Shown piece by piece: positions 1 to 47,906 of a stretch of 47,906 nucleotides of DNA. The notes beneath the pieces are model-generated. The model saw nothing but the letters and a program-made list of their open reading frames with translations. It was not told the origin of the DNA and made no database searches. Positions within the stretch are counted from its first letter, which is position 1, and each line of letters starts with the position of its first letter. This stretch comes from Niastella populi (lineage in GTDB: Bacteria; Bacteroidota; Bacteroidia; Chitinophagales; Chitinophagaceae): assembly GCF_002078015.1 (NCBI RefSeq), contig NZ_LWBP01000212.1, positions 1-47,906 of the forward strand, read 5' to 3'. The position numbers and the translations under genes are program-made.

Positions 1-1
1 T

Positions 2-3000
2 ACGATGGTTGACCAGTTGAACTCCTTCTCCTCGGAAGTAACGCGTGTGGCGCTGGAGGTAGGTACCGAAGGTAAACTGGGCGGACAGGCGCAGGTTAAA
101 GGGGTGGCCGGTACCTGGAAAGACCTTACCGACTCGGTGAACGGGATGGCCAGTAACCTTACCGGCCAGGTGCGTAACATCGCCGATGTTACCACCGCCG
201 TGGCAAAAGGCGACCTGAGCCGCAAGATCACGGTGGATGTAAAAGGAGAGATCCTTGAATTGAAAAATACGATCAATACGATGGTCGATCAGTTGAACTC
301 CTTCTCGGCCGAGGTAACGCGCGTTGCGCGGGAAGTAGGTTCCGAAGGTAAACTGGGCGGCCAGGCAAAAATAAAAGGGGTAGGTGGGGTATGGAAAGAC
401 CTTACCGACTCGGTGAACGGGATGGCCAGTAACCTTACCGGCCAGGTGCGGAACATTGCCGAAGTAACAACCGCCGTGGCGAAGGGTGACCTTAGCCGTA
501 AGATCACGGTGGATGTACGCGGTGAGATCCTCGAGCTGAAAAACACCATCAATACGATGGTGGATCAGTTGAACTCCTTCTCTTCAGAGGTAACGCGTGT
601 GGCGCTTGAAGTAGGTACCGAAGGTAAACTGGGCGGTCAGGCCCAGGTAAAAGGGGTGGCCGGAACCTGGAAAGACCTTACCGACTCGGTGAACGGGATG
701 GCCAGTAACCTTACCGGCCAGGTGCGTAATATTGCCGAAGTGACCACCGCGGTGGCGAAGGGTGACCTTAGCCGTAAGATCACGGTGGACGTAAAAGGAG
801 AGATCCTCGAGTTGAAAAATACCATCAACACCATGGTAGACCAGTTGAACTCATTCGGTTCTGAGGTAACGCGTGTGGCGCGTGAGGTAGGTTCAGAAGG
901 TAAACTGGGCGGACAGGCAGATGTGCCTGGTGTGGGTGGAACCTGGAAAGACTTAACGGACAGTGTAAATAAAATGGCGAGTAACCTTACCTCGCAGGTG
1001 CGTAACATCGCAGAGGTTACCACCGCGGTGGCGAATGGCGACCTTAGCCGCAAGATCGATGTGGATGTAAAGGGCGAGATCCTCGAGTTGAAGAACACCA
1101 TCAACACGATGGTTGACCAGCTTCGCGGTTTTGCATCGGAAGTAACGCGTGTGGCGTTGGAAGTAGGCACGGAAGGAAAGCTGGGCGGGCAGGCCCAGGT
1201 AAAGGGAGTAGCCGGAACCTGGAAAGACCTTACCGACTCGGTGAACATGATGGCCAGCAACCTTACCGCCCAGGTGCGTAACATTGCCGAAGTGACTACC
1301 GCGGTGGCGAAGGGTGACCTTAGCCGTAAGATCACGGTGGATGTAAAGGGGGAGATCCTCGAGTTGAAGAATACCATCAACACGATGGTGGATCAGCTGA
1401 ACGGCTTTGCATCGGAAGTAACGCGTGTGGCGCGTGAGGTAGGTTCGGAAGGAATGCTTGGCGGACAGGCCGACGTACCCGGTGTGGCCGGAACCTGGAA
1501 AGACTTAAACGATAGCGTAAATAAAATGGCGAGTAACCTTACCTCGCAGGTGCGTAACATCGCAGAAGTGACCACCGCGGTGGCCAATGGCGACCTTAGC
1601 CGCAAGATCGACGTAAACGTAAAAGGAGAGATCCTCGAGTTGAAGAACACCATCAACACGATGGTTGACCAGCTTCGCGGGTTTGCATCGGAAGTAACGC
1701 GTGTGGCCCGTGAGGTGGGTACGGAAGGAAAACTTGGCGGACAGGCAAATGTGCCTGGCGTGGCCGGCACCTGGAAAGACCTTACCGACTCGGTGAACCA
1801 GATGGCCGGTAACCTCACCGTTCAGGTGCGTAATATTGCCGAGGTAGCCATTGCGGTGGCTAACGGCGACATGTCGAAAAAAATTACGGTTGACGTACGC
1901 GGTGAGATCCTGCAGCTGAAAGAGACCCTGAACACGATGGTGGACCAGCTGCGCGCATTCGCATCGGAAGTAACGCGTGTGGCCCGTGAGGTGGGTACCG
2001 ATGGTAAACTGGGCGGCCAGGCGTTTGTGCCCGGTGTGGCCGGTACGTGGAAGGACCTTACCGACTCTGTAAACCAGATGACCGGTAACCTTACCGACCA
2101 GGTGCGAAACATTGCCGAGGTTACGAAAGCGGTGGCAAGCGGCGACCTGTCAAAAACGGTGGCCATCGACGTTAAAGGCGAGATCCTCGATCTGAAAAAT
2201 ACGATCAACACGATGGTTGACCAGTTACAGGGTTTTGCATCGGAAGTAACGCGTGTGGCGCGTGAGGTAGGTACCGAAGGTAAACTGGGCGGCCAGGCCG
2301 AAGTGCGTGGCGTGGCCGGCACCTGGAAAGACCTTACCGACTCGGTGAACATGATGGCCAGTAACCTTACCAACCAGGTGCGGGGTATTGCCAAGGTGGT
2401 AACCGCGGTGGCAACCGGTAACCTGAAACAAAAACTATCCATTGTGTCACGCGGCGAGGTATCGCAACTGATAGATACCATCAATGAAATGATCGATACG
2501 CTCGCAACCTTTGCCGACCAGGTTACTACGGTAGCCCGTGAGGTGGGAGTTGAAGGCAAGTTGGGCGGACAGGCCAGTGTGCCGGGAGCCAGCGGCATCT
2601 GGAAGAACCTTACCGAGAACGTAAACCAACTGGCGCAGAACCTTACCACGCAGGTGCGTTCGATCTCGGAGGTGGCATCGGCGGTAACGAAAGGCGACCT
2701 TACCCGTACCATTCGCGTGGAAGCGAAAGGGGAGGTGGAAGCCCTGAAAGATACCATCAACCAGATGATCACCAACCTGCGCGAAACCACCTTGCGTAAC
2801 CAGGAACAGGACTGGCTGAAATCGAACCTCGCCAAGTTCGGTCAGATGCTGCAGGGACAACGCGACCTGAAAACGGTAACGCAAAAGATCCTGTCGGAAC
2901 TGGCGCGGGTAGTAAGCGCGCACTTTGGCGCCTTCTACATTTTGCGGCAGGATGAGGATACCAACAATGAAGTAAAACTGAAGCTGTTTGCAGCCTACGG

Positions 3001-5611
3001 CTACAAGTCGGATAAAAATATTCAAACTATATTCAGCATTGGCGAAGGCCTGGTAGGACAGGTGGCGTTCGAAAAAGAACGGATCATTCTCTCCAATGTG
3101 CCGGCCAATTATATTCGCATCAGTTCGGCATTGGGAAAAGCGAAACCGGCCCATGTGATCATTCAGCCGGTGTTGTTCGAAAACAACGTAAAAGCGGTTA
3201 TCGAGCTGGCGTCGCTCGATACTTTCAGCCAAACCCATCTCGACTTCCTCAGCCAGCTAACCGAAAGTATCGGTATCGTGTTGAACACCATCGAGGCGAA
3301 TACCCGTACCGAAGAGTTGCTGTCGCAGTCGCAGTCGCTGGCCAGCGAGTTGAAAGTACAACAGGAAGAGCTGCGCAGAACGAACGATGAGCTGCAGGAT
3401 AAAGCGCTGCTGCTGGTAAAACAAAAGAACGAGGTGGAAGCCAAGAACAAGGAGGTGGAAGAAGCCCGCCGTTCACTGGAAGAAAAAGCCGAACAGTTAA
3501 CGCTTACCTCCAAATACAAATCGGAGTTCCTTGCGAATATGTCGCACGAGTTGCGCACGCCGTTGAACAGCCTGCTGATCCTGGCGCAACAACTGTATGA
3601 GAACGCCGAAGGGAACCTCACGGAAAAACAAATACGCTACGCAAAAACCATTCACTCATGCGGCGATGACCTTATACAACTGATCAACGACATTCTCGAC
3701 CTGTCGAAGATCGAATCGGGTTTCATTACCGCCAATATAGCGCCGGTACGTTTCTTCGAGATCACTTCTTTTGTTGAAACTACCTTCAAACCGATAGCAG
3801 AAGCGCGGCACCTGCGCTTTACAATAGAAACGGATACCCGTTTGCCGGAAAACATGGAGACCGATATTCAGCGGTTGAATCAGATCTTGAAAAACCTGTT
3901 GTCGAACTCTTTCAAGTTCACCGAAAAAGGAGAGGTGAAACTGAAGATCTACGAAGCCAACAGGAACTGGAAACCCGGAAACTCATCCCTGCTCGACAGC
4001 GCGCAACGGGTGGTTGCCTTTGCCATCAGCGATACCGGTATCGGGATCCCGCTCGAAAAACAAAGCATCATCTTCGAGGCTTTCCAGCAGGCGGAAGGAA
4101 GTACCAGCCGTAAATACGGCGGTACCGGTTTGGGGTTGAGTATCAGCCGCGGTTTAACCGAGCTGTTAGGCGGTACCATCGAACTGGAAAGTACACCCGG
4201 CCAGGGAAGTACATTCACGCTGTTCCTGCCCATAGAGAATGTTTCGGGTGTGGTAACCCGCGAGGCCCCGGCCAAACTCACCGAATACCAGTACCAACTG
4301 GGCAACGATAGCGGTGAAATTGATACGCTGTTGAATTCGATAAGGGTAACCGGTGAAGGAAATGACACCGGCGGTTTGCATATCGTAAATGAAATGATCA
4401 ACGATACCGGCGACGACCGCAACAATGTACAGCCAAGCGAAAAGGCCATCCTGATCGTTGAAGACGATATCCGCTTTGGTAAGATCATTATTGAAAAAGC
4501 GCACCAGTACGGGTTGAAAGCCATTGTAGCCACCAACTATATAGAAGTATTTGATTTTATCAACCGCTTTATGCCTATTGCCATTACGCTCGATGTGAAG
4601 CTGCCAGATACCAGCGGCTGGAAGGTGATGGAGCTGTTGCGCAATGATCTCAGTTACCGGCATATACCCATTCATTTGATCTCGGGCGAAGAGAACCGGG
4701 CACTGGCATTGAAACGGGGCGCCCGCAGTTTCCGGTTAAAACCGCTGGATAATGTATCGCTCAACGACCTGTTCGACGATATAGTGGCCTTCAATAAAAA
4801 AGATGTAAAACAGATCCTGGTGGTGGAAGATAACGAGGTAGATGCATCGCAGATCGTTAAATTACTGGGTACCGACAATATGCACGTAACGCTGGCCGAA
4901 ACGGGAGAAAAGGCAATGCATGAGATCAATAACAGGGATTTCGATTGTATCATCCTCGATTATTCGCTGCCCGATCTGCCGGGAAGTGAACTGGTGAACC
5001 AGGTGGCGGAAAGAAAACCGAGGCTTACGCCGGTGATCATGTATTCGGCCAAAGATTTCAATAAAAAAGAATTACAGCAGCTGAACAATGTAAGTAGCAA
5101 GATCCTGTTGAAAGGCGTAAACTCGCTCGAGCACCTGCTGGAAGAAACCATTCTGCACCTGCATATTAACCATAAGGACCTGCAGTCGGAAAAACGGAAA
5201 GTGATCGAAAATATCAGGAAGAAGGAAGATATCCTTACCGGAAAGAATATTTTAGTGGTAGATGACGACGTACGCAATTTGTTCGCACTAACTACCGTGT
5301 TTGAACGTTATAATATCAACGTGATCACGGCCGAGAGTGGTAAGGAAGCCATCAATATCATCAGGGATGACAATCCGAAGATCGATATGGTGCTGATGGA
5401 TATCATGATGCCGGAAATGGATGGGTATGAAACCACGCAAAAGATCCGCCGTGAGCACAAGAACAGTACGTTGCCCATCATAGCGGTAACGGCAAAAGCG
5501 ATGAAAGGCGACAGGCAGAAATGTATTGAGGCTGGAGCATCGGATTACATTACCAAACCTTTAAAAATAGATCAGTTGTTATCGCTCATGCGTGTATGGT
5601 TCTATAAATAG
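2..5611 (+). CDS. Poly-HAMP hybrid histidine kinase with three receiver domains (5' end missing)
   Basis: The reading frame is open from the first base and the first residues continue the repeat pattern, so the start lies outside the window. Numbering from the Met at position 5: ten contiguous 92-residue HAMP units (1-920), a GAF-like domain (about 945-1090), a coiled coil (about 1095-1170), HisKA with phosphoacceptor H1181 in MSHELRTP, HATPase_c with an N box ([10 protein letters not shown]), DTGIGIP and GGTGLGLS, then three receivers with phosphoacceptors D1530, D1652 and D1799. It resembles group III (Nik1-type) hybrid kinases, where each 92-residue repeat holds a HAMP and a HAMP-like linker. 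No membrane segment is seen in the visible part, so it may be cytoplasmic. The GAF domain between HAMPs and kinase suggests a second input. The third receiver is the most canonical ([15 protein letters not shown]). A receiver-kinase gene follows 72 bp downstream, probably in the same transcript. The stimulus is unknown. Confidence 0.95.
5..2764 (+). repeat. Ten in-register 276-bp tandem repeats encoding HAMP units
   Basis: Units start at 5, 281, 557, 833, 1109, 1385, 1661, 1937, 2213 and 2489, each at the codon for the Met of MVDQL (MIDTL in unit 10). All are exactly 276 bp without a single indel. Units 1 and 3 differ by one residue, and unit 5 is close to both. Units 2, 4 and 6 share VAREVGSEG where units 1, 3 and 5 have VALEVGTEG, giving a 552-bp higher-order period. 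Units 7-10 are progressively diverged towards the kinase. Confidence 0.97.
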
Positions 5612-5683
5612 CATTTCAACTTTACCATTGACCATTACCATTATGACAATGACCATTGATGAAAAACTAAGAACCCGAAACAA

Positions 5684-6979
5684 ATGCGACCTAAAATTCT
5701 GTTAGTAGATGATCGCGAAGATAATTTGATGTCTATGGAAGCCATTCTGGCTCCCGACGGCTATACGTTTGTCAAAGCAGGCTCGGGAAGCCAGGCATTG
5801 AAGATCTTGTTGAATGAGATTGACTTCGCCCTTATTCTGATGGATGTAAAAATGCCTAACCTGAATGGATTTGAAACAGCAGCTCTTATCTATGAACGCG
5901 AAAAGCTGAAACACATCCCCATCATTTTTATTACTGCCAATAATTACGGTGAGGAGAATGTGTACAAAGGGTACCGCATGGGTGCCGTAGATTATATTTA
6001 CAAACCCATTAACTCTGAACTACTGCGTGCGAAGGTGGGGGTGCTGGTCGACCTGTACCGCAAGAACCATCGCCTCATTGAACAGGAAAAACGGCTTATC
6101 GTTATAAACCGTAACCTCGAAATGGAGATTGCCGAGCGCAAGGCTTCCGAAGAAAGGGTAAAAGAGCTGAACCGCCAGTTGCTCGAAAATATCGCCCTGC
6201 TTGAATCGGCTAACCGCGATCTCGACCGGTTTGCGTTCATGGCCTCGCATGACCTGCAGGAACCTTTGCGTAAGATCCGCACTTTCAGCGACCTGTTGTT
6301 TGTAAAATACCAGGATGTGCTCGACAATCCTGCCATAAATTACATCAACCGCATTCAGAATGCAGCGGTGCGTATGCAAACGCTTATCAGTGATATCCTG
6401 GCGTTTTCGCGGATCAATAATGAGAAAGACACGTTTGTCAATTACAATCTCAATCTCATTTTACAGGAAGCCGTTGATGAGCTGGATTCCACTATCCAGG
6501 AGAAAAAAGCCAGTCTTGAAATACAGGAGCTGCCTGCCATCGATGTGAACCCCGGTTTAATGCGCCCGCTTTTTGAGAACCTGTTGAGCAATGCGCTCAA
6601 GTATAGTAAAAAAGAAGAAGCACCGGTAATAAATATCCGCTCGGAAATTATTACGGCCACCACTTCGAATAAAGAACCCGTCAAATACTGCCGCATTTAT
6701 GTGCAGGATAACGGTATCGGTTTCGATCAGGTGTATGCCGAACAGATCTTCGACATGTTCCGCCGCCTGCATGTGCACAGCGAGTTTGAGGGAACGGGTA
6801 TCGGCCTCACGCTATGTAAAAAGATCGTTGAAAAACACAACGGGTTCATTTCGGTGCAAAGCAAGGTGAACAAAGGCTCCACCTTTATTATTTCGCTGCC
6901 GGTTAACCAGCCTACTGTTGAAAGTAGTAATGAGCCTGATGTGGGCAACATTACTATTGTTGATGTGCGGGAAAAATAA
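5684..6979 (+). CDS. Receiver-histidine kinase hybrid (REC-HisKA-HATPase)
   Basis: A 431-residue cytoplasmic protein. The N-terminal receiver (1-125) has the acidic pair in LLVDDRED and phosphoacceptor D54 in LMDVKMPNLNG. A short coiled coil (about 130-180) leads to a HisKA domain with H189 in ASHDLQEPLRKI, the phytochrome-like HisKA subtype. The HATPase has an N box (ENLLSNALKYS), DNGIGFD and GTGIGLTLCKKIVEKH. This REC-HK order usually means that an upstream kinase phosphorylates the receiver and tunes the kinase. The poly-HAMP hybrid kinase ending 72 bp upstream on the same strand is the obvious candidate partner, by inference. No transmembrane segment or DNA-binding domain is seen. Confidence 0.93.
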   Translation: MRPKILLVDDREDNLMSMEAILAPDGYTFVKAGSGSQALKILLNEIDFALILMDVKMPNLNGFETAALIYEREKLKHIPIIFITANNYGEENVYKGYRMGAVDYIYKPINSELLRAKVGVLVDLYRKNHRLIEQEKRLIVINRNLEMEIAERKASEERVKELNRQLLENIALLESANRDLDRFAFMASHDLQEPLRKIRTFSDLLFVKYQDVLDNPAINYINRIQNAAVRMQTLISDILAFSRINNEKDTFVNYNLNLILQEAVDELDSTIQEKKASLEIQELPAIDVNPGLMRPLFENLLSNALKYSKKEEAPVINIRSEIITATTSNKEPVKYCRIYVQDNGIGFDQVYAEQIFDMFRRLHVHSEFEGTGIGLTLCKKIVEKHNGFISVQSKVNKGSTFIISLPVNQPTVESSNEPDVGNITIVDVREK

Positions 6980-6985
6980 TCGGGA

Positions 6986-7149
6986 GTTTATGGTTTGTTG
7001 TTTGTGGTTTGCCGTTCATTAATTCGTAAAATCGTTATTAAATCTTAATCTCGCTTTAATGCTGCAAAAAAGAATTTCAAATTAATAGCGCATCTCAAAG
7101 CGCGGCAGCAACAACAAACTACAAACAACAAACCACAAACCACAAACTG
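6986..7149. repeat. Array-core-array element, 7-nt period (GTTTGTG family)
   Basis: The left arm is five 7-mers from 6986 (GTTTATG, GTTTGTT, GTTTGTG, GTTTGCC, GTTCATT), starting 7 bp after the stop of the receiver-kinase. The right arm, 7109-7149, is reverse-complementary 7-mers of the AAACCAC type and stops one base before the stop codon of the response regulator on the other strand. The core between them shares two conserved blocks, 7014-7027 and 7083-7109, with the element at 15362-15597 in opposite orientation. Confidence 0.85.
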
Positions 7150-7150
7150 T

Positions 7151-7600
7151 TTATTGTGGATTTAAAACAAACATGGAGCGGGGCGGAAAATACAATACTT
7201 TCTTCCAGTCGATAGTAAAGATCTTTTCAAGGATCGTCTTCAATTCGGTTATAGTATGCGGTTTAATAGCATACAGGTTCGATCCCTCGCGATAACAAAA
7301 CTCTATATTCTGCAGGTCGCTTAATGAAGAATACACGATGATGGGAATAGCGTCGTACTTCCGGTTTGCCCTTATCTCGCGCAAACACTGGCGTCCGTCC
7401 TTGCAGGGCATCAGCAGATCGAGGAACACTATATCCGGATTATTTTCGTCCAACAGTTTAAAAAGAATGTCGCCGTTCTCCGCCCTTGATAATACCACTT
7501 TGAATGAAAGTTCTTCAATCGCAAGTGAAAAGATCAGGTAGTCCTCGTCGTCATCCTCCGCTATTAGTACATTTGTTGGATACTGATAAGAAACATTCAT
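7151..7600 (-). CDS. Stand-alone response regulator (CheY/Rcp1-like)
   Basis: A single receiver domain of 149 residues with no output domain. The acidic cluster is EDDDED at 15-20, the phosphoacceptor is D61 in FLDLLMPCKDG, the switch Ser sits in IIVYSS, and the conserved Lys is in AIKPH. Such single-domain regulators usually act as phosphotransfer intermediates or through protein contacts. It is convergent with the two kinases upstream in the window and divergent from the degenerate receiver gene at 7778. ATG start at 7600. The sequence identifies no specific partner. Confidence 0.92.
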   Translation of the reverse strand: MNVSYQYPTNVLIAEDDDEDYLIFSLAIEELSFKVVLSRAENGDILFKLLDENNPDIVFLDLLMPCKDGRQCLREIRANRKYDAIPIIVYSSLSDLQNIEFCYREGSNLYAIKPHTITELKTILEKIFTIDWKKVLYFPPRSMFVLNPQ

Positions 7601-7777
7601 ATATATACTTTTTTTTAGCCTGCTTCCCGGCTTTCACCAGGGACCTCAAAACGTTAACATCACTTTGAGAAATGAAAACAAACCGTAAATACTGCAAATA
7701 ATAATACCGAAAATACAATCAAAATCGCAATGATGGAATACAATTTTTAGGTTATTGTTTTATAAAAACAGTAAAGT

Positions 7778-8083
7778 ATGCAGGCAAAATCCAGGTATAT
7801 TATATTGTATTGCGACCAATGCGAAAACATGCTCGCTATGAAACAGTTGTTGCAACATCTGCCGGTTCCTGTTGAAGCGGATTGTGTAGAGAATTTTCAA
7901 CAACTTTTAGATCATCTTGATAAAAGGCTGCCTGAGTTCATTATCGTCTATGTTAATATTCCGGTAAAAAGCTATATAGATTACCTGAAAAGCCTGAGGG
8001 TAAATAACGGGATCGATGAGATTCCGGTATACGTATTTACCGAATTACCCGAAAAACAAACGTTGATAGATCTGATGAATTAA
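7778..8083 (+). CDS. Degenerate receiver-like protein lacking the phosphoacceptor Asp
   Basis: A 101-residue protein that follows the receiver pattern: a first strand (YIILYCD), a helix, a third strand (EFIIVYVNIP), a helix (YLKSLR) and a fourth strand (IPVYVFTELP). At the phosphoacceptor position the LLDxxMP-type motif reads IVYVNIP, so Asp is replaced by Tyr58, and the acidic pair after strand 1 is reduced to one Asp. The protein ends before a full fifth strand and helix. It therefore looks like a pseudo-receiver working by protein contact rather than phosphorylation. This is inferred from pattern, not from a database match. It sits next to a canonical single-domain regulator and is followed by a strong terminator. 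Confidence 0.7.
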   Translation: MQAKSRYIILYCDQCENMLAMKQLLQHLPVPVEADCVENFQQLLDHLDKRLPEFIIVYVNIPVKSYIDYLKSLRVNNGIDEIPVYVFTELPEKQTLIDLMN

Positions 8084-8117
8084 TGCCTTCTGAAGAGTTG
8101 TGGAGGGCGTTGTTTTG

Positions 8118-8151
8118 AAAAGGGTGTCATTCATTTGGGTGACACCCTTTT
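8118..8151 (+). terminator. Intrinsic terminator after the pseudo-receiver gene
   Basis: Perfect 12-bp stem AAAAGGGTGTCA / TGACACCCTTTT with a 10-nt loop, followed by a T-rich tract. It lies 34 bp after the stop at 8083. Confidence 0.85.
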
Positions 8152-8163
8152 CTTTTAATTAAC

Positions 8164-8308
8164 AGTTACAGGTTCCATGTTACGGCGCTTGCCCCGCTCT
8201 GCGGGGGGAATAAATACAAAGGGCAATTTCTTTCGAAATTGCCCTTTGTATTTATTGAGGATGCTTCTTTCAGGATCCCCTGAAACATGCAACTTGTAAC
8301 CTGTAATA
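8164..8308. repeat. Array-core-array element (CAGGTTA family) around a terminator
   Basis: The left arm AGTTACAGGTTCC (8164-8176) is inverted in the right arm at 8284-8308 (AACTTGTAACCTGTAA), which ends 2 bp before the stop codon of the NagB/PIG-L gene. The core contains a small GC hairpin (8191-8206) and the terminator at 8209-8256. The arms are shorter than in related elements near 20.9 kb and 35.1 kb. Confidence 0.55.
8209..8256 (-). terminator. Perfect 21-bp hairpin, terminator of the NagB/PIG-L gene
   Basis: The arms 8209-8229 and 8236-8256 are perfect inverted repeats around a 6-nt loop (CTTTCG). The outer stem is AAATAC / GTATTT, giving T-rich 3' flanks on both strands, so it may work in both directions. 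It lies 54 bp beyond the stop of the minus-strand gene. Confidence 0.85.
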
Positions 8309-8309
8309 T

Positions 8310-10217
8310 TTAAAAATGCCAGCGTACGAATGCTTCCATGGCGGCGTACTTGGTAAGCCCCAGTTGAGCGTACAGGTTTGCGGTATTGCTGTTCCTGTCT
8401 TCAGCCCGCTGCCAGAACTCGCGGCTGTCGCTTCCCTGGAAGGGCACCATGTCTTTTTGCGACTGGTGAATGAAAATGCCAAAACGCTTTTTCATTACCT
8501 GGTCGGGGCTCATGGGAATGGCCATTTCAATTTCGCTGAGGTCCCATTCCTGCCAGGCGCCTTTGTACAGCCATACCCAGCAATCTTTTATCCAGTCGTC
8601 ACCGGCCTCTTTTATGCGGCGTAACGATTCAAATATGATATCGAGACACACTTTATGTGTTCCATGCGGATCGGCCAGATCGCCTGCGCAATAGATCTGA
8701 TGCGGTTTTATTTTACGCAGCAGTTCCATGGTGAGCTTAACATCCTCTTCACCCATCGGTTTCTTTTCAATGGTACCTGTTTCATAAAAAGGCAGGTTCT
8801 GGAAATGGATATTCTCGTCTTTGATGCCCACATACCGGCAGGTTGCCTTGGCCTCACAACGGCGTATGAGCCCTTTTACCGACCTGATCTCCGGCGTGTC
8901 TATCTGGTTCGAGCGCTTTGACTTCAGGTATTGACGGGCTGTTTCAAGGATCTGGTTCGACTTTTTACTGTCTACCCCGAACATGTCCTCAAAACCTACG
9001 GCAAAGTCCATGAACCGGGTAACGAATTCATCGGTAACGGCAATATTACCCGAGGTTTGATAGGCAACATGCACATCGTGGCCCTGGTCGTGCAAACGCT
9101 GGAAGGTACCGCCCATTGAAATGATATCATCATCGGGGTGGGGGCTGAAGATAACACAGCGTTTGGGATATGGTTTGGTGCGCTCGGGGTGATTGGGCAA
9201 ATGCAGGTCGGGTTTTCCGCCCGGCCAGCCCGTAATACTGTCGCGCAGCATATAATACACCTGCAGGTTGAGCTCGTAAGCGTCGCCTACTTCAACCAGC
9301 AGATCGCTTAAACCGTTATCACGGTAATCGATATTTGTCAAACTCAATAAAGGCTTGTTCACTTTCAGCGCCATGTTCACTACCGCCTTGCGGATCATTT
9401 TAGGCGTCCACTCCATATCGCCGGTAAGCCAGGGCGATTTGAAGCGCGTAAGATCAGATGCGGCCGCTTCATCGAGTATGAACAAACTGTCGTTATGTTG
9501 TTGCAATAATGAGGCGGGTATTTGTTCTGTAACATTATCCTCAACCGATTTTTGTACAACAGCGGTTTTGGCTGGCCCCCATGCCATCAGTAAAATACGC
9601 TTGGCTTTCAGGATGGTGCTTATACCCATCGTAACCGCCAGGCGGGGAACTTCCGAGATGTTCGCGAATTCATGTGAATTGGCGATGCGTGTACTTGTAT
9701 CGAGTGTTACCAGGCGTGTGCGTGAATGAATGCTTGAGCCTGGTTCATTAAAACCGATATGCCCGTTGTTACCAATGCCCAGTACCTGCAGGTCGATTCC
9801 GCCGGCATTGTCGATCATGTTCTCATATTCGAGGCAATGTTCCTTTATCTTTTCTTTTGGCGTTTCGCCGTTGGGAATATGAATGTTCTTTGGATCGATA
9901 TCGATGTGATCGAACAGATGCTTATGCATGAAGCGGTTATAGCTTTGCAGTGCATCATTGTCAATTGGATAATATTCATCCAGGTTAAAAGTGATCACGT
10001 TCCTGAAGCTCAGGTTCTCTTCTTTATGCATGCGAACCAGTTCGGCATACATTGAACGGGGTGTTGAACCTGTAGCCAGGCCTAAAACACAGGATTGGCC
10101 GGCCGCCTGTTTACTGCGGATGAGATCGGCTATTTCCCTGGCTGCGAATTTTGATCCTTCTTTTAGATCGGGATAAATACGTACTGGTATCTTCTCAAAC
10201 GAATCAACCATGCTCAT
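8310..10217 (-). CDS. nagB: Glucosamine-6-phosphate deaminase fused to a PIG-L/LmbE deacetylase-like domain
   Basis: 635 residues, about twice the length of a simple NagB. The N-terminal half (about 1-270) is NagB: LGLATGSTPRSMYAEL, FNLDEYYPI and LGIGNNGHIGFNEPGS. It converts glucosamine-6-phosphate to fructose-6-phosphate and ammonia. The C-terminal half (about 355-600) is PIG-L/LmbE-like with the zinc motif SPHPDDD and a later DPHGTH, suggesting an N-deacetylase that could act on GlcNAc-type substrates. This two-domain form is common in Bacteroidota. The gene lies downstream of a GH20 hexosaminidase on the same strand, consistent with GlcNAc release outside the cytoplasm and catabolism inside. 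ATG at 10217; Met3 is an alternative start. That the fused domain is a deacetylase in vivo is inferred. Confidence 0.93.
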   Translation of the reverse strand: MSMVDSFEKIPVRIYPDLKEGSKFAAREIADLIRSKQAAGQSCVLGLATGSTPRSMYAELVRMHKEENLSFRNVITFNLDEYYPIDNDALQSYNRFMHKHLFDHIDIDPKNIHIPNGETPKEKIKEHCLEYENMIDNAGGIDLQVLGIGNNGHIGFNEPGSSIHSRTRLVTLDTSTRIANSHEFANISEVPRLAVTMGISTILKAKRILLMAWGPAKTAVVQKSVEDNVTEQIPASLLQQHNDSLFILDEAAASDLTRFKSPWLTGDMEWTPKMIRKAVVNMALKVNKPLLSLTNIDYRDNGLSDLLVEVGDAYELNLQVYYMLRDSITGWPGGKPDLHLPNHPERTKPYPKRCVIFSPHPDDDIISMGGTFQRLHDQGHDVHVAYQTSGNIAVTDEFVTRFMDFAVGFEDMFGVDSKKSNQILETARQYLKSKRSNQIDTPEIRSVKGLIRRCEAKATCRYVGIKDENIHFQNLPFYETGTIEKKPMGEEDVKLTMELLRKIKPHQIYCAGDLADPHGTHKVCLDIIFESLRRIKEAGDDWIKDCWVWLYKGAWQEWDLSEIEMAIPMSPDQVMKKRFGIFIHQSQKDMVPFQGSDSREFWQRAEDRNSNTANLYAQLGLTKYAAMEAFVRWHF

Positions 10218-10327
10218 ATATAATCGGTTTTATAGTTGCGCGAAATTAAAGTTATTTCCAGTATTCAAAAGGAAATGCGGTTCTTTTCGGGTAGAAAAAT
10301 AATAGCAAACGTTTGTGTTTGAAAAGT

Positions 10328-10414
10328 TTTAAGTTGTAAGTTATAAGTAGTAAGTAAAAACAGCCTTTAAACCACTTATTACTTATCACTTATTACTTAT
10401 CACTTACAACTTAC
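10328..10414. repeat. Paired 7-nt arrays (TAAGTTG / ACTTATC family)
   Basis: The left arm, 10328-10357, is 7-mers of the TAAGTTG/TAAGTAG type. The right arm, 10373-10414, is inverted 7-mers (CACTTAT, TACTTAT, CACTTAC, AACTTAC) that run into the stop codon of the GH20 gene at 10411. Only about 15 bp separate the arms, so the transcript would form one long imperfect hairpin. Confidence 0.8.
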
Positions 10415-11988
10415 TCAAACGTTTTGTTGTAGTTCGTACCCCATAATGTATATCGTTTGCATTGTTCCTGCAGGCGTTTTTCGAAATCGTTCCAGCTGCG
10501 TTTTTCTGAAGGGCTCCACAATACTTCACTCAGTGCGCTTACACGCGGGAAGATCATATATTCCACCTTGCTTGTATTGGCCATGTATTCGGTCCATACA
10601 TTGCCCTGTGCGCCAAGAATATGTTTGCTTTCCGCTGCGCTCAGTTCTTTCGGTACCGGTTCGTATTCGTATGTTTCTTTAACGGGTGTATATCCGCCAA
10701 TGGTAAGAGAATCCTCTTTTTTTGCCTGCGAGTGATCGAGATACACGTAATTACCGGGTGTCATGATCACATCGTGATCTTGTTTGGCAGCTTCAATGCC
10801 GCCCTGCTCGCCACGCCAGCTCATTACAACCGCATTGGGCGCAAGGCCGCCTTCCAGGATCTCATCCCAGCCTATGATCGTTTTTCCCTTGCTGTTGAGA
10901 TATTTTTCCATGCGCTGTATAAAATAACTTTGCAGTTCATGTTCGTCTTTCAGTTTGTTAACGGCCATCCGCTTCTGGCATTTGGGGCATTTCTTCCAGC
11001 TTTCCTTGGGACATTCGTCGCCTCCTATATGCACGTACTTTGAAGGGAATAAAGGCATTACTTCATCGAGTACATTTTGCAGAAACGTAAATACCGAATC
11101 GTTGCCTGCACAGAACACTTCGTTGAACACCCCCCATGTTTGCTGCACCTCATAGGGGCCGCCTGTGCAACCCAGGTAGGGATAGGCTGTTAGGGCTGCG
11201 GAAGCATGACCGGGCATTTCAATTTCGGGCAGAACGGTAATATAACGTTTGGCAGCATAATCAACTATTTCCTTTACTTCTTTTTGAGTATAGAAGCCGC
11301 CGTAACGAATGCTGTCGTTGCCTGTACCGGGGTGGTGGCCTATGATGGTGCCATTGCGCCAGGCGCCTGCTTTGGTAAGGTTGGGGTATTTTTTGATCTC
11401 GATGCGCCAGCCCTGGTCATCAGTTAAATGCCAGTGAAAATAATTCATCTTGTGCAGCGCGATGTAATCGATATAACGTTTTACAAAACTTACCGGAAAG
11501 AAATGACGGCTTACATCCAAATGAAGGCCCCGGTATTGAAAACGCGGATAATCTTTTATGGTTAAATAAGCTACAGGTAATGAGCTTGCTTTTGTTGTTG
11601 GCAGTAACTGAAGCAGGGTTTGAACGCCATAGAAGGTGCCGGTTGCATTATCGCCGCCGATGTAAACGCCTTTTGCATCTACTTCCATATTGTAGGCGCC
11701 GGGAATGGGATGATCGAGCCGGTCGAAATTGAGGCGGATGCCGGGCGTTGCGCCTGCTTTTTTAACCACAGGCAGGGTAAAACCATATACCTGTTTCAGG
11801 TAATCGTTCAGGAAACGCGCCGGGTTTTCAAGGCCCGAGCCCTCCAGGATAATGGGTGTTTTCGCCGTTATAATGAAGGCGCCGGCAGATTCCGGCATTT
11901 TTAGTTCGGCGGGTTGAGGAATAATGTTTACCTGAGCATAGCTGTTGATTGTCAGGAAAAAAAAGGCAATAAACCAAACTTTTTTCAT
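10411..11988 (-). CDS. Secreted beta-N-acetylhexosaminidase, GH20
   Basis: 525 residues with a signal peptide (MKKVWFIAFFFLTINSYAQ). An N-terminal GH20b domain (about 20-145) is followed by a TIM barrel. The substrate-assisted catalytic pair is D324-E325 in HIGGDECP. HLDVSRHFF, NYFHWHLTDDQGW and LPEIEMPGH are family signatures. It removes terminal GlcNAc or GalNAc from chitooligosaccharides or glycans in the periplasm or at the cell surface. The next gene on the same strand, nagB/PIG-L, is 193 bp downstream with an array between them, and completes a GlcNAc route. No lipobox is present. Confidence 0.95.
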   Translation of the reverse strand: MKKVWFIAFFFLTINSYAQVNIIPQPAELKMPESAGAFIITAKTPIILEGSGLENPARFLNDYLKQVYGFTLPVVKKAGATPGIRLNFDRLDHPIPGAYNMEVDAKGVYIGGDNATGTFYGVQTLLQLLPTTKASSLPVAYLTIKDYPRFQYRGLHLDVSRHFFPVSFVKRYIDYIALHKMNYFHWHLTDDQGWRIEIKKYPNLTKAGAWRNGTIIGHHPGTGNDSIRYGGFYTQKEVKEIVDYAAKRYITVLPEIEMPGHASAALTAYPYLGCTGGPYEVQQTWGVFNEVFCAGNDSVFTFLQNVLDEVMPLFPSKYVHIGGDECPKESWKKCPKCQKRMAVNKLKDEHELQSYFIQRMEKYLNSKGKTIIGWDEILEGGLAPNAVVMSWRGEQGGIEAAKQDHDVIMTPGNYVYLDHSQAKKEDSLTIGGYTPVKETYEYEPVPKELSAAESKHILGAQGNVWTEYMANTSKVEYMIFPRVSALSEVLWSPSEKRSWNDFEKRLQEQCKRYTLWGTNYNKTFE

Positions 11989-12172
11989 ATTGTGTAAAAT
12001 GTTAATACCCCTGGCACTAAATAGTGTCAGTAACGGGTGTTTTGTAATGAAAATAAATGAAGTATACCGCGCAGGCGCGGTACTGTGTAATCAGCCTGGT
12101 TTTAAGTGTTGAGAGACAGTGTGCGCGGTTATAAGCTCATACAACCTGAGAAAGTGCAATATAGGGTGAAAA

Positions 12173-12320
12173 GTTGATAAGTTGACGAGTTAACGGGTTA
12201 ACGAGGTGAAAAGCTTTACATGGCCCCGGCTCGCACGGATGCATAAAAAAGCGTCCCAATAAACCGGGACGCCTAAAATGGTTAGCCTGTATTCCTCGTC
12301 AACCCGTCAACCCAAACCCC
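12173..12320. repeat. Array-core-array element, 8-nt period (GTTGACG family)
   Basis: Left arm: GTTGATAA, GTTGACGA, GTTAACGG, GTTAACGA, GGTGAAAA in exact 8-nt steps from 12173. Right arm: CGTCAACC, CGTCAACC, CAAACCCC at 12297-12320, reaching the stop codon of the CocE-type hydrolase. The core holds the terminator at 12251-12272, and CTGTATTCC (12287-12295) directly precedes the right arm. Confidence 0.8.
12251..12272 (-). terminator. Terminator of the CocE/S15-type hydrolase gene
   Basis: Stem GCGTCCC / GGGACGC with an 8-nt loop. On the minus strand it is followed by six Ts. It lies 48 bp past the stop codon. Confidence 0.75.
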
Positions 12321-14218
12321 TACTTCAATACCGGAAGTATAATTGAGCTACTATTCGCTCCATCATGCCAGACCTTAATAACCGCCTTTTGAAAATCGCT
12401 GTCGCTGCACTCGTAAATGTTTACGAATTTCTGCGGGTTGCGATCGGCCAGCGGGAACCAGCTGCTTTGGATCTGTATCATCAGTTTGTGGCCTTTTTTG
12501 AATGTATGGGCCACATCGGGCAGCTCAAATTTTACCCGTTCAATTTTATTGGGCTTAAATGCTTCCGGTGCACTGAAGCTGTTGCGGTAACGGCCGCGCA
12601 TAATTTCGCCGCGCACCAGCATCTGGTAACCGCCCATGGGAACGGCGCCGCCTGCATCGCGCGAGTGGTTTATACTGGCGCCGGCGTATTTGAAATCATC
12701 GGGAAACACATCGATTACCTTCACAACAAAATCGGCATCGGTTGTTGAAATGCTGGTGAGCAGGTCGGCTACAACGGTTCCTCCCAATGTTATGTCGTTC
12801 TCAAGTACATCGGTCTCGAAACTCAATACATCGGTGCGGCGTGAAGCAAAACGCTGATCATCGGTCATGTAATCGCGGGTGCGCGTGAAGTGTACATTTT
12901 CGGTATATGGCACCGGATGCGCCGGATCGCTGGTGTATTCGGTGAAACTGCTTTTGGCGGCAGGCTTGTTCCAGCCCAGTTTACCACCCGGTTGCAGGTA
13001 AATGGCTTCGTCTTTTTTATCGGCAGGGGGCCATGTTTCATATTGTTTCCATTCATTGGCGCCGGTAAAGAATACGGTAGCTTCCGCCAGTTTCGACAGG
13101 CTGCCTTTGCCTTTCAGGTAATAGTTAAAGAAAGGCATTTCTATATTGTTCTGGTACCAGGTGCTGGTGTTGCTGCCGAACTGAACATTGCCCATATGGG
13201 TGCCATTGGTTGAAGACCATTGCCCGTGATACCAGGGCCCCATTACGATCCGGTTATTATTCTTTGCTTTTTTCTCTATAGCCTCATAGGTGCGCCATGC
13301 ACCAAAACAATCTTCCGCATCAAACGTTCCGCCTACAACCAGGGTGGCGGTGCCTTCCGGCACGTTGTTTACAAAATTCCTTACGTTGCGCGCCTGCCAC
13401 CATGCATCGTAATTGGGATGCGCATACAGGTCTTTCCAGAATGGCAGGCTGTCACGTGTAAGCGCCATGAAATTTTTCAATGATCCGGTGCGCAAATAAT
13501 AATTATAATTATCCTGGCTTGTTATGGTAACAATAGGTTTGTACCTGTTTCGGGTTGGCTGGGGACGGGGCGTTCCGAAACCGGAGGAATAGAAAGCAAA
13601 TGCATCCATCAGGAAAAAGGCCCCGTTGTGATGGAAATCATCACCTATGAACCAGTCGGTCACCGGCGCCTGCGGGCTTACTGCTTTTAATGCGGGGTGA
13701 CCGCTCAGCGCGGCCATGGTTGAATAAAAACCCGGATAGGAAATACCCATTACACCTACATTGCCATTGTTATTTTCAAGATTTTTGATCAGCCAGTCGA
13801 TGGTATCGTACGTATCGCTTGCTTCGTCAATATCGTCTTTTGTTTTTTTGTTCGGGTTGAACGGGCGTACATCTACAAATGTGCCTTCGCTCATACAGCG
13901 GCCGCGTACATCCTGGAAAACAACCGCGTATCCCTCCCTTGCATAGTAACGGAAGTACCGTTCCCAGAAAGCGGGATTGAAATTGTTTTCGCCATACGGA
14001 TGGCACGAGTAAGGCGTGCGAAGTAAGAGAATGGGATGTTTTTGTGTTACGTCTTTTGGTATGTAAGCTGCCGTAAACAGCTTTACGCCATCGCGCATGG
14101 GGATCAATGATTCTTTCTTGATATAATTTTCCCTGAACCAGGCCGAATCCTGTTCATATTGAGCGTTAATAAAACCTATAAAGTGTAGTGCGACAAGTAA
14201 AAGAAATAATTTTCTCAT
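12320..14218 (-). CDS. Secreted CocE/NonD-family hydrolase (X-Pro dipeptidyl-peptidase S15 / alpha-amino acid ester hydrolase type)
   Basis: 632 residues with a signal peptide (MRKLFLLLVALHFIGFINAQ). The alpha/beta-hydrolase core has the oxyanion Tyr region (LLLRTPYS), the nucleophile S160 in MGISYPG, and the Asp/His parts of the triad later (GTFDAEDCF, GPWYHGQW). The C-terminal jelly-roll domain (about 400-630) is typical of the family. Characterised members cleave X-Pro dipeptides, amino-acid esters or cocaine-like esters, so the exact substrate cannot be read from sequence. The neighbours (hexosaminidase, glycosylasparaginase) suggest scavenging of glycopeptide material. ATG start at 14218, divergent from the glycosylasparaginase gene. 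Confidence 0.9.
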   Translation of the reverse strand: MRKLFLLLVALHFIGFINAQYEQDSAWFRENYIKKESLIPMRDGVKLFTAAYIPKDVTQKHPILLLRTPYSCHPYGENNFNPAFWERYFRYYAREGYAVVFQDVRGRCMSEGTFVDVRPFNPNKKTKDDIDEASDTYDTIDWLIKNLENNNGNVGVMGISYPGFYSTMAALSGHPALKAVSPQAPVTDWFIGDDFHHNGAFFLMDAFAFYSSGFGTPRPQPTRNRYKPIVTITSQDNYNYYLRTGSLKNFMALTRDSLPFWKDLYAHPNYDAWWQARNVRNFVNNVPEGTATLVVGGTFDAEDCFGAWRTYEAIEKKAKNNNRIVMGPWYHGQWSSTNGTHMGNVQFGSNTSTWYQNNIEMPFFNYYLKGKGSLSKLAEATVFFTGANEWKQYETWPPADKKDEAIYLQPGGKLGWNKPAAKSSFTEYTSDPAHPVPYTENVHFTRTRDYMTDDQRFASRRTDVLSFETDVLENDITLGGTVVADLLTSISTTDADFVVKVIDVFPDDFKYAGASINHSRDAGGAVPMGGYQMLVRGEIMRGRYRNSFSAPEAFKPNKIERVKFELPDVAHTFKKGHKLMIQIQSSWFPLADRNPQKFVNIYECSDSDFQKAVIKVWHDGANSSSIILPVLK

Positions 14219-14250
14219 GATAAGCTCTTAATTTAGATGCTTAAATGTAA

Positions 14251-14322
14251 GTTGAAAAGTTAACAAGTTAACCGGCTAATTCGTCAACTTGTTAACGCGT
14301 CAACTCGTTAACTCATTAACTA
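14251..14322. repeat. Nine exact 8-nt units (GTTAACNN / GTCAACNN) in a divergent spacer
   Basis: The units run without slip: GTTGAAAA, GTTAACAA, GTTAACCG, GCTAATTC, GTCAACTT, GTTAACGC, GTCAACTC, GTTAACTC, ATTAACTA. The first half is inverted in the second half around 14278. Unlike most arrays here, it sits between two divergent starts and ends 8 bp before the glycosylasparaginase ATG. It belongs to the same word family as 12.2 kb and 24.9-25.3 kb. Confidence 0.85.
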
Positions 14323-14330
14323 AAAAATAC

Positions 14331-15359
14331 ATGTCAACGCGTAGGAATTTTTTACAGACATCGTTCCTGGGATCACTGGGACTGTTTACAGGAAAAAAGA
14401 TGATGGCCCAATCGGAAGAAGTGTATCCCACAGTAAAGAATGAACCCATTGTACTTTCCACCTGGGATTTCGGAAAAGCAGCCAATGCAGAGGCCTGGAC
14501 CATATTGGGCAAAGGCGGCCGTGCGCTGGATGCGGTTGAAGCCGGTGTAAAAATACCTGAAGCCGATGCCAGTAATCAATCGGTTGGTTATGGGGGTTTA
14601 CCCGATCGTGATGGCCGGGTTACACTCGATTCCTGTATCATGGATGAAAATTACAATTGCGGTTCGGTAATGTGTCTTGAAAATATCATGCATCCTGTTT
14701 CGGTTGCGCGGCTGGTAATGGAAAAAACGCCACACGTGGTGCTGGTGGGCGAAGGTGCTTTTCAGTTTGCACTTGACAACGGGTTTAAAAAAGAGAACCT
14801 GTTGACGCCTGAGAGCGAAAAGGTATGGAAGGAATGGCTAAAGACCTCGAAGTATGAGCCTGTAATGAATATAGAAAACAAGCTGCATAAACCCGCAGGC
14901 GGTGGCGTTATGCCCGGCGGGCCCGATAACCACGATACTATTGGCATGATCGCTATGGATGCCAGCGGCAATTGCAGCGGCGCCTGTACAACCAGCGGTA
15001 TGGCATTTAAAATGCGCGGCCGGGTAGGGGATTCGCCCATTATTGGCGCCGGTTTGTATGTTGATAATGAAATTGGCGCTGCTACTTCAACCGGTGTTGG
15101 GGAAGAAGTGATAAAGATCGTAGGCTCGCACCTGGTAGTGGAGTTAATGCGGCAGGGACTGGCCCCTGAAGCTGCCTGTAAAAAAGCGGTTGAACGGATC
15201 ATCAAACGTAACCCGGCCAAAGCCAAAACAGTGCAGGTGGGTTTCATTGCGTTGAATAAAAAAGGCCAGTATGGCGCGTATGCTTTGCAGAAAGGATTTA
15301 CGTATGCGGTGAAGAGCGGGAAAGAAGAGAAGATCATCCCTGCTAAAAGTATCTATTAG
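14331..15359 (+). CDS. Glycosylasparaginase (N4-(beta-N-acetylglucosaminyl)-L-asparaginase), exported
   Basis: 342 residues from the ATG at 14331 (MSTRRNFLQ). A frame extension upstream to 14289 would be encoded by the 8-nt array and is rejected. The N-terminus RRNFLQTSFLGSLGLF looks like a Tat-type signal. This Ntn-hydrolase cleaves itself before Thr203 in HDTIGM; the new N-terminal Thr is the nucleophile that cuts the GlcNAc-Asn bond of N-glycan remnants. GGLPDRDG, SCIMD and RVGDSPIIGAGLYVD match the family, as does the C-terminal half after processing. It fits the hexosaminidase and NagB genes nearby. The next gene, cutC, is on the same strand but separated by a 258-bp repeat region. Confidence 0.94.
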   Translation: MSTRRNFLQTSFLGSLGLFTGKKMMAQSEEVYPTVKNEPIVLSTWDFGKAANAEAWTILGKGGRALDAVEAGVKIPEADASNQSVGYGGLPDRDGRVTLDSCIMDENYNCGSVMCLENIMHPVSVARLVMEKTPHVVLVGEGAFQFALDNGFKKENLLTPESEKVWKEWLKTSKYEPVMNIENKLHKPAGGGVMPGGPDNHDTIGMIAMDASGNCSGACTTSGMAFKMRGRVGDSPIIGAGLYVDNEIGAATSTGVGEEVIKIVGSHLVVELMRQGLAPEAACKKAVERIIKRNPAKAKTVQVGFIALNKKGQYGAYALQKGFTYAVKSGKEEKIIPAKSIY

Positions 15360-15361
15360 GT

Positions 15362-15597
15362 TATAGTTTACAGTTTGTTGTTTGTGGTTTGTAGTTTGTT
15401 GTTTGTTGTTGCTGCCGCGCTTAACTAGTTTGTGGTTTATGGTTTGTAGTTTGTTGTTGCTGCGCGCTTTGGAGCTCGCTATTATTTTAATAAACCTGAA
15501 CAGGCTGGATCGCAGGTTATTGCATTTGGTATTGACTTCACGAATTGATGAACCACAAACCATAAACCACAAACCACAAACCACAAACAACAAACAG
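15362..15597. repeat. Array-core-array element, 7-nt period (GTTTGTG family), partly nested
   Basis: It begins 3 bp after the glycosylasparaginase stop with 7-mers TTTGTTG, TTTGTGG, TTTGTAG. GCTGCCGCGCTT follows at 15411, then a second array (about 15428-15458) and a second near-copy of that block at 15459-15484. A variable core, the block at 15540-15553, and an inverted 7-nt array (ACCACAA type) to 15597 complete it. The blocks at 15459-15484 and 15540-15553 match those at 7083-7109 and 7014-7027 in inverse orientation, with core lengths of 95 and 96 bp. Confidence 0.85.
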
Positions 15598-15616
15598 TTT
15601 AATTTAAAGAAGTAGT

Positions 15617-16336
15617 ATGTTATTAGAAGTATGTGCCTTTAATTTACAATCGTCGGTCATCGCGGAACGCGCCGGCGCAAAACGGGTTGAATTATGCGAA
15701 AACCCGCTCGATGGCGGCACCACGCCCTCATATGGCACTATAAAACAAACCCGCGAAAAGATCGGGATCTCATTGTACCCGATCATCAGGCCCCGCGGCG
15801 GTAATTTCTTTTATGATGAAGAAGAGTTCGCCATTATAAAACAGGATATCCTGCTGTGCAAACAGTTGGGTTGCGATGGCATTTCAACCGGCGTGCATTT
15901 GCAGAATGGTGAAATAGATACGGAGCGTTTTAAACGTATTGTTGAATGGGCTTATCCCATGGGGGTAACCTGTCATCGCGTTTTTGACGCCACACCCGAT
16001 CCTTTCAAAGCGCTGGAAGAAATTATTGATTGTGGTTGTGAGCGCATATTGACGAGCGGACAAAAAAACGTTGCACCTGAAGGGATCGAAATGCTTGCCG
16101 ACCTGGTACTGCGTGCCGAAGGCCGCATTATCATTATGCCGGGTGCAGGGGTGCGTTCATCGAATATTGAAAAACTGATCAGCGGTACCGGCGCTACCGA
16201 GTTTCATACTTCCGCAAGAATAGCGGCGCCCGATCCGGTTACATTCCGTAACCCGGCTATTGCAGATGCCGGTCACTGGTATCTTGCCAATGAAGAAGAG
16301 CTTAACAAAATAATTGCGATCCTCAATAAGGCGTAA
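15617..16336 (+). CDS. cutC: CutC-family protein
   Basis: 239 residues forming a TIM-barrel CutC protein: LLEVCAFNLQS at the N-terminus, GAKRVELCENPLDGGTTPSYG, IIRPRGGNFFY, CDGISTGVHLQNGEID and TCHRVFDATPDP. CutC was linked to copper tolerance in E. coli, but its direct biochemical role remains doubtful, so only the family is certain. It is cytoplasmic, with no signal peptide. It is convergent with the lipoprotein gene that ends at 16384, and the 47-bp gap lacks an array. The start is preceded by the array element and AAAGAAGTAGT. Confidence 0.93.
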   Translation: MLLEVCAFNLQSSVIAERAGAKRVELCENPLDGGTTPSYGTIKQTREKIGISLYPIIRPRGGNFFYDEEEFAIIKQDILLCKQLGCDGISTGVHLQNGEIDTERFKRIVEWAYPMGVTCHRVFDATPDPFKALEEIIDCGCERILTSGQKNVAPEGIEMLADLVLRAEGRIIIMPGAGVRSSNIEKLISGTGATEFHTSARIAAPDPVTFRNPAIADAGHWYLANEEELNKIIAILNKA

Positions 16337-16383
16337 AGCGGGCAGCATGATATAGGTTTAGGGTGTTTGAACAGGATGCCAGC

Positions 16384-17061
16384 CTATTTATTGTTCCTTA
16401 TTTTAACTAACATACCTACGTGGCCGAACCACGGGAATACCCGTACGCCATGGCTCCATTCACCGGTGTTCTTGATAGCCAGCCCCTGTAGAATTTCGAA
16501 CCGAACATTGTTGCCGCCTATTGCAAAACCAAAATAGGGTTGGTAATACCACAGATAATCATTGAATGGAGCGCTTTCCTTTGTGCCTTCATAACTCAGG
16601 TAGTTCACCTGTACACCCAGGAAACCATCGAGGCGGGCCGCGCCAAGTCTGGCATCGATGGCCGATTGTTGTACCTGCAAAAAGGTGCGGTTGAAATCGC
16701 CGGTTAGTCCCGTACGTTTTTTTTCATTACTGCCACCGCTATGGCCAATATAAAAACTGGTTACATGGTGTTCCTGTTGCGGGTTGGTTTGAATACCAAG
16801 CGAAACTTCAAATTCTTTACTGCCATAATTATCATTGCCGGCAGGCAGGGCACCTGCCCAGGCATTCACGCTTATATTTTTTGTGATGGCAACGCCGCCT
16901 TTTGCGCCTATACCGGGCGAGCCAAACATAAACCCGAGTTGTCCTTCACCTGCCCGGCTGTAGGCGGTTGTGTTCATGGTGGCGGGCACATAGCTGTAGC
17001 TGGGCGGTTTGCATGAATACAGGGAATAACAGGCGCCTATAAGGCAGGCAATTTTTTTCAT
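16384..17061 (-). CDS. Outer-envelope lipoprotein of unknown function
   Basis: 225 residues from the ATG at 17061 (MKKIACLIGACYSLYSC); a longer frame to 17094 lacks a good signal and is not preferred. The lipobox-like LYSC ends at Cys17, predicting a lipoprotein. The mature part is rich in Gly and aromatic residues and alternates polar and hydrophobic stretches (GVAITKNISVNAWAGAL, YLWYYQPYFGFAIGG), which resembles a small beta-barrel or beta-sandwich surface protein. I do not recognise a family. It is followed on the same strand side by a 7-nt array and the 3' end of the M61 peptidase gene. Confidence 0.8.
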   Translation of the reverse strand: MKKIACLIGACYSLYSCKPPSYSYVPATMNTTAYSRAGEGQLGFMFGSPGIGAKGGVAITKNISVNAWAGALPAGNDNYGSKEFEVSLGIQTNPQQEHHVTSFYIGHSGGSNEKKRTGLTGDFNRTFLQVQQSAIDARLGAARLDGFLGVQVNYLSYEGTKESAPFNDYLWYYQPYFGFAIGGNNVRFEILQGLAIKNTGEWSHGVRVFPWFGHVGMLVKIRNNK

Positions 17062-17121
17062 ATGCAGCGGTTTGCCTGCGAAAGATAAATACATTATGAA
17101 AAACGAGCAACTATGGGGAAA

Positions 17122-17170
17122 AGTTCACAGTTCATAGTTCGTAGTTCATAGTTCACAGTTCATAGTTTAG
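17122..17170. repeat. Seven exact 7-nt units (AGTTCAY family), single arm
   Basis: AGTTCAC, AGTTCAT, AGTTCGT, AGTTCAT, AGTTCAC, AGTTCAT, AGTTTAG without slip. It ends about 20 bp before the stop codon of the minus-strand M61 peptidase. No inverted partner is visible in this gap. The word is the reverse complement of the array at 39704-39765. Confidence 0.85.
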
Positions 17171-17191
17171 AACCATGTTTTGACCTGAATT

Positions 17192-19039
17192 TTACTGAAT
17201 TGCCTGCCTGTTGTCTATTGTTCTCACTTTCGTGCCCAGCCAGTTGTCGCGAAACGCTTTCATTTCACCGGTAAGGTTCAACCCGGCCTGTTCGTAGGTT
17301 TGCAGTGAATAGGAAGGGTTTTCACCGAGGATAAGCGTTGCTGTTTTTGTTGCCGTGCGATGTTTGTATTGAATGCTTATGGAATCACCGGGCTTATGGC
17401 TGCCGAGCGCTTCGTTTATATCGGCCGGCCGGGCCACCAGTTTGCCATCCAGTTGAGTTATTACATCTTCAAAGTCAAGTCCGGCATTGTACAACGGCGA
17501 ACCAATGATCGTATTGGAACTGATGGTAGTTGTATTTTCTGCAAACTGCACCTGGCCCAGCCATGCTTTGCCGGCATATTGTTTTTTCAATACAATACCG
17601 GCTTTCTCCAGCAACGGTGCATAGTTGAAAGATTCATGACCGGTAATATAACGGCTAAAGAAACCGGCAGCAAATGTTTTGTCGCTGGTAATTCCGGCCA
17701 GCACTTCTTCGAGCCCCGCAACGGTATAGGCGATCTCCGTTTTACCAAAGCGCTTCCACAATGCCGTCATATAATCATCCAGTGTAAGATTGAATTTAGT
17801 GCGCAGCGTAAGATCGAGGGCCAATGCAATAGCGCCGCCGTATGGATAATACGAACTGTACATGTTGGGGTAGTTCGTTCTGTCAATTGCAACGCCGGCA
17901 TCCACAAAAACCGCATGGCGGCTTGCTTCCACGGGTGAAAAACGTTTGGCGCCGGCGCTGTTTTCCTTGGTGTTGATCAGCCCGGCCATGGCGGCCAGCA
18001 CGCCTTCAACCGGTTTTAAACCTGCCCGGCCTAATAACAGATCGCCGTAATATTGGGTAAACCCTTCTGCGCACCACAGCTCATTGCTCATGTTGCTTTT
18101 TTCAAAATTGAAGGGTTCCAGTGTTTTGGGGCGGATGCGTTCTACGTTCCAGCAATGAAAAAACTCGTGGGAGAAAACACCCAGTAAATTATTAGCTCCG
18201 TTAAATGAATAGGGCAAACTGATCATGGTGGAATTGCGGTGTTCCATGCCATCGCCTTTGACATATGGGTTAATGCTGGCGATAAAAGTGTACGTGCCGT
18301 AATCGAATGCAGGCACTTCGCCAAACACGGCCTGCGCTTCCTGTGTAATGCGTTTTACTTTGGCGGCGAACGATGTTACCAGCGTATCGGTCGCATCTGC
18401 TTCCAGCGCCAGTTTGAACGTATAATTGTTGCCATTGGGGTTTTTCAGGCTCCATTCCTTCCAGTTAAGGTTGCCTATTTTGGTGGGGCAGTCCATAAAA
18501 TATTGCAGTCCCGGCGCAAAGAATTCAGCGGCATTGGCGGTTGGTTTTAACTGGGTGGCGATCGTCCATTTTTTATCAAAAGGCTGCAGGTTGAACTTAA
18601 TGGTGATGGGCGCTTTGTCGAATCCTTTGATCCACATAAACGTGGAAGGCATGTTCAGGTGAATACTGCTTTGATCGATGCCAGAGTAGGTGCCATCGGC
18701 ATGAGCGGCGTATAACGTGTAATTGATCTGTACAGTACCATTTTGTTTGGGTACTTCCCAGGTATCGCCGTCGGTGTGGTTAATGGTTACGGGCCTGCCA
18801 TCGCTATCCAGGGCTTCCACATCGTATACGTTTTTTCCAAACTCATGCGTGGCGTAACGGCCGGGCGAAGAACGGCTCATGCGGAATACCGCTTTACCGG
18901 CCGGAATGCCTGAAGCGATGACCGAGATCCTTGCTTCGTGATGTTGTATGTTGGGGAACGTTACTACATAGCTGATCTTTTGAGCGTAGGTATGCGAAAT
19001 TATAAGTACGGTAAGGAGCAGGAAAAGTTTTTTAGTCAT
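17192..19039 (-). CDS. Secreted M61-family (glycyl) aminopeptidase with PDZ domain
   Basis: 615 residues with a signal peptide (MTKKLFLLLTVLIISHTYAQ). The N-terminal beta domain (about 22-190) precedes a gluzincin catalytic domain with HEFFH at 291-295 and the downstream Glu in WCAEGFTQYY (E325), followed by NVERIRP. A C-terminal PDZ domain (about 515-590) contains GSPLYNAGLDFEDVITQLDG. M61 enzymes remove N-terminal Gly/Ala from peptides, and the PDZ domain probably presents or positions substrates. It is likely periplasmic. The gene is divergent from guanine deaminase, with 131 bp between the starts. Confidence 0.94.
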   Translation of the reverse strand: MTKKLFLLLTVLIISHTYAQKISYVVTFPNIQHHEARISVIASGIPAGKAVFRMSRSSPGRYATHEFGKNVYDVEALDSDGRPVTINHTDGDTWEVPKQNGTVQINYTLYAAHADGTYSGIDQSSIHLNMPSTFMWIKGFDKAPITIKFNLQPFDKKWTIATQLKPTANAAEFFAPGLQYFMDCPTKIGNLNWKEWSLKNPNGNNYTFKLALEADATDTLVTSFAAKVKRITQEAQAVFGEVPAFDYGTYTFIASINPYVKGDGMEHRNSTMISLPYSFNGANNLLGVFSHEFFHCWNVERIRPKTLEPFNFEKSNMSNELWCAEGFTQYYGDLLLGRAGLKPVEGVLAAMAGLINTKENSAGAKRFSPVEASRHAVFVDAGVAIDRTNYPNMYSSYYPYGGAIALALDLTLRTKFNLTLDDYMTALWKRFGKTEIAYTVAGLEEVLAGITSDKTFAAGFFSRYITGHESFNYAPLLEKAGIVLKKQYAGKAWLGQVQFAENTTTISSNTIIGSPLYNAGLDFEDVITQLDGKLVARPADINEALGSHKPGDSISIQYKHRTATKTATLILGENPSYSLQTYEQAGLNLTGEMKAFRDNWLGTKVRTIDNRQAIQ

Positions 19040-19146
19040 AATCGTATTGATATTACCGGGTACAATATAAGAAATTTTAAAAGTCAGCTAAATGGGTCGC
19101 TCTGCAGCGGTAGTTCAGCCTGCATTCAAATGAACGCCTTTTTAGT

Positions 19147-19154
19147 TAAATTTG
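19147..19154 (+). promoter_or_regulatory. Possible Bacteroidota -7 box (TAAATTTG)
   Basis: Matches TAnnTTTG upstream of the guanine deaminase gene. No clear -33 TTG is seen, and the implied leader would be only about ten bases, so it is tentative. Confidence 0.3.
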
Positions 19155-19170
19155 ATAAAAAGGAAATGTT

Positions 19171-19647
19171 ATGAGCGATCGTGAATCAGGATTTATGCAG
19201 GCGGCGCTTGATCTGGCCCGGAAAGGAATGAACAGCGGTATCGGCGGGCCCTTTGGTTGTATTATCGTAAAAGGCGATACCATCGTTGGCAAAGGCTGCA
19301 ACAGCGTGAGCAGTACCAACGATCCTACTGCGCATGCAGAAGTGGTGGCCATTCGCGATGCCTGCAATAACCTGCAGACCTTTCAGTTGACCGATTGCGA
19401 AATATATACCTCCTGCGAGCCCTGTCCCATGTGTATGGGCGCTATTTATTGGGCGCGGCCTAAAAAGGTATACTTTGGCGCCACCAGGCACGATGCCGCT
19501 GACGCGGGTTTCGACGATTCGCTTATTTACAGGGAGCTTACGTCGCCGCTGCACGATCGCCTGATTGAAATGGTTAGTTTGGGAAATGAAAGCGCTGTAA
19601 AGGTGTTTGATGAGTGGAGGGAAAAGCCGGATAAAATAGCGTATTAG
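19171..19647 (+). CDS. guaD: Guanine deaminase (cytidine deaminase fold)
   Basis: 158 residues. The zinc site is H55-A-E57 in PTAHAEV, with E57 as proton shuttle, plus C85 and C88 in CEPCPMC. The downstream HDAADAGFDDSLIYREL resembles the guanine deaminases of the CDA superfamily (Bacillus GuaD) rather than tRNA adenosine deaminase. It converts guanine to xanthine in the cytoplasm. The start ATG at 19171 is preceded by AAAAAGGAA, one of the better ribosome-binding sites in the window. It stands alone, divergent from the M61 peptidase. Other CDA-fold nucleobase deaminases remain possible. Confidence 0.88.
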   Translation: MSDRESGFMQAALDLARKGMNSGIGGPFGCIIVKGDTIVGKGCNSVSSTNDPTAHAEVVAIRDACNNLQTFQLTDCEIYTSCEPCPMCMGAIYWARPKKVYFGATRHDAADAGFDDSLIYRELTSPLHDRLIEMVSLGNESAVKVFDEWREKPDKIAY

Positions 19648-19697
19648 TAAAATAGGGACTTTTATTGTTTGCCAGGTGATTGTAGGTGACGTTTAAT

Positions 19698-19826
19698 TGG
19701 CAATGGACAATAGGCAATAATCAGGGTTAACCGTTTATTGGTCTCTCGAACTTATTTGCCATTTGGGAATAGTCTGTTGCCTGTTGGTTTTCTTGCCAAT
19801 TGTCAATTGCTCATTGCCTATTGTTT
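19698..19826. repeat. Paired 7-nt arrays (ATTGGCA / TTGCCAA family)
   Basis: Left arm ATTGGCA, ATGGACA, ATAGGCA, ATAATCA (from about 19698). Right arm TTGCCAA, TTGTCAA, TTGCTCA, TTGCCTA (about 19793-19823), which overlaps the TAG stop of the anti-sigma-like gene at 19818. About 65 bp lie between the arms. Confidence 0.75.
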
Positions 19827-20177
19827 CAGCCTGCTGAGCACCAAATAGGCGAGAATAATGATGATGAGTATGAATACGATGGCGGTATACACCCAGAAGC
19901 CGTTGTTTATTCTTCTTTTATCGCGGCGATCTTTCTTTTGTTTGATGTACTGGTGTAATTCTTTGTTAAGCTGATCAACATAGCCGTCCAGCTTTCTATT
20001 GCCGTCCATCTGTTGCAGCCCTTCCATAGCATCGTTCTCAAATTCATTGTCGACCATCCATCTTTCCACCTCGTGTTTCTCCTGCTCCGACAGTTTACCG
20101 CTGAGGTAATCCATCAACTTCTGGTTGTCAATGTCTTTGTTACTATTGGATAATATGTTCAGTAGATCGTTATTCAT
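19818..20177 (-). CDS. Small single-pass membrane protein, putative anti-sigma factor
   Basis: 119 residues. The N-terminal soluble part holds the motif MDYLSGKLSEQEKHEVERWM (21-41), which resembles the N-terminus of Bacteroidota anti-sigma proteins, though it lacks the His/Cys zinc motif. A basic stretch (KQKKDRRDKRR) comes before one transmembrane segment (about 94-114) that almost ends the protein, so there is no periplasmic sensor domain. It lies 39 bp downstream of an ECF sigma factor gene on the same strand, so an anti-sigma role is inferred from context. Its C-terminal codons overlap a 7-nt array arm. Confidence 0.75.
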   Translation of the reverse strand: MNNDLLNILSNSNKDIDNQKLMDYLSGKLSEQEKHEVERWMVDNEFENDAMEGLQQMDGNRKLDGYVDQLNKELHQYIKQKKDRRDKRRINNGFWVYTAIVFILIIIILAYLVLSRLKQ

Positions 20178-20216
20178 TGTTCATGTCGTCGGTATTCATT
20201 CCTTAGACCCGGTAAA

Positions 20217-20789
20217 TCAGAATTGGTTTAGTTTTCTTTCCATTAAGATCTTCAGGTTGCGTTTTCCGTTCTGGATATAGCTTTTTACCTGCATGAGCGA
20301 AAAACCGGTCTGGTCGGCTATTTCATTGTACGACCTTTTTTCAAGGTAAAACAAAGTTACGCACTGTTTTTGTTCTTTGTTCAGTTCCTGCAGGCAAACC
20401 TCCATCAATTCGAGCTGGCGGTCTTTTTCGAGGTGCGGCGCCTGTCCGGCGTCTTCTTCACCGGCAATGGTCATTTCCTCTTTGATCTCGGCAGGGGTGC
20501 GGCCCTGTTTATCGCGCAGCTTCATGAGGCAATGGTTTTTTGCCACCATGTACAGCCATGATTTGAAGTATTCTACTTTGTACTTATGCAGTTCGGTAAT
20601 GGCTTTCAGGAACACCTGTTGAACGCAGTCTTTTGCTTCTTCCTCATTTTTCAGGTATTTCATGCAAACACCCAGTAACAGCAGTGTATAACGCTGCAGT
20701 AGGATCCCCAGCCAGTGGTTATCGCGACTGGAATAAAAGTAGGCGAGTAATTGCTGGTCGCTGATATGTGAATTAGGGTCTGGTTTCAC
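20217..20789 (-). CDS. ECF-type RNA polymerase sigma factor
   Basis: 190 residues. Region 2 is at about 20-95 (LKNEEEAKDCVQQVFLKAI, YFKSWLYMVAKNHC) and region 4 at about 130-185 (LNKEQKQCVTLFYLEKRSYNEIADQTG, then VKSYIQNGKRNLK). The frame begins at a GTG at 20789; no in-frame ATG gives a better start. It is cytoplasmic. The downstream small membrane protein is its probable anti-sigma factor. Target promoters and the inducing signal cannot be read from the sequence. It is a different type from the FecI-like sigma at 44265. Confidence 0.92.
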   Translation of the reverse strand: MKPDPNSHISDQQLLAYFYSSRDNHWLGILLQRYTLLLLGVCMKYLKNEEEAKDCVQQVFLKAITELHKYKVEYFKSWLYMVAKNHCLMKLRDKQGRTPAEIKEEMTIAGEEDAGQAPHLEKDRQLELMEVCLQELNKEQKQCVTLFYLEKRSYNEIADQTGFSLMQVKSYIQNGKRNLKILMERKLNQF

Positions 20790-20920
20790 TATGCGAAAAT
20801 GCTGTTTTCTTATTACTAAGATGCATAACGTTTAAAGTTCCACAAAAAATGCGTCACATTAACGCTACAAATCCTGCTTTATTGAGTGAATGTTTAGTTT
20901 GTGGATTTATGTTTATGGCT

Positions 20921-21087
20921 GCAGGTTACAGGTTGCAGGTTGCAGGTTACAGGTTACAGGTTACAGGTTACAGGTTGCAGGTTGCAGGGAAATACAAAAT
21001 ACAGGTTATAGGTTGGCAAATGCAGACTGCCAATTTCTTCTTTTGAGCTTCGGAATTAAGGCCCTGTACCTTGTAACCTGTAACTGC
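20921..21087. repeat. Ten 7-nt units (RCAGGTT) with a short inverted arm
   Basis: From 20921, GCAGGTT or ACAGGTT repeat nine times exactly, then GCAGGGA. GAAATACAAAATACAGG follows, and an inverted short arm (CCTTGTAACCTGTAACTGC) sits at 21069-21087. Located between the ECF sigma start and the NlpC/P60 start. The same word family occurs at 8.2 kb, 35.1 kb and 46.2 kb. Confidence 0.9.
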
Positions 21088-21133
21088 TATTCTTTCGCGT
21101 TTCTTTATTACTTTGCCTCAAATTATCCCAAAT

Positions 21134-21904
21134 ATGGCATATGCTGTTTGCAGGGTGCCGGTGGCTCCCTTACGGGCCGAAGCGGCGCATAAAAGTGAAA
21201 TGGTCAGCCAGTTGTTACTGGCCGAGGCTGGGCTTATTCTCGAAGAAGCAAAGGATTTTATCAAAATACAGGGTGTACATGACGGGTATGAAGGCTGGTG
21301 CCAGCGCGGTCAGCTGGTGGTTATCGATAACTGGACGAAAGAACCTGCTTCCCAGGTGTATACGGCAGGTTGGGTAAGTGCCGTTTCCATCAATAATGTA
21401 CCGGCGCATGCGCCTATGGGCATTCCGGTGCTGAATGAAGTGAATGCGCGGGAACTGATGGCTGTTCTGAACATAAATTATGGCGATGCCGCCACCTGGA
21501 ATGCGGCCGGTGCTCAGCCGGAGGCCGCGGCTATCAGGAAAAGAGCGGAGCTGTTCTTAAATACGCCTTATTTATGGGGCGGCAGATCGGTGTTCGGCAT
21601 CGATTGCAGCGGTTTCTCCCAAATGGTGTTTCGATTTTTCAATATTCCCCTGCTGCGCGATGCTTATCTGCAGGCTACACAGGGCGAAGTGGTTGGTTTC
21701 TTACAGGAGGCCCGATGCGGCGATCTCGCTTTTTTTGACAACGCCGAAGGGCGTATAACGCATGTTGGTATTTTACTGAACGATCACGAGATCATTCACG
21801 CTTCCGCCAATGTACGCATCGATAAGATCGATAATGCCGGGATCGTTAATTCCGAAACCGGGGTAAGAACCCACCAACTGCGAATCATAAAGAGAATTAG
21901 CTAA
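21134..21904 (+). CDS. NlpC/P60-family (C40) cysteine peptidase with SH3-like N-terminal domains
   Basis: 256 residues from the ATG at 21134 (MAYAVCRVPVAPL); the frame is open upstream to 21113, but the alignment-like start VCRVPVAPLR favours the internal ATG. The N-terminal half has SH3b-like features (EYKD-type strands around GVHDGYEGWCQRGQL). The C-terminal half is NlpC/P60: C158 in GIDCSGF, H210 in RITHVGI, and H222 in IIHASANV. It is expected to cut D-Glu-meso-DAP linkages in peptidoglycan peptides, possibly in recycling, because no signal peptide is evident. It is convergent with the thioredoxin-fold gene, with the element at 21902-22010 between them. Confidence 0.92.
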   Translation: MAYAVCRVPVAPLRAEAAHKSEMVSQLLLAEAGLILEEAKDFIKIQGVHDGYEGWCQRGQLVVIDNWTKEPASQVYTAGWVSAVSINNVPAHAPMGIPVLNEVNARELMAVLNINYGDAATWNAAGAQPEAAAIRKRAELFLNTPYLWGGRSVFGIDCSGFSQMVFRFFNIPLLRDAYLQATQGEVVGFLQEARCGDLAFFDNAEGRITHVGILLNDHEIIHASANVRIDKIDNAGIVNSETGVRTHQLRIIKRIS

Positions 21905-22010
21905 TGTGATGATTAGATAATGTGATAATTAAATACATAAGAAAAGCGGTTGCCAAAGACAACCGCCTTGTATTTCATTATCGAATTATCAAATTATCGA
22001 ATTATCTCAT
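21902..22010. repeat. Array-core-array element, 8-nt period (TAATGTGA / ATTATCGA family)
   Basis: The left arm begins inside the NlpC stop codon (TAATGTGA, TGATTAGA, TAATGTGA, TAATTAAA). The core is AAATAC - hairpin - GTATTT (21931-21975). The right arm (ATTATCGA, ATTATCAA, ATTATCGA, ATTATCTC) runs across the stop codon of the convergent gene and encodes its last residues, EIIR. Confidence 0.9.
21946..21966. terminator. Bidirectional terminator hairpin between convergent genes
   Basis: Stem GCGGTTG / CAACCGC with a 7-nt loop, flanked by AAATAC (21931-21936) and GTATTT (21970-21975). This gives a T-rich 3' flank in either direction. Confidence 0.7.
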
Positions 22011-23352
22011 TTTTCTTCATCTTACTCACCACCTCCTCATGTTTTGCTGCTGAATACCCCTGGTTTTTCAGGATGGCAATGGCTTTTTCTTCCAGTTGTA
22101 TTGCCCAATCAACGTTTTTATCGACTTTAAATACGAGGCGGGCCCAGGTATCGAGCACGTACGGCGTTTCAAAAAAACGGTTGGCGTACACCGACCATTG
22201 CAGCGCTTTCTTCAGGTACACCGGGTTGTTGGTCATAAGGTAAACCGAACGGGCGCCATTGTTCAGGAGCTGGCTATAGTGGCTGGCCTGCGACCTGTAC
22301 CGGATAGTACTGGTGGTTCTCGTAAAATTTGCCGGCCTGCCAACGGTGTCTTGCGCCGGTGGGTTGAATTTTCGCCTGGCCAGTGCAGCCATTCGCAGGG
22401 AATCCAGTTTTTTGATGGAGTCTGCGCTGTATTTCTTTAGAAAACGGTCGTAGTATACAACGGCTGCTTTCAGAAAGGCGGCGGTATCCTTTATATGCCG
22501 GTGGAATTCCATCATGCTATAGTTATAGGCATTTTCACCTGCGTCTTTATCGGTATGGGACAGCCGGGCAAATTTTGCGGCTTCAACAGCTTTGGATAAA
22601 CTCTTTTCTTCAACGGCTGCCTGGCGGCTTTTGAATATGATCTCCCGGTTAATGGCCAGTTGCTCACCCTTGTAGAAGCTGTTCCAGGCCTGGTGAAACA
22701 GTTGTTCATTCCCGCGCATGGCCGAGTCGGCTTTCGATTGCAGTACCGGGCTCATTTTGGCGATGCGTTTTATGGTGGTAATGCTGTTCAGGCTGTCGGC
22801 CGGTAATTGTTTTACATACTGGTCGAGCAGGGCGTCGATGGGTAAAGAAAGGGTGCGGCGTTTTTGCATCAATTGGTATAACCGGTCGGTTTCAATTTTA
22901 CCGGTAAGCGCATCCTGTTCCAACGAACGGAGCTGATCGGCTTCGGCTTTTTTAGTCAGCGCGATCCTGCATTGCAGTAAGTATTTACTGTATTCGGTAG
23001 TGCTCATGTTCATGCGATAAACAAGCGTGCCCCATTTATCGAGGAACAGCACACTGTTCCCACCCTGGTAATTGTATTTGTCTCTCAGTAAATTCAGATC
23101 GGAATGAAAAGGGGAGATGCGAAGTGCCACAAAGTTTGCTGCAACGTAGTTTTTCAGCGAGTCGTTTTGAAAGGCTTTATCGGCCACATCGTTGCATTGC
23201 TGGCATTCTTCCGATTCTATCATTAAGAAGATAAGTCTGTCTTGCTGTGTGGCTTTTATATACGCCTGTTGCAGGGGCGCATCCGGCGAAAGAAACTGGG
23301 CGAAGGAAAAGGCAGGCGTTAACAGGATAAGGATCAGCAGGCGGAAATTCAT
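21994..23352 (-). CDS. Secreted thioredoxin-fold protein with a helical C-terminal region
   Basis: 452 residues from the ATG at 23352 (MNFRLLILILLTPAFSFAQ, a signal peptide); a longer frame to 23388 would spoil the signal. The thioredoxin-like domain (about 20-140) has CQQC in IESEECQQCND and strand VALRISPFH, similar to thioredoxin_7 proteins. The remaining 300 residues are helix-rich and TPR-like (WSVYANRFFETPYVLDTWARL at the end). It is likely periplasmic and redox-active or folding-related. The last codons (NEIIR, stop) are encoded by the 8-nt array, so the C-terminus may have been altered by array expansion. The substrate is unknown. Confidence 0.85.
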   Translation of the reverse strand: MNFRLLILILLTPAFSFAQFLSPDAPLQQAYIKATQQDRLIFLMIESEECQQCNDVADKAFQNDSLKNYVAANFVALRISPFHSDLNLLRDKYNYQGGNSVLFLDKWGTLVYRMNMSTTEYSKYLLQCRIALTKKAEADQLRSLEQDALTGKIETDRLYQLMQKRRTLSLPIDALLDQYVKQLPADSLNSITTIKRIAKMSPVLQSKADSAMRGNEQLFHQAWNSFYKGEQLAINREIIFKSRQAAVEEKSLSKAVEAAKFARLSHTDKDAGENAYNYSMMEFHRHIKDTAAFLKAAVVYYDRFLKKYSADSIKKLDSLRMAALARRKFNPPAQDTVGRPANFTRTTSTIRYRSQASHYSQLLNNGARSVYLMTNNPVYLKKALQWSVYANRFFETPYVLDTWARLVFKVDKNVDWAIQLEEKAIAILKNQGYSAAKHEEVVSKMKKNEIIR

Positions 23353-23490
23353 TTGAATAAAGTTTTTGGGATTCGCTAAAATACCCAATAAAAGGCAGCC
23401 ATGCTATCCTGTTTGCTTTATTTCAGCGAAATTTTTTCGCACTTCTTTTCGTGTGGAGAAAAGAAAGCCGGAACCTGTGTACAACTGAAA

Positions 23491-23532
23491 ACAAAAAGGC
23501 AGCTTCAAAATATGTTGAGGCTGCCTTTTTGT
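23491..23532 (-). terminator. Terminator of the pyrophosphatase gene
   Basis: Perfect 13-bp stem ACAAAAAGGCAGC / GCTGCCTTTTTGT with a 16-nt loop. The run of Ts on each strand suits termination in either direction. It lies 27 bp past the ppa stop. Confidence 0.85.
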
Positions 23533-23561
23533 ATTTATCGAATTATCGAATTATCACATTA
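23530..23561. repeat. Single 8-nt array arm (ATCGAATT family) abutting the ppa stop
   Basis: ATCGAATT, ATCGAATT, ATCACATT in 8-nt steps after TGTATTT, running into the TAA of ppa at 23559. Only one arm is seen; the other side of the gap is the 5' region of the divergent thioredoxin-fold gene. Confidence 0.7.
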
Positions 23562-24101
23562 TTTTCTGAAATTCTCTTTGTACAGTTTAAGCGCGTCTTC
23601 GATAATGGAAAGCGCTTTTGCTTTATCACCGTATTCGTTTACCTGTACGGTTTTGTTCTCGAGCGTTTTATACTCCTGGAAGAAGTGGCGCAGTTCATCA
23701 AAGAAGTGCGGGGGTATTTCCTCGATGTTATTGTAGTGTTTTACGCTTGGGTCGTTGGCGGCTACCGCAATGATCTTGTCGTCGGCATCGCCGCCATCGA
23801 TCATTTGCATAACGCCAATTACCTTGGCTTCCATAAGGCACAATGCCTGTACGGGTTGAGAAGTGATAACCAATATGTCGAGAGGATCTTTATCGTCGCC
23901 GTAAGTTTGCGGAATGAATCCGTAATTACAGGGATAATAGAATGATGAATAAATGATCCGGTCGAGTTTTAACAAACCGCTATCCTTGTCAATTTCATAC
24001 TTGGCCCTGGACCCCTGCGGAATCTCAATGACTGCATTTACAATCCGTGGAGCCTGATCACCAGGAGGCACGCCATGCCAGGGATGGGAAACAGTTATCA
24101 T
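23559..24101 (-). CDS. ppa: Inorganic pyrophosphatase, family I
   Basis: 180 residues, the usual length. The signature is [11 protein letters not shown], with D70, D72 and D75 as metal ligands, and the conserved [29 protein letters not shown] and [12 protein letters not shown] are present. It hydrolyses pyrophosphate to phosphate in the cytoplasm and pulls biosynthetic reactions forward. The ATG is at 24101, with a possible -7 box 22 bases upstream. It is a single gene with its own terminator. Confidence 0.97.
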
Positions 24102-24122
24102 ATTGTTCTTTTAAAATTTAAG

Positions 24123-24130
24123 CAAATCTA
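24123..24130 (-). promoter_or_regulatory. Possible Bacteroidota -7 box upstream of ppa (TAGATTTG)
   Basis: Reads TAGATTTG on the minus strand, matching TAnnTTTG. It lies 22-29 bases upstream of the ppa ATG. No convincing -33 element is seen. Confidence 0.35.
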
Positions 24131-24431
24131 TAATAAAGTTCATATTAACTTAATTAATACTATGCCCGGTCGGGTTGCCAGTAGGCCGGAGATGATACTG
24201 GCGCCGGTGTACAGCATGAAAACATTACAGTGCCGCTTTTGGGCAGGTTAATGTTTTTGCAAGCAAACATTGAGCAGGTAGTAAAGCCTCCCGTAGTGCG
24301 CTATAAGCTCCATTCCGGTGAAAGCAGGTTACCTTTATCGGCCAGGGCGCAAAATAAACCAATTAAAAAACAACCGGCAACATTTACTGTCATGGTCCTT
24401 CCCTGTATCCTCCTTTATGCATCCAACTTGT
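24131..24431. other. Spacer with no convincing gene
   Basis: Short frames exist on both strands (for example a 71-codon plus-strand frame from 24230), but none has a convincing start, composition or family motif. It may contain an eroded gene. Nothing else was recognised. Confidence 0.4.
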
Positions 24432-24833
24432 TTACATTTTTATAACTGATTTCAGATCAACGAACCAACTATCCTGGTTGCGTACGATCCGCAGGGTAGT
24501 GGTATCGGCGGGGTTTGAGGTGTGGTAGTATTTATATTGAACGGTAGAATCGTTATCGGGCGTAATGGCAACTGGCCTGATTGAGGCAGCTTTGTACTGA
24601 TCTTTTTCCTTGCTGCTCAATTGATTGTAATTGGCCTGTTGTTTTTCGAACAACAAATTGTTGGTGCTGTCTTTCAAAAGGTAAAATGCCGCTTTATCAT
24701 AGTCGCCATCCAGTGAAGCGCGAATGAACCGGGTGCCGGCATCCTGTGCATTTTCTGCTTTCTTATAACCACCGCCGCCTGAGTTACAGGATACGGTAGT
24801 AAGTATGCAAAAACTGGCAATTAATTTCTTCAT
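24432..24833 (-). CDS. Small lipoprotein, possibly DUF4878-like
   Basis: 133 residues from the ATG at 24833 (MKKLIASFCILTTVSC); a longer frame upstream is not preferred. The lipobox-like TVSC ends at Cys16, so it should be lipidated. The mature part has a region near residues 30-60 (RFIRASLDGDYDKAAFYLLKD) and a closing strand (SWFVDLKSVIKM), which is the pattern of NTF2-like DUF4878 lipoproteins. Function unknown. It stands alone between ppa and phoH. Confidence 0.75.
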   Translation of the reverse strand: MKKLIASFCILTTVSCNSGGGGYKKAENAQDAGTRFIRASLDGDYDKAAFYLLKDSTNNLLFEKQQANYNQLSSKEKDQYKAASIRPVAITPDNDSTVQYKYYHTSNPADTTTLRIVRNQDSWFVDLKSVIKM

Positions 24834-24895
24834 AATCAACAAAAATAAACACAACGGGGGATATATATGGCTAATTTTTCATCAAAACCTGTTCG

Positions 24896-25040
24896 TGGGC
24901 AGGTTGGTTGGGAGTTGGGGGGGAAGTTGAGGGGGGAATTGGGGAAGTTGACTGGTTGACGGGTTAAATGGTTAACTGGGGTGGAATTGGGAATTGGGGA
25001 TCAGGGAAGGGATGACGGGTTGGAATCAGGGGGGAAGGGT
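24896..25040 (+). other. G-rich tract with many G-runs
   Basis: The plus strand carries more than ten runs of three to eight Gs within about 145 bases, interleaved with GGTTG-type words, so it could form G-quadruplexes. It overlaps the left array arm of the 24.9-25.3 kb element and lies upstream of the minus-strand lipoprotein gene and downstream of phoH. Confidence 0.6.
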
Positions 25041-25306
25041 TGACGAATTAATTGTTTAACGAGGAAAATACAGGATTTGGGGATAACGAATTTGTTGATC
25101 GCTTGGCAAATGACGGCGTTAGCGGGGCCGGATGATCGTGGCGGGAAGGCGCAGCGCAGCTTTGCCGTTTAATTTCAACTCCTCAACCTGTTAACAAACT
25201 AATAAAAAATACGAGGCATGAATTCAGGAACTCATACCTCGTACTTCTTACACTGACCTTTTAAACCGATTCTCGTGAACCAGTCAACTCGTGAACCAGT
25301 CAACTT
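24947..25306. repeat. Array-core-array element, 8-nt period (GTTGACKG / GTGAACCA family)
   Basis: Left arm GTTGACTG, GTTGACGG, GTTAAATG, GTTAACTG (24947-24978). Right arm GTGAACCA, GTCAACTC, GTGAACCA, GTCAACTT (25275-25306), which overlaps the TAA of phoH at 25305. The core of about 296 bp contains GGAAAATACAGG and the hairpin at 25211-25242. Confidence 0.8.
25211..25242 (-). terminator. Hairpin terminator downstream of phoH
   Basis: Arms ACGAGGCATGAATTC and GAACTCATACCTCGT pair with two G-T wobbles around a 2-nt gap. They are preceded by AAAAAAT on the plus strand, which gives a T-rich tail in the phoH direction. It lies 63 bp past the stop. Confidence 0.65.
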
Positions 25307-26363
25307 ATTTCTTATCTTCCGACGCTTCTTTTTTATCGTCGGAACGTTCATTTCTGTCAAATTTCTGCACCTTATCTCTCCAGTGCTGCTGGGGATGCAC
25401 ATCGCCGTTCTCGCGGTGATCGCGGTCGTAGGCCCTGATAATGGCTTTTACGAGGCGGTGACGCACAACATCCTCTTCATCGAGCTCGATGTGAGCGATG
25501 CCATCGATGTTCCGCAGAATGCGCGCTGCTTTCTCCAGGCCGCTGCGTTGATTTTTCGGCAGGTCGATCTGTGTCAGGTCACCGGTAATGATGGCTTTCG
25601 CATTGGCGCCTATACGGGTAAGGAACATCTTTAATTGAAGATCGGTTGAGTTCTGCGCTTCATCGAGAATGATGAACGCGTTATCGAGCGTACGGCCACG
25701 CATGTAGGCGAGGGGTGCAATTTCGATAACCCGCGTGCTCATATAATATCCCAGTTTGTCGGCAGGTATCATATCGTCGAGCGCATCATACAACGGACGC
25801 AGATACGGATCGATCTTTTCTTTAAGATCGCCGGGCAGAAAACCGAGGCTTTCGCCGGCTTCCACCGCCGGACGGGTAAGAATGATCTTTTTGACCATTT
25901 TATTCTTCAATGCCCGAACGGCCAGGGCCACCGCGGTGTAGGTTTTACCAGTACCGGCAGGACCGATTGCGAACACGATATCATTTTTTTCAGCCACCTG
26001 CACCAGCCGTTTCTGGTTTATGGTACGGGCCCGCACCGTTTTTCCATTGGGGCCGAAAACAAGTATGTCGTTAGGATTTCGGTCAATAAAATTGTCGACA
26101 GTTTCGGCATCGTCGCCGCCGAGGATCTGCTCGAAATAGTTCTCGCTCATATGGCCATTGCGCTCAAGGTATTGAACGATGAGTTCAATTTTTTCTTTGG
26201 CGCTTTCAACCTGTTCGGGCGAGCCGCTGAGTTTAATTTGCGTACCTCTTGAAAGGATCTTTAATAGCGGGAATTTTTTCTTGAGAATATCCAGTTTTCC
26301 GTTGTTCACGCCGAAAAACTCGATAGGGTTTACAGTTTCAAGACTGATTATAGTTTCTGTCAA
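25305..26363 (-). CDS. phoH: PhoH-family ATPase (PhoH/YbeZ type)
   Basis: 352 residues. An N-terminal KH-like segment (about 25-70) is followed by the PhoH P-loop domain: Walker A GPAGTGKT at 134-141, LTRPAVEAGE, GFLPGDLKEK, Walker B FIILDEAQN and ITGDLTQIDLP. A charged tail (about 315-352, rich in Asp/Lys/Glu) is additional. PhoH/YbeZ proteins are RNA-linked ATPases, often acting with YbeY in ribosome maturation. The start appears to be TTG at 26363, since an in-frame stop lies nine bases upstream and the next Met is residue 72. It is a single gene here. Confidence 0.93.
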   Translation of the reverse strand: MTETIISLETVNPIEFFGVNNGKLDILKKKFPLLKILSRGTQIKLSGSPEQVESAKEKIELIVQYLERNGHMSENYFEQILGGDDAETVDNFIDRNPNDILVFGPNGKTVRARTINQKRLVQVAEKNDIVFAIGPAGTGKTYTAVALAVRALKNKMVKKIILTRPAVEAGESLGFLPGDLKEKIDPYLRPLYDALDDMIPADKLGYYMSTRVIEIAPLAYMRGRTLDNAFIILDEAQNSTDLQLKMFLTRIGANAKAIITGDLTQIDLPKNQRSGLEKAARILRNIDGIAHIELDEEDVVRHRLVKAIIRAYDRDHRENGDVHPQQHWRDKVQKFDRNERSDDKKEASEDKK

Positions 26364-26604
26364 TGCGCTTCAGTTTAAGTTCACAATTCCAGGATAGGAG
26401 CGTCCTGATTTCCTCTTGATTTGATCTATTCCAAATATAATTATTTAGAACATCATTTTCGTAAAGTTACTTATACACAACATGTGGAAAAGCGAAAAAG
26501 TTGTGGTGTTTTAGTTAAATAATGGCGGGTGTTTTCGCGCTTCACCCAATGAAAAAATGGTTAATGTATTTCAATTTGAAAATGCATCGATGAACCGTCT
26601 TTAA

Positions 26605-26640
26605 ATGAAAAATGTCCCGAAGAATCGGGACATTTTTCAT
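26605..26640 (-). terminator. Perfect 16-bp hairpin terminator
   Basis: Arms 26605-26620 and 26625-26640 with loop AGAA. The stem centre is GTCCCGA / TCGGGAC, and A/T runs on the outer stem suit both directions. It lies 24 bp past the stop of the minus-strand secreted protein. Confidence 0.85.
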
Positions 26641-26663
26641 TATGATAGTAAGTGATTTAACAC

Positions 26664-27638
26664 TTATTTGCTTCTCTTTGTTTCTACTATTTTTATGGGA
26701 ATTCCATTTTTATCGTAAGTGTATTCCGTGCAATGCTCCAGAATGTTTGGCTCACTTACATCTTTAGAACAGATACGCACCAGTTGGTTTGCATCATTAT
26801 AGAAATACTCGTTCAGCGGAGCGCCTGTCATATAAGGCAGGGTAGCCGTATGTGGTTTTGAGCTGCTGTAATAAGACCACATCGGGAAGATGAACGGGAT
26901 CTTCTTTTGCTGGCGTGCATCTACTTCCCAGTTGTCGTTATCGAATTGCAGTACGCGACCGGGAGAGCTGATCTTTTGCAGTTTATCGCCATTATATGCG
27001 TATGTCCATGTATCGGTTTCCTGACCGGCGCCGGTAGGCACAACCTGAACAGAGGTGATCAGACCGCTACCGTTGAAGTTGTACACCAGGTCATATTCTT
27101 TCTGAACCGAAACGGCGCCACCGCCGCTTACACGGGCAAAGTACTTTTCAATTTTTACAACACTGGTTCTTTTCTTGGTGATAAAAGCCGGGTTAGGCAT
27201 AAAAGGCAAACCGGGGTGCGATGACAGGTAGAAATTGATACCCGCATAATAATTGCTGGTACTTAAATCGAAAAAGTCATCGGGGCCCGCTGGTACTGAC
27301 TTATAATTAACCGGAGACGTTGAAGACACTTTCGTGTAAACTTTCTTTGTGCCGCTGGTTGCGTCGGTAATGGTTTTACCATCGCCCGACAGGCTTAATG
27401 TCATTTTAGATGCATCCGGTTCAAAATGCACCAGTTCCTCACCGCTGATGGTGAAGGGCAGAAATTTAGCTTTACTTGGAAAATAAACAAATACTGCCGG
27501 GTTACTCTGTCCACTTTGGCTTACTAACAGGCTGTCTTTTTGGTCCTGGGTTTTCCATACTCCTTCAACTTGTTTTTGACCGAAGCTGACTGCGGAGATG
27601 ATGAGCAGAAGTGTGGTTAGGGAACACTTACTTATCAT
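26664..27638 (-). CDS. Secreted protein of unknown function with YD-like strands
   Basis: 324 residues with a signal peptide (MISKCSLTTLLLIISAVSFGQ). The N-terminal part (about 22-105) resembles small lipocalin-like 'cost of product' domains (VEGVWKTQDQKDSLL, SGEELVHFEP). The C-terminal part has short strand repeats (YDLVYNFNGSGLIT, WTYAYNGDKLQKI, NEYFYNDANQLVRI, EYTYDKNGIPIKI) of the kind seen in DUF4595 or YD-type proteins. I do not recognise a named family for the whole protein. It is monocistronic, with a clear terminator and a 650-bp empty upstream region. Confidence 0.8.
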   Translation of the reverse strand: MISKCSLTTLLLIISAVSFGQKQVEGVWKTQDQKDSLLVSQSGQSNPAVFVYFPSKAKFLPFTISGEELVHFEPDASKMTLSLSGDGKTITDATSGTKKVYTKVSSTSPVNYKSVPAGPDDFFDLSTSNYYAGINFYLSSHPGLPFMPNPAFITKKRTSVVKIEKYFARVSGGGAVSVQKEYDLVYNFNGSGLITSVQVVPTGAGQETDTWTYAYNGDKLQKISSPGRVLQFDNDNWEVDARQQKKIPFIFPMWSYYSSSKPHTATLPYMTGAPLNEYFYNDANQLVRICSKDVSEPNILEHCTEYTYDKNGIPIKIVETKRSK

Positions 27639-28287
27639 AGAACGGTTTTTAAAATTAATTGATAAAAATAATTGAAACTACCATATTGTTTTAAAGTTCA
27701 CATTCAGTTGTCGGGTCGCCGGTTCTTGGCCAGGCGGAGGCATTCTTTTCAGATACCCCGGGTGTTGCGCTTATCATGGACCGTTTTTCACTTTCAAAGG
27801 TTGTACAGTTTTGTTTTTTGACTATAGAATTTTTATTTTTTACACACTATTACCACACACATTTCCTGCTTCGCCCATTCTATGCGCGACCAATACCTAT
27901 TGAAATATAAATTCTGGATTTGCTGAAAAACTGAGAGCGTATTTGCCTTGATGCAGTAAAACCGCTAAACAGGGCAAGGTTGTTATACACATGAAAGAAA
28001 GTAGAATTATATTCATCATAGGGTATTAGTATACTGCGGCAAATTAGTAAATTAACTAATTTAAAAAATAGGTTATTGGGTTTTTATTATTAAAAAGATG
28101 CTGTTATTATTAATAGATTACATACAAAGCCTACCGAAAAGTACTTATTCCGGTATAAAGATATAACGCAGAATTTAAAACGGCAGTATACGCGATTTGA
28201 AATATGTTACAACAATTTACAGTATATAACCGCTTATGCAATTCGTTTTGAATGGGTAAGCAGCCACCCCTCCGGTACATCGGGAAT
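27639..28287. other. AT-rich spacer without a recognised gene
   Basis: About 650 bp upstream of the secreted protein. No frame longer than about 40 codons looks coding, no 7/8-nt array is present, and I saw no tRNA or terminator. Presumably it holds the promoter of the 26664-27638 gene. Confidence 0.6.
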
Positions 28288-28806
28288 TTACCACTCCTCT
28301 TTGTTCTGTTTTCCTTCCCTGATCATACGGCCATAGTCCCATTTTTTTGCCAGTGCGGTCATGGTTTTGACAAGCCGGTTTGTGCGGGTGGCCTCGGTTT
28401 TAGCGCCATCGATCCATTTGCTGAAGTAGGAGCGGTGGCTGTTGGAAAGTGAATTGAAATATGCTTCGGCCTCCGGATCGTCTTTCAAACACGCCAGTAA
28501 TTCTGCGTTAACCGGTATGGTGGCTTTATCTTCCTGTAATTGTACTTTTACCATAGCGCCTTTACGCTTTCCGATGCCTTTCCGCATTTCGGCATTTACG
28601 GCCAGAATGAAATTACCGCCGCCCATGGGCATTACCGCCACCGATTTTATGGCAAAATTGTCAATTTTACCTTTTACGCGGAACGATTTCCTGTTATCTG
28701 GCTTTATTTTCTGTGCAACATCTGCCGGAATTTCAATATACGTCCAGCCGGTTTTTTCACCCTGTTGGGCAAATTGCAGTAATGTGGTGGTAAATGTTAC
28801 GGGCAT
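28288..28806 (-). CDS. DUF1905 / YdeI (bacteriocin-protection) family protein
   Basis: 172 residues. The N-terminal DUF1905 beta domain (about 1-100) contains GWTYIEIPADVA, VKGKIDNFAIKSVAVMPMGGGNFILAV and KGAMVKVQL. The C-terminal YdeI/OmpD-associated part (about 110-165) contains DDPEAEAYFNSLSNSHRSYFSKWIDGAKTEATRTNRL. These families are widespread in soil bacteria and have an unclear biochemical role. It is cytoplasmic. It appears monocistronic. ATG at 28806. Confidence 0.9.
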   Translation of the reverse strand: MPVTFTTTLLQFAQQGEKTGWTYIEIPADVAQKIKPDNRKSFRVKGKIDNFAIKSVAVMPMGGGNFILAVNAEMRKGIGKRKGAMVKVQLQEDKATIPVNAELLACLKDDPEAEAYFNSLSNSHRSYFSKWIDGAKTEATRTNRLVKTMTALAKKWDYGRMIREGKQNKEEW

Positions 28807-28851
28807 AACGATGCTAATATATAAAGTATTTGCCTATTACATCTGGTTGCC

Positions 28852-29006
28852 AGGCTAAAGGCGATGGCCTTAAGGAAATACAGTTTCATTTTATGCTTAC
28901 GGCTCCTGCTTCATCGTAATAATCTGTATAGTCATATTTGTATTCGCTTTCGCCTTTAGGCTGTATTCCAAAAGAAAGGCGATGCTAAAATTAATTAGCA
29001 CCGCCT
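28852..29006. repeat. Inverted element with GAAATACAG / CTGTATTCC borders
   Basis: GGAAATACAG at 28874-28883 and CTGTATTCC at 28961-28969 form inverted borders around a 96-bp span. Outside them are short GGCGATG words on both sides. A near-perfect 12-bp hairpin (28977-29006, one mismatch) lies at the right end and may terminate the lyase gene. Confidence 0.6.
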
Positions 29007-29142
29007 GATCTTCTCTCTCTATTGTTAATTGGAAAACACGTGACTGCAGGAAAAAAAATTATCCTGAATTGCTAGGTCTGGGCTGTGATGCATATTGATC
29101 TCCGGCCTGGCAATCGAATGCCGCCCCCAAGCACTCTTTAAA

Positions 29143-29326
29143 ATGCAGCTATTGGTTTTGAGGCCAACCCACAAACCACAACCCACAAACGACAAACCAC
29201 AACCCAACAAACATCCGGCTATTAGTTTTGAGCCAACCAACAAACGACAACCCACAAACGACAAACATCCGGCTATTAGTTTTGAGCCTAACCATAAACA
29301 ATAAACCATAAACCATAAACACCAAA
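29143..29326. repeat. 7-nt array (ACAAACC type) interrupted by a repeated 23-bp block
   Basis: Runs of 7-mers such as ACCCACA, AACCACA and AACGACA extend to within one base of the lyase stop codon. They are interrupted three times by a block related to CTATTAGTTTTGAG (29149, 29219, 29273), the last two copies being 54 bp apart. Same word family as 7.0 kb and 15.4 kb, but only this orientation is present. Confidence 0.8.
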
Positions 29327-31912
29327 CTATCCCTTTCTCTTAAGAATTTTTATCGATTCTGACTTATTCGCATATTCGAGCTGTATAGTATAGGTTCCCT
29401 GCAGCAGTCGCCGGCCGATCTGTGTTTTGTTTTGTCCGTTCCCTTTTTCAACCAGCCGGCCCAGCTGATCATATACCGAATACCTGAAATTCCCGGGCGC
29501 GGTAATGGTGAACACGTTCGCGCTGGGGTTGGGCGCTACGACTATTGCATTGGCGCGGGCTGTGATGTTTGTTACAGCGGTTATTGCAGCAGTGCAGTTC
29601 ACCGGTGTTACGCCGGCTGAACCGGTTATATTGATGTTATCGATATTGGCCAGTCCGCCGCTGCCCGTTGCCTGTAACCTGATGTTGGTTGTGCCGGCAT
29701 TCAGGTTAATCACGGTCGATGCGGTTGTCCAGGTGGTCCAGTCGGTGGTTGCCGGAAAAGAGATCGACGATACGGCGGTTCCACCATTGATAAGCAGGCT
29801 GCCGGGTCTGTCGGTTCCGCTCCCGTTCGCATACCGCCAGCTGATGGTATAACTGCCTGCCGCCGGTACGGTCACCCGCCAGTTGACGCTACTGCCCACA
29901 GCATTGGCACTGTTGGCAAAACCGGCGCCGGTGAAGCCGGCATTGTTGTTATCGATGGTTCCGTCGACACTGCAAAAGCCGGTACTGTTTTCCTGGATGG
30001 TTACGGTGGTGCCGCTACCGGTGCCCGGGAAATAAATGTTGGGCACAGGCGGGGCCGCCATATCGCCGCCTAAGTAAAACCCGGGATGCGGCGGCTGGTT
30101 ATATGCCGCGTTCTGCCAGGCGACAGCCACCCGGTATTGCGGATCGTGCATGAGGGTGTAAATGCGGTTGGTGGCGGTAATGGTGGTGGTGAATACGCGT
30201 AATGCGCTATTGTCGCTTGTTCTCAGAATAACTTCTTCGCGCCAGTCGCCGAGGATATCGGCCGATAAATTAGGCGTGGCCTTTGTGCCGTTGTTGCTGG
30301 CGCAGCCCGTAGCGGTGAGCAGGGTAGAGGCGGTGCTGCTGCTGTAATTCCATTTGCTGATGGTGATATTGTCGAGCAGTTCGCGCTGCAGATCGGCATC
30401 CCACCAGACTGCGAAATTCATCGATGGTTTTGATGTGGAGATGCTGGCGCCGGTACAGGTATACAGGTTACCGCGCGAGGCCCACATTTCATACCCTTTA
30501 TAACGTGGATCAATATCGGCGGCGAGCCCGCGGCCCACATCGGCCGACGCTTCGGCAACGGTGAAGATGCGCGCACCGGTGGCGGCGTCTGTCAGCGCTG
30601 CGCCCACACCGCCATTACTGCCGGGCGATTCATAAGGCATCCATATTTCCTTACCGGGCCGGTCGGGGTTCATATCGCTCATATGCAGGGCGTCGCCATG
30701 GCCCATACCATTGGCCCAGTACCCCGCGCCATTATCATTGATGGCGCTGGAGCCATTGAAGATTTCATCACGGCCATCGCCATCTGCATCGCCAACGGTC
30801 ATCTGGTGATTGCCCTGGCCGGCATAGGAACCGTTGTTATTGCTGTCGAACGTCCAGCGATGGGTAAGCGAACCATTGCGCCAGTCCCAGGCCACGCGCA
30901 CCAGCCGGGTATAATAACCACGGCCAAACACCATGCTGGGTCTTTGTCCGTCAACATAGGCAACGGCGGCAATAAACCGGTCTACCCGGTTGCCGTAATT
31001 ATCGCCCCAGCCCGATACCGTTCCTCTTGCGGGCAGGTAATTGGTGGTAGCCATGGCGGCGCCTGTTTGCCCGTTAAAAACAGTGAGGTATTCGGGACCG
31101 GTCAGTATATAACCGCCCGTGTTGCGATGATCGGCGCTGGCGCTGCCGATGACGGTTCCGGCCCCGTCAACAGTACCATCAGCGGTTTTACAGGCCAGCT
31201 CCGCTTTGCCGTCGCCATCGAAATCATACACCAGGAACTGGGTATAGTGCGCTCCGGCGCGGATATTTCTGCCGAGGTTGATCCGCCAAAGGCGCGTGCC
31301 GTTTGTCTGGTACGCATCGATATATACGTTGCCCGTATAACCGCTTTGCGAATTGTCTTTGGCATTGGATGGCTCCCATTTTACAATGAATTCATAATCG
31401 CCGTCGCCGTCGAGATCGCCTACGCTGCAATCATTGGCGCTGTACGTGTAGGCTACCCCGTCGGGTGTGGCGCCGCCGGCGGGAATTTGGAGCGGAATGT
31501 TCACATAGTTTTGCGACCATACGCCGGCCGGTTCCGAAGCGGCCTGCTCAACACCGTTTATTACCGGGCGAACCGAATAGGCGCTGTTGGTGGTAATGTT
31601 GTCGACATAATTGGTTGAACTGGTAATGGGCGTAGCGTTCAGCAGGGTCGAATTGCGGTAAACATTGAATCCTATACCGGCAGGATCGTTCCCAAAGAGG
31701 CGCCAGCCGATATACACCTGGCTGCTGCCGGTGCGTACGGCTACCACGCCGCGGTTCAGGCGTTCCATTTGTTTTTGCGCGGTTAACCGGGCCGGCGTAA
31801 GGAATAACAATACAACCAGGAAGAATAAACTACAGTTGATCGTAGTGAGGAATTTCCTGCGAAAAAGGCAGGGCATGGCCCTTACCGCACGTTGTGTAAA
31901 TGCGAGATTCAT
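29327..31912 (-). CDS. Secreted rhamnogalacturonan lyase, PL11, with CBM35-like and T9SS sorting domains
   Basis: 861 residues. A signal segment around 21-46 ends LTAQ. The PL11 beta-propeller lyase (about 48-640) carries family-like stretches QMERLNRGVVAV, IGWRLFGNDP, DLDGDGDYEFIVKWEPSN and YDFDGDGKAELACKTADGT; several DxDGDG loops should bind calcium. A CBM35-like domain (about 650-780) contains GFANSANAVGSSVNWRV and WRYANGSGTDRPGSLLINGG. The last 75 residues are a type A T9SS sorting domain (APNPSANVFTI, YDQLGRLV, GTYTIQLEY). It depolymerises the pectin rhamnogalacturonan I backbone at the cell surface or outside. No PUL partners are next to it. Confidence 0.93.
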   Translation of the reverse strand: MNLAFTQRAVRAMPCLFRRKFLTTINCSLFFLVVLLFLTPARLTAQKQMERLNRGVVAVRTGSSQVYIGWRLFGNDPAGIGFNVYRNSTLLNATPITSSTNYVDNITTNSAYSVRPVINGVEQAASEPAGVWSQNYVNIPLQIPAGGATPDGVAYTYSANDCSVGDLDGDGDYEFIVKWEPSNAKDNSQSGYTGNVYIDAYQTNGTRLWRINLGRNIRAGAHYTQFLVYDFDGDGKAELACKTADGTVDGAGTVIGSASADHRNTGGYILTGPEYLTVFNGQTGAAMATTNYLPARGTVSGWGDNYGNRVDRFIAAVAYVDGQRPSMVFGRGYYTRLVRVAWDWRNGSLTHRWTFDSNNNGSYAGQGNHQMTVGDADGDGRDEIFNGSSAINDNGAGYWANGMGHGDALHMSDMNPDRPGKEIWMPYESPGSNGGVGAALTDAATGARIFTVAEASADVGRGLAADIDPRYKGYEMWASRGNLYTCTGASISTSKPSMNFAVWWDADLQRELLDNITISKWNYSSSTASTLLTATGCASNNGTKATPNLSADILGDWREEVILRTSDNSALRVFTTTITATNRIYTLMHDPQYRVAVAWQNAAYNQPPHPGFYLGGDMAAPPVPNIYFPGTGSGTTVTIQENSTGFCSVDGTIDNNNAGFTGAGFANSANAVGSSVNWRVTVPAAGSYTISWRYANGSGTDRPGSLLINGGTAVSSISFPATTDWTTWTTASTVINLNAGTTNIRLQATGSGGLANIDNINITGSAGVTPVNCTAAITAVTNITARANAIVVAPNPSANVFTITAPGNFRYSVYDQLGRLVEKGNGQNKTQIGRRLLQGTYTIQLEYANKSESIKILKRKG

Positions 31913-32117
31913 ATGGCTGAGTTTTAGTTGAAAATCACCGGGGGATGATCCTTTTTCAACTGGTTGGGTTGCGGCAATCGTTGGAAATACGGATACTGTA
32001 GGAAGTTAGTGCCATAGCGGGGTAAAACCGTCCTGAACTTACAGGTTCTTTTAGTTTTTCAGTTCTCAGTTCTGGGCTTTACGGCTTACCGCTTTTCCCC
32101 GAACCTGCTACAATCTT

Positions 32118-32125
32118 TATATTTG
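32118..32125 (+). promoter_or_regulatory. Likely -7 box (TATATTTG) for the phosphodiesterase gene
   Basis: Matches TAnnTTTG and lies 64 bp before the ATG at 32189. No consensus TTTG was found at the -33 position. Confidence 0.45.
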
Positions 32126-32188
32126 TCTTAAGCGTTTTGCGTTCGGCGTGGAGCGTTCCGCATTTATTTACATTTACAACAAAAACAC

Positions 32189-33445
32189 ATGAGACCATAC
32201 TTTGCGCTTTTGACCCTTATAATGCCCCTGTTGCTGACCGCCCAGGTAGATATTACCCAGCATATTGTGCCCGGCCGCAGCAACAGTTCGCAGCAACAGA
32301 AAAAGCCTTATGTGATCCTGATCTCGGCCGATGGTTTTCGGCACGATCTGGCCGATAAATACGACGCTAAAAATCTGCAGCAGCTGCGCAGTAACGGAGT
32401 AGCCGCAAAGTCAATGATCCCTTCTTATCCCTCGCTTACTTTTCCCAATCACTATACCCTGGTAACGGGGTTGTATCCTGCGCATCACGGGTTGGTCGAC
32501 AATACCTTTTACGATAAAAAAAGAGATGAGATATACCGGCTCGGCAACCGCAAAGTAGTGGAGGACAGCAGTTGGTACGGCGGCACGCCATTGTGGGTAC
32601 TGGCAGAACAACAGCAAATGGTGACCGCCAGTTTTTACTGGGTAGGGTCAGAAACGGCGGTAAAAGGCGTTCGCCCCACTTACTATTACCGGTATAATGA
32701 TTCTATCGATATCGATACCCGTATTCAAACCGTGAAGAACTGGTTAACGCTGCCGGAAGACAAACGGCCCCATCTCATCACTTTTTATTTGCCCGAAGTA
32801 GATCATGAAGCGCATATGTATGGGGTCGATTCAAAACAAACCGAAGAAGCGGTACATTTTATTGATAATACCATTGGTAAAATGGTACGCATGACCGATT
32901 CACTGCAACTGCCGGTGAATTATATTTTTCTGTCAGACCATGGTATGACGGCGGTTGATACGGTAAACCTGATCGCTAAACCTTCGGCCATAGATACCAC
33001 GAAATTCAAAGTGCCCGATGGCGATGTGCTGGTGCATATGTACGCGTATAATGCAGGTGATGTACAACCCGCATATGAAGCGCTTAAAAAAGTAGCGGTT
33101 GATTATGATGTGTACCTGGCAACCAATGTGCCTGCACGCTGGCATTATGGTGCTGCCGATGACCGTTATCAACGCATAGGCGATATCATTCTGGTGACGC
33201 GGGCGCCAAAATCTTTCCAGTTCCGGCGCCACAGAAACCAGCTGGCCGGTAAACATGGTTATGACAATGCCCTGCCCGATATGCATGCCACGTTTTATGC
33301 CTGGGGGCCTTCCTTTAAAAAACAACTGCAAATACCATCGTTCGAAAACGTGCACGTGTACCCGTTGATCGCGAAGATCCTCGGGCTGAAGATCAACGAG
33401 AAGATCGATGGCAGGTTGAAAGTGTTGAAGCCGGCTTTGAAATAG
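32189..33445 (+). CDS. Secreted ectonucleotide pyrophosphatase/phosphodiesterase (NPP) family protein
   Basis: 418 residues with a short signal peptide (MRPYFALLTLIMPLLLTAQ). It belongs to the alkaline-phosphatase superfamily, NPP type: first metal ligand D48 in LISADGFR, nucleophile T84 in YPSLTFPNHYTLVTGLYP, D205 and H209 in VDHEAH, D250-H251 in SDHGM, and the last His in GKHGYDN. NPPs cleave phosphodiester or pyrophosphate bonds of nucleotides or lipids. The short active-site insert suggests a bacterial NPP, with substrate undecided. It is exported, probably periplasmic, and the gene stands alone. Confidence 0.93.
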   Translation: MRPYFALLTLIMPLLLTAQVDITQHIVPGRSNSSQQQKKPYVILISADGFRHDLADKYDAKNLQQLRSNGVAAKSMIPSYPSLTFPNHYTLVTGLYPAHHGLVDNTFYDKKRDEIYRLGNRKVVEDSSWYGGTPLWVLAEQQQMVTASFYWVGSETAVKGVRPTYYYRYNDSIDIDTRIQTVKNWLTLPEDKRPHLITFYLPEVDHEAHMYGVDSKQTEEAVHFIDNTIGKMVRMTDSLQLPVNYIFLSDHGMTAVDTVNLIAKPSAIDTTKFKVPDGDVLVHMYAYNAGDVQPAYEALKKVAVDYDVYLATNVPARWHYGAADDRYQRIGDIILVTRAPKSFQFRRHRNQLAGKHGYDNALPDMHATFYAWGPSFKKQLQIPSFENVHVYPLIAKILGLKINEKIDGRLKVLKPALK

Positions 33446-33451
33446 GGGAAG

Positions 33452-33485
33452 TGGACAGTTGATAACGTTGAAAAGTTGATAAAGT
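33452..33485. repeat. Short array of GTTGATAAn units, single arm
   Basis: GTTGATAAC, GTTGAAAA, GTTGATAAA, GTTGATAAA, starting about 15 bp after the phosphodiesterase stop. The period is 8-9 nt and less regular than elsewhere. No inverted partner was found. Confidence 0.55.
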
Positions 33486-33740
33486 TGATAAAGGGGCAAA
33501 CTTTTTGCACGCCGGGTTGAAAGTTGACAGGGTTGGTCTCCCGTTAGCTATCGGGTGGCTCACCCTTGTTGGGTTTTTAGTTAGTGGTGCAAGGTCTGAT
33601 TTTTGATTTTAGGATTGAGGTTGAAGTATTTTGAGGTTCGACAATAAGCATGCTCCTGAAAATTTATAAGCCATCTTACTTCTTATTTCCTACCTCTTAC
33701 TTCACATTCTTAATACCTTCAGTTACTCAATTAAACCACA

Positions 33741-35012
33741 ATGCAACACTCCATAATGATCATCGGCGCCGGCGCAACCGGCCTTTTTGCTGCACGCAAA
33801 CTGAGCGCCGCCGGGCATGCGGTTACCGTGCTGGAAGCGGGCAACCGGGTGGGGGGAAGAATTCATACCATTCAACCGGCTGGTTTTCTACAGCCCATTG
33901 AAGAAGGTGCAGAGTTTATACATGGTAAACTTTCCCTTACAATGCAGTTGTTGAAAGAGGTGGGGGTAGCATATCAGCCGGTAGCGGGAAAAATGATCCA
34001 GGTGAAGAACGGCCGCTGGTCGGAACAGGAAGAATTTGTAGAAGGATGGGATGAACTGATCCATCGCATGGCCGGCCTCAAAACCGATATGACGCTGAGC
34101 GATTTTCTGCAACAATATTTTGGCGACGAAAGATATACTGATCTGCGAAAGTCGGCCTGCCGTTTTGCCGAAGGGTTCGATGTGGCCGATCCCAAAGAAG
34201 CGAGCGTAATGGGACTGCATGAGGAATGGATGAAGGAGCAGGAAGAACAATACCGCATTCCCGGCGGCTACACACAGCTTATACAATACCTGCAACAGGC
34301 AGGTATTGCCCATGGTTGTATTATACATACAAGCTGCGTGGTAAAAACCGTGCGCTGGGAAACCGGTAAAGTGCAGGCGGTAACCGCAGACGGAAGAACA
34401 TTCACCGCGCAAAAAGCGATCATTACGGTTCCCCTGGGGGTATTACAGGCGCCATCGCCACATGCAGCGGCGATTGCATTTGAACCGGCCATCGATGCAG
34501 TAAACAAGGCGGTGCGGCAGATAGGGTATGGGGCGGTGGTGAAAGTGTATTTGCAGTTTTCAGCGCCTTTCTGGTTCGAATACCGGAAGGATATTGGCTT
34601 TCTGTTGAGTGAAGAAACCATTCCCACCTGGTGGACCCAGTTGCCCGATTCCACGCCGGTGTTAACCGGATGGCTGGGCGGCCCCCAGGCGGCGAAGTTC
34701 AAAGACGTAGCCGGGGATGCAATTTTACAGCAGGCATTGCAGTCGCTGGCGAATATTTTTTCAATGCCGGTAGAAAAATTAAAAACATTGATTACCGCAT
34801 CGCATGTGGTAAAGTGGGAGTTGAACCAATTCAGTATGGGGGCATATAGTTACAGTAAGTTGTTTACTGCAGCTGCACGTAAATTATTGAATGAACCGGT
34901 TCAGGAAACCTTGTATTTTGCGGGTGAAGCATATTATGATGGTGAAGCCGGCGGTACTGTTGAAGCTGCATTGCAGTCGGGCGATTCAGTTAGTAAGTTA
35001 GCCGGTTTATAA
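33741..35012 (+). CDS. Flavin-dependent monoamine oxidase family protein
   Basis: 423 residues. The FAD-binding Rossmann motif IIGAGATGLFAARKL lies at 7-21, followed by VLEAGNRVGGRIHT and the substrate-domain Trp/Tyr region. The C-terminal signature FAGEAYYDGEAGGTVEAALQSG contacts FAD. The family oxidises amines, including polyamines and tyramine, with release of hydrogen peroxide; the exact substrate is unknown. It has no signal peptide. The final eight codons (SVSKLAGL, stop) fall in an 8-nt array, so the C-terminus may be array-derived. ATG at 33741. Confidence 0.93.
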   Translation: MQHSIMIIGAGATGLFAARKLSAAGHAVTVLEAGNRVGGRIHTIQPAGFLQPIEEGAEFIHGKLSLTMQLLKEVGVAYQPVAGKMIQVKNGRWSEQEEFVEGWDELIHRMAGLKTDMTLSDFLQQYFGDERYTDLRKSACRFAEGFDVADPKEASVMGLHEEWMKEQEEQYRIPGGYTQLIQYLQQAGIAHGCIIHTSCVVKTVRWETGKVQAVTADGRTFTAQKAIITVPLGVLQAPSPHAAAIAFEPAIDAVNKAVRQIGYGAVVKVYLQFSAPFWFEYRKDIGFLLSEETIPTWWTQLPDSTPVLTGWLGGPQAAKFKDVAGDAILQQALQSLANIFSMPVEKLKTLITASHVVKWELNQFSMGAYSYSKLFTAAARKLLNEPVQETLYFAGEAYYDGEAGGTVEAALQSGDSVSKLAGL

Positions 35013-35039
35013 GTAATTCAGTTAATGAATTTGCAATTA
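34984..35039. repeat. 8-nt array crossing the amine oxidase stop codon
   Basis: Seven 8-mers in register: ATTCAGTT, AGTAAGTT, AGCCGGTT, TATAAGTA, ATTCAGTT, AATGAATT, TGCAATTA. The array starts before the stop codon and continues after it. The ATTCAGTT word is shared with the left arm at 41883. Confidence 0.75.
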
Positions 35040-35053
35040 CGAATGTGAAAGTT

Positions 35054-35165
35054 TGAGTTACAGGTTTCAGGGTAATAACTGCTAACTCAAAAACAAAAAA
35101 TAGCGATCCGGGAATCGGAAATCGATAGCGGGTACCCGTGCAACCTGCAACCTGTAACCTGAAAC
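35054..35165. repeat. Paired 7-nt arrays (CAGGTTA / AACCTGT family)
   Basis: The left arm is about 35054-35075 (GAGTTACAGGTTTCAGGGTAAT). The right arm 35140-35165 (GCAACCT, GCAACCT, GTAACCT, GAAAC) is its inverted counterpart. It lies just beyond the 8-nt array at the amine oxidase stop, so two word families occur in tandem in this gap. Confidence 0.8.
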
Positions 35166-35169
35166 GGCT

Positions 35170-35730
35170 CCGGTATCGTAGATTTACTACTTCAAATAAA
35201 TGATTGATCATTCCACATAGTAGACTGTATATTAATAAGCAAGCTGCTAAAAAAAATTGCGTAGCTTCTCTAACCTTAACATTACAAGTGGCACTATTTT
35301 GGATATATAGTGGTCGACTAATTGTTACCTATGAAGAAGATTGGTGAGGCAACCTTTCTGATAGTAGCGGATGTTTTGCATCTTGATTCACTTTCCATCC
35401 GTTCTTTATTGTTTTATTGTAGCAGATCTATCGTAAATGAAGAACAATCTTCTTTGAAGAAGAGCTATTGTATGAAAGAGTAGCGTCTTCTGTAGTCACG
35501 CCTTTTTTTATTCAATCCCCTTTAAATGTTCAGCCGGTAACGCTTGTATTGCTTTAACAATATTGGTGCTATTGCGCTTCAAGTCTTTTGTTTAATCCAT
35601 ACTCCTTACCTCGGGCGTAGCAGCCTGGAATAGTCGGCTTACTGGCTTGCTACGCCCATTATGTTAATTGTATTTACTACAATAACATATCGCTGTATTG
35701 GTACTACCCTTTAGCTATCAACATGCAAAA
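35170..35730. other. Spacer with no convincing gene
   Basis: AT-rich and without arrays. The only frame of note is a 50-codon plus-strand ORF, 35331-35483, starting MKKIGEATFL. It has no recognisable motif or ribosome-binding site and is not called. Confidence 0.4.
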
Positions 35731-35753
35731 CGTCCCGATGTTATGTCGGGACG
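35731..35753 (-). terminator. Hairpin terminator after the 49-aa membrane protein gene
   Basis: Stem CGTCCCGA / TCGGGACG with a 7-nt loop. On the minus strand it is followed by TTTT. It lies 52 bp past the small gene's stop, and supports that gene as real. Confidence 0.75.
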
Positions 35754-35804
35754 CTTTCTGTTTGGCTGTGCGCTGCTTCTATTAGTGTAAAAATGAATTC
35801 ATTT

Positions 35805-35954
35805 TTATTTGCTTAGGAATCCATCGATGCCTATATATATACATGAGGCTACGAAAGTAGTTATCAGAAAAACCACGAAGGTTATCAATGCTATATTTTC
35901 CGAATTCCTGTACAATTCCTTATTTCCGCTGTATCTGTTATTTGCCGGTTTCAT
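35805..35954 (-). CDS. 49-residue single-pass membrane protein
   Basis: Reads from the ATG at 35954 to the TAA at 35805: MKPANNRYSGNKELYRN, then a hydrophobic helix of about 22 residues (21-42, IALITFVVFLITTFVASCIY) and a short tail GIDGFLSK. The N-terminal half is polar with several Asn and Lys. The topology, a hairpin terminator just downstream, and the lack of any longer competing gene support it as a real small membrane protein, but I know of no family. The ribosome-binding site is weak, as for most genes here. Confidence 0.55.
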   Translation of the reverse strand: MKPANNRYSGNKELYRNSENIALITFVVFLITTFVASCIYIGIDGFLSK

Positions 35955-36142
35955 AGCTTAATGTTTTGCTTATATAATTAAAAAGGAATGCCCCGGGTAT
36001 GCTGTATTGAATTTCAGCGTATTACAAAAATGTAGTGTAGAAAATTATTGTTAAAAACGGGGAAAAAGGAGGGCAATTTGATAATGTGCTGATTTGCTGA
36101 TGTGCTAATGTGAAGTGAACTTGGGGTAACGGGTGAAAGTGT

Positions 36143-36370
36143 ATGGTTGAGGGGGAGCGGTGGAATGTTGGTTTGCCGGGGACGGGGAGAAGTTTAAAGT
36201 GGAAAGTTTACAGGGAAGTGTGTGCGGCGATTAAGACAGGGCGGGGAAGACCGCTGTATTTCGATTTCGGCTGTATTCGGCTTGCAGCCTGCAGCCTGAA
36301 GCTTAAAGTATGCCGCTGTATTTAGCTTTCAGCCTTTGGCTTTCGGCTTTTAGCTGTATTCGGCTTTCAG
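36143..36370. repeat. Region of 7-nt AGCCTGC / AGCTTTC arrays with repeated CTGTATT
   Basis: 7-mers such as GGCTTGC, AGCCTGC, AGCCTGA, AGCTTTC, AGCCTTT, GGCTTTC repeat between about 36278 and 36370. CTGTATT occurs four times (36254, 36271, 36316, 36354), each time followed by T/C-rich array words. The G-rich part before it (36143-36200) has no recognisable gene. Confidence 0.65.
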
Positions 36371-36502
36371 CTCCTGATAACACATTGAAAACAAGTACAT
36401 TCGTCCTGTTTTAACCAAAACATGACTGGCAATATACAGCTTATGCCCCCGCACTTTGGCGGGACCAGGCTTTGAGAGGGGGAGACAGGAAAATCCCGGA
36501 GC

Positions 36503-36524
36503 TCCCGGCACTTACTTACCGGGA
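36503..36524 (-). terminator. Possible terminator hairpin after the 36543 gene
   Basis: Stem TCCCGG / CCGGGA with a 10-nt loop, 19 bp beyond the stop on the minus strand, followed by a TTTT tract about 16 bases further. Weak evidence. Confidence 0.4.
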
Positions 36525-36542
36525 CGGGAATTAGCGGTATTA

Positions 36543-36812
36543 TTACATACTGCGCAGCTCTTCTTCAATAAGATCATGGAAAGTGTTCTCTTTTTCCATA
36601 ACCCAGTTTGGCAGTTGCTGTGGCAGAATTTTCCAGATGTCTTGTTCTTTTTGCATGCGGAACAGGATCCTGTTGCCCCTGTCATCGCTAACATCTACTG
36701 TGAAAAGACCTTCATTAGGGCCGCCCAGTTTCCTGAAGTTAAACTCCTTCAACCTTCCATTCACTTTCACCAACTTGGTGAAGTGTATATTTTTCTTTAC
36801 TTCAATTCGCAT
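36543..36812 (-). CDS. Small conserved-looking cytoplasmic protein
   Basis: 89 residues from the ATG at 36812 (MRIEVKKNIHFTKLVKVNGRLKEFNF); a longer frame to 36854 begins with a poor hydrophobic extension. The pattern of strands (GLFTVDVSDDRGNRILFRM) followed by helices (WKILPQQLPNWV, NTFHDLIEEELR) resembles small proteins seen across Bacteroidota that have no known role. No catalytic or DNA-binding motif is visible. It stands alone between two repeat-rich gaps. Confidence 0.7.
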   Translation of the reverse strand: MRIEVKKNIHFTKLVKVNGRLKEFNFRKLGGPNEGLFTVDVSDDRGNRILFRMQKEQDIWKILPQQLPNWVMEKENTFHDLIEEELRSM

Positions 36813-37342
36813 AGTCCAAAAAATGTAACAAGTGAAACACAAAGTTAAAAGCAATTCTCATGCTACGATTATAAAAAGATATGATTTAATAAAATTTTAC
36901 ACCCCGCATGCAGGGTGTAACATCGCTTCCCGTCTGCATTTTACGTGATACATACACTTTTTGATCTTCCTCAACTAATACATATGTTCCAAAATGCTGT
37001 AAATTTTTTCCATTTTACATATAATGGTTTAGGAAAACCTAAAGTGAAACTATCAACGCAAAACGATTAATGCCTCAACCAGAATAACTAATGCCCGTTC
37101 TTCTTCATTTAAGCTTATACTATGTAAATATTACTCATTCTTTGCAAAGAGCATGATAAATATAAAACAAACGAACAGTCGGTAAGTTCATTTGCTCATT
37201 GAGCATACGCTTACCGGTGTCGCCTGTAGCGTATATTGAACCCCTTGCAGATATATGCGCTATAAGCTACAAGCCGCTGCAAGCTTCACGCCGCAAGAAC
37301 GGCAAAATACAGCTAATAAAGCGCTACAAACTAAAAACTGAC
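36813..37342. other. Spacer with two inverted repeats
   Basis: No gene was recognised. TTACACCC / GGGTGTAA (36897-36920) is a perfect 8-bp inverted repeat around CGCATGCA, about 85 bp upstream of the 36812 start, so it could be an operator or hairpin. CGGTAAG / CTTACCG (37180-37216) encloses a second small stem, GCTC / GAGC, and may terminate the L,D-transpeptidase gene. Further on are degenerate AAGCTAC/AAGCCGC words and AAATACAG near 37305. Confidence 0.45.
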
Positions 37343-38980
37343 CTAAAACAATTTTGTCATCATCTCTTTATCATGCCCGTACACATCATCCCTGAAGTTT
37401 AAACGCCCTTCTTCATCAACCCAGGCGGTATAATAGGTAATGAACACTTCCGCCTTATTTTTCAGCTTTACTACCTTTTGTTCTTTGCTCTCCATGGCCT
37501 CCTGTATTTTAGTGGCATCCCAATTGGGATCATTGCGTAACAGGTACTCTGCCATCTTTTGTGCATCGGCCAGCCGTATACAACCATGACTGAACGCCCG
37601 TTTGCTTCTGCTGAACAAACTCTTGGCGGGTGTATCGTGCAGATAAATATCAAAACTATTGGGAAACAGGAACTTTACTTTACCCAATGCATTTTTTTCA
37701 CCAGGCAGTTGCCTTATGTCATGAATACCGTCGCCATCCTTATCGCCCTGGTCTTCCATATCATTTTTTACAAGATAGTGCTCGTCTTTTTGGATCTCGG
37801 GCATTATTTCTTTGGTCACGATGCTGGGTGGAATATTCCAGTATGGTGCAAATACGATCTGGTTCATGGTACCAGTGAACTGCGTAGTGCTGTGCCCTTC
37901 TTTTCCTACCACTACATTCATGTCGAACACTTTACTGCCATTTTCCAGTACATGTAAATTAAACTCGGGAATGTTTACGAGAATGAGCGTTCCATTGGGC
38001 TGCGTGGGCATCCAGCGCATGCGGCTGAGATTGATGAGCAGTTGCTTTATGCGGTCGCGTACAGGCACGTTCATGGCCGTGATCAGTTCTTTGGTCACTG
38101 TGCCGGTGGGTTTCATTCCAAATCGTTGTTGTATGCTTGTTATGCCCTGTGCCAGCGTGTCATTGAAAACAGCCGATGTGTCGTTCCCCGGCATATCGCC
38201 GGTTAAGGCGAGATACTTTTTTAGAAGGGTCACCTCGGGCGCTGAAGCGCCTTTTTTCAATGGTTTCTTTATGGCAGGGATCACCGGCCAGCCGCCTTTT
38301 TTATGAATGTCGTAATACTTTTGCAGCTGACCTTTCAACGCTTTGTAGGAGACGTTGATGTCTTCGAAATATTTATTGTCTTTATGCTTTTTTGTGAGCA
38401 GGGAATCAGCCAGTTGTATGGGGTCGGTTTTTTTGAACGGAACGAAGCGCTCCAGTTCCTTGCGCTTTACATACCCTTTTTCAAAGTTTTTCATCGCATA
38501 ACCGATAAGGCTTTGCGTAAGCTGCCATTCGGTTTTAAGAAAACCTTTATCGTTGGCGCCTACCGAAAAACTATCGGTCAGCATGCGGTTCATATTTTTT
38601 TCGAGTGGCCTGTTTTTCAGTGTGGTGTCGCCCGAATAGGTGAGGTAGTGGTCGAACAGGTTCCAGAAGGCCTGCGCTTCTTCGGTAAATCCATCGCTGT
38701 TGAACCAGGCGTACTGGTAATTGCGGGCATTGTAAAAGCTGATCATGCGGTTGGCGATTGAATCAGGCACCTGGTTGGCGGCGATATATTCGGCCAGCGA
38801 GGCGCTGTCGAAGAACAGGTCTGAATACGAATTTTCCTTTGTTATGGTGATGTCGCGCGTTGAGATATTCTTTTTGGCGGAATTACCGCCGGCATCGCTC
38901 CCTTCATTTGTATGCTCGTTGTTATTCAGGCAACCTGCTAAAAGTACGGTCCCCATCAATAGATAGAAGATGTGTTTCAT
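37343..38980 (-). CDS. L,D-transpeptidase lipoprotein (YcbB/LdtD-like) with peptidoglycan-binding domain
   Basis: 545 residues from the ATG at 38980 (MKHIFYLLMGTVLLAGC); a TTG two codons earlier is less likely. The lipobox LLAGC at 13-17 predicts an outer- or inner-membrane lipoprotein. A scaffold domain with a helical linker is followed by a PG_binding_1-type motif (about 245-305, KPLKKGASAPEVTLLKKYL) and the YkuD domain (about 330-520). The catalytic Cys467 lies in SHGCIRLAD, with H465 two residues before it. It forms 3-3 peptide cross-links or anchors proteins to peptidoglycan. The gene is divergent from the GGT-like gene across an 811-bp spacer. Confidence 0.93.
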   Translation of the reverse strand: MKHIFYLLMGTVLLAGCLNNNEHTNEGSDAGGNSAKKNISTRDITITKENSYSDLFFDSASLAEYIAANQVPDSIANRMISFYNARNYQYAWFNSDGFTEEAQAFWNLFDHYLTYSGDTTLKNRPLEKNMNRMLTDSFSVGANDKGFLKTEWQLTQSLIGYAMKNFEKGYVKRKELERFVPFKKTDPIQLADSLLTKKHKDNKYFEDINVSYKALKGQLQKYYDIHKKGGWPVIPAIKKPLKKGASAPEVTLLKKYLALTGDMPGNDTSAVFNDTLAQGITSIQQRFGMKPTGTVTKELITAMNVPVRDRIKQLLINLSRMRWMPTQPNGTLILVNIPEFNLHVLENGSKVFDMNVVVGKEGHSTTQFTGTMNQIVFAPYWNIPPSIVTKEIMPEIQKDEHYLVKNDMEDQGDKDGDGIHDIRQLPGEKNALGKVKFLFPNSFDIYLHDTPAKSLFSRSKRAFSHGCIRLADAQKMAEYLLRNDPNWDATKIQEAMESKEQKVVKLKNKAEVFITYYTAWVDEEGRLNFRDDVYGHDKEMMTKLF

Positions 38981-39294
38981 GATCAATTGGTAATATAATT
39001 TCGTACCACTACCCGGCGGCGGCTGCCAACACCGGTTGCGCAGGCAGTTGCAGTCGCCCGTTTGTTAGTTGAACTAAATCAGTTGATTACTTACAAAAGG
39101 AGAAATGTCGTTGGAAGCGTTGTGTAGAATTTGTTCTACACTGCTGCATGTTTGAACAGACCCAATTGCAATTCATCGTACATCAGTTTCTTTTTGTTCC
39201 GGTGCGTTTGGCTAAAACCGCTATTAATTTCCGTTTGCGCAGGTACGGTTTTATTTTTAACCGGGCTGTTTCTGTTCGAACCATTGCATTTTTC

Positions 39295-39594
39295 GTCAGC
39301 GCGAACACCGCGCTAACAGATTTCACCTGTTTTCTGTCAGCGCGAACACCGCGCTAACAGATTTCACCTGTTTTCTGTCAGCGCGAACACCGCGCTAACA
39401 GATTTCACCTGTTTTCTGTTAGCGCGAACACCGCGCTGACAGATTTTGCCTGTTTTCTGTTAGCGCGAACACCGCGCTGACAGATTTTGGTATTGCGCTA
39501 ACAGATTTTCGACATTTTTTGTCAGCGCGAACCCTGCGCTAACAGATTTCGGCTGATTTCTGTTAGTGCGAAAACTGCGCCGACAGGTTCTTCC
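39295..39594. repeat. 41-bp tandem palindromic array
   Basis: Copies start at 39295, 39336, 39377, 39418, 39459, 39521 and 39562, with a partial copy at 39490-39520. Each full copy carries the arm TGTYAGCGCG, the loop AACAC, and the arm CGCGCTRACA, then a T-rich linker (GATTTCACCTGTTTTC type). In copies 1-3 the two arms are C/A mismatched at one base, while copies 4-5 have T/G; the left arm of one group pairs perfectly with the right arm of the other. The array ends about 200 bp before the GGT-like gene. Confidence 0.93.
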
Positions 39595-39703
39595 ACAATT
39601 AGAATCAATACCGTTACTACACTAACAATTTTCATATGTTTTCTCCCAATACGGTGGTTGTTTTCCGCTGCTTTTCATGAAAACCGCAATGGTTTATATC
39701 ACT

Positions 39704-39765
39704 AAGAACTGTGAACTAAGAACTGAGAACAATGACTGAGAACTAAGAACTAAGAACTCTGAATT
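39704..39765. repeat. Nine 7-nt units (GAACTRA family) before the GGT-like gene
   Basis: AAGAACT, GTGAACT, AAGAACT, GAGAACA, ATGACT (6 nt), GAGAACT, AAGAACT, AAGAACT, CTGAATT. It ends 26 bp before the ATG. It is the reverse-complement word family of the array at 17122-17170. No inverted partner in this gap. Confidence 0.8.
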
Positions 39766-39791
39766 ATCTTTAGCAAACAAAACACATCATC

Positions 39792-41633
39792 ATGAGAAGA
39801 TTCTTCCTGCTGTTCTGCAGTGTCCTGTATTATTTCTTTCCCGCCCAGGCGCAGTTAACTCAAAAACCGCCGCTCCATGGTAAGAACTGGATGGCCATTA
39901 CCGGCAAGCCGCTGGCTGCAACCGCCGGCGCCGCCATTTTTCAAAAAGGGGGAAATGCGGTCGACGCTGCCTGCGCCATGATCGCCGCCACCTGCACCAT
40001 GTGGGATGTGCTTAGCTGGGGCGGCGAAACGCAGGCCCTTATTTATAACCCGCATACAAAAAAAGTAATTGGCATCAACGCCCTTGGCGTGGCTCCTACC
40101 GGCGCAACCGCCGCCTTTTTTAAAAATAAAGGCATGAACTATCCGCCTGAATATGGTCCGCTTGCCGCGGTAACTCCGGGCACACCCGGCGGTATTTGCA
40201 CCATGCTGGCCGAATACGGTACCATGAGTTTGAAAGAAGTGCTGGCCCCGGCCATGCAAATGGCGGCCGGTTACCCTATAGAAGCCCAAACCGCCAATAG
40301 TATGGAACGCGGCAAGGACAAAATAAAACAATGGCCTTACTCAAAGGCCGTGTTCCTGCCGCATGCCGGCGAACAGCGCGAAGCGCCGGAGGCGGGGGAG
40401 ATCTTCAAACAAAACGACCTGTTCGAGACCCTGCGTAAAATGGTGGAAGCCGAACAACAGGCGTTGAAAAAAGGCAGGAGCCGGAAGGAAGCCATTTATG
40501 CCGCCAACGCCCGTTTCTATACCGGCGATATTGCCAAAGAGTTTGTACGCGGTTGTAAGGAGCAGGGCGGACTGATCACTGAAGCCGACCTTGCAAAATG
40601 GAAAGTGCAGATCGAAGAACCGGTGAGCGTAAATTATAAAGGGATTGAAGTTTATAAATTGTCGCAATGGACGCAGGGGCCGGTCATGTTACAGGCGTTG
40701 AACATCCTTGAGCAGTTCGATCTGAAAAACATGGGCTTTAATTCATCGCGCTATATACATACCGTTACCCAGGCCATGCACCTTGCATTTGCCGACCGTG
40801 ATTTTTATTATGGCGACCCGTATTATGCGCCCCACGAGCCGATGAAAGGTTTGTTGTCGAAAGAATATGCAAAGGAGCGGGCGAAGCTCATCGATCCTGC
40901 TAAAAATTTATCGCCGGCGGTTCCGGGCGATCCCTATCCGTTTGAAGGGAGATCGAATCCATATAATAATTACCTGCAAAAATGGAGTGGCGACAAACCC
41001 CTGGCTGTGGCACCCGTCGATGAAAAATACCTCGAGCAGTTATGGCGGGGAACTACATCGGTTGAGGCGGCCGACTCGGCCGGCTGGGTGGTAAGTGTTA
41101 CGCCCAGCGGCGGCTGGCTGCCCGCCTGTATTGCCGGCAAAACCGGTATCGGCATGAGCCAGCGCATGCAGAGTTTTGTGCTGGATTCGGTTTTTAATCC
41201 ATACAATGTGGTAGAACCGGGTAAACGCCCGCGGGTAACGCTGACACCTACACTGGCACTGAAAGATGGTAAACCGTTTTTATCGTTTGCGGTTCAGGGT
41301 GGCGATACACAGGACCAGAACCTGTTGCAGTTCTTTTTAAATATGACGGAGTTTGGGATGACGGTACAGGAAGCGGTTGAGGCGCCGAATGTAAATACGT
41401 ATCAGCTGTACCTGTCATTGGGCGGGGAAGACCGCAAACCAAAACCCGGCTCGATACTGCTGAACAGCAACACACCGGAGTGGACGCGCCGCGAACTGAT
41501 AAAAATGGGATATAAATTAACGTTTGACGATCGCACAAGCGGCCCGGTTAACGCTATCTATTTCGATCGCAAACACGGAACATTCTGGGGCGGCTCAAGC
41601 AACCATGGCGAAGATTATGGGGTGGGTTGGTGA
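39792..41633 (+). CDS. Exported gamma-glutamyltransferase-family Ntn-hydrolase
   Basis: 613 residues with a signal peptide (MRRFFLLFCSVLYYFFPAQAQ). GGT-family features: AATAGAAIFQKGGNAVDAACA, the GVAPTGA region, VTPGTPGG, MEAGYP-like AAGYPIEAQ, and QWTQGPVMLQALNIL. The presumed self-processing and catalytic Thr is T421 or T422 in WRGTTSVEAADSAG. Typical GGTs read TTHxSVxD here; the His and the Ser-Val spacing are missing, so substrate use may differ (acylase-like). After processing, the small subunit includes GMSQRMQSFVLD and the glycine-rich PSGGW. It is probably periplasmic, taking part in glutathione or peptide breakdown. Confidence 0.88.
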   Translation: MRRFFLLFCSVLYYFFPAQAQLTQKPPLHGKNWMAITGKPLAATAGAAIFQKGGNAVDAACAMIAATCTMWDVLSWGGETQALIYNPHTKKVIGINALGVAPTGATAAFFKNKGMNYPPEYGPLAAVTPGTPGGICTMLAEYGTMSLKEVLAPAMQMAAGYPIEAQTANSMERGKDKIKQWPYSKAVFLPHAGEQREAPEAGEIFKQNDLFETLRKMVEAEQQALKKGRSRKEAIYAANARFYTGDIAKEFVRGCKEQGGLITEADLAKWKVQIEEPVSVNYKGIEVYKLSQWTQGPVMLQALNILEQFDLKNMGFNSSRYIHTVTQAMHLAFADRDFYYGDPYYAPHEPMKGLLSKEYAKERAKLIDPAKNLSPAVPGDPYPFEGRSNPYNNYLQKWSGDKPLAVAPVDEKYLEQLWRGTTSVEAADSAGWVVSVTPSGGWLPACIAGKTGIGMSQRMQSFVLDSVFNPYNVVEPGKRPRVTLTPTLALKDGKPFLSFAVQGGDTQDQNLLQFFLNMTEFGMTVQEAVEAPNVNTYQLYLSLGGEDRKPKPGSILLNSNTPEWTRRELIKMGYKLTFDDRTSGPVNAIYFDRKHGTFWGGSSNHGEDYGVGW

Positions 41634-41831
41634 GAAACGTGGAAAATAAACTACAGATCATATTGTTACATATGTAAATTGACCTTATAAACCAGTGGCA
41701 CAGTTTTGTTAATGTTATTAACAAACAGCAGTTTTTGAGATGTTTGAATATGTGCAATTGACAAAATTATGGATGTTTGAAATGATGTCAATTCAAAAAT
41801 AACGCATGGAAGAATAGAGATGTGGTAGCAC

Positions 41832-41865
41832 GCCGGGTGCCTTGATGGGCATCCGGCTTTTTTTT
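41832..41865 (+). terminator. Terminator downstream of the GGT-like gene
   Basis: Stem GCCGGGTGCC / GGCATCCGGC with one G-T wobble and a 6-nt loop, followed by at least eight Ts. It lies about 200 bp past the stop. Confidence 0.75.
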
Positions 41866-41882
41866 GTAAAAGGGAGAACAAA

Positions 41883-42010
41883 GTTATTCAGTTATTCAGT
41901 TGATGAGTTATTGAGTTACATAATGTTTTATCCATGCTATTAATCGCGGGCGAACTGAACAACTGAACAACTGAATAACTGAATAACTGAACAACTGAAT
42001 AGCTGAACAC
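41883..42010. repeat. Array-core-array element, 8-nt period (GTTATTCA / AACTGAAT)
   Basis: Left arm GTTATTCA, GTTATTCA, GTTGATGA, GTTATTGA, GTTACATA (41883-41922). Right arm AACTGAAC, AACTGAAC, AACTGAAT, AACTGAAT, AACTGAAC, AACTGAAT, AGCTGAAC (41953-42008). The right arm ends 2 bp before the TAA of the TerB-like gene. The core is 30 bp, so the transcript could form one long hairpin. Confidence 0.92.
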
Positions 42011-42436
42011 TTAAAACTTTTTCTCCATTCCAACCTGTCTCCGCTGAGTCATTAGTCTTTTTAACAACTCCTGCTCGGTATCGCCAATATCGAGTAAACG
42101 GGAAATGCGGGTGAGGAGGCGGTCTTCTTCGATACTTACATCGCCGTCGGCAGTACATAGTTCAACACACCAGGAGAACAGCGCCAGGGGGCGAAGCGGT
42201 TTAATGATACTGATGAGGTACTTCAGGTAAATGTCTTCATCGGTGATCCCATTCACATACGATTTGTATTTCTGCATCTCATCTTTGAAATTGAGTTTTT
42301 TGTGCAGATCGATCGATACCAGTTTGTCGGAAATAGTATCCAGTTCCGATTCCCTGAACGAGCCGTCTTTCATGCAGCAGTAATAAAACAAATGGCAAAC
42401 ACCCTCTTCCGGGGCTTTAAGCAAACCAGTATACAT
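42011..42436 (-). CDS. TerB-like (tellurite-resistance B / DUF533-type) protein
   Basis: 141 residues, all-helical. The pattern CMKDGSFRESELDTISDKL followed later by CTADGDVSIEEDRLLTRISRLL matches the paired metal-binding acidic motifs of TerB-fold proteins (A-DG-x-ExE). It is cytoplasmic. TerB-type proteins are tied to stress responses, but this one stands alone, with no other ter genes nearby, so no resistance is claimed. ATG at 42436, stop bordered by the 8-nt array. Confidence 0.78.
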   Translation of the reverse strand: MYTGLLKAPEEGVCHLFYYCCMKDGSFRESELDTISDKLVSIDLHKKLNFKDEMQKYKSYVNGITDEDIYLKYLISIIKPLRPLALFSWCVELCTADGDVSIEEDRLLTRISRLLDIGDTEQELLKRLMTQRRQVGMEKKF

Positions 42437-42488
42437 ATGTTAGTTGTTTATTGTGACTAATGATTCAACAATGATGCCATGAGGGGAA

Positions 42489-42680
42489 TCGGCAAACATG
42501 AAATGTGAAACGGCAAACTTCAGCGCGGCCTTCATCGGTAATGGGGAAACGGCTCGAAATCCGGGCGGCGCAAGGTCGTAAATAAATCCCGGGTTTCGCG
42601 AGCACTTTCACAGCCTGCCCCGATGGAGCCGGGGTTTCACGTTTGCCGTTTCGCGAGGCCATTCACGATTGACGATTGCC
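42489..42680. repeat. Paired 7-nt arrays (GGCAAAC / GTTTGCC family) with shared core block
   Basis: The left arm near 42489-42520 (GTGAAACGGCAAAC) is inverted near 42631-42652 (GTTTCACGTTTGCCGTTTCGCG), then CGATTGA/CGATTGC words follow. A 23-bp block at 42618-42640 recurs in opposite orientation at 46050-46072 with only two mismatches. Confidence 0.75.
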
Positions 42681-42854
42681 GATGTTAATAAAGAAATTTA
42701 CGTTTTTTGGCGGGAATTCCTGCTGAGAAATACATCAAAGTCTTATATTTATATCCCATCCTCATCCTGCCTTATCCATTCTAACGGTAATCTGCGAGCT
42801 CATCTATCTGGCGAAAGCTTTATCCGGCTAATTTTTTCTTTTCAATCATTAACT

Positions 42855-43484
42855 ATGCCCATGACCCTATCGCCCCGTAACCAACAGGTCGTTGATGAAT
42901 TTCAACGCGGCCATTTCACTGCTGTAAAAGAAATGTACGATGAATATTATCCTGCACTGGTTGATTTTGGTACGCAACTGACCCTGAACAAAGCGGAAGC
43001 GCATCACATAGCGCAGGAAACGTTCATCAAATTATTCCAGATGCGCCACCGGTTCGACAAGCTGCCCGACATAAAGGCATTTTTGTACATAACGGTTCGG
43101 AACATTTGTTTTGCTTACCTCAGGTCGGAAAAAGAAACCGCGCCTGCACCCGGTGCCGGCAGCGAAGTTGACTGGGAAGAACAATCGCTTATTGCTACCG
43201 CCCGTTTTGAGGAAGGGGCCCAACGCGAAGAGGCGATTTGTAAGATCACCAAAACAGTTGACGAACTGCCCGAACCGGAGCAAACGGTTTTTAAAACCAT
43301 CTTTTGCAACAGGCTTACAATTCCCGATACGGCAAAACAAATGAAACTTACCCCGGTAGCGGTTACCCAGCATCGTATCAACGCCATCAGATTGTTGCGT
43401 GAGCGGCTGATAAAAGCCGGTTTGTTCTCGGCGCCGCTCTTTATTTTTTACGTTGCGGTTTTTTGCGGCGGGCAAACTGAATAG
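42855..43484 (+). CDS. ECF-type RNA polymerase sigma factor, apparently orphan
   Basis: 209 residues from the ATG at 42855 (MPMTLSPRNQQVVDEF); a frame open from 42669 has an uncharacteristic, hydrophobic N-terminus and is not preferred. Region 2 (about 12-85) contains NKAEAHHIAQETFIKLFQ and FLYITVRNICFAYL. Region 4 (about 135-195) contains LPEPEQTVFKTIFCNRLTIPDTAKQM and a HTH. The hydrophobic tail FSAPLFIFYVAVF is unusual for a sigma factor. No anti-sigma gene follows; a terminator lies 20 bp downstream. Target unknown. Confidence 0.9.
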   Translation: MPMTLSPRNQQVVDEFQRGHFTAVKEMYDEYYPALVDFGTQLTLNKAEAHHIAQETFIKLFQMRHRFDKLPDIKAFLYITVRNICFAYLRSEKETAPAPGAGSEVDWEEQSLIATARFEEGAQREEAICKITKTVDELPEPEQTVFKTIFCNRLTIPDTAKQMKLTPVAVTQHRINAIRLLRERLIKAGLFSAPLFIFYVAVFCGGQTE

Positions 43485-43504
43485 AAAATGCAATTATTAT
43501 AAAG

Positions 43505-43538
43505 GCGGGCTTCCTGTTGATGGGAAGCCCGCTTTTTT
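43505..43538 (+). terminator. Terminator of the orphan ECF sigma gene
   Basis: Stem GCGGGCTTCC / GGAAGCCCGC with an 8-nt loop, followed by six Ts. Confidence 0.9.
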
Positions 43539-43762
43539 ATTTCCAGGATGGTTAAAAACTTTGATATTCAGCAAGTATGAAATAAACACTAATGAGTGCG
43601 CGCGCTGAAATGCGCCCCGGTAGCAGGTTACAGCGGGGCTAAAAAAATGCTAACCTCACTTTTTAGCATAAACGTTTGTAAGTTTCAAAACTTTTTCAGT
43701 ACATTAGGCATCCAATCCGCTGTTAAATAATCCAGTACAAGAAAGAAGACCAAAACAATCAA

Positions 43763-44009
43763 TTCGATAATTCGATAATGTGATAATGTGATAATGCATC
43801 ACTGTCATGCAGTCCTATGCGATTCGACGCTCACGCGAGTATTCGCAGCAGCTGTATTCCATTATCAATTTATCAGCAGACAATGTGATGATTCGATAAT
43901 ACATAAACTGGCATGTAGCTCCTGTAAGATCCGAAGCGCACGCGAATGCATTCACTCCAGCTGTATTCCATTATCAAATTATCACATTAGCTAATTATCA
44001 CATTAACAT
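43763..44009. repeat. Two tandem array-core-array units (TTCGATAA / ATTATCAC family)
   Basis: The left 8-mers are TTCGATAA, TTCGATAA, TGTGATAA, TGTGATAA from 43763. Two imperfect copies of a 109-bp unit follow (43781-43889 and 43890-43998), each with ACGCKCACGCGA in the middle and CAGCTGTATTCCATTATCAA near the end. The right arm ATTATCAA, ATTATCAC, ATTAGCTA, ATTATCAC, ATTAACAT runs to 44009. Same word family as 21.9 kb and 23.5 kb. Confidence 0.85.
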
Positions 44010-44090
44010 TTGCTTGTCAGTTAGTATTACAAACGGAATGCACGAATCATAGCAACTCATTTCCGCGCCCGTCATAGTAACGTGTGTACG

Positions 44091-44200
44091 CTCCTGCGCG
44101 CCTTCGCCAAACATGCGAAGTGAACGCTTTCGCAAGCTTCGGCTGCGCGAATGCGCCTTCGCAAGGCCATGCGAAACGCAGTGAATGCCGTGCTGAACGT
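44091..44200. other. GC-richer spacer with recurring TTCGC / GCGAA words
   Basis: In about 110 bp, CTTCGC, TTTCGCAAGC, GCGAAG, GCGCGAATGC and CCTTCGCAAGGCC alternate in both orientations, allowing several local hairpins. It lies upstream of the FecI-like sigma gene. No gene was recognised here. Confidence 0.5.
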
Positions 44201-44264
44201 TTATGTACCTGGTTGAAAGACTGGTATGTAAAACTTAACTATTAATGGCAAAAATACAAAACGA

Positions 44265-44846
44265 ATGGGTGCTGAAACTGACCATATCCTACTACAACTG
44301 CTCAAAACGGCTGACCCCTTAGGGTTTAAAGCGTTATTCCAGCGATACTACAAAACGCTGTGCATACAGGCATATCTGCTTTTGCAGGACGAAGGCGAAG
44401 CGGAAGACCTGGTGCAGGACGTATTTGTAAAATTCTGGCAGGAACGCAAGTATGAGATCGTACAGCAATCGCTGGGTTCTTACCTCACTACCATGGTAAA
44501 GCATGCTGCTTTGAATTTGCTTAAGCATAAAAGCAGGGTGAACCGAAAAGAAAAGACATACCAGGAGCGCATCGAAATTATCGAGAATACCCACGTAATG
44601 GAAATACAGGAAACAGCTCAAATGGTACAAAGCGTTATTGCCCAACTCCCGGAGCAATGTAAACGTATCTTTGAACTGGTTTGCGTGGAAGGCAAAAAGT
44701 ACCAGGAGGCAGCTGTTATTGCCGGCGTAACCGTTAATACGGTGAAAACACAGCTGCGACGGGCATTTGCAAAACTCCGTGAAAGTCTGCGCGACTATTA
44801 TTATTTTACCGGCTTGTCACCCGTTTTATATATTTTATTGTCTTAA
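44265..44846 (+). CDS. FecI-like ECF sigma factor
   Basis: 193 residues. Region 2 is at about 10-80 (FKALFQRYYKTLCIQAYLLLQDEGEAEDLVQDVFVKFWQE and SLGSYLTTMVKHAALN). Region 4 is at about 115-180 (IAQLPEQCKRIFELVCVEGKKYQEAAVIAGVTVNTVKTQLRRAFAKLRE), of the RNA polymerase sigma-70 Bacteroidetes expansion type. It is followed 42 bp later by a FecR gene and then a SusC-type receptor with STN domain, the usual surface-signalling order. It should transcribe the operon, and likely a SusCD-linked locus, when the receptor is engaged; the inducer is unknown. Confidence 0.94.
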   Translation: MGAETDHILLQLLKTADPLGFKALFQRYYKTLCIQAYLLLQDEGEAEDLVQDVFVKFWQERKYEIVQQSLGSYLTTMVKHAALNLLKHKSRVNRKEKTYQERIEIIENTHVMEIQETAQMVQSVIAQLPEQCKRIFELVCVEGKKYQEAAVIAGVTVNTVKTQLRRAFAKLRESLRDYYYFTGLSPVLYILLS

Positions 44847-44888
44847 TATATTTGACACCCCCCCTGATGTTTGAATAGCATACTTGCC

Positions 44889-46034
44889 ATGAACAATTAT
44901 ATTGATATGAATGATGTCGAGCAACTCATAATAGATAAACTGACGGGCCACATTGGTGAGGAAGATGATTTACGGCTATCAGATCTCATCGCCCGGCACC
45001 AGGAGGTTGAACAATTATGGCAGCAGATGCAACAGGTATATGCTATGCGAAAGGCAGTGAGCTTCGATCAGTCATTTAATGTTGATGAAGCATGGCTGGC
45101 TTTGCAACAAAAGGTAAACATTCCCGAGCGGGTAGCGGAACCCGTTACCGATACCGTGGCTATGCCTGTGCGCAAAACAAATCCTTCATGGGTTCGCTAT
45201 GGTATTGCTGCAGCCGCAACAGGTATTATCATCTTGGCAGTATGGTTTTTGAAAAGTGAGTTCAATTCACAGGAAGGAACAGTCAAAAGCATTCAGATAA
45301 AACTGGCCAATGGCAGCATCGTACAAACCTCTGCACAGGATTCGCTTGCCGGCTGGATGCAGAACGCCCGCAGCGCCAATATAAACCCCGGCGAATGGAA
45401 TACGTTGACGGTGCCCGCCGGTAAAAGTTATTCTTTTAAACTGGCCGATGGCAGCAGGGTGTGGATGAATGCGGTATCTGAATTACGTTTTCCTTTATTG
45501 TTCACGCGGCCGCAACGTATTGTTGAATTAAAAGGCGAAGCCTATTTTAAAGTGGCGCACCAGGCCAGCCAGCCGTTTTGGGTGCAGGTGAACGGATTAA
45601 AGGTAAAAGCCCTGGGAACCGAATTCAATATTAAGTCATATAATGGTGAATCAACTTATATTTCCCTGGTGAACGGCTCGGTGGAGGTAGAAAATGCAAA
45701 GGGGCAACAAATTGTTTTATCACCCGGCGAATCGGTGGTGGTGGCCGACCGCAACAGCGCATTGCAAAAGGAAACATTCGATAACACCGTAGTGCTTGGC
45801 TGGATGCAGGGCCTGTACTATTTCAGAAATGAAAAGCTGCAACAGATAGCCGTCGTTGCCGAACGATGGTTCGATATAAATGTACAATTAAAAGATCCTT
45901 CGCTGGCCGCGCTGCATTTCTCCGGCGCTATGGACCGCAATAAACCGATAAATACGTTCTTCAATATGCTCGCCTCCTCGGGTGACATAAGGTTTAGGAA
46001 TGAGGAGGGGAAGGTGATCATTACGCGTAATTAG
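44889..46034 (+). CDS. FecR-family anti-sigma/sigma regulator
   Basis: 381 residues from the ATG at 44889 (MNNYIDMNDVEQLI); a TTG six codons earlier is open but less likely. The cytoplasmic N-terminal part (1-100) binds sigma, a transmembrane segment lies at about 101-121 (YGIAAAATGIIILAVWFL), then the FecR domain (about 180-270; GKSYSFKLADGSRVWMNAVSELRFP, GEAYFKVAH, FNIKSYNGE) and a C-terminal DUF4974 (about 310-380). It passes the signal from the STN domain of the receptor to the sigma factor. It lies 42 bp behind the sigma gene and 368 bp before the receptor. Confidence 0.95.
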   Translation: MNNYIDMNDVEQLIIDKLTGHIGEEDDLRLSDLIARHQEVEQLWQQMQQVYAMRKAVSFDQSFNVDEAWLALQQKVNIPERVAEPVTDTVAMPVRKTNPSWVRYGIAAAATGIIILAVWFLKSEFNSQEGTVKSIQIKLANGSIVQTSAQDSLAGWMQNARSANINPGEWNTLTVPAGKSYSFKLADGSRVWMNAVSELRFPLLFTRPQRIVELKGEAYFKVAHQASQPFWVQVNGLKVKALGTEFNIKSYNGESTYISLVNGSVEVENAKGQQIVLSPGESVVVADRNSALQKETFDNTVVLGWMQGLYYFRNEKLQQIAVVAERWFDINVQLKDPSLAALHFSGAMDRNKPINTFFNMLASSGDIRFRNEEGKVIITRN

Positions 46035-46402
46035 TGGCAGGCGTTATTCGTGAAACCCCAACTCCATCGGGGAAACGGCAAACGTGAAATAATACAGTTG
46101 CCAGTTACCTGTTTCCCGTTACCGGGCCCTTAATGCCAGCTTCATAACTATCATTTCTGCTTTTCGCTCTGCCATTTGCCCAAATAACAATCCCTGCAAT
46201 CAACTACGCTTAACCTGTATTACCCGGTAACAGGTGCCTTGTAACAGGTAACAGTTTCCGTTACATCAGTAGTATACGATTATCTATAAGCGTAAATGTC
46301 TTTCATACCAATTAAAAAAATAAAAATTAATTAACTGCTGTCACCCGATTCAATAGTTTCCTTGTCTAAATAGTATAACCGATACAAAAAACTAATTGTA
46401 TT
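46035..46402. repeat. Spacer with paired 7-nt arrays and a shared core block
   Basis: Begins with the 23-bp block 46050-46072 also found at 42618-42640. AATACAG then leads into AGTTGCC, AGTTACC, TGTTTCC, CGTTACC (about 46092-46122). An inverted arm CGGTAAC, AGGTGCC, TTGTAAC, AGGTAAC, AGTTTCC (46225-46263) follows. The last 130 bp before the receptor ATG are AT-rich and presumably hold its leader. Confidence 0.75.
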
Positions 46403-47906
46403 ATGAGATTTCCCTCCGGACGTTGTCCCCACAATATCCGGGTAATGACATTGTTTTGGATATCCATAAGCATCGTGGCTATTCTATCAACATTACCCCT
46501 TTCCGTACTGGCCGATCCATCGCAGGAGTTCAAGGTAACCATCCGTGCCAAGCGTGCAGCGTTTAGCGAAGTGTTCAATGAAATCCGCCGCCAGACCGGT
46601 TTTGTGGTCTTCTATAACAATGATATTTTCAATGATAAGGAAAAGATAAGTGTGAACTTTGTCGAAGCCGGTCTCGATGAAGTAATGAAGAATTTATTAC
46701 GCGGCCGGTCACTGGGTTATAAAATAGCAGAGAACTTTATCATCATCATAAAGGCCCTTGAAAAAAAGAAAGACGGAAAGGCCGGCATCGTTAATCCAAC
46801 ACCGCGCGCCAGCTTAGATACATTACCCGCCTATAAATTAAAAGGAAAAGTTACCGGCAAAGAGGAGGATGCCCCGTTGGGACAGGTGTCGGTGGAGAAC
46901 CTGGGTGATCACAAGGGCGTATTTACAAATGGCAAAGGCGAGTTTATGATCAATGCGCAACCGGGTGACAGCATCCGGTTTTCATACGTAGGAAAAGCAG
47001 CGAGAACGGTCATTTACAAAGGTCAGGCATTTTTGAGTGTTGAACTTATCAATGAAGAAGAACGTGCGCTTTCAGAAGTGATCGTTACCGGTTTTCAGAA
47101 TATCGATAAGAATAAATTCGCCGGTGCGGCTGTTCATTTAAAGGCCGATGAAATAAAACTGCAGGGGGTAACCGACGTAAGCCGCATGCTGGAAGGCCGT
47201 GCCGCCGGTGTATCGGTACAGAATGTGTCGGGCACATTTGGCGCTGCACCTAAGATCAGGGTGCGTGGCGCTACTTCCATTAATGGTGATAACAAACCAT
47301 TATGGGTTGTCGATGGCGTGGTACTGGAAGATATCGTGAACATTTCGAACGACCAGCTATCGAGCGGCGACCCTACCACGCTTTTAGGTTCTGCTGTGGC
47401 CGGTTTGAATGCCAATGACATTGAAAGCTTCAACATCCTGAAAGATGCAGCTGCAACCGCTTTATACGGCGCCCGCGCCATGAACGGGGTAGTGGTGATC
47501 ACTACCAAAAAAGGACGCGCAGGCAGAACTTCGGTGAACTATACCGGCAACTACAGCACCCAGTTAAAACCAACATACAACGATTACAATATCATGAACT
47601 CAGCGCAGCAGATGTCGGTTTTGGCGGAACTGTGGCGCAAGGGCATCCTTAATTCCGACCTGCTCGACAGAAGCGATATTGGCGTTTATGGAAAAATGTA
47701 TGAGCAACTGAGCACACTCGATGCAAACGGCAATTTCGTGCTGAAGAACAACAGCGCTGAACAACGGGCCTACCTCTTACGATATGCAAAAGCCAATACC
47801 GACTGGTTCGATCTCCTGTTCCGCAACAATTTCATGCAGGAACATTCCATATCCATATCATCGGGTACCGATAAGAGCCAGTCTTATTTTTCTACCAGTT
47901 ATTATG
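46403..47906 (+). CDS. SusC/RagA-family TonB-dependent receptor with STN domain (3' end missing)
   Basis: Open from the ATG at 46403 to the window end (501 codons seen). An N-terminal membrane-anchor/signal segment (about 15-37, VMTLFWISISIVAILSTLPLSVLA) precedes an STN domain (about 45-115; FNEIRRQTGFVVFYNND, VMKNLLRGRSLGYKI). A carboxypeptidase-regulatory-like beta domain (about 145-225, LKGKVTGKEED...GVFTNGKGEF) and the plug (about 235-365; VTDVSRMLEGRAAGVSVQNVSG, KIRVRGATSINGDNKPLWVVDGV, IESFNILKDAAATALYGARAMNGVVVITTKKG) follow, then the barrel begins. It imports a glycan or peptide and signals through FecR to the sigma factor. The ligand is unknown; a SusD gene would be expected beyond the window. 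Confidence 0.95.
   Translation, partial: MRFPSGRCPHNIRVMTLFWISISIVAILSTLPLSVLADPSQEFKVTIRAKRAAFSEVFNEIRRQTGFVVFYNNDIFNDKEKISVNFVEAGLDEVMKNLLRGRSLGYKIAENFIIIIKALEKKKDGKAGIVNPTPRASLDTLPAYKLKGKVTGKEEDAPLGQVSVENLGDHKGVFTNGKGEFMINAQPGDSIRFSYVGKAARTVIYKGQAFLSVELINEEERALSEVIVTGFQNIDKNKFAGAAVHLKADEIKLQGVTDVSRMLEGRAAGVSVQNVSGTFGAAPKIRVRGATSINGDNKPLWVVDGVVLEDIVNISNDQLSSGDPTTLLGSAVAGLNANDIESFNILKDAAATALYGARAMNGVVVITTKKGRAGRTSVNYTGNYSTQLKPTYNDYNIMNSAQQMSVLAELWRKGILNSDLLDRSDIGVYGKMYEQLSTLDANGNFVLKNNSAEQRAYLLRYAKANTDWFDLLFRNNFMQEHSISISSGTDKSQSYFSTSYY

What the first reader, a model, noticed from the sequence alone, without database searches (positions are those of the whole stretch)
6986..46263. Dispersed family of array-core-array elements with strict 7-nt or 8-nt period at gene ends
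About twenty intergenic sites carry degenerate tandem arrays whose unit is exactly 7 or exactly 8 nt and rarely mixed within one site. In roughly half the gaps the arrays come as two reverse-complementary arms around a core. Most arms abut or overlap a stop codon (7.15, 10.41, 12.32, 19.82, 21.99, 23.56, 25.31, 29.33 and 42.01 kb on the minus strand; 6.98, 15.36, 21.90 and 35.01 kb on the plus strand). Words fall into families reused at distant gaps: GTTTGTG (7.0, 15.4, 29.2 kb), CAGGTTA (8.2, 20.9, 35.1, 46.2 kb), GTTGACG (12.2, 14.3, 25 kb), ATTATCGA (21.9, 23.5, 43.8 kb), AACTGAA (35.0, 41.9 kb). Matching arms in one gap implies co-evolution, by RNA or DNA hairpin constraint or by fold-back copying. 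I know of no named family of this type.
Basis: partly seen in the sequence, partly recalled or inferred. Interest (0 to 1): 0.85.

Follow-up and report, generated by a model that had tools for sequence, protein, structure and literature searches.

The report
Fold-back repeat elements at gene ends
Many spaces between the genes of this bacterium hold small fold-back elements whose two arms are runs of a 7- or 8-letter word, and at some spots related species carry a different word in both arms; the pattern is real and widespread, while what copies the elements and what they do is still unknown.

Summary
In 858 own spacers (1.65 Mb) degenerate arrays have period 7 (225) or 8 (132); no other period from 5 to 12 exceeds 19. 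Shuffled spacers give about one of each. Adjacent arrays are same-word inverted pairs in 86 cases (about 6.5 expected), and the strand of the left arm is the same in all pairs of a family. Among seven syntenic species a spacer often carries different words; in four spacers complete pairs with different words occur. But own arms pair no better than arms swapped within a family, and unit order is not mirrored, so neither fine hairpin co-evolution nor fresh fold-back copying is seen. The GTTTGTG family is a defined dispersed element with a conserved core edge, 14-77 model hits per genome in seven of ten genomes of the genus. Best reading: miniature fold-back elements with 7/8-nt tandem-repeat arms, probably gene-end hairpins. 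Nearest kinds: REP/MITE elements, Foldback-type transposons, bacterial heptamer repeats. For most word families spread as a unit is not shown; mobility enzyme and function are unknown.

The parts
6986..7147 (.). GTTTGTG element: left arm 6986-7011, right arm 7110-7147, inner-edge motif GCTGCCGCGCTTTGAG at 7094-7109 (-)
   Evidence: arms; motif; model match 87.1 bits
8160..8306 (.). CAGGTTA-type element with short arms; core holds the inverted repeat AAATACAAAGGGCAATTTC..GAAATTGCCCTTTGTATTT
   Evidence: sequence read; right arm 8281-8306; left arm and its start (about 8160) by eye only
10324..10414 (.). AAGTNRT element: arms 10324-10356 and 10374-10414; right arm overlaps the stop codon of the 10411-11988 (-) gene
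   Evidence: orthologous spacer carries TGAACGC arms in G007 and none in the other five species
12167..12313 (.). GTTRACGR (8 nt) element around a terminator-like hairpin; arms 12167-12203 and 12297-12313
   Evidence: arms; hairpin by eye
14249..14321 (.). GTTRACGR arrays 14249-14272 and 14283-14321 between divergent genes
15357..15596 (.). GTTTGTG element: left arms 15357-15410 (overlaps TAG stop) and 15428-15458, right arm 15551-15596
   Evidence: model match 15439-15568 73.2 bits
17122..17167 (+). solo AGTTCAY array
19695..19823 (.). weak GGCAATN-type inverted arrays, right one overlapping the stop codon at 19818
   Evidence: scores 8.0 and 9.0
20922..21084 (.). CAGGTTN element: arms 20922-20988 and 21062-21084
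   Evidence: weak right arm (score 8.5)
21895..22006 (.). TAATNNGA (8 nt) element around a terminator-like hairpin, in a convergent spacer
   Evidence: left arm 21895-21935, right arm 21977-22006; hairpin by eye
23535..23562 (-). TAATNNGA array overlapping the stop codon at 23559
24947..25305 (.). GTTRACGR arrays: 24947-24979 and the 16-nt tandem 25272-25305
29165..29320 (.). three AC-strand GTTTGTG-family arrays inside a 54-nt higher-order repeat
35139..35165 (-). CAGGTTN array
36075..36112 (+). TAATNNGA array
39706..39758 (.). AGTTCAY-family arrays (39706-39730, 39735-39758)
41882..42007 (.). AGTTRTTC (8 nt) element: arms 41882-41918 and 41953-42007, right arm ending beside the stop codon at 42011
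   Evidence: G002 has GTTRACGR arms in this spacer
43761..44008 (.). TAATNNGA element: arms 43761-43796 and 43970-44008
   Evidence: AGTTATTG arms in G007 and G004

Best explanation
These are miniature, non-coding, dispersed fold-back elements. Each has two terminal arms that are degenerate tandem arrays of one 7- or 8-nt word, in fixed inward polarity (W...W'), around a short core (median 46.5 nt) whose inner edges are family specific in the families where I could see them. They spread as units and settle in spacers, with a preference for places just behind stop codons, where the array can overlap the stop codon. Once in place the arms gain and lose whole units by 7- or 8-nt slippage, so unit order is not mirrored, and transcripts or single strands can fold into a long imperfect hairpin. 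The likely role of a retained copy is a gene-end hairpin (3'-end protection, termination or insulation), comparable in effect to REP/BIME elements. Shown here: period, polarity, dispersed copies of one family through the genus, word difference between species, inner edges in two families, fold potential. Inferred: that all families spread as units, transposition or another copying route, slippage as the unit-changing step, and the gene-end role.
For: Dispersed element: of 42 places read with the motif GCTGCCGCGCTTTGAG (up to 2 mismatches) 23 have arms on both sides in the expected polarity, in own and G002-G007 (10 of the other 19 lie outside the genus); 21 copies align from arm to arm. A model of them gives 63 hits in own, 77 in G003, 43 in G007, 33 in G006, 20 in G002, 16 in G004, 14 in G005, 2 in G009, 1 in G008, 0 in G001, and 0-3 in each of 29 genomes of other genera (some copies count once per strand, and only 94 candidates per genome were scored). 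Second family: AATACA lies within 30 nt inward of 35 of 69 TAATGTGA arms; over all families 65 of 502 inward, 3 of 502 outward. Cores resemble each other within families (mean score 19.1, n 124) more than between (13.3, n 948). Repeats outside arrays are shared by 28 of 117 array spacers against 27 of 327 others. Polarity: 86 of 86 pairs agree within their family (11 families with 2 or more pairs, 6 with one). Arrays outside detected pairs obey it too (left half 127:17, right half 98:25; Fisher 5e-31), and 36 of 108 single arrays have a weak inverted partner, against 1 direct and 0 in controls. Gene-end bias. Fold z -5.1 (48 spacers) against -1.6 (60 array-free) and -2.2 (38 array-free convergent). 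Terminator-like hairpins outside arrays: tandem 64/371 without arrays, 12/136 with unpaired arrays, 2/36 with a pair; convergent 33/88, 11/36, 4/18; divergent 8/127, 0/17, 0/6.
Against: Outside the GTTTGTG family core similarity is slight (58 same-family pairs, mean 16.0, 1 at 30 or more) and may include undetected array ends; for most of the roughly 25 word families no shared core is shown. Neighbouring arrays of different families (90) are as common as inverted pairs (86), and some spacers hold arms of two words, such as G007 15359/15617. The same core edge occurs with other arm words (G006 spacer 15359/15617; L290 and L291), so arms can be rewritten or recombined in place. No target-site duplication could be read, as species are only about 77-82% alike. 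No transposase is tied to them: Y1_Tnp has 1-3 hits in each of the ten genomes of the genus, but 9 in G018, where arrays are rare. Presence in orthologous spacers is not clearly conserved (p 0.10), so a needed function is not shown. The deficit of terminators may partly reflect less room in the spacer.
Confidence: 0.58

Rival explanations
1. In-place origin with selection for a hairpin: polymerase slippage with a 7-8-nt step makes arrays at many spots, template switching copies one arm into the other, and selection keeps those that give a gene-end hairpin or terminator.
For: Period is fixed while words vary widely; heptamer excess and a polymerase-footprint idea are in print (introduction of PMC4679880). 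Words differ between species at one spot in both arms. 89 of 117 array spacers share no repeat outside their arrays.
Against: Mirrored order expected after arm copying is absent (1 of 48); own arms are not better paired than swapped ones; the same words with the same variable columns and polarity recur at many loci and species; conserved element with core edges in one family.
Confidence: 0.22
2. Plain simple-sequence repeats: neutral slippage arrays with no element behind them.
For: Heptamers are noted as over-represented among longer repeats in bacteria in PMC4679880 and PMC4692102.
Against: Fixed inward polarity, constant against variable columns with restricted letters such as TSAATGG, inner-edge motifs and inverted pairing are not expected of neutral slippage.
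Confidence: 0.06
3. Arrays are binding sites of a DNA- or RNA-binding protein that reads a degenerate word every 7 or 8 nt from both sides.
For: In the larger clusters constant columns reach 91-99% while others vary; strict polarity.
Against: 20 seven-nt and 9 eight-nt word clusters, some of them rotations of each other, lie in seven related genomes; one protein is unlikely to read all, and words differ between close species.
Confidence: 0.07
4. Scars of end extension at breaks: a telomerase-like or self-templated enzyme adds 7/8-nt repeats to both 3' ends and the ends are rejoined, giving W...W' with the G-richer strand pointing inward.
For: Polarity; W has G>=C in all 17 polar families (12 above zero, 5 zero); unit order independent in the two arms; same word in both arms.
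Against: Shared words and core edges at many loci need a common template or donor; no such enzyme was looked for.
Confidence: 0.05

Closest known systems
REP / BIME / REPIN elements with RAYT (Y1) transposases
   Same: small non-coding fold-back repeats in spacers, many per genome; a Y1_Tnp hit in each of the ten genomes of the genus searched
   Different: arms are tandem 7/8-nt arrays rather than one 20-40-nt palindrome; about 25 word families; no link to the Y1 gene shown
MITEs, in particular BrickBuilt of Porphyromonas gingivalis (PMC4596501, abstract read)
   Same: short, intergenic, dispersed, non-coding, with tandem repeats inside the element, also in a member of the Bacteroidota
   Different: BrickBuilt has 23-nt tandem repeats in the middle and small inverted ends; here the tandem arrays (7/8 nt) are themselves the inverted arms; no target duplication or parent transposon found here
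Foldback-type transposons of flies (FB, Galileo, Tetris)
   Same: terminal inverted repeats with internal tandem repeats (abstract starts of PMC3573991, PMC3688188, PMC4079207 in the listing)
   Different: eukaryotic, with far longer ends (recalled); no homology tested; the likeness is of anatomy only
Xanthomonas GGGAATC heptamer repeats (PMC4692102)
   Same: intergenic heptamers; 70 and 75 inverted pairs in two genomes (passage)
   Different: one quadruplex-forming word; no 8-nt class, core edges or word change in the passages I saw
Nostoc trnL intron P6b stem, TDNGATT / NNTGAGT repeats (PMC4476775)
   Same: stem built of degenerate heptamers, with repeated replacement of one word by another at one locus (passages)
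   Different: one intron locus, not a genome-wide gene-end element
TAACTGA repeats of Beggiatoaceae, Cyanobacteria and Bacteroidetes (PMC4679880)
   Same: intergenic tandem heptamers, also in five Bacteroidetes (sections read)
   Different: one word, mostly direct repeats, in one strain mainly before start codons

Membership tests
REP/REPIN | single palindrome of 20-40 nt tagged GTAG or CGTC (title and abstract start of PMC3733652) | not tested
   anatomy differs (array arms), but no tag search was run
REP/REPIN | associated RAYT (Y1) transposase flanked by the repeats | tested here: inconclusive
   2 Y1_Tnp hits in own genome; one has an inverted pair of arrays (TGAATGG-like by eye) just upstream, the other no array in the 6-kb stretch read; relatives' loci could not be cut out
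MITE | dispersed copies with shared body | tested here: met
   GTTTGTG family only:
MITE | target-site duplication and parent transposon | tested here: inconclusive
   species too far apart to read insertion joints; no search for a parent transposon was made
Foldback-type transposon | inverted ends composed of short tandem repeats | tested here: met
   likeness only, no descent implied
Intrinsic terminator | GC-rich hairpin followed by a T run | tested here: not met
   terminator-like hairpin in 3 of 70 cores of inverted pairs (0.2 in shuffled cores); some elements do enclose one
Rfam families | match at gathering score | tested here: not met
   0 matches in the window; the lower threshold was not run
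Simple sequence repeat by slippage | near-identical units without fixed polarity (my definition) | tested here: not met
   restricted variable columns, fixed polarity

The most novel reading that the evidence does not exclude
A bacterial machinery with a 7- or 8-nt ruler writes both arms of a fold-back element from a word, and can overwrite one word by another at the same spot on an existing core, so that related species keep the element but change its sequence.
Probability: 0.17. Interest if true: 0.92.

Novelty: new variant of a known kind. Interest (0 to 1): 0.72.

Why it matters
The density (about 0.22 arrays per kb in the own sample, roughly 1,900 if the 1.65 Mb sample is typical of 8.61 Mb) makes this a large component of non-coding DNA in this lineage. 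It would give bacteria a counterpart of Foldback-type elements, tie the noted but unexplained excess of bacterial heptamer repeats to a defined element with polarity and, in one family, a core, and offer a natural system in which arm sequence turns over while architecture stays, so that slippage step, arm copying and gene-end hairpin function can be tested apart.

Tried and rejected
Mirror-order test for fold-back copying: negative (1 of 48 informative pairs). Compensatory pairing within loci: negative by energy, weak by letter match (p 0.006 pooled and 0.06 within species; p 0.011 and 0.16 in the smaller set). Core as intrinsic terminator in general: rejected, 3 of 70, although single cores are terminators. 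Stop-codon supply as cause of polarity: W holds more stop triplets than W' (8.92 against 5.19 per 100 nt), but nine of the 17 consensus words there have none in W, and polarity follows the spacer side and not the gene direction, so this was dropped. Y1 transposase as driver: not discriminating. Conserved presence in orthologous spacers as proof of function: p 0.10, not shown. Insertion-site reading between species: too diverged. Letter use at the free seventh base of GTTTRTN in named genomes: two or more letters in 24 of 50 Bacteroidota loci, 4 of 16 cyanobacterial and 1 of 14 others (grouping by my reading of the titles; the pattern itself selects the other columns). Limits: gene starts came from a home-made caller, so start-side distances are rougher than stop-side ones. 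Of 605 arrays 42 had no family and were left out of polarity counts; orthologous spacers of several species are in that set and are not independent, and six of the 17 families have one pair each, so the 0.5^86 value printed overstates the case. The word clusters were learnt from part of the same arrays.


Full report
WHAT WAS CHECKED. I read the window, called genes with a simple codon-based caller and detected arrays as runs of s[i]=s[i+p] for p from 5 to 12. Autocorrelation of 444 spacers is raised at lags 7 and 8, and also at 1, 3, 6, 14 and 21. Arrays: p7 130, p8 66, against 1.1 each in dinucleotide shuffles, with 24 arrays in the six other periods together; coding control p7 2 and p8 1 in 133.65 kb. 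With 858 own spacers in 1.65 Mb and a lower score limit: p7 225, p8 132, and 5, 10, 17, 7, 19, 12 for p 5, 6, 9, 10, 11, 12. Per kb the arrays are densest between convergent genes (2.07), then tandem (1.27 and 1.54), then divergent (0.71).

WORDS. 328 arrays (score 12 or more; own sample and six relatives) fall into 20 seven-nt and 9 eight-nt clusters, some of them rotations of one another; 13 stayed unassigned. In the larger clusters four to six columns are mostly 91-99% constant and two or three vary with restricted letters: GTTT[GA]T[GTA], T[GC]AATGG, TAAT[GT][TCA]G[AC]; small clusters are looser. Species differ in the words they favour (GCAGAGG: 8 of its 10 arrays in G009).

ARMS AND POLARITY. 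In 1,246 spacers (own, G005, six relatives) 605 arrays of period 7 or 8 were found, 563 with a family. Adjacent arrays in one spacer: 86 same family inverted, 30 same family direct, 90 different, 24 with an unassigned member; chance of the same family is 0.064, so about 6.5 inverted pairs are expected among the 206 assigned ones. In all 86 the left arm is the same strand of its family; 80 of them belong to the 11 families with two or more pairs. W, the left-arm strand, has G at least equal to C in each of 17 families (12 positive, 5 zero). Arrays outside detected pairs follow the same rule by spacer side: W in 127 of 144 left-half and W' in 98 of 123 right-half cases in spacers up to 700 nt, whatever the gene directions (Fisher 5e-31). 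Of arrays alone in their spacer 36 of 108 have a weak inverted partner on the inward side, against 1 direct and 0 in array-free spacers. Periods tend to keep apart: 42 mixed of 170 multi-array spacers, 92.9 +- 5.9 expected.

RELATIVES. Six genomes of the same genus are syntenic over most of the window at about 77-82% nucleotide identity. Of 29 orthologous spacers (one too long to be scored) 21 have arrays in two or more species. Species pairs share a word family in 48 and not in 81 of 129 comparisons; for different spacers sharing is 211 of 2,691 (7.8%). So words are inherited at a spot but change often. In four spacers two species have complete inverted pairs with different words: 10217/10411, 15359/15617, 41633/42011, 43484/44265; other spacers hold one arm only or arms of two words. 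Presence itself is not clearly conserved (p 0.10).

TESTS OF PAIRING. If base pairing at each site were tuned, own arms should pair better than arms from other sites of the family. They do not: -22.58 against -22.59 kcal/mol (72 pairs, p 0.50), while arms of different families give -6.43. Unit order is not mirrored. Letter use in variable columns is a little more alike within pairs (p 0.006 pooled, 0.06 within species). Thus the word is what matters. As RNA the spacers with pairs fold strongly (median z -5.1, 48 spacers, against -1.6 in 60 array-free and -2.2 in 38 array-free convergent ones).

A DEFINED ELEMENT. GTTTGTG cores share an edge. The motif GCTGCCGCGCTTTGAG occurs exactly 16 times in the own genome, 7 in G003 and 3 each in G002, G004 and G007 in the listing (19 genomes). 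Of 42 places read (up to 2 mismatches) 23 have arms on both sides in the expected polarity; of the other 19, 10 lie outside the genus. Three short loci fell outside that script; L314 and L315 show both arms and L316 one. Twenty-one copies align arm to arm with consensus GTnGTTTGTnGTTTGTGGTTGCTGCCGCGCTTTGAGGnTCGCnATTAATTTTGAA..ATTAAAGAACAACAAACnACAAACC, with shorter and longer cores. Model R1 gives 63, 77, 43, 33, 20, 16, 14, 2, 1, 0 hits in the ten genomes of the genus (own, G003, G007, G006, G002, G004, G005, G009, G008, G001) and none to three in the 29 others, of which three have any; hits on both strands of one copy inflate the counts and 94 scored candidates per genome limit them. In the window it marks 6999-7129 and 15439-15568, each also weakly on the other strand, and a doubtful place at 35050-35168 (E 0.34). 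In the TAATGTGA family AATACA lies inward of 35 of 69 arms; over all families 65 inward against 3 outward of 502. Cores are more alike within than between families, mostly owing to GTTTGTG, and array spacers share more repeats outside arrays than other spacers (28 of 117 against 27 of 327). This is what a set of dispersed elements would show. For most other families no shared core is shown.

ARMS CAN CHANGE ON A CORE. In the G006 spacer 15359/15617 a GGTTACC array stands before the GTTTGTG-family core edge with an AACAACAAACC arm behind it; L291 (G001) and L290 (G002) have the core edge beside AGTTCTC- and GTCAACT-type arrays. This keeps in-place rewriting or recombination of arms open.

GENE ENDS. 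Within 10 nt of a stop codon: 32 of 54 arrays in convergent and 45 of 149 in tandem spacers, 12.8 and 17.0 expected by random placement; near start codons in tandem spacers 15; in divergent spacers 3 of 28 within 10 nt of a start (3.9 expected). Terminator-like hairpins outside arrays are somewhat rarer in array spacers, which fits, but does not prove, that the elements stand in for terminators.

OTHER LINEAGES. Other genera of the family have fewer arrays (per 100 kb, periods 7 and 8: G016 12 and 2; G013 5 and 0; G015 1 and 1), the two genomes from elsewhere in the order fewer still (G018 1 and 0 in 40 kb; G025 0 and 1 in 60 kb). The pattern of 3.6 GTTTRTN units hits 217 times in own (reversed control 4) and in 18 of 296 genomes of the phylum, own included; the reversed control reaches 14 and 18 hits in two other genomes, so the few hits elsewhere are not above control level as such. 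Named hits include Niastella caeni, Longitalea, Flavobacterium, Prevotella and Cyanobacteria (80 of 114 stretches listed, scan stopped at its limit). Of these 80 loci 18 have some inverted array pair; those of this word with the GTTT strand on the left are in Flavobacterium loci L115 and L161, in L151, L158, L175, L185 and in the cyanobacterial L139; L165 has an AAAC-strand array on the left, paired with a different word.

PRIOR WORK. Read: abstract, introduction and distribution sections of PMC4679880; passages of PMC4476775 and PMC4692102; one passage of PMC3733652; abstract of PMC4596501; two passages of PMC6749651, which mention satellites derived from heptamers in bacteria; listings only for the rest. 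Small dispersed repeats in tandem heptamers of Nostoc (Elhai and others 2008) are recalled; the paper is not held. Searches for a named family of this kind in Chitinophagaceae, Bacteroidetes or among fold-back elements of bacteria showed none in their listings (the top 10 to 15 papers each); this says nothing about papers not listed or not held.

VERDICT. A real, abundant and, in what I could search, undescribed variant of small fold-back repeat elements, with arms that are 7- or 8-nt tandem arrays of fixed polarity. Spread as units is well supported for one family and likely for a second; the copying enzyme, the origin of the 7/8 ruler and the role at gene ends are open.

Noticed in passing
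window 41780-41870 (+): A stretch ending in a hairpin and T run (ACGCATGGAAGAATAGAGATGTGGTAGCACGCCGGGTGCCTTGATGGGCATCCGGCTTTTTTTT) is almost unchanged in all seven species inside an otherwise fast-changing spacer, with no Rfam match at gathering score: a candidate small RNA.
   Followed up: partly
window 39290-39600: Tandem array of a 41-nt unit (CTGTCAGCGCGAACACCGCGCTAACAG..) with inverted repeats inside, in the spacer before the 39792 gene.
   Followed up: no
window 2-2382: 276-nt tandem repeats (8.6 copies) inside the 1868-aa ORF at 5-5611.
   Followed up: no
G000:C196:71748-72762 and C197:45-291: GTTTGTG element core repeated in tandem, mostly at 168-nt spacing, up to the contig end and again at the start of another contig (part read as L313).
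   Followed up: partly
L317 (G000:C145:136900-139100), 747-869: An inverted pair of arrays, TGAATGG-like by eye, lies just upstream of the strong Y1_Tnp domain of the own genome; each of the ten genomes of the genus has one such strong hit.
   Followed up: partly
window 29165-29320: GTTTGTG-family arrays embedded in a 54-nt higher-order repeat with ATCCGGCTATTAGTTTTGAGCC between them.
   Followed up: no
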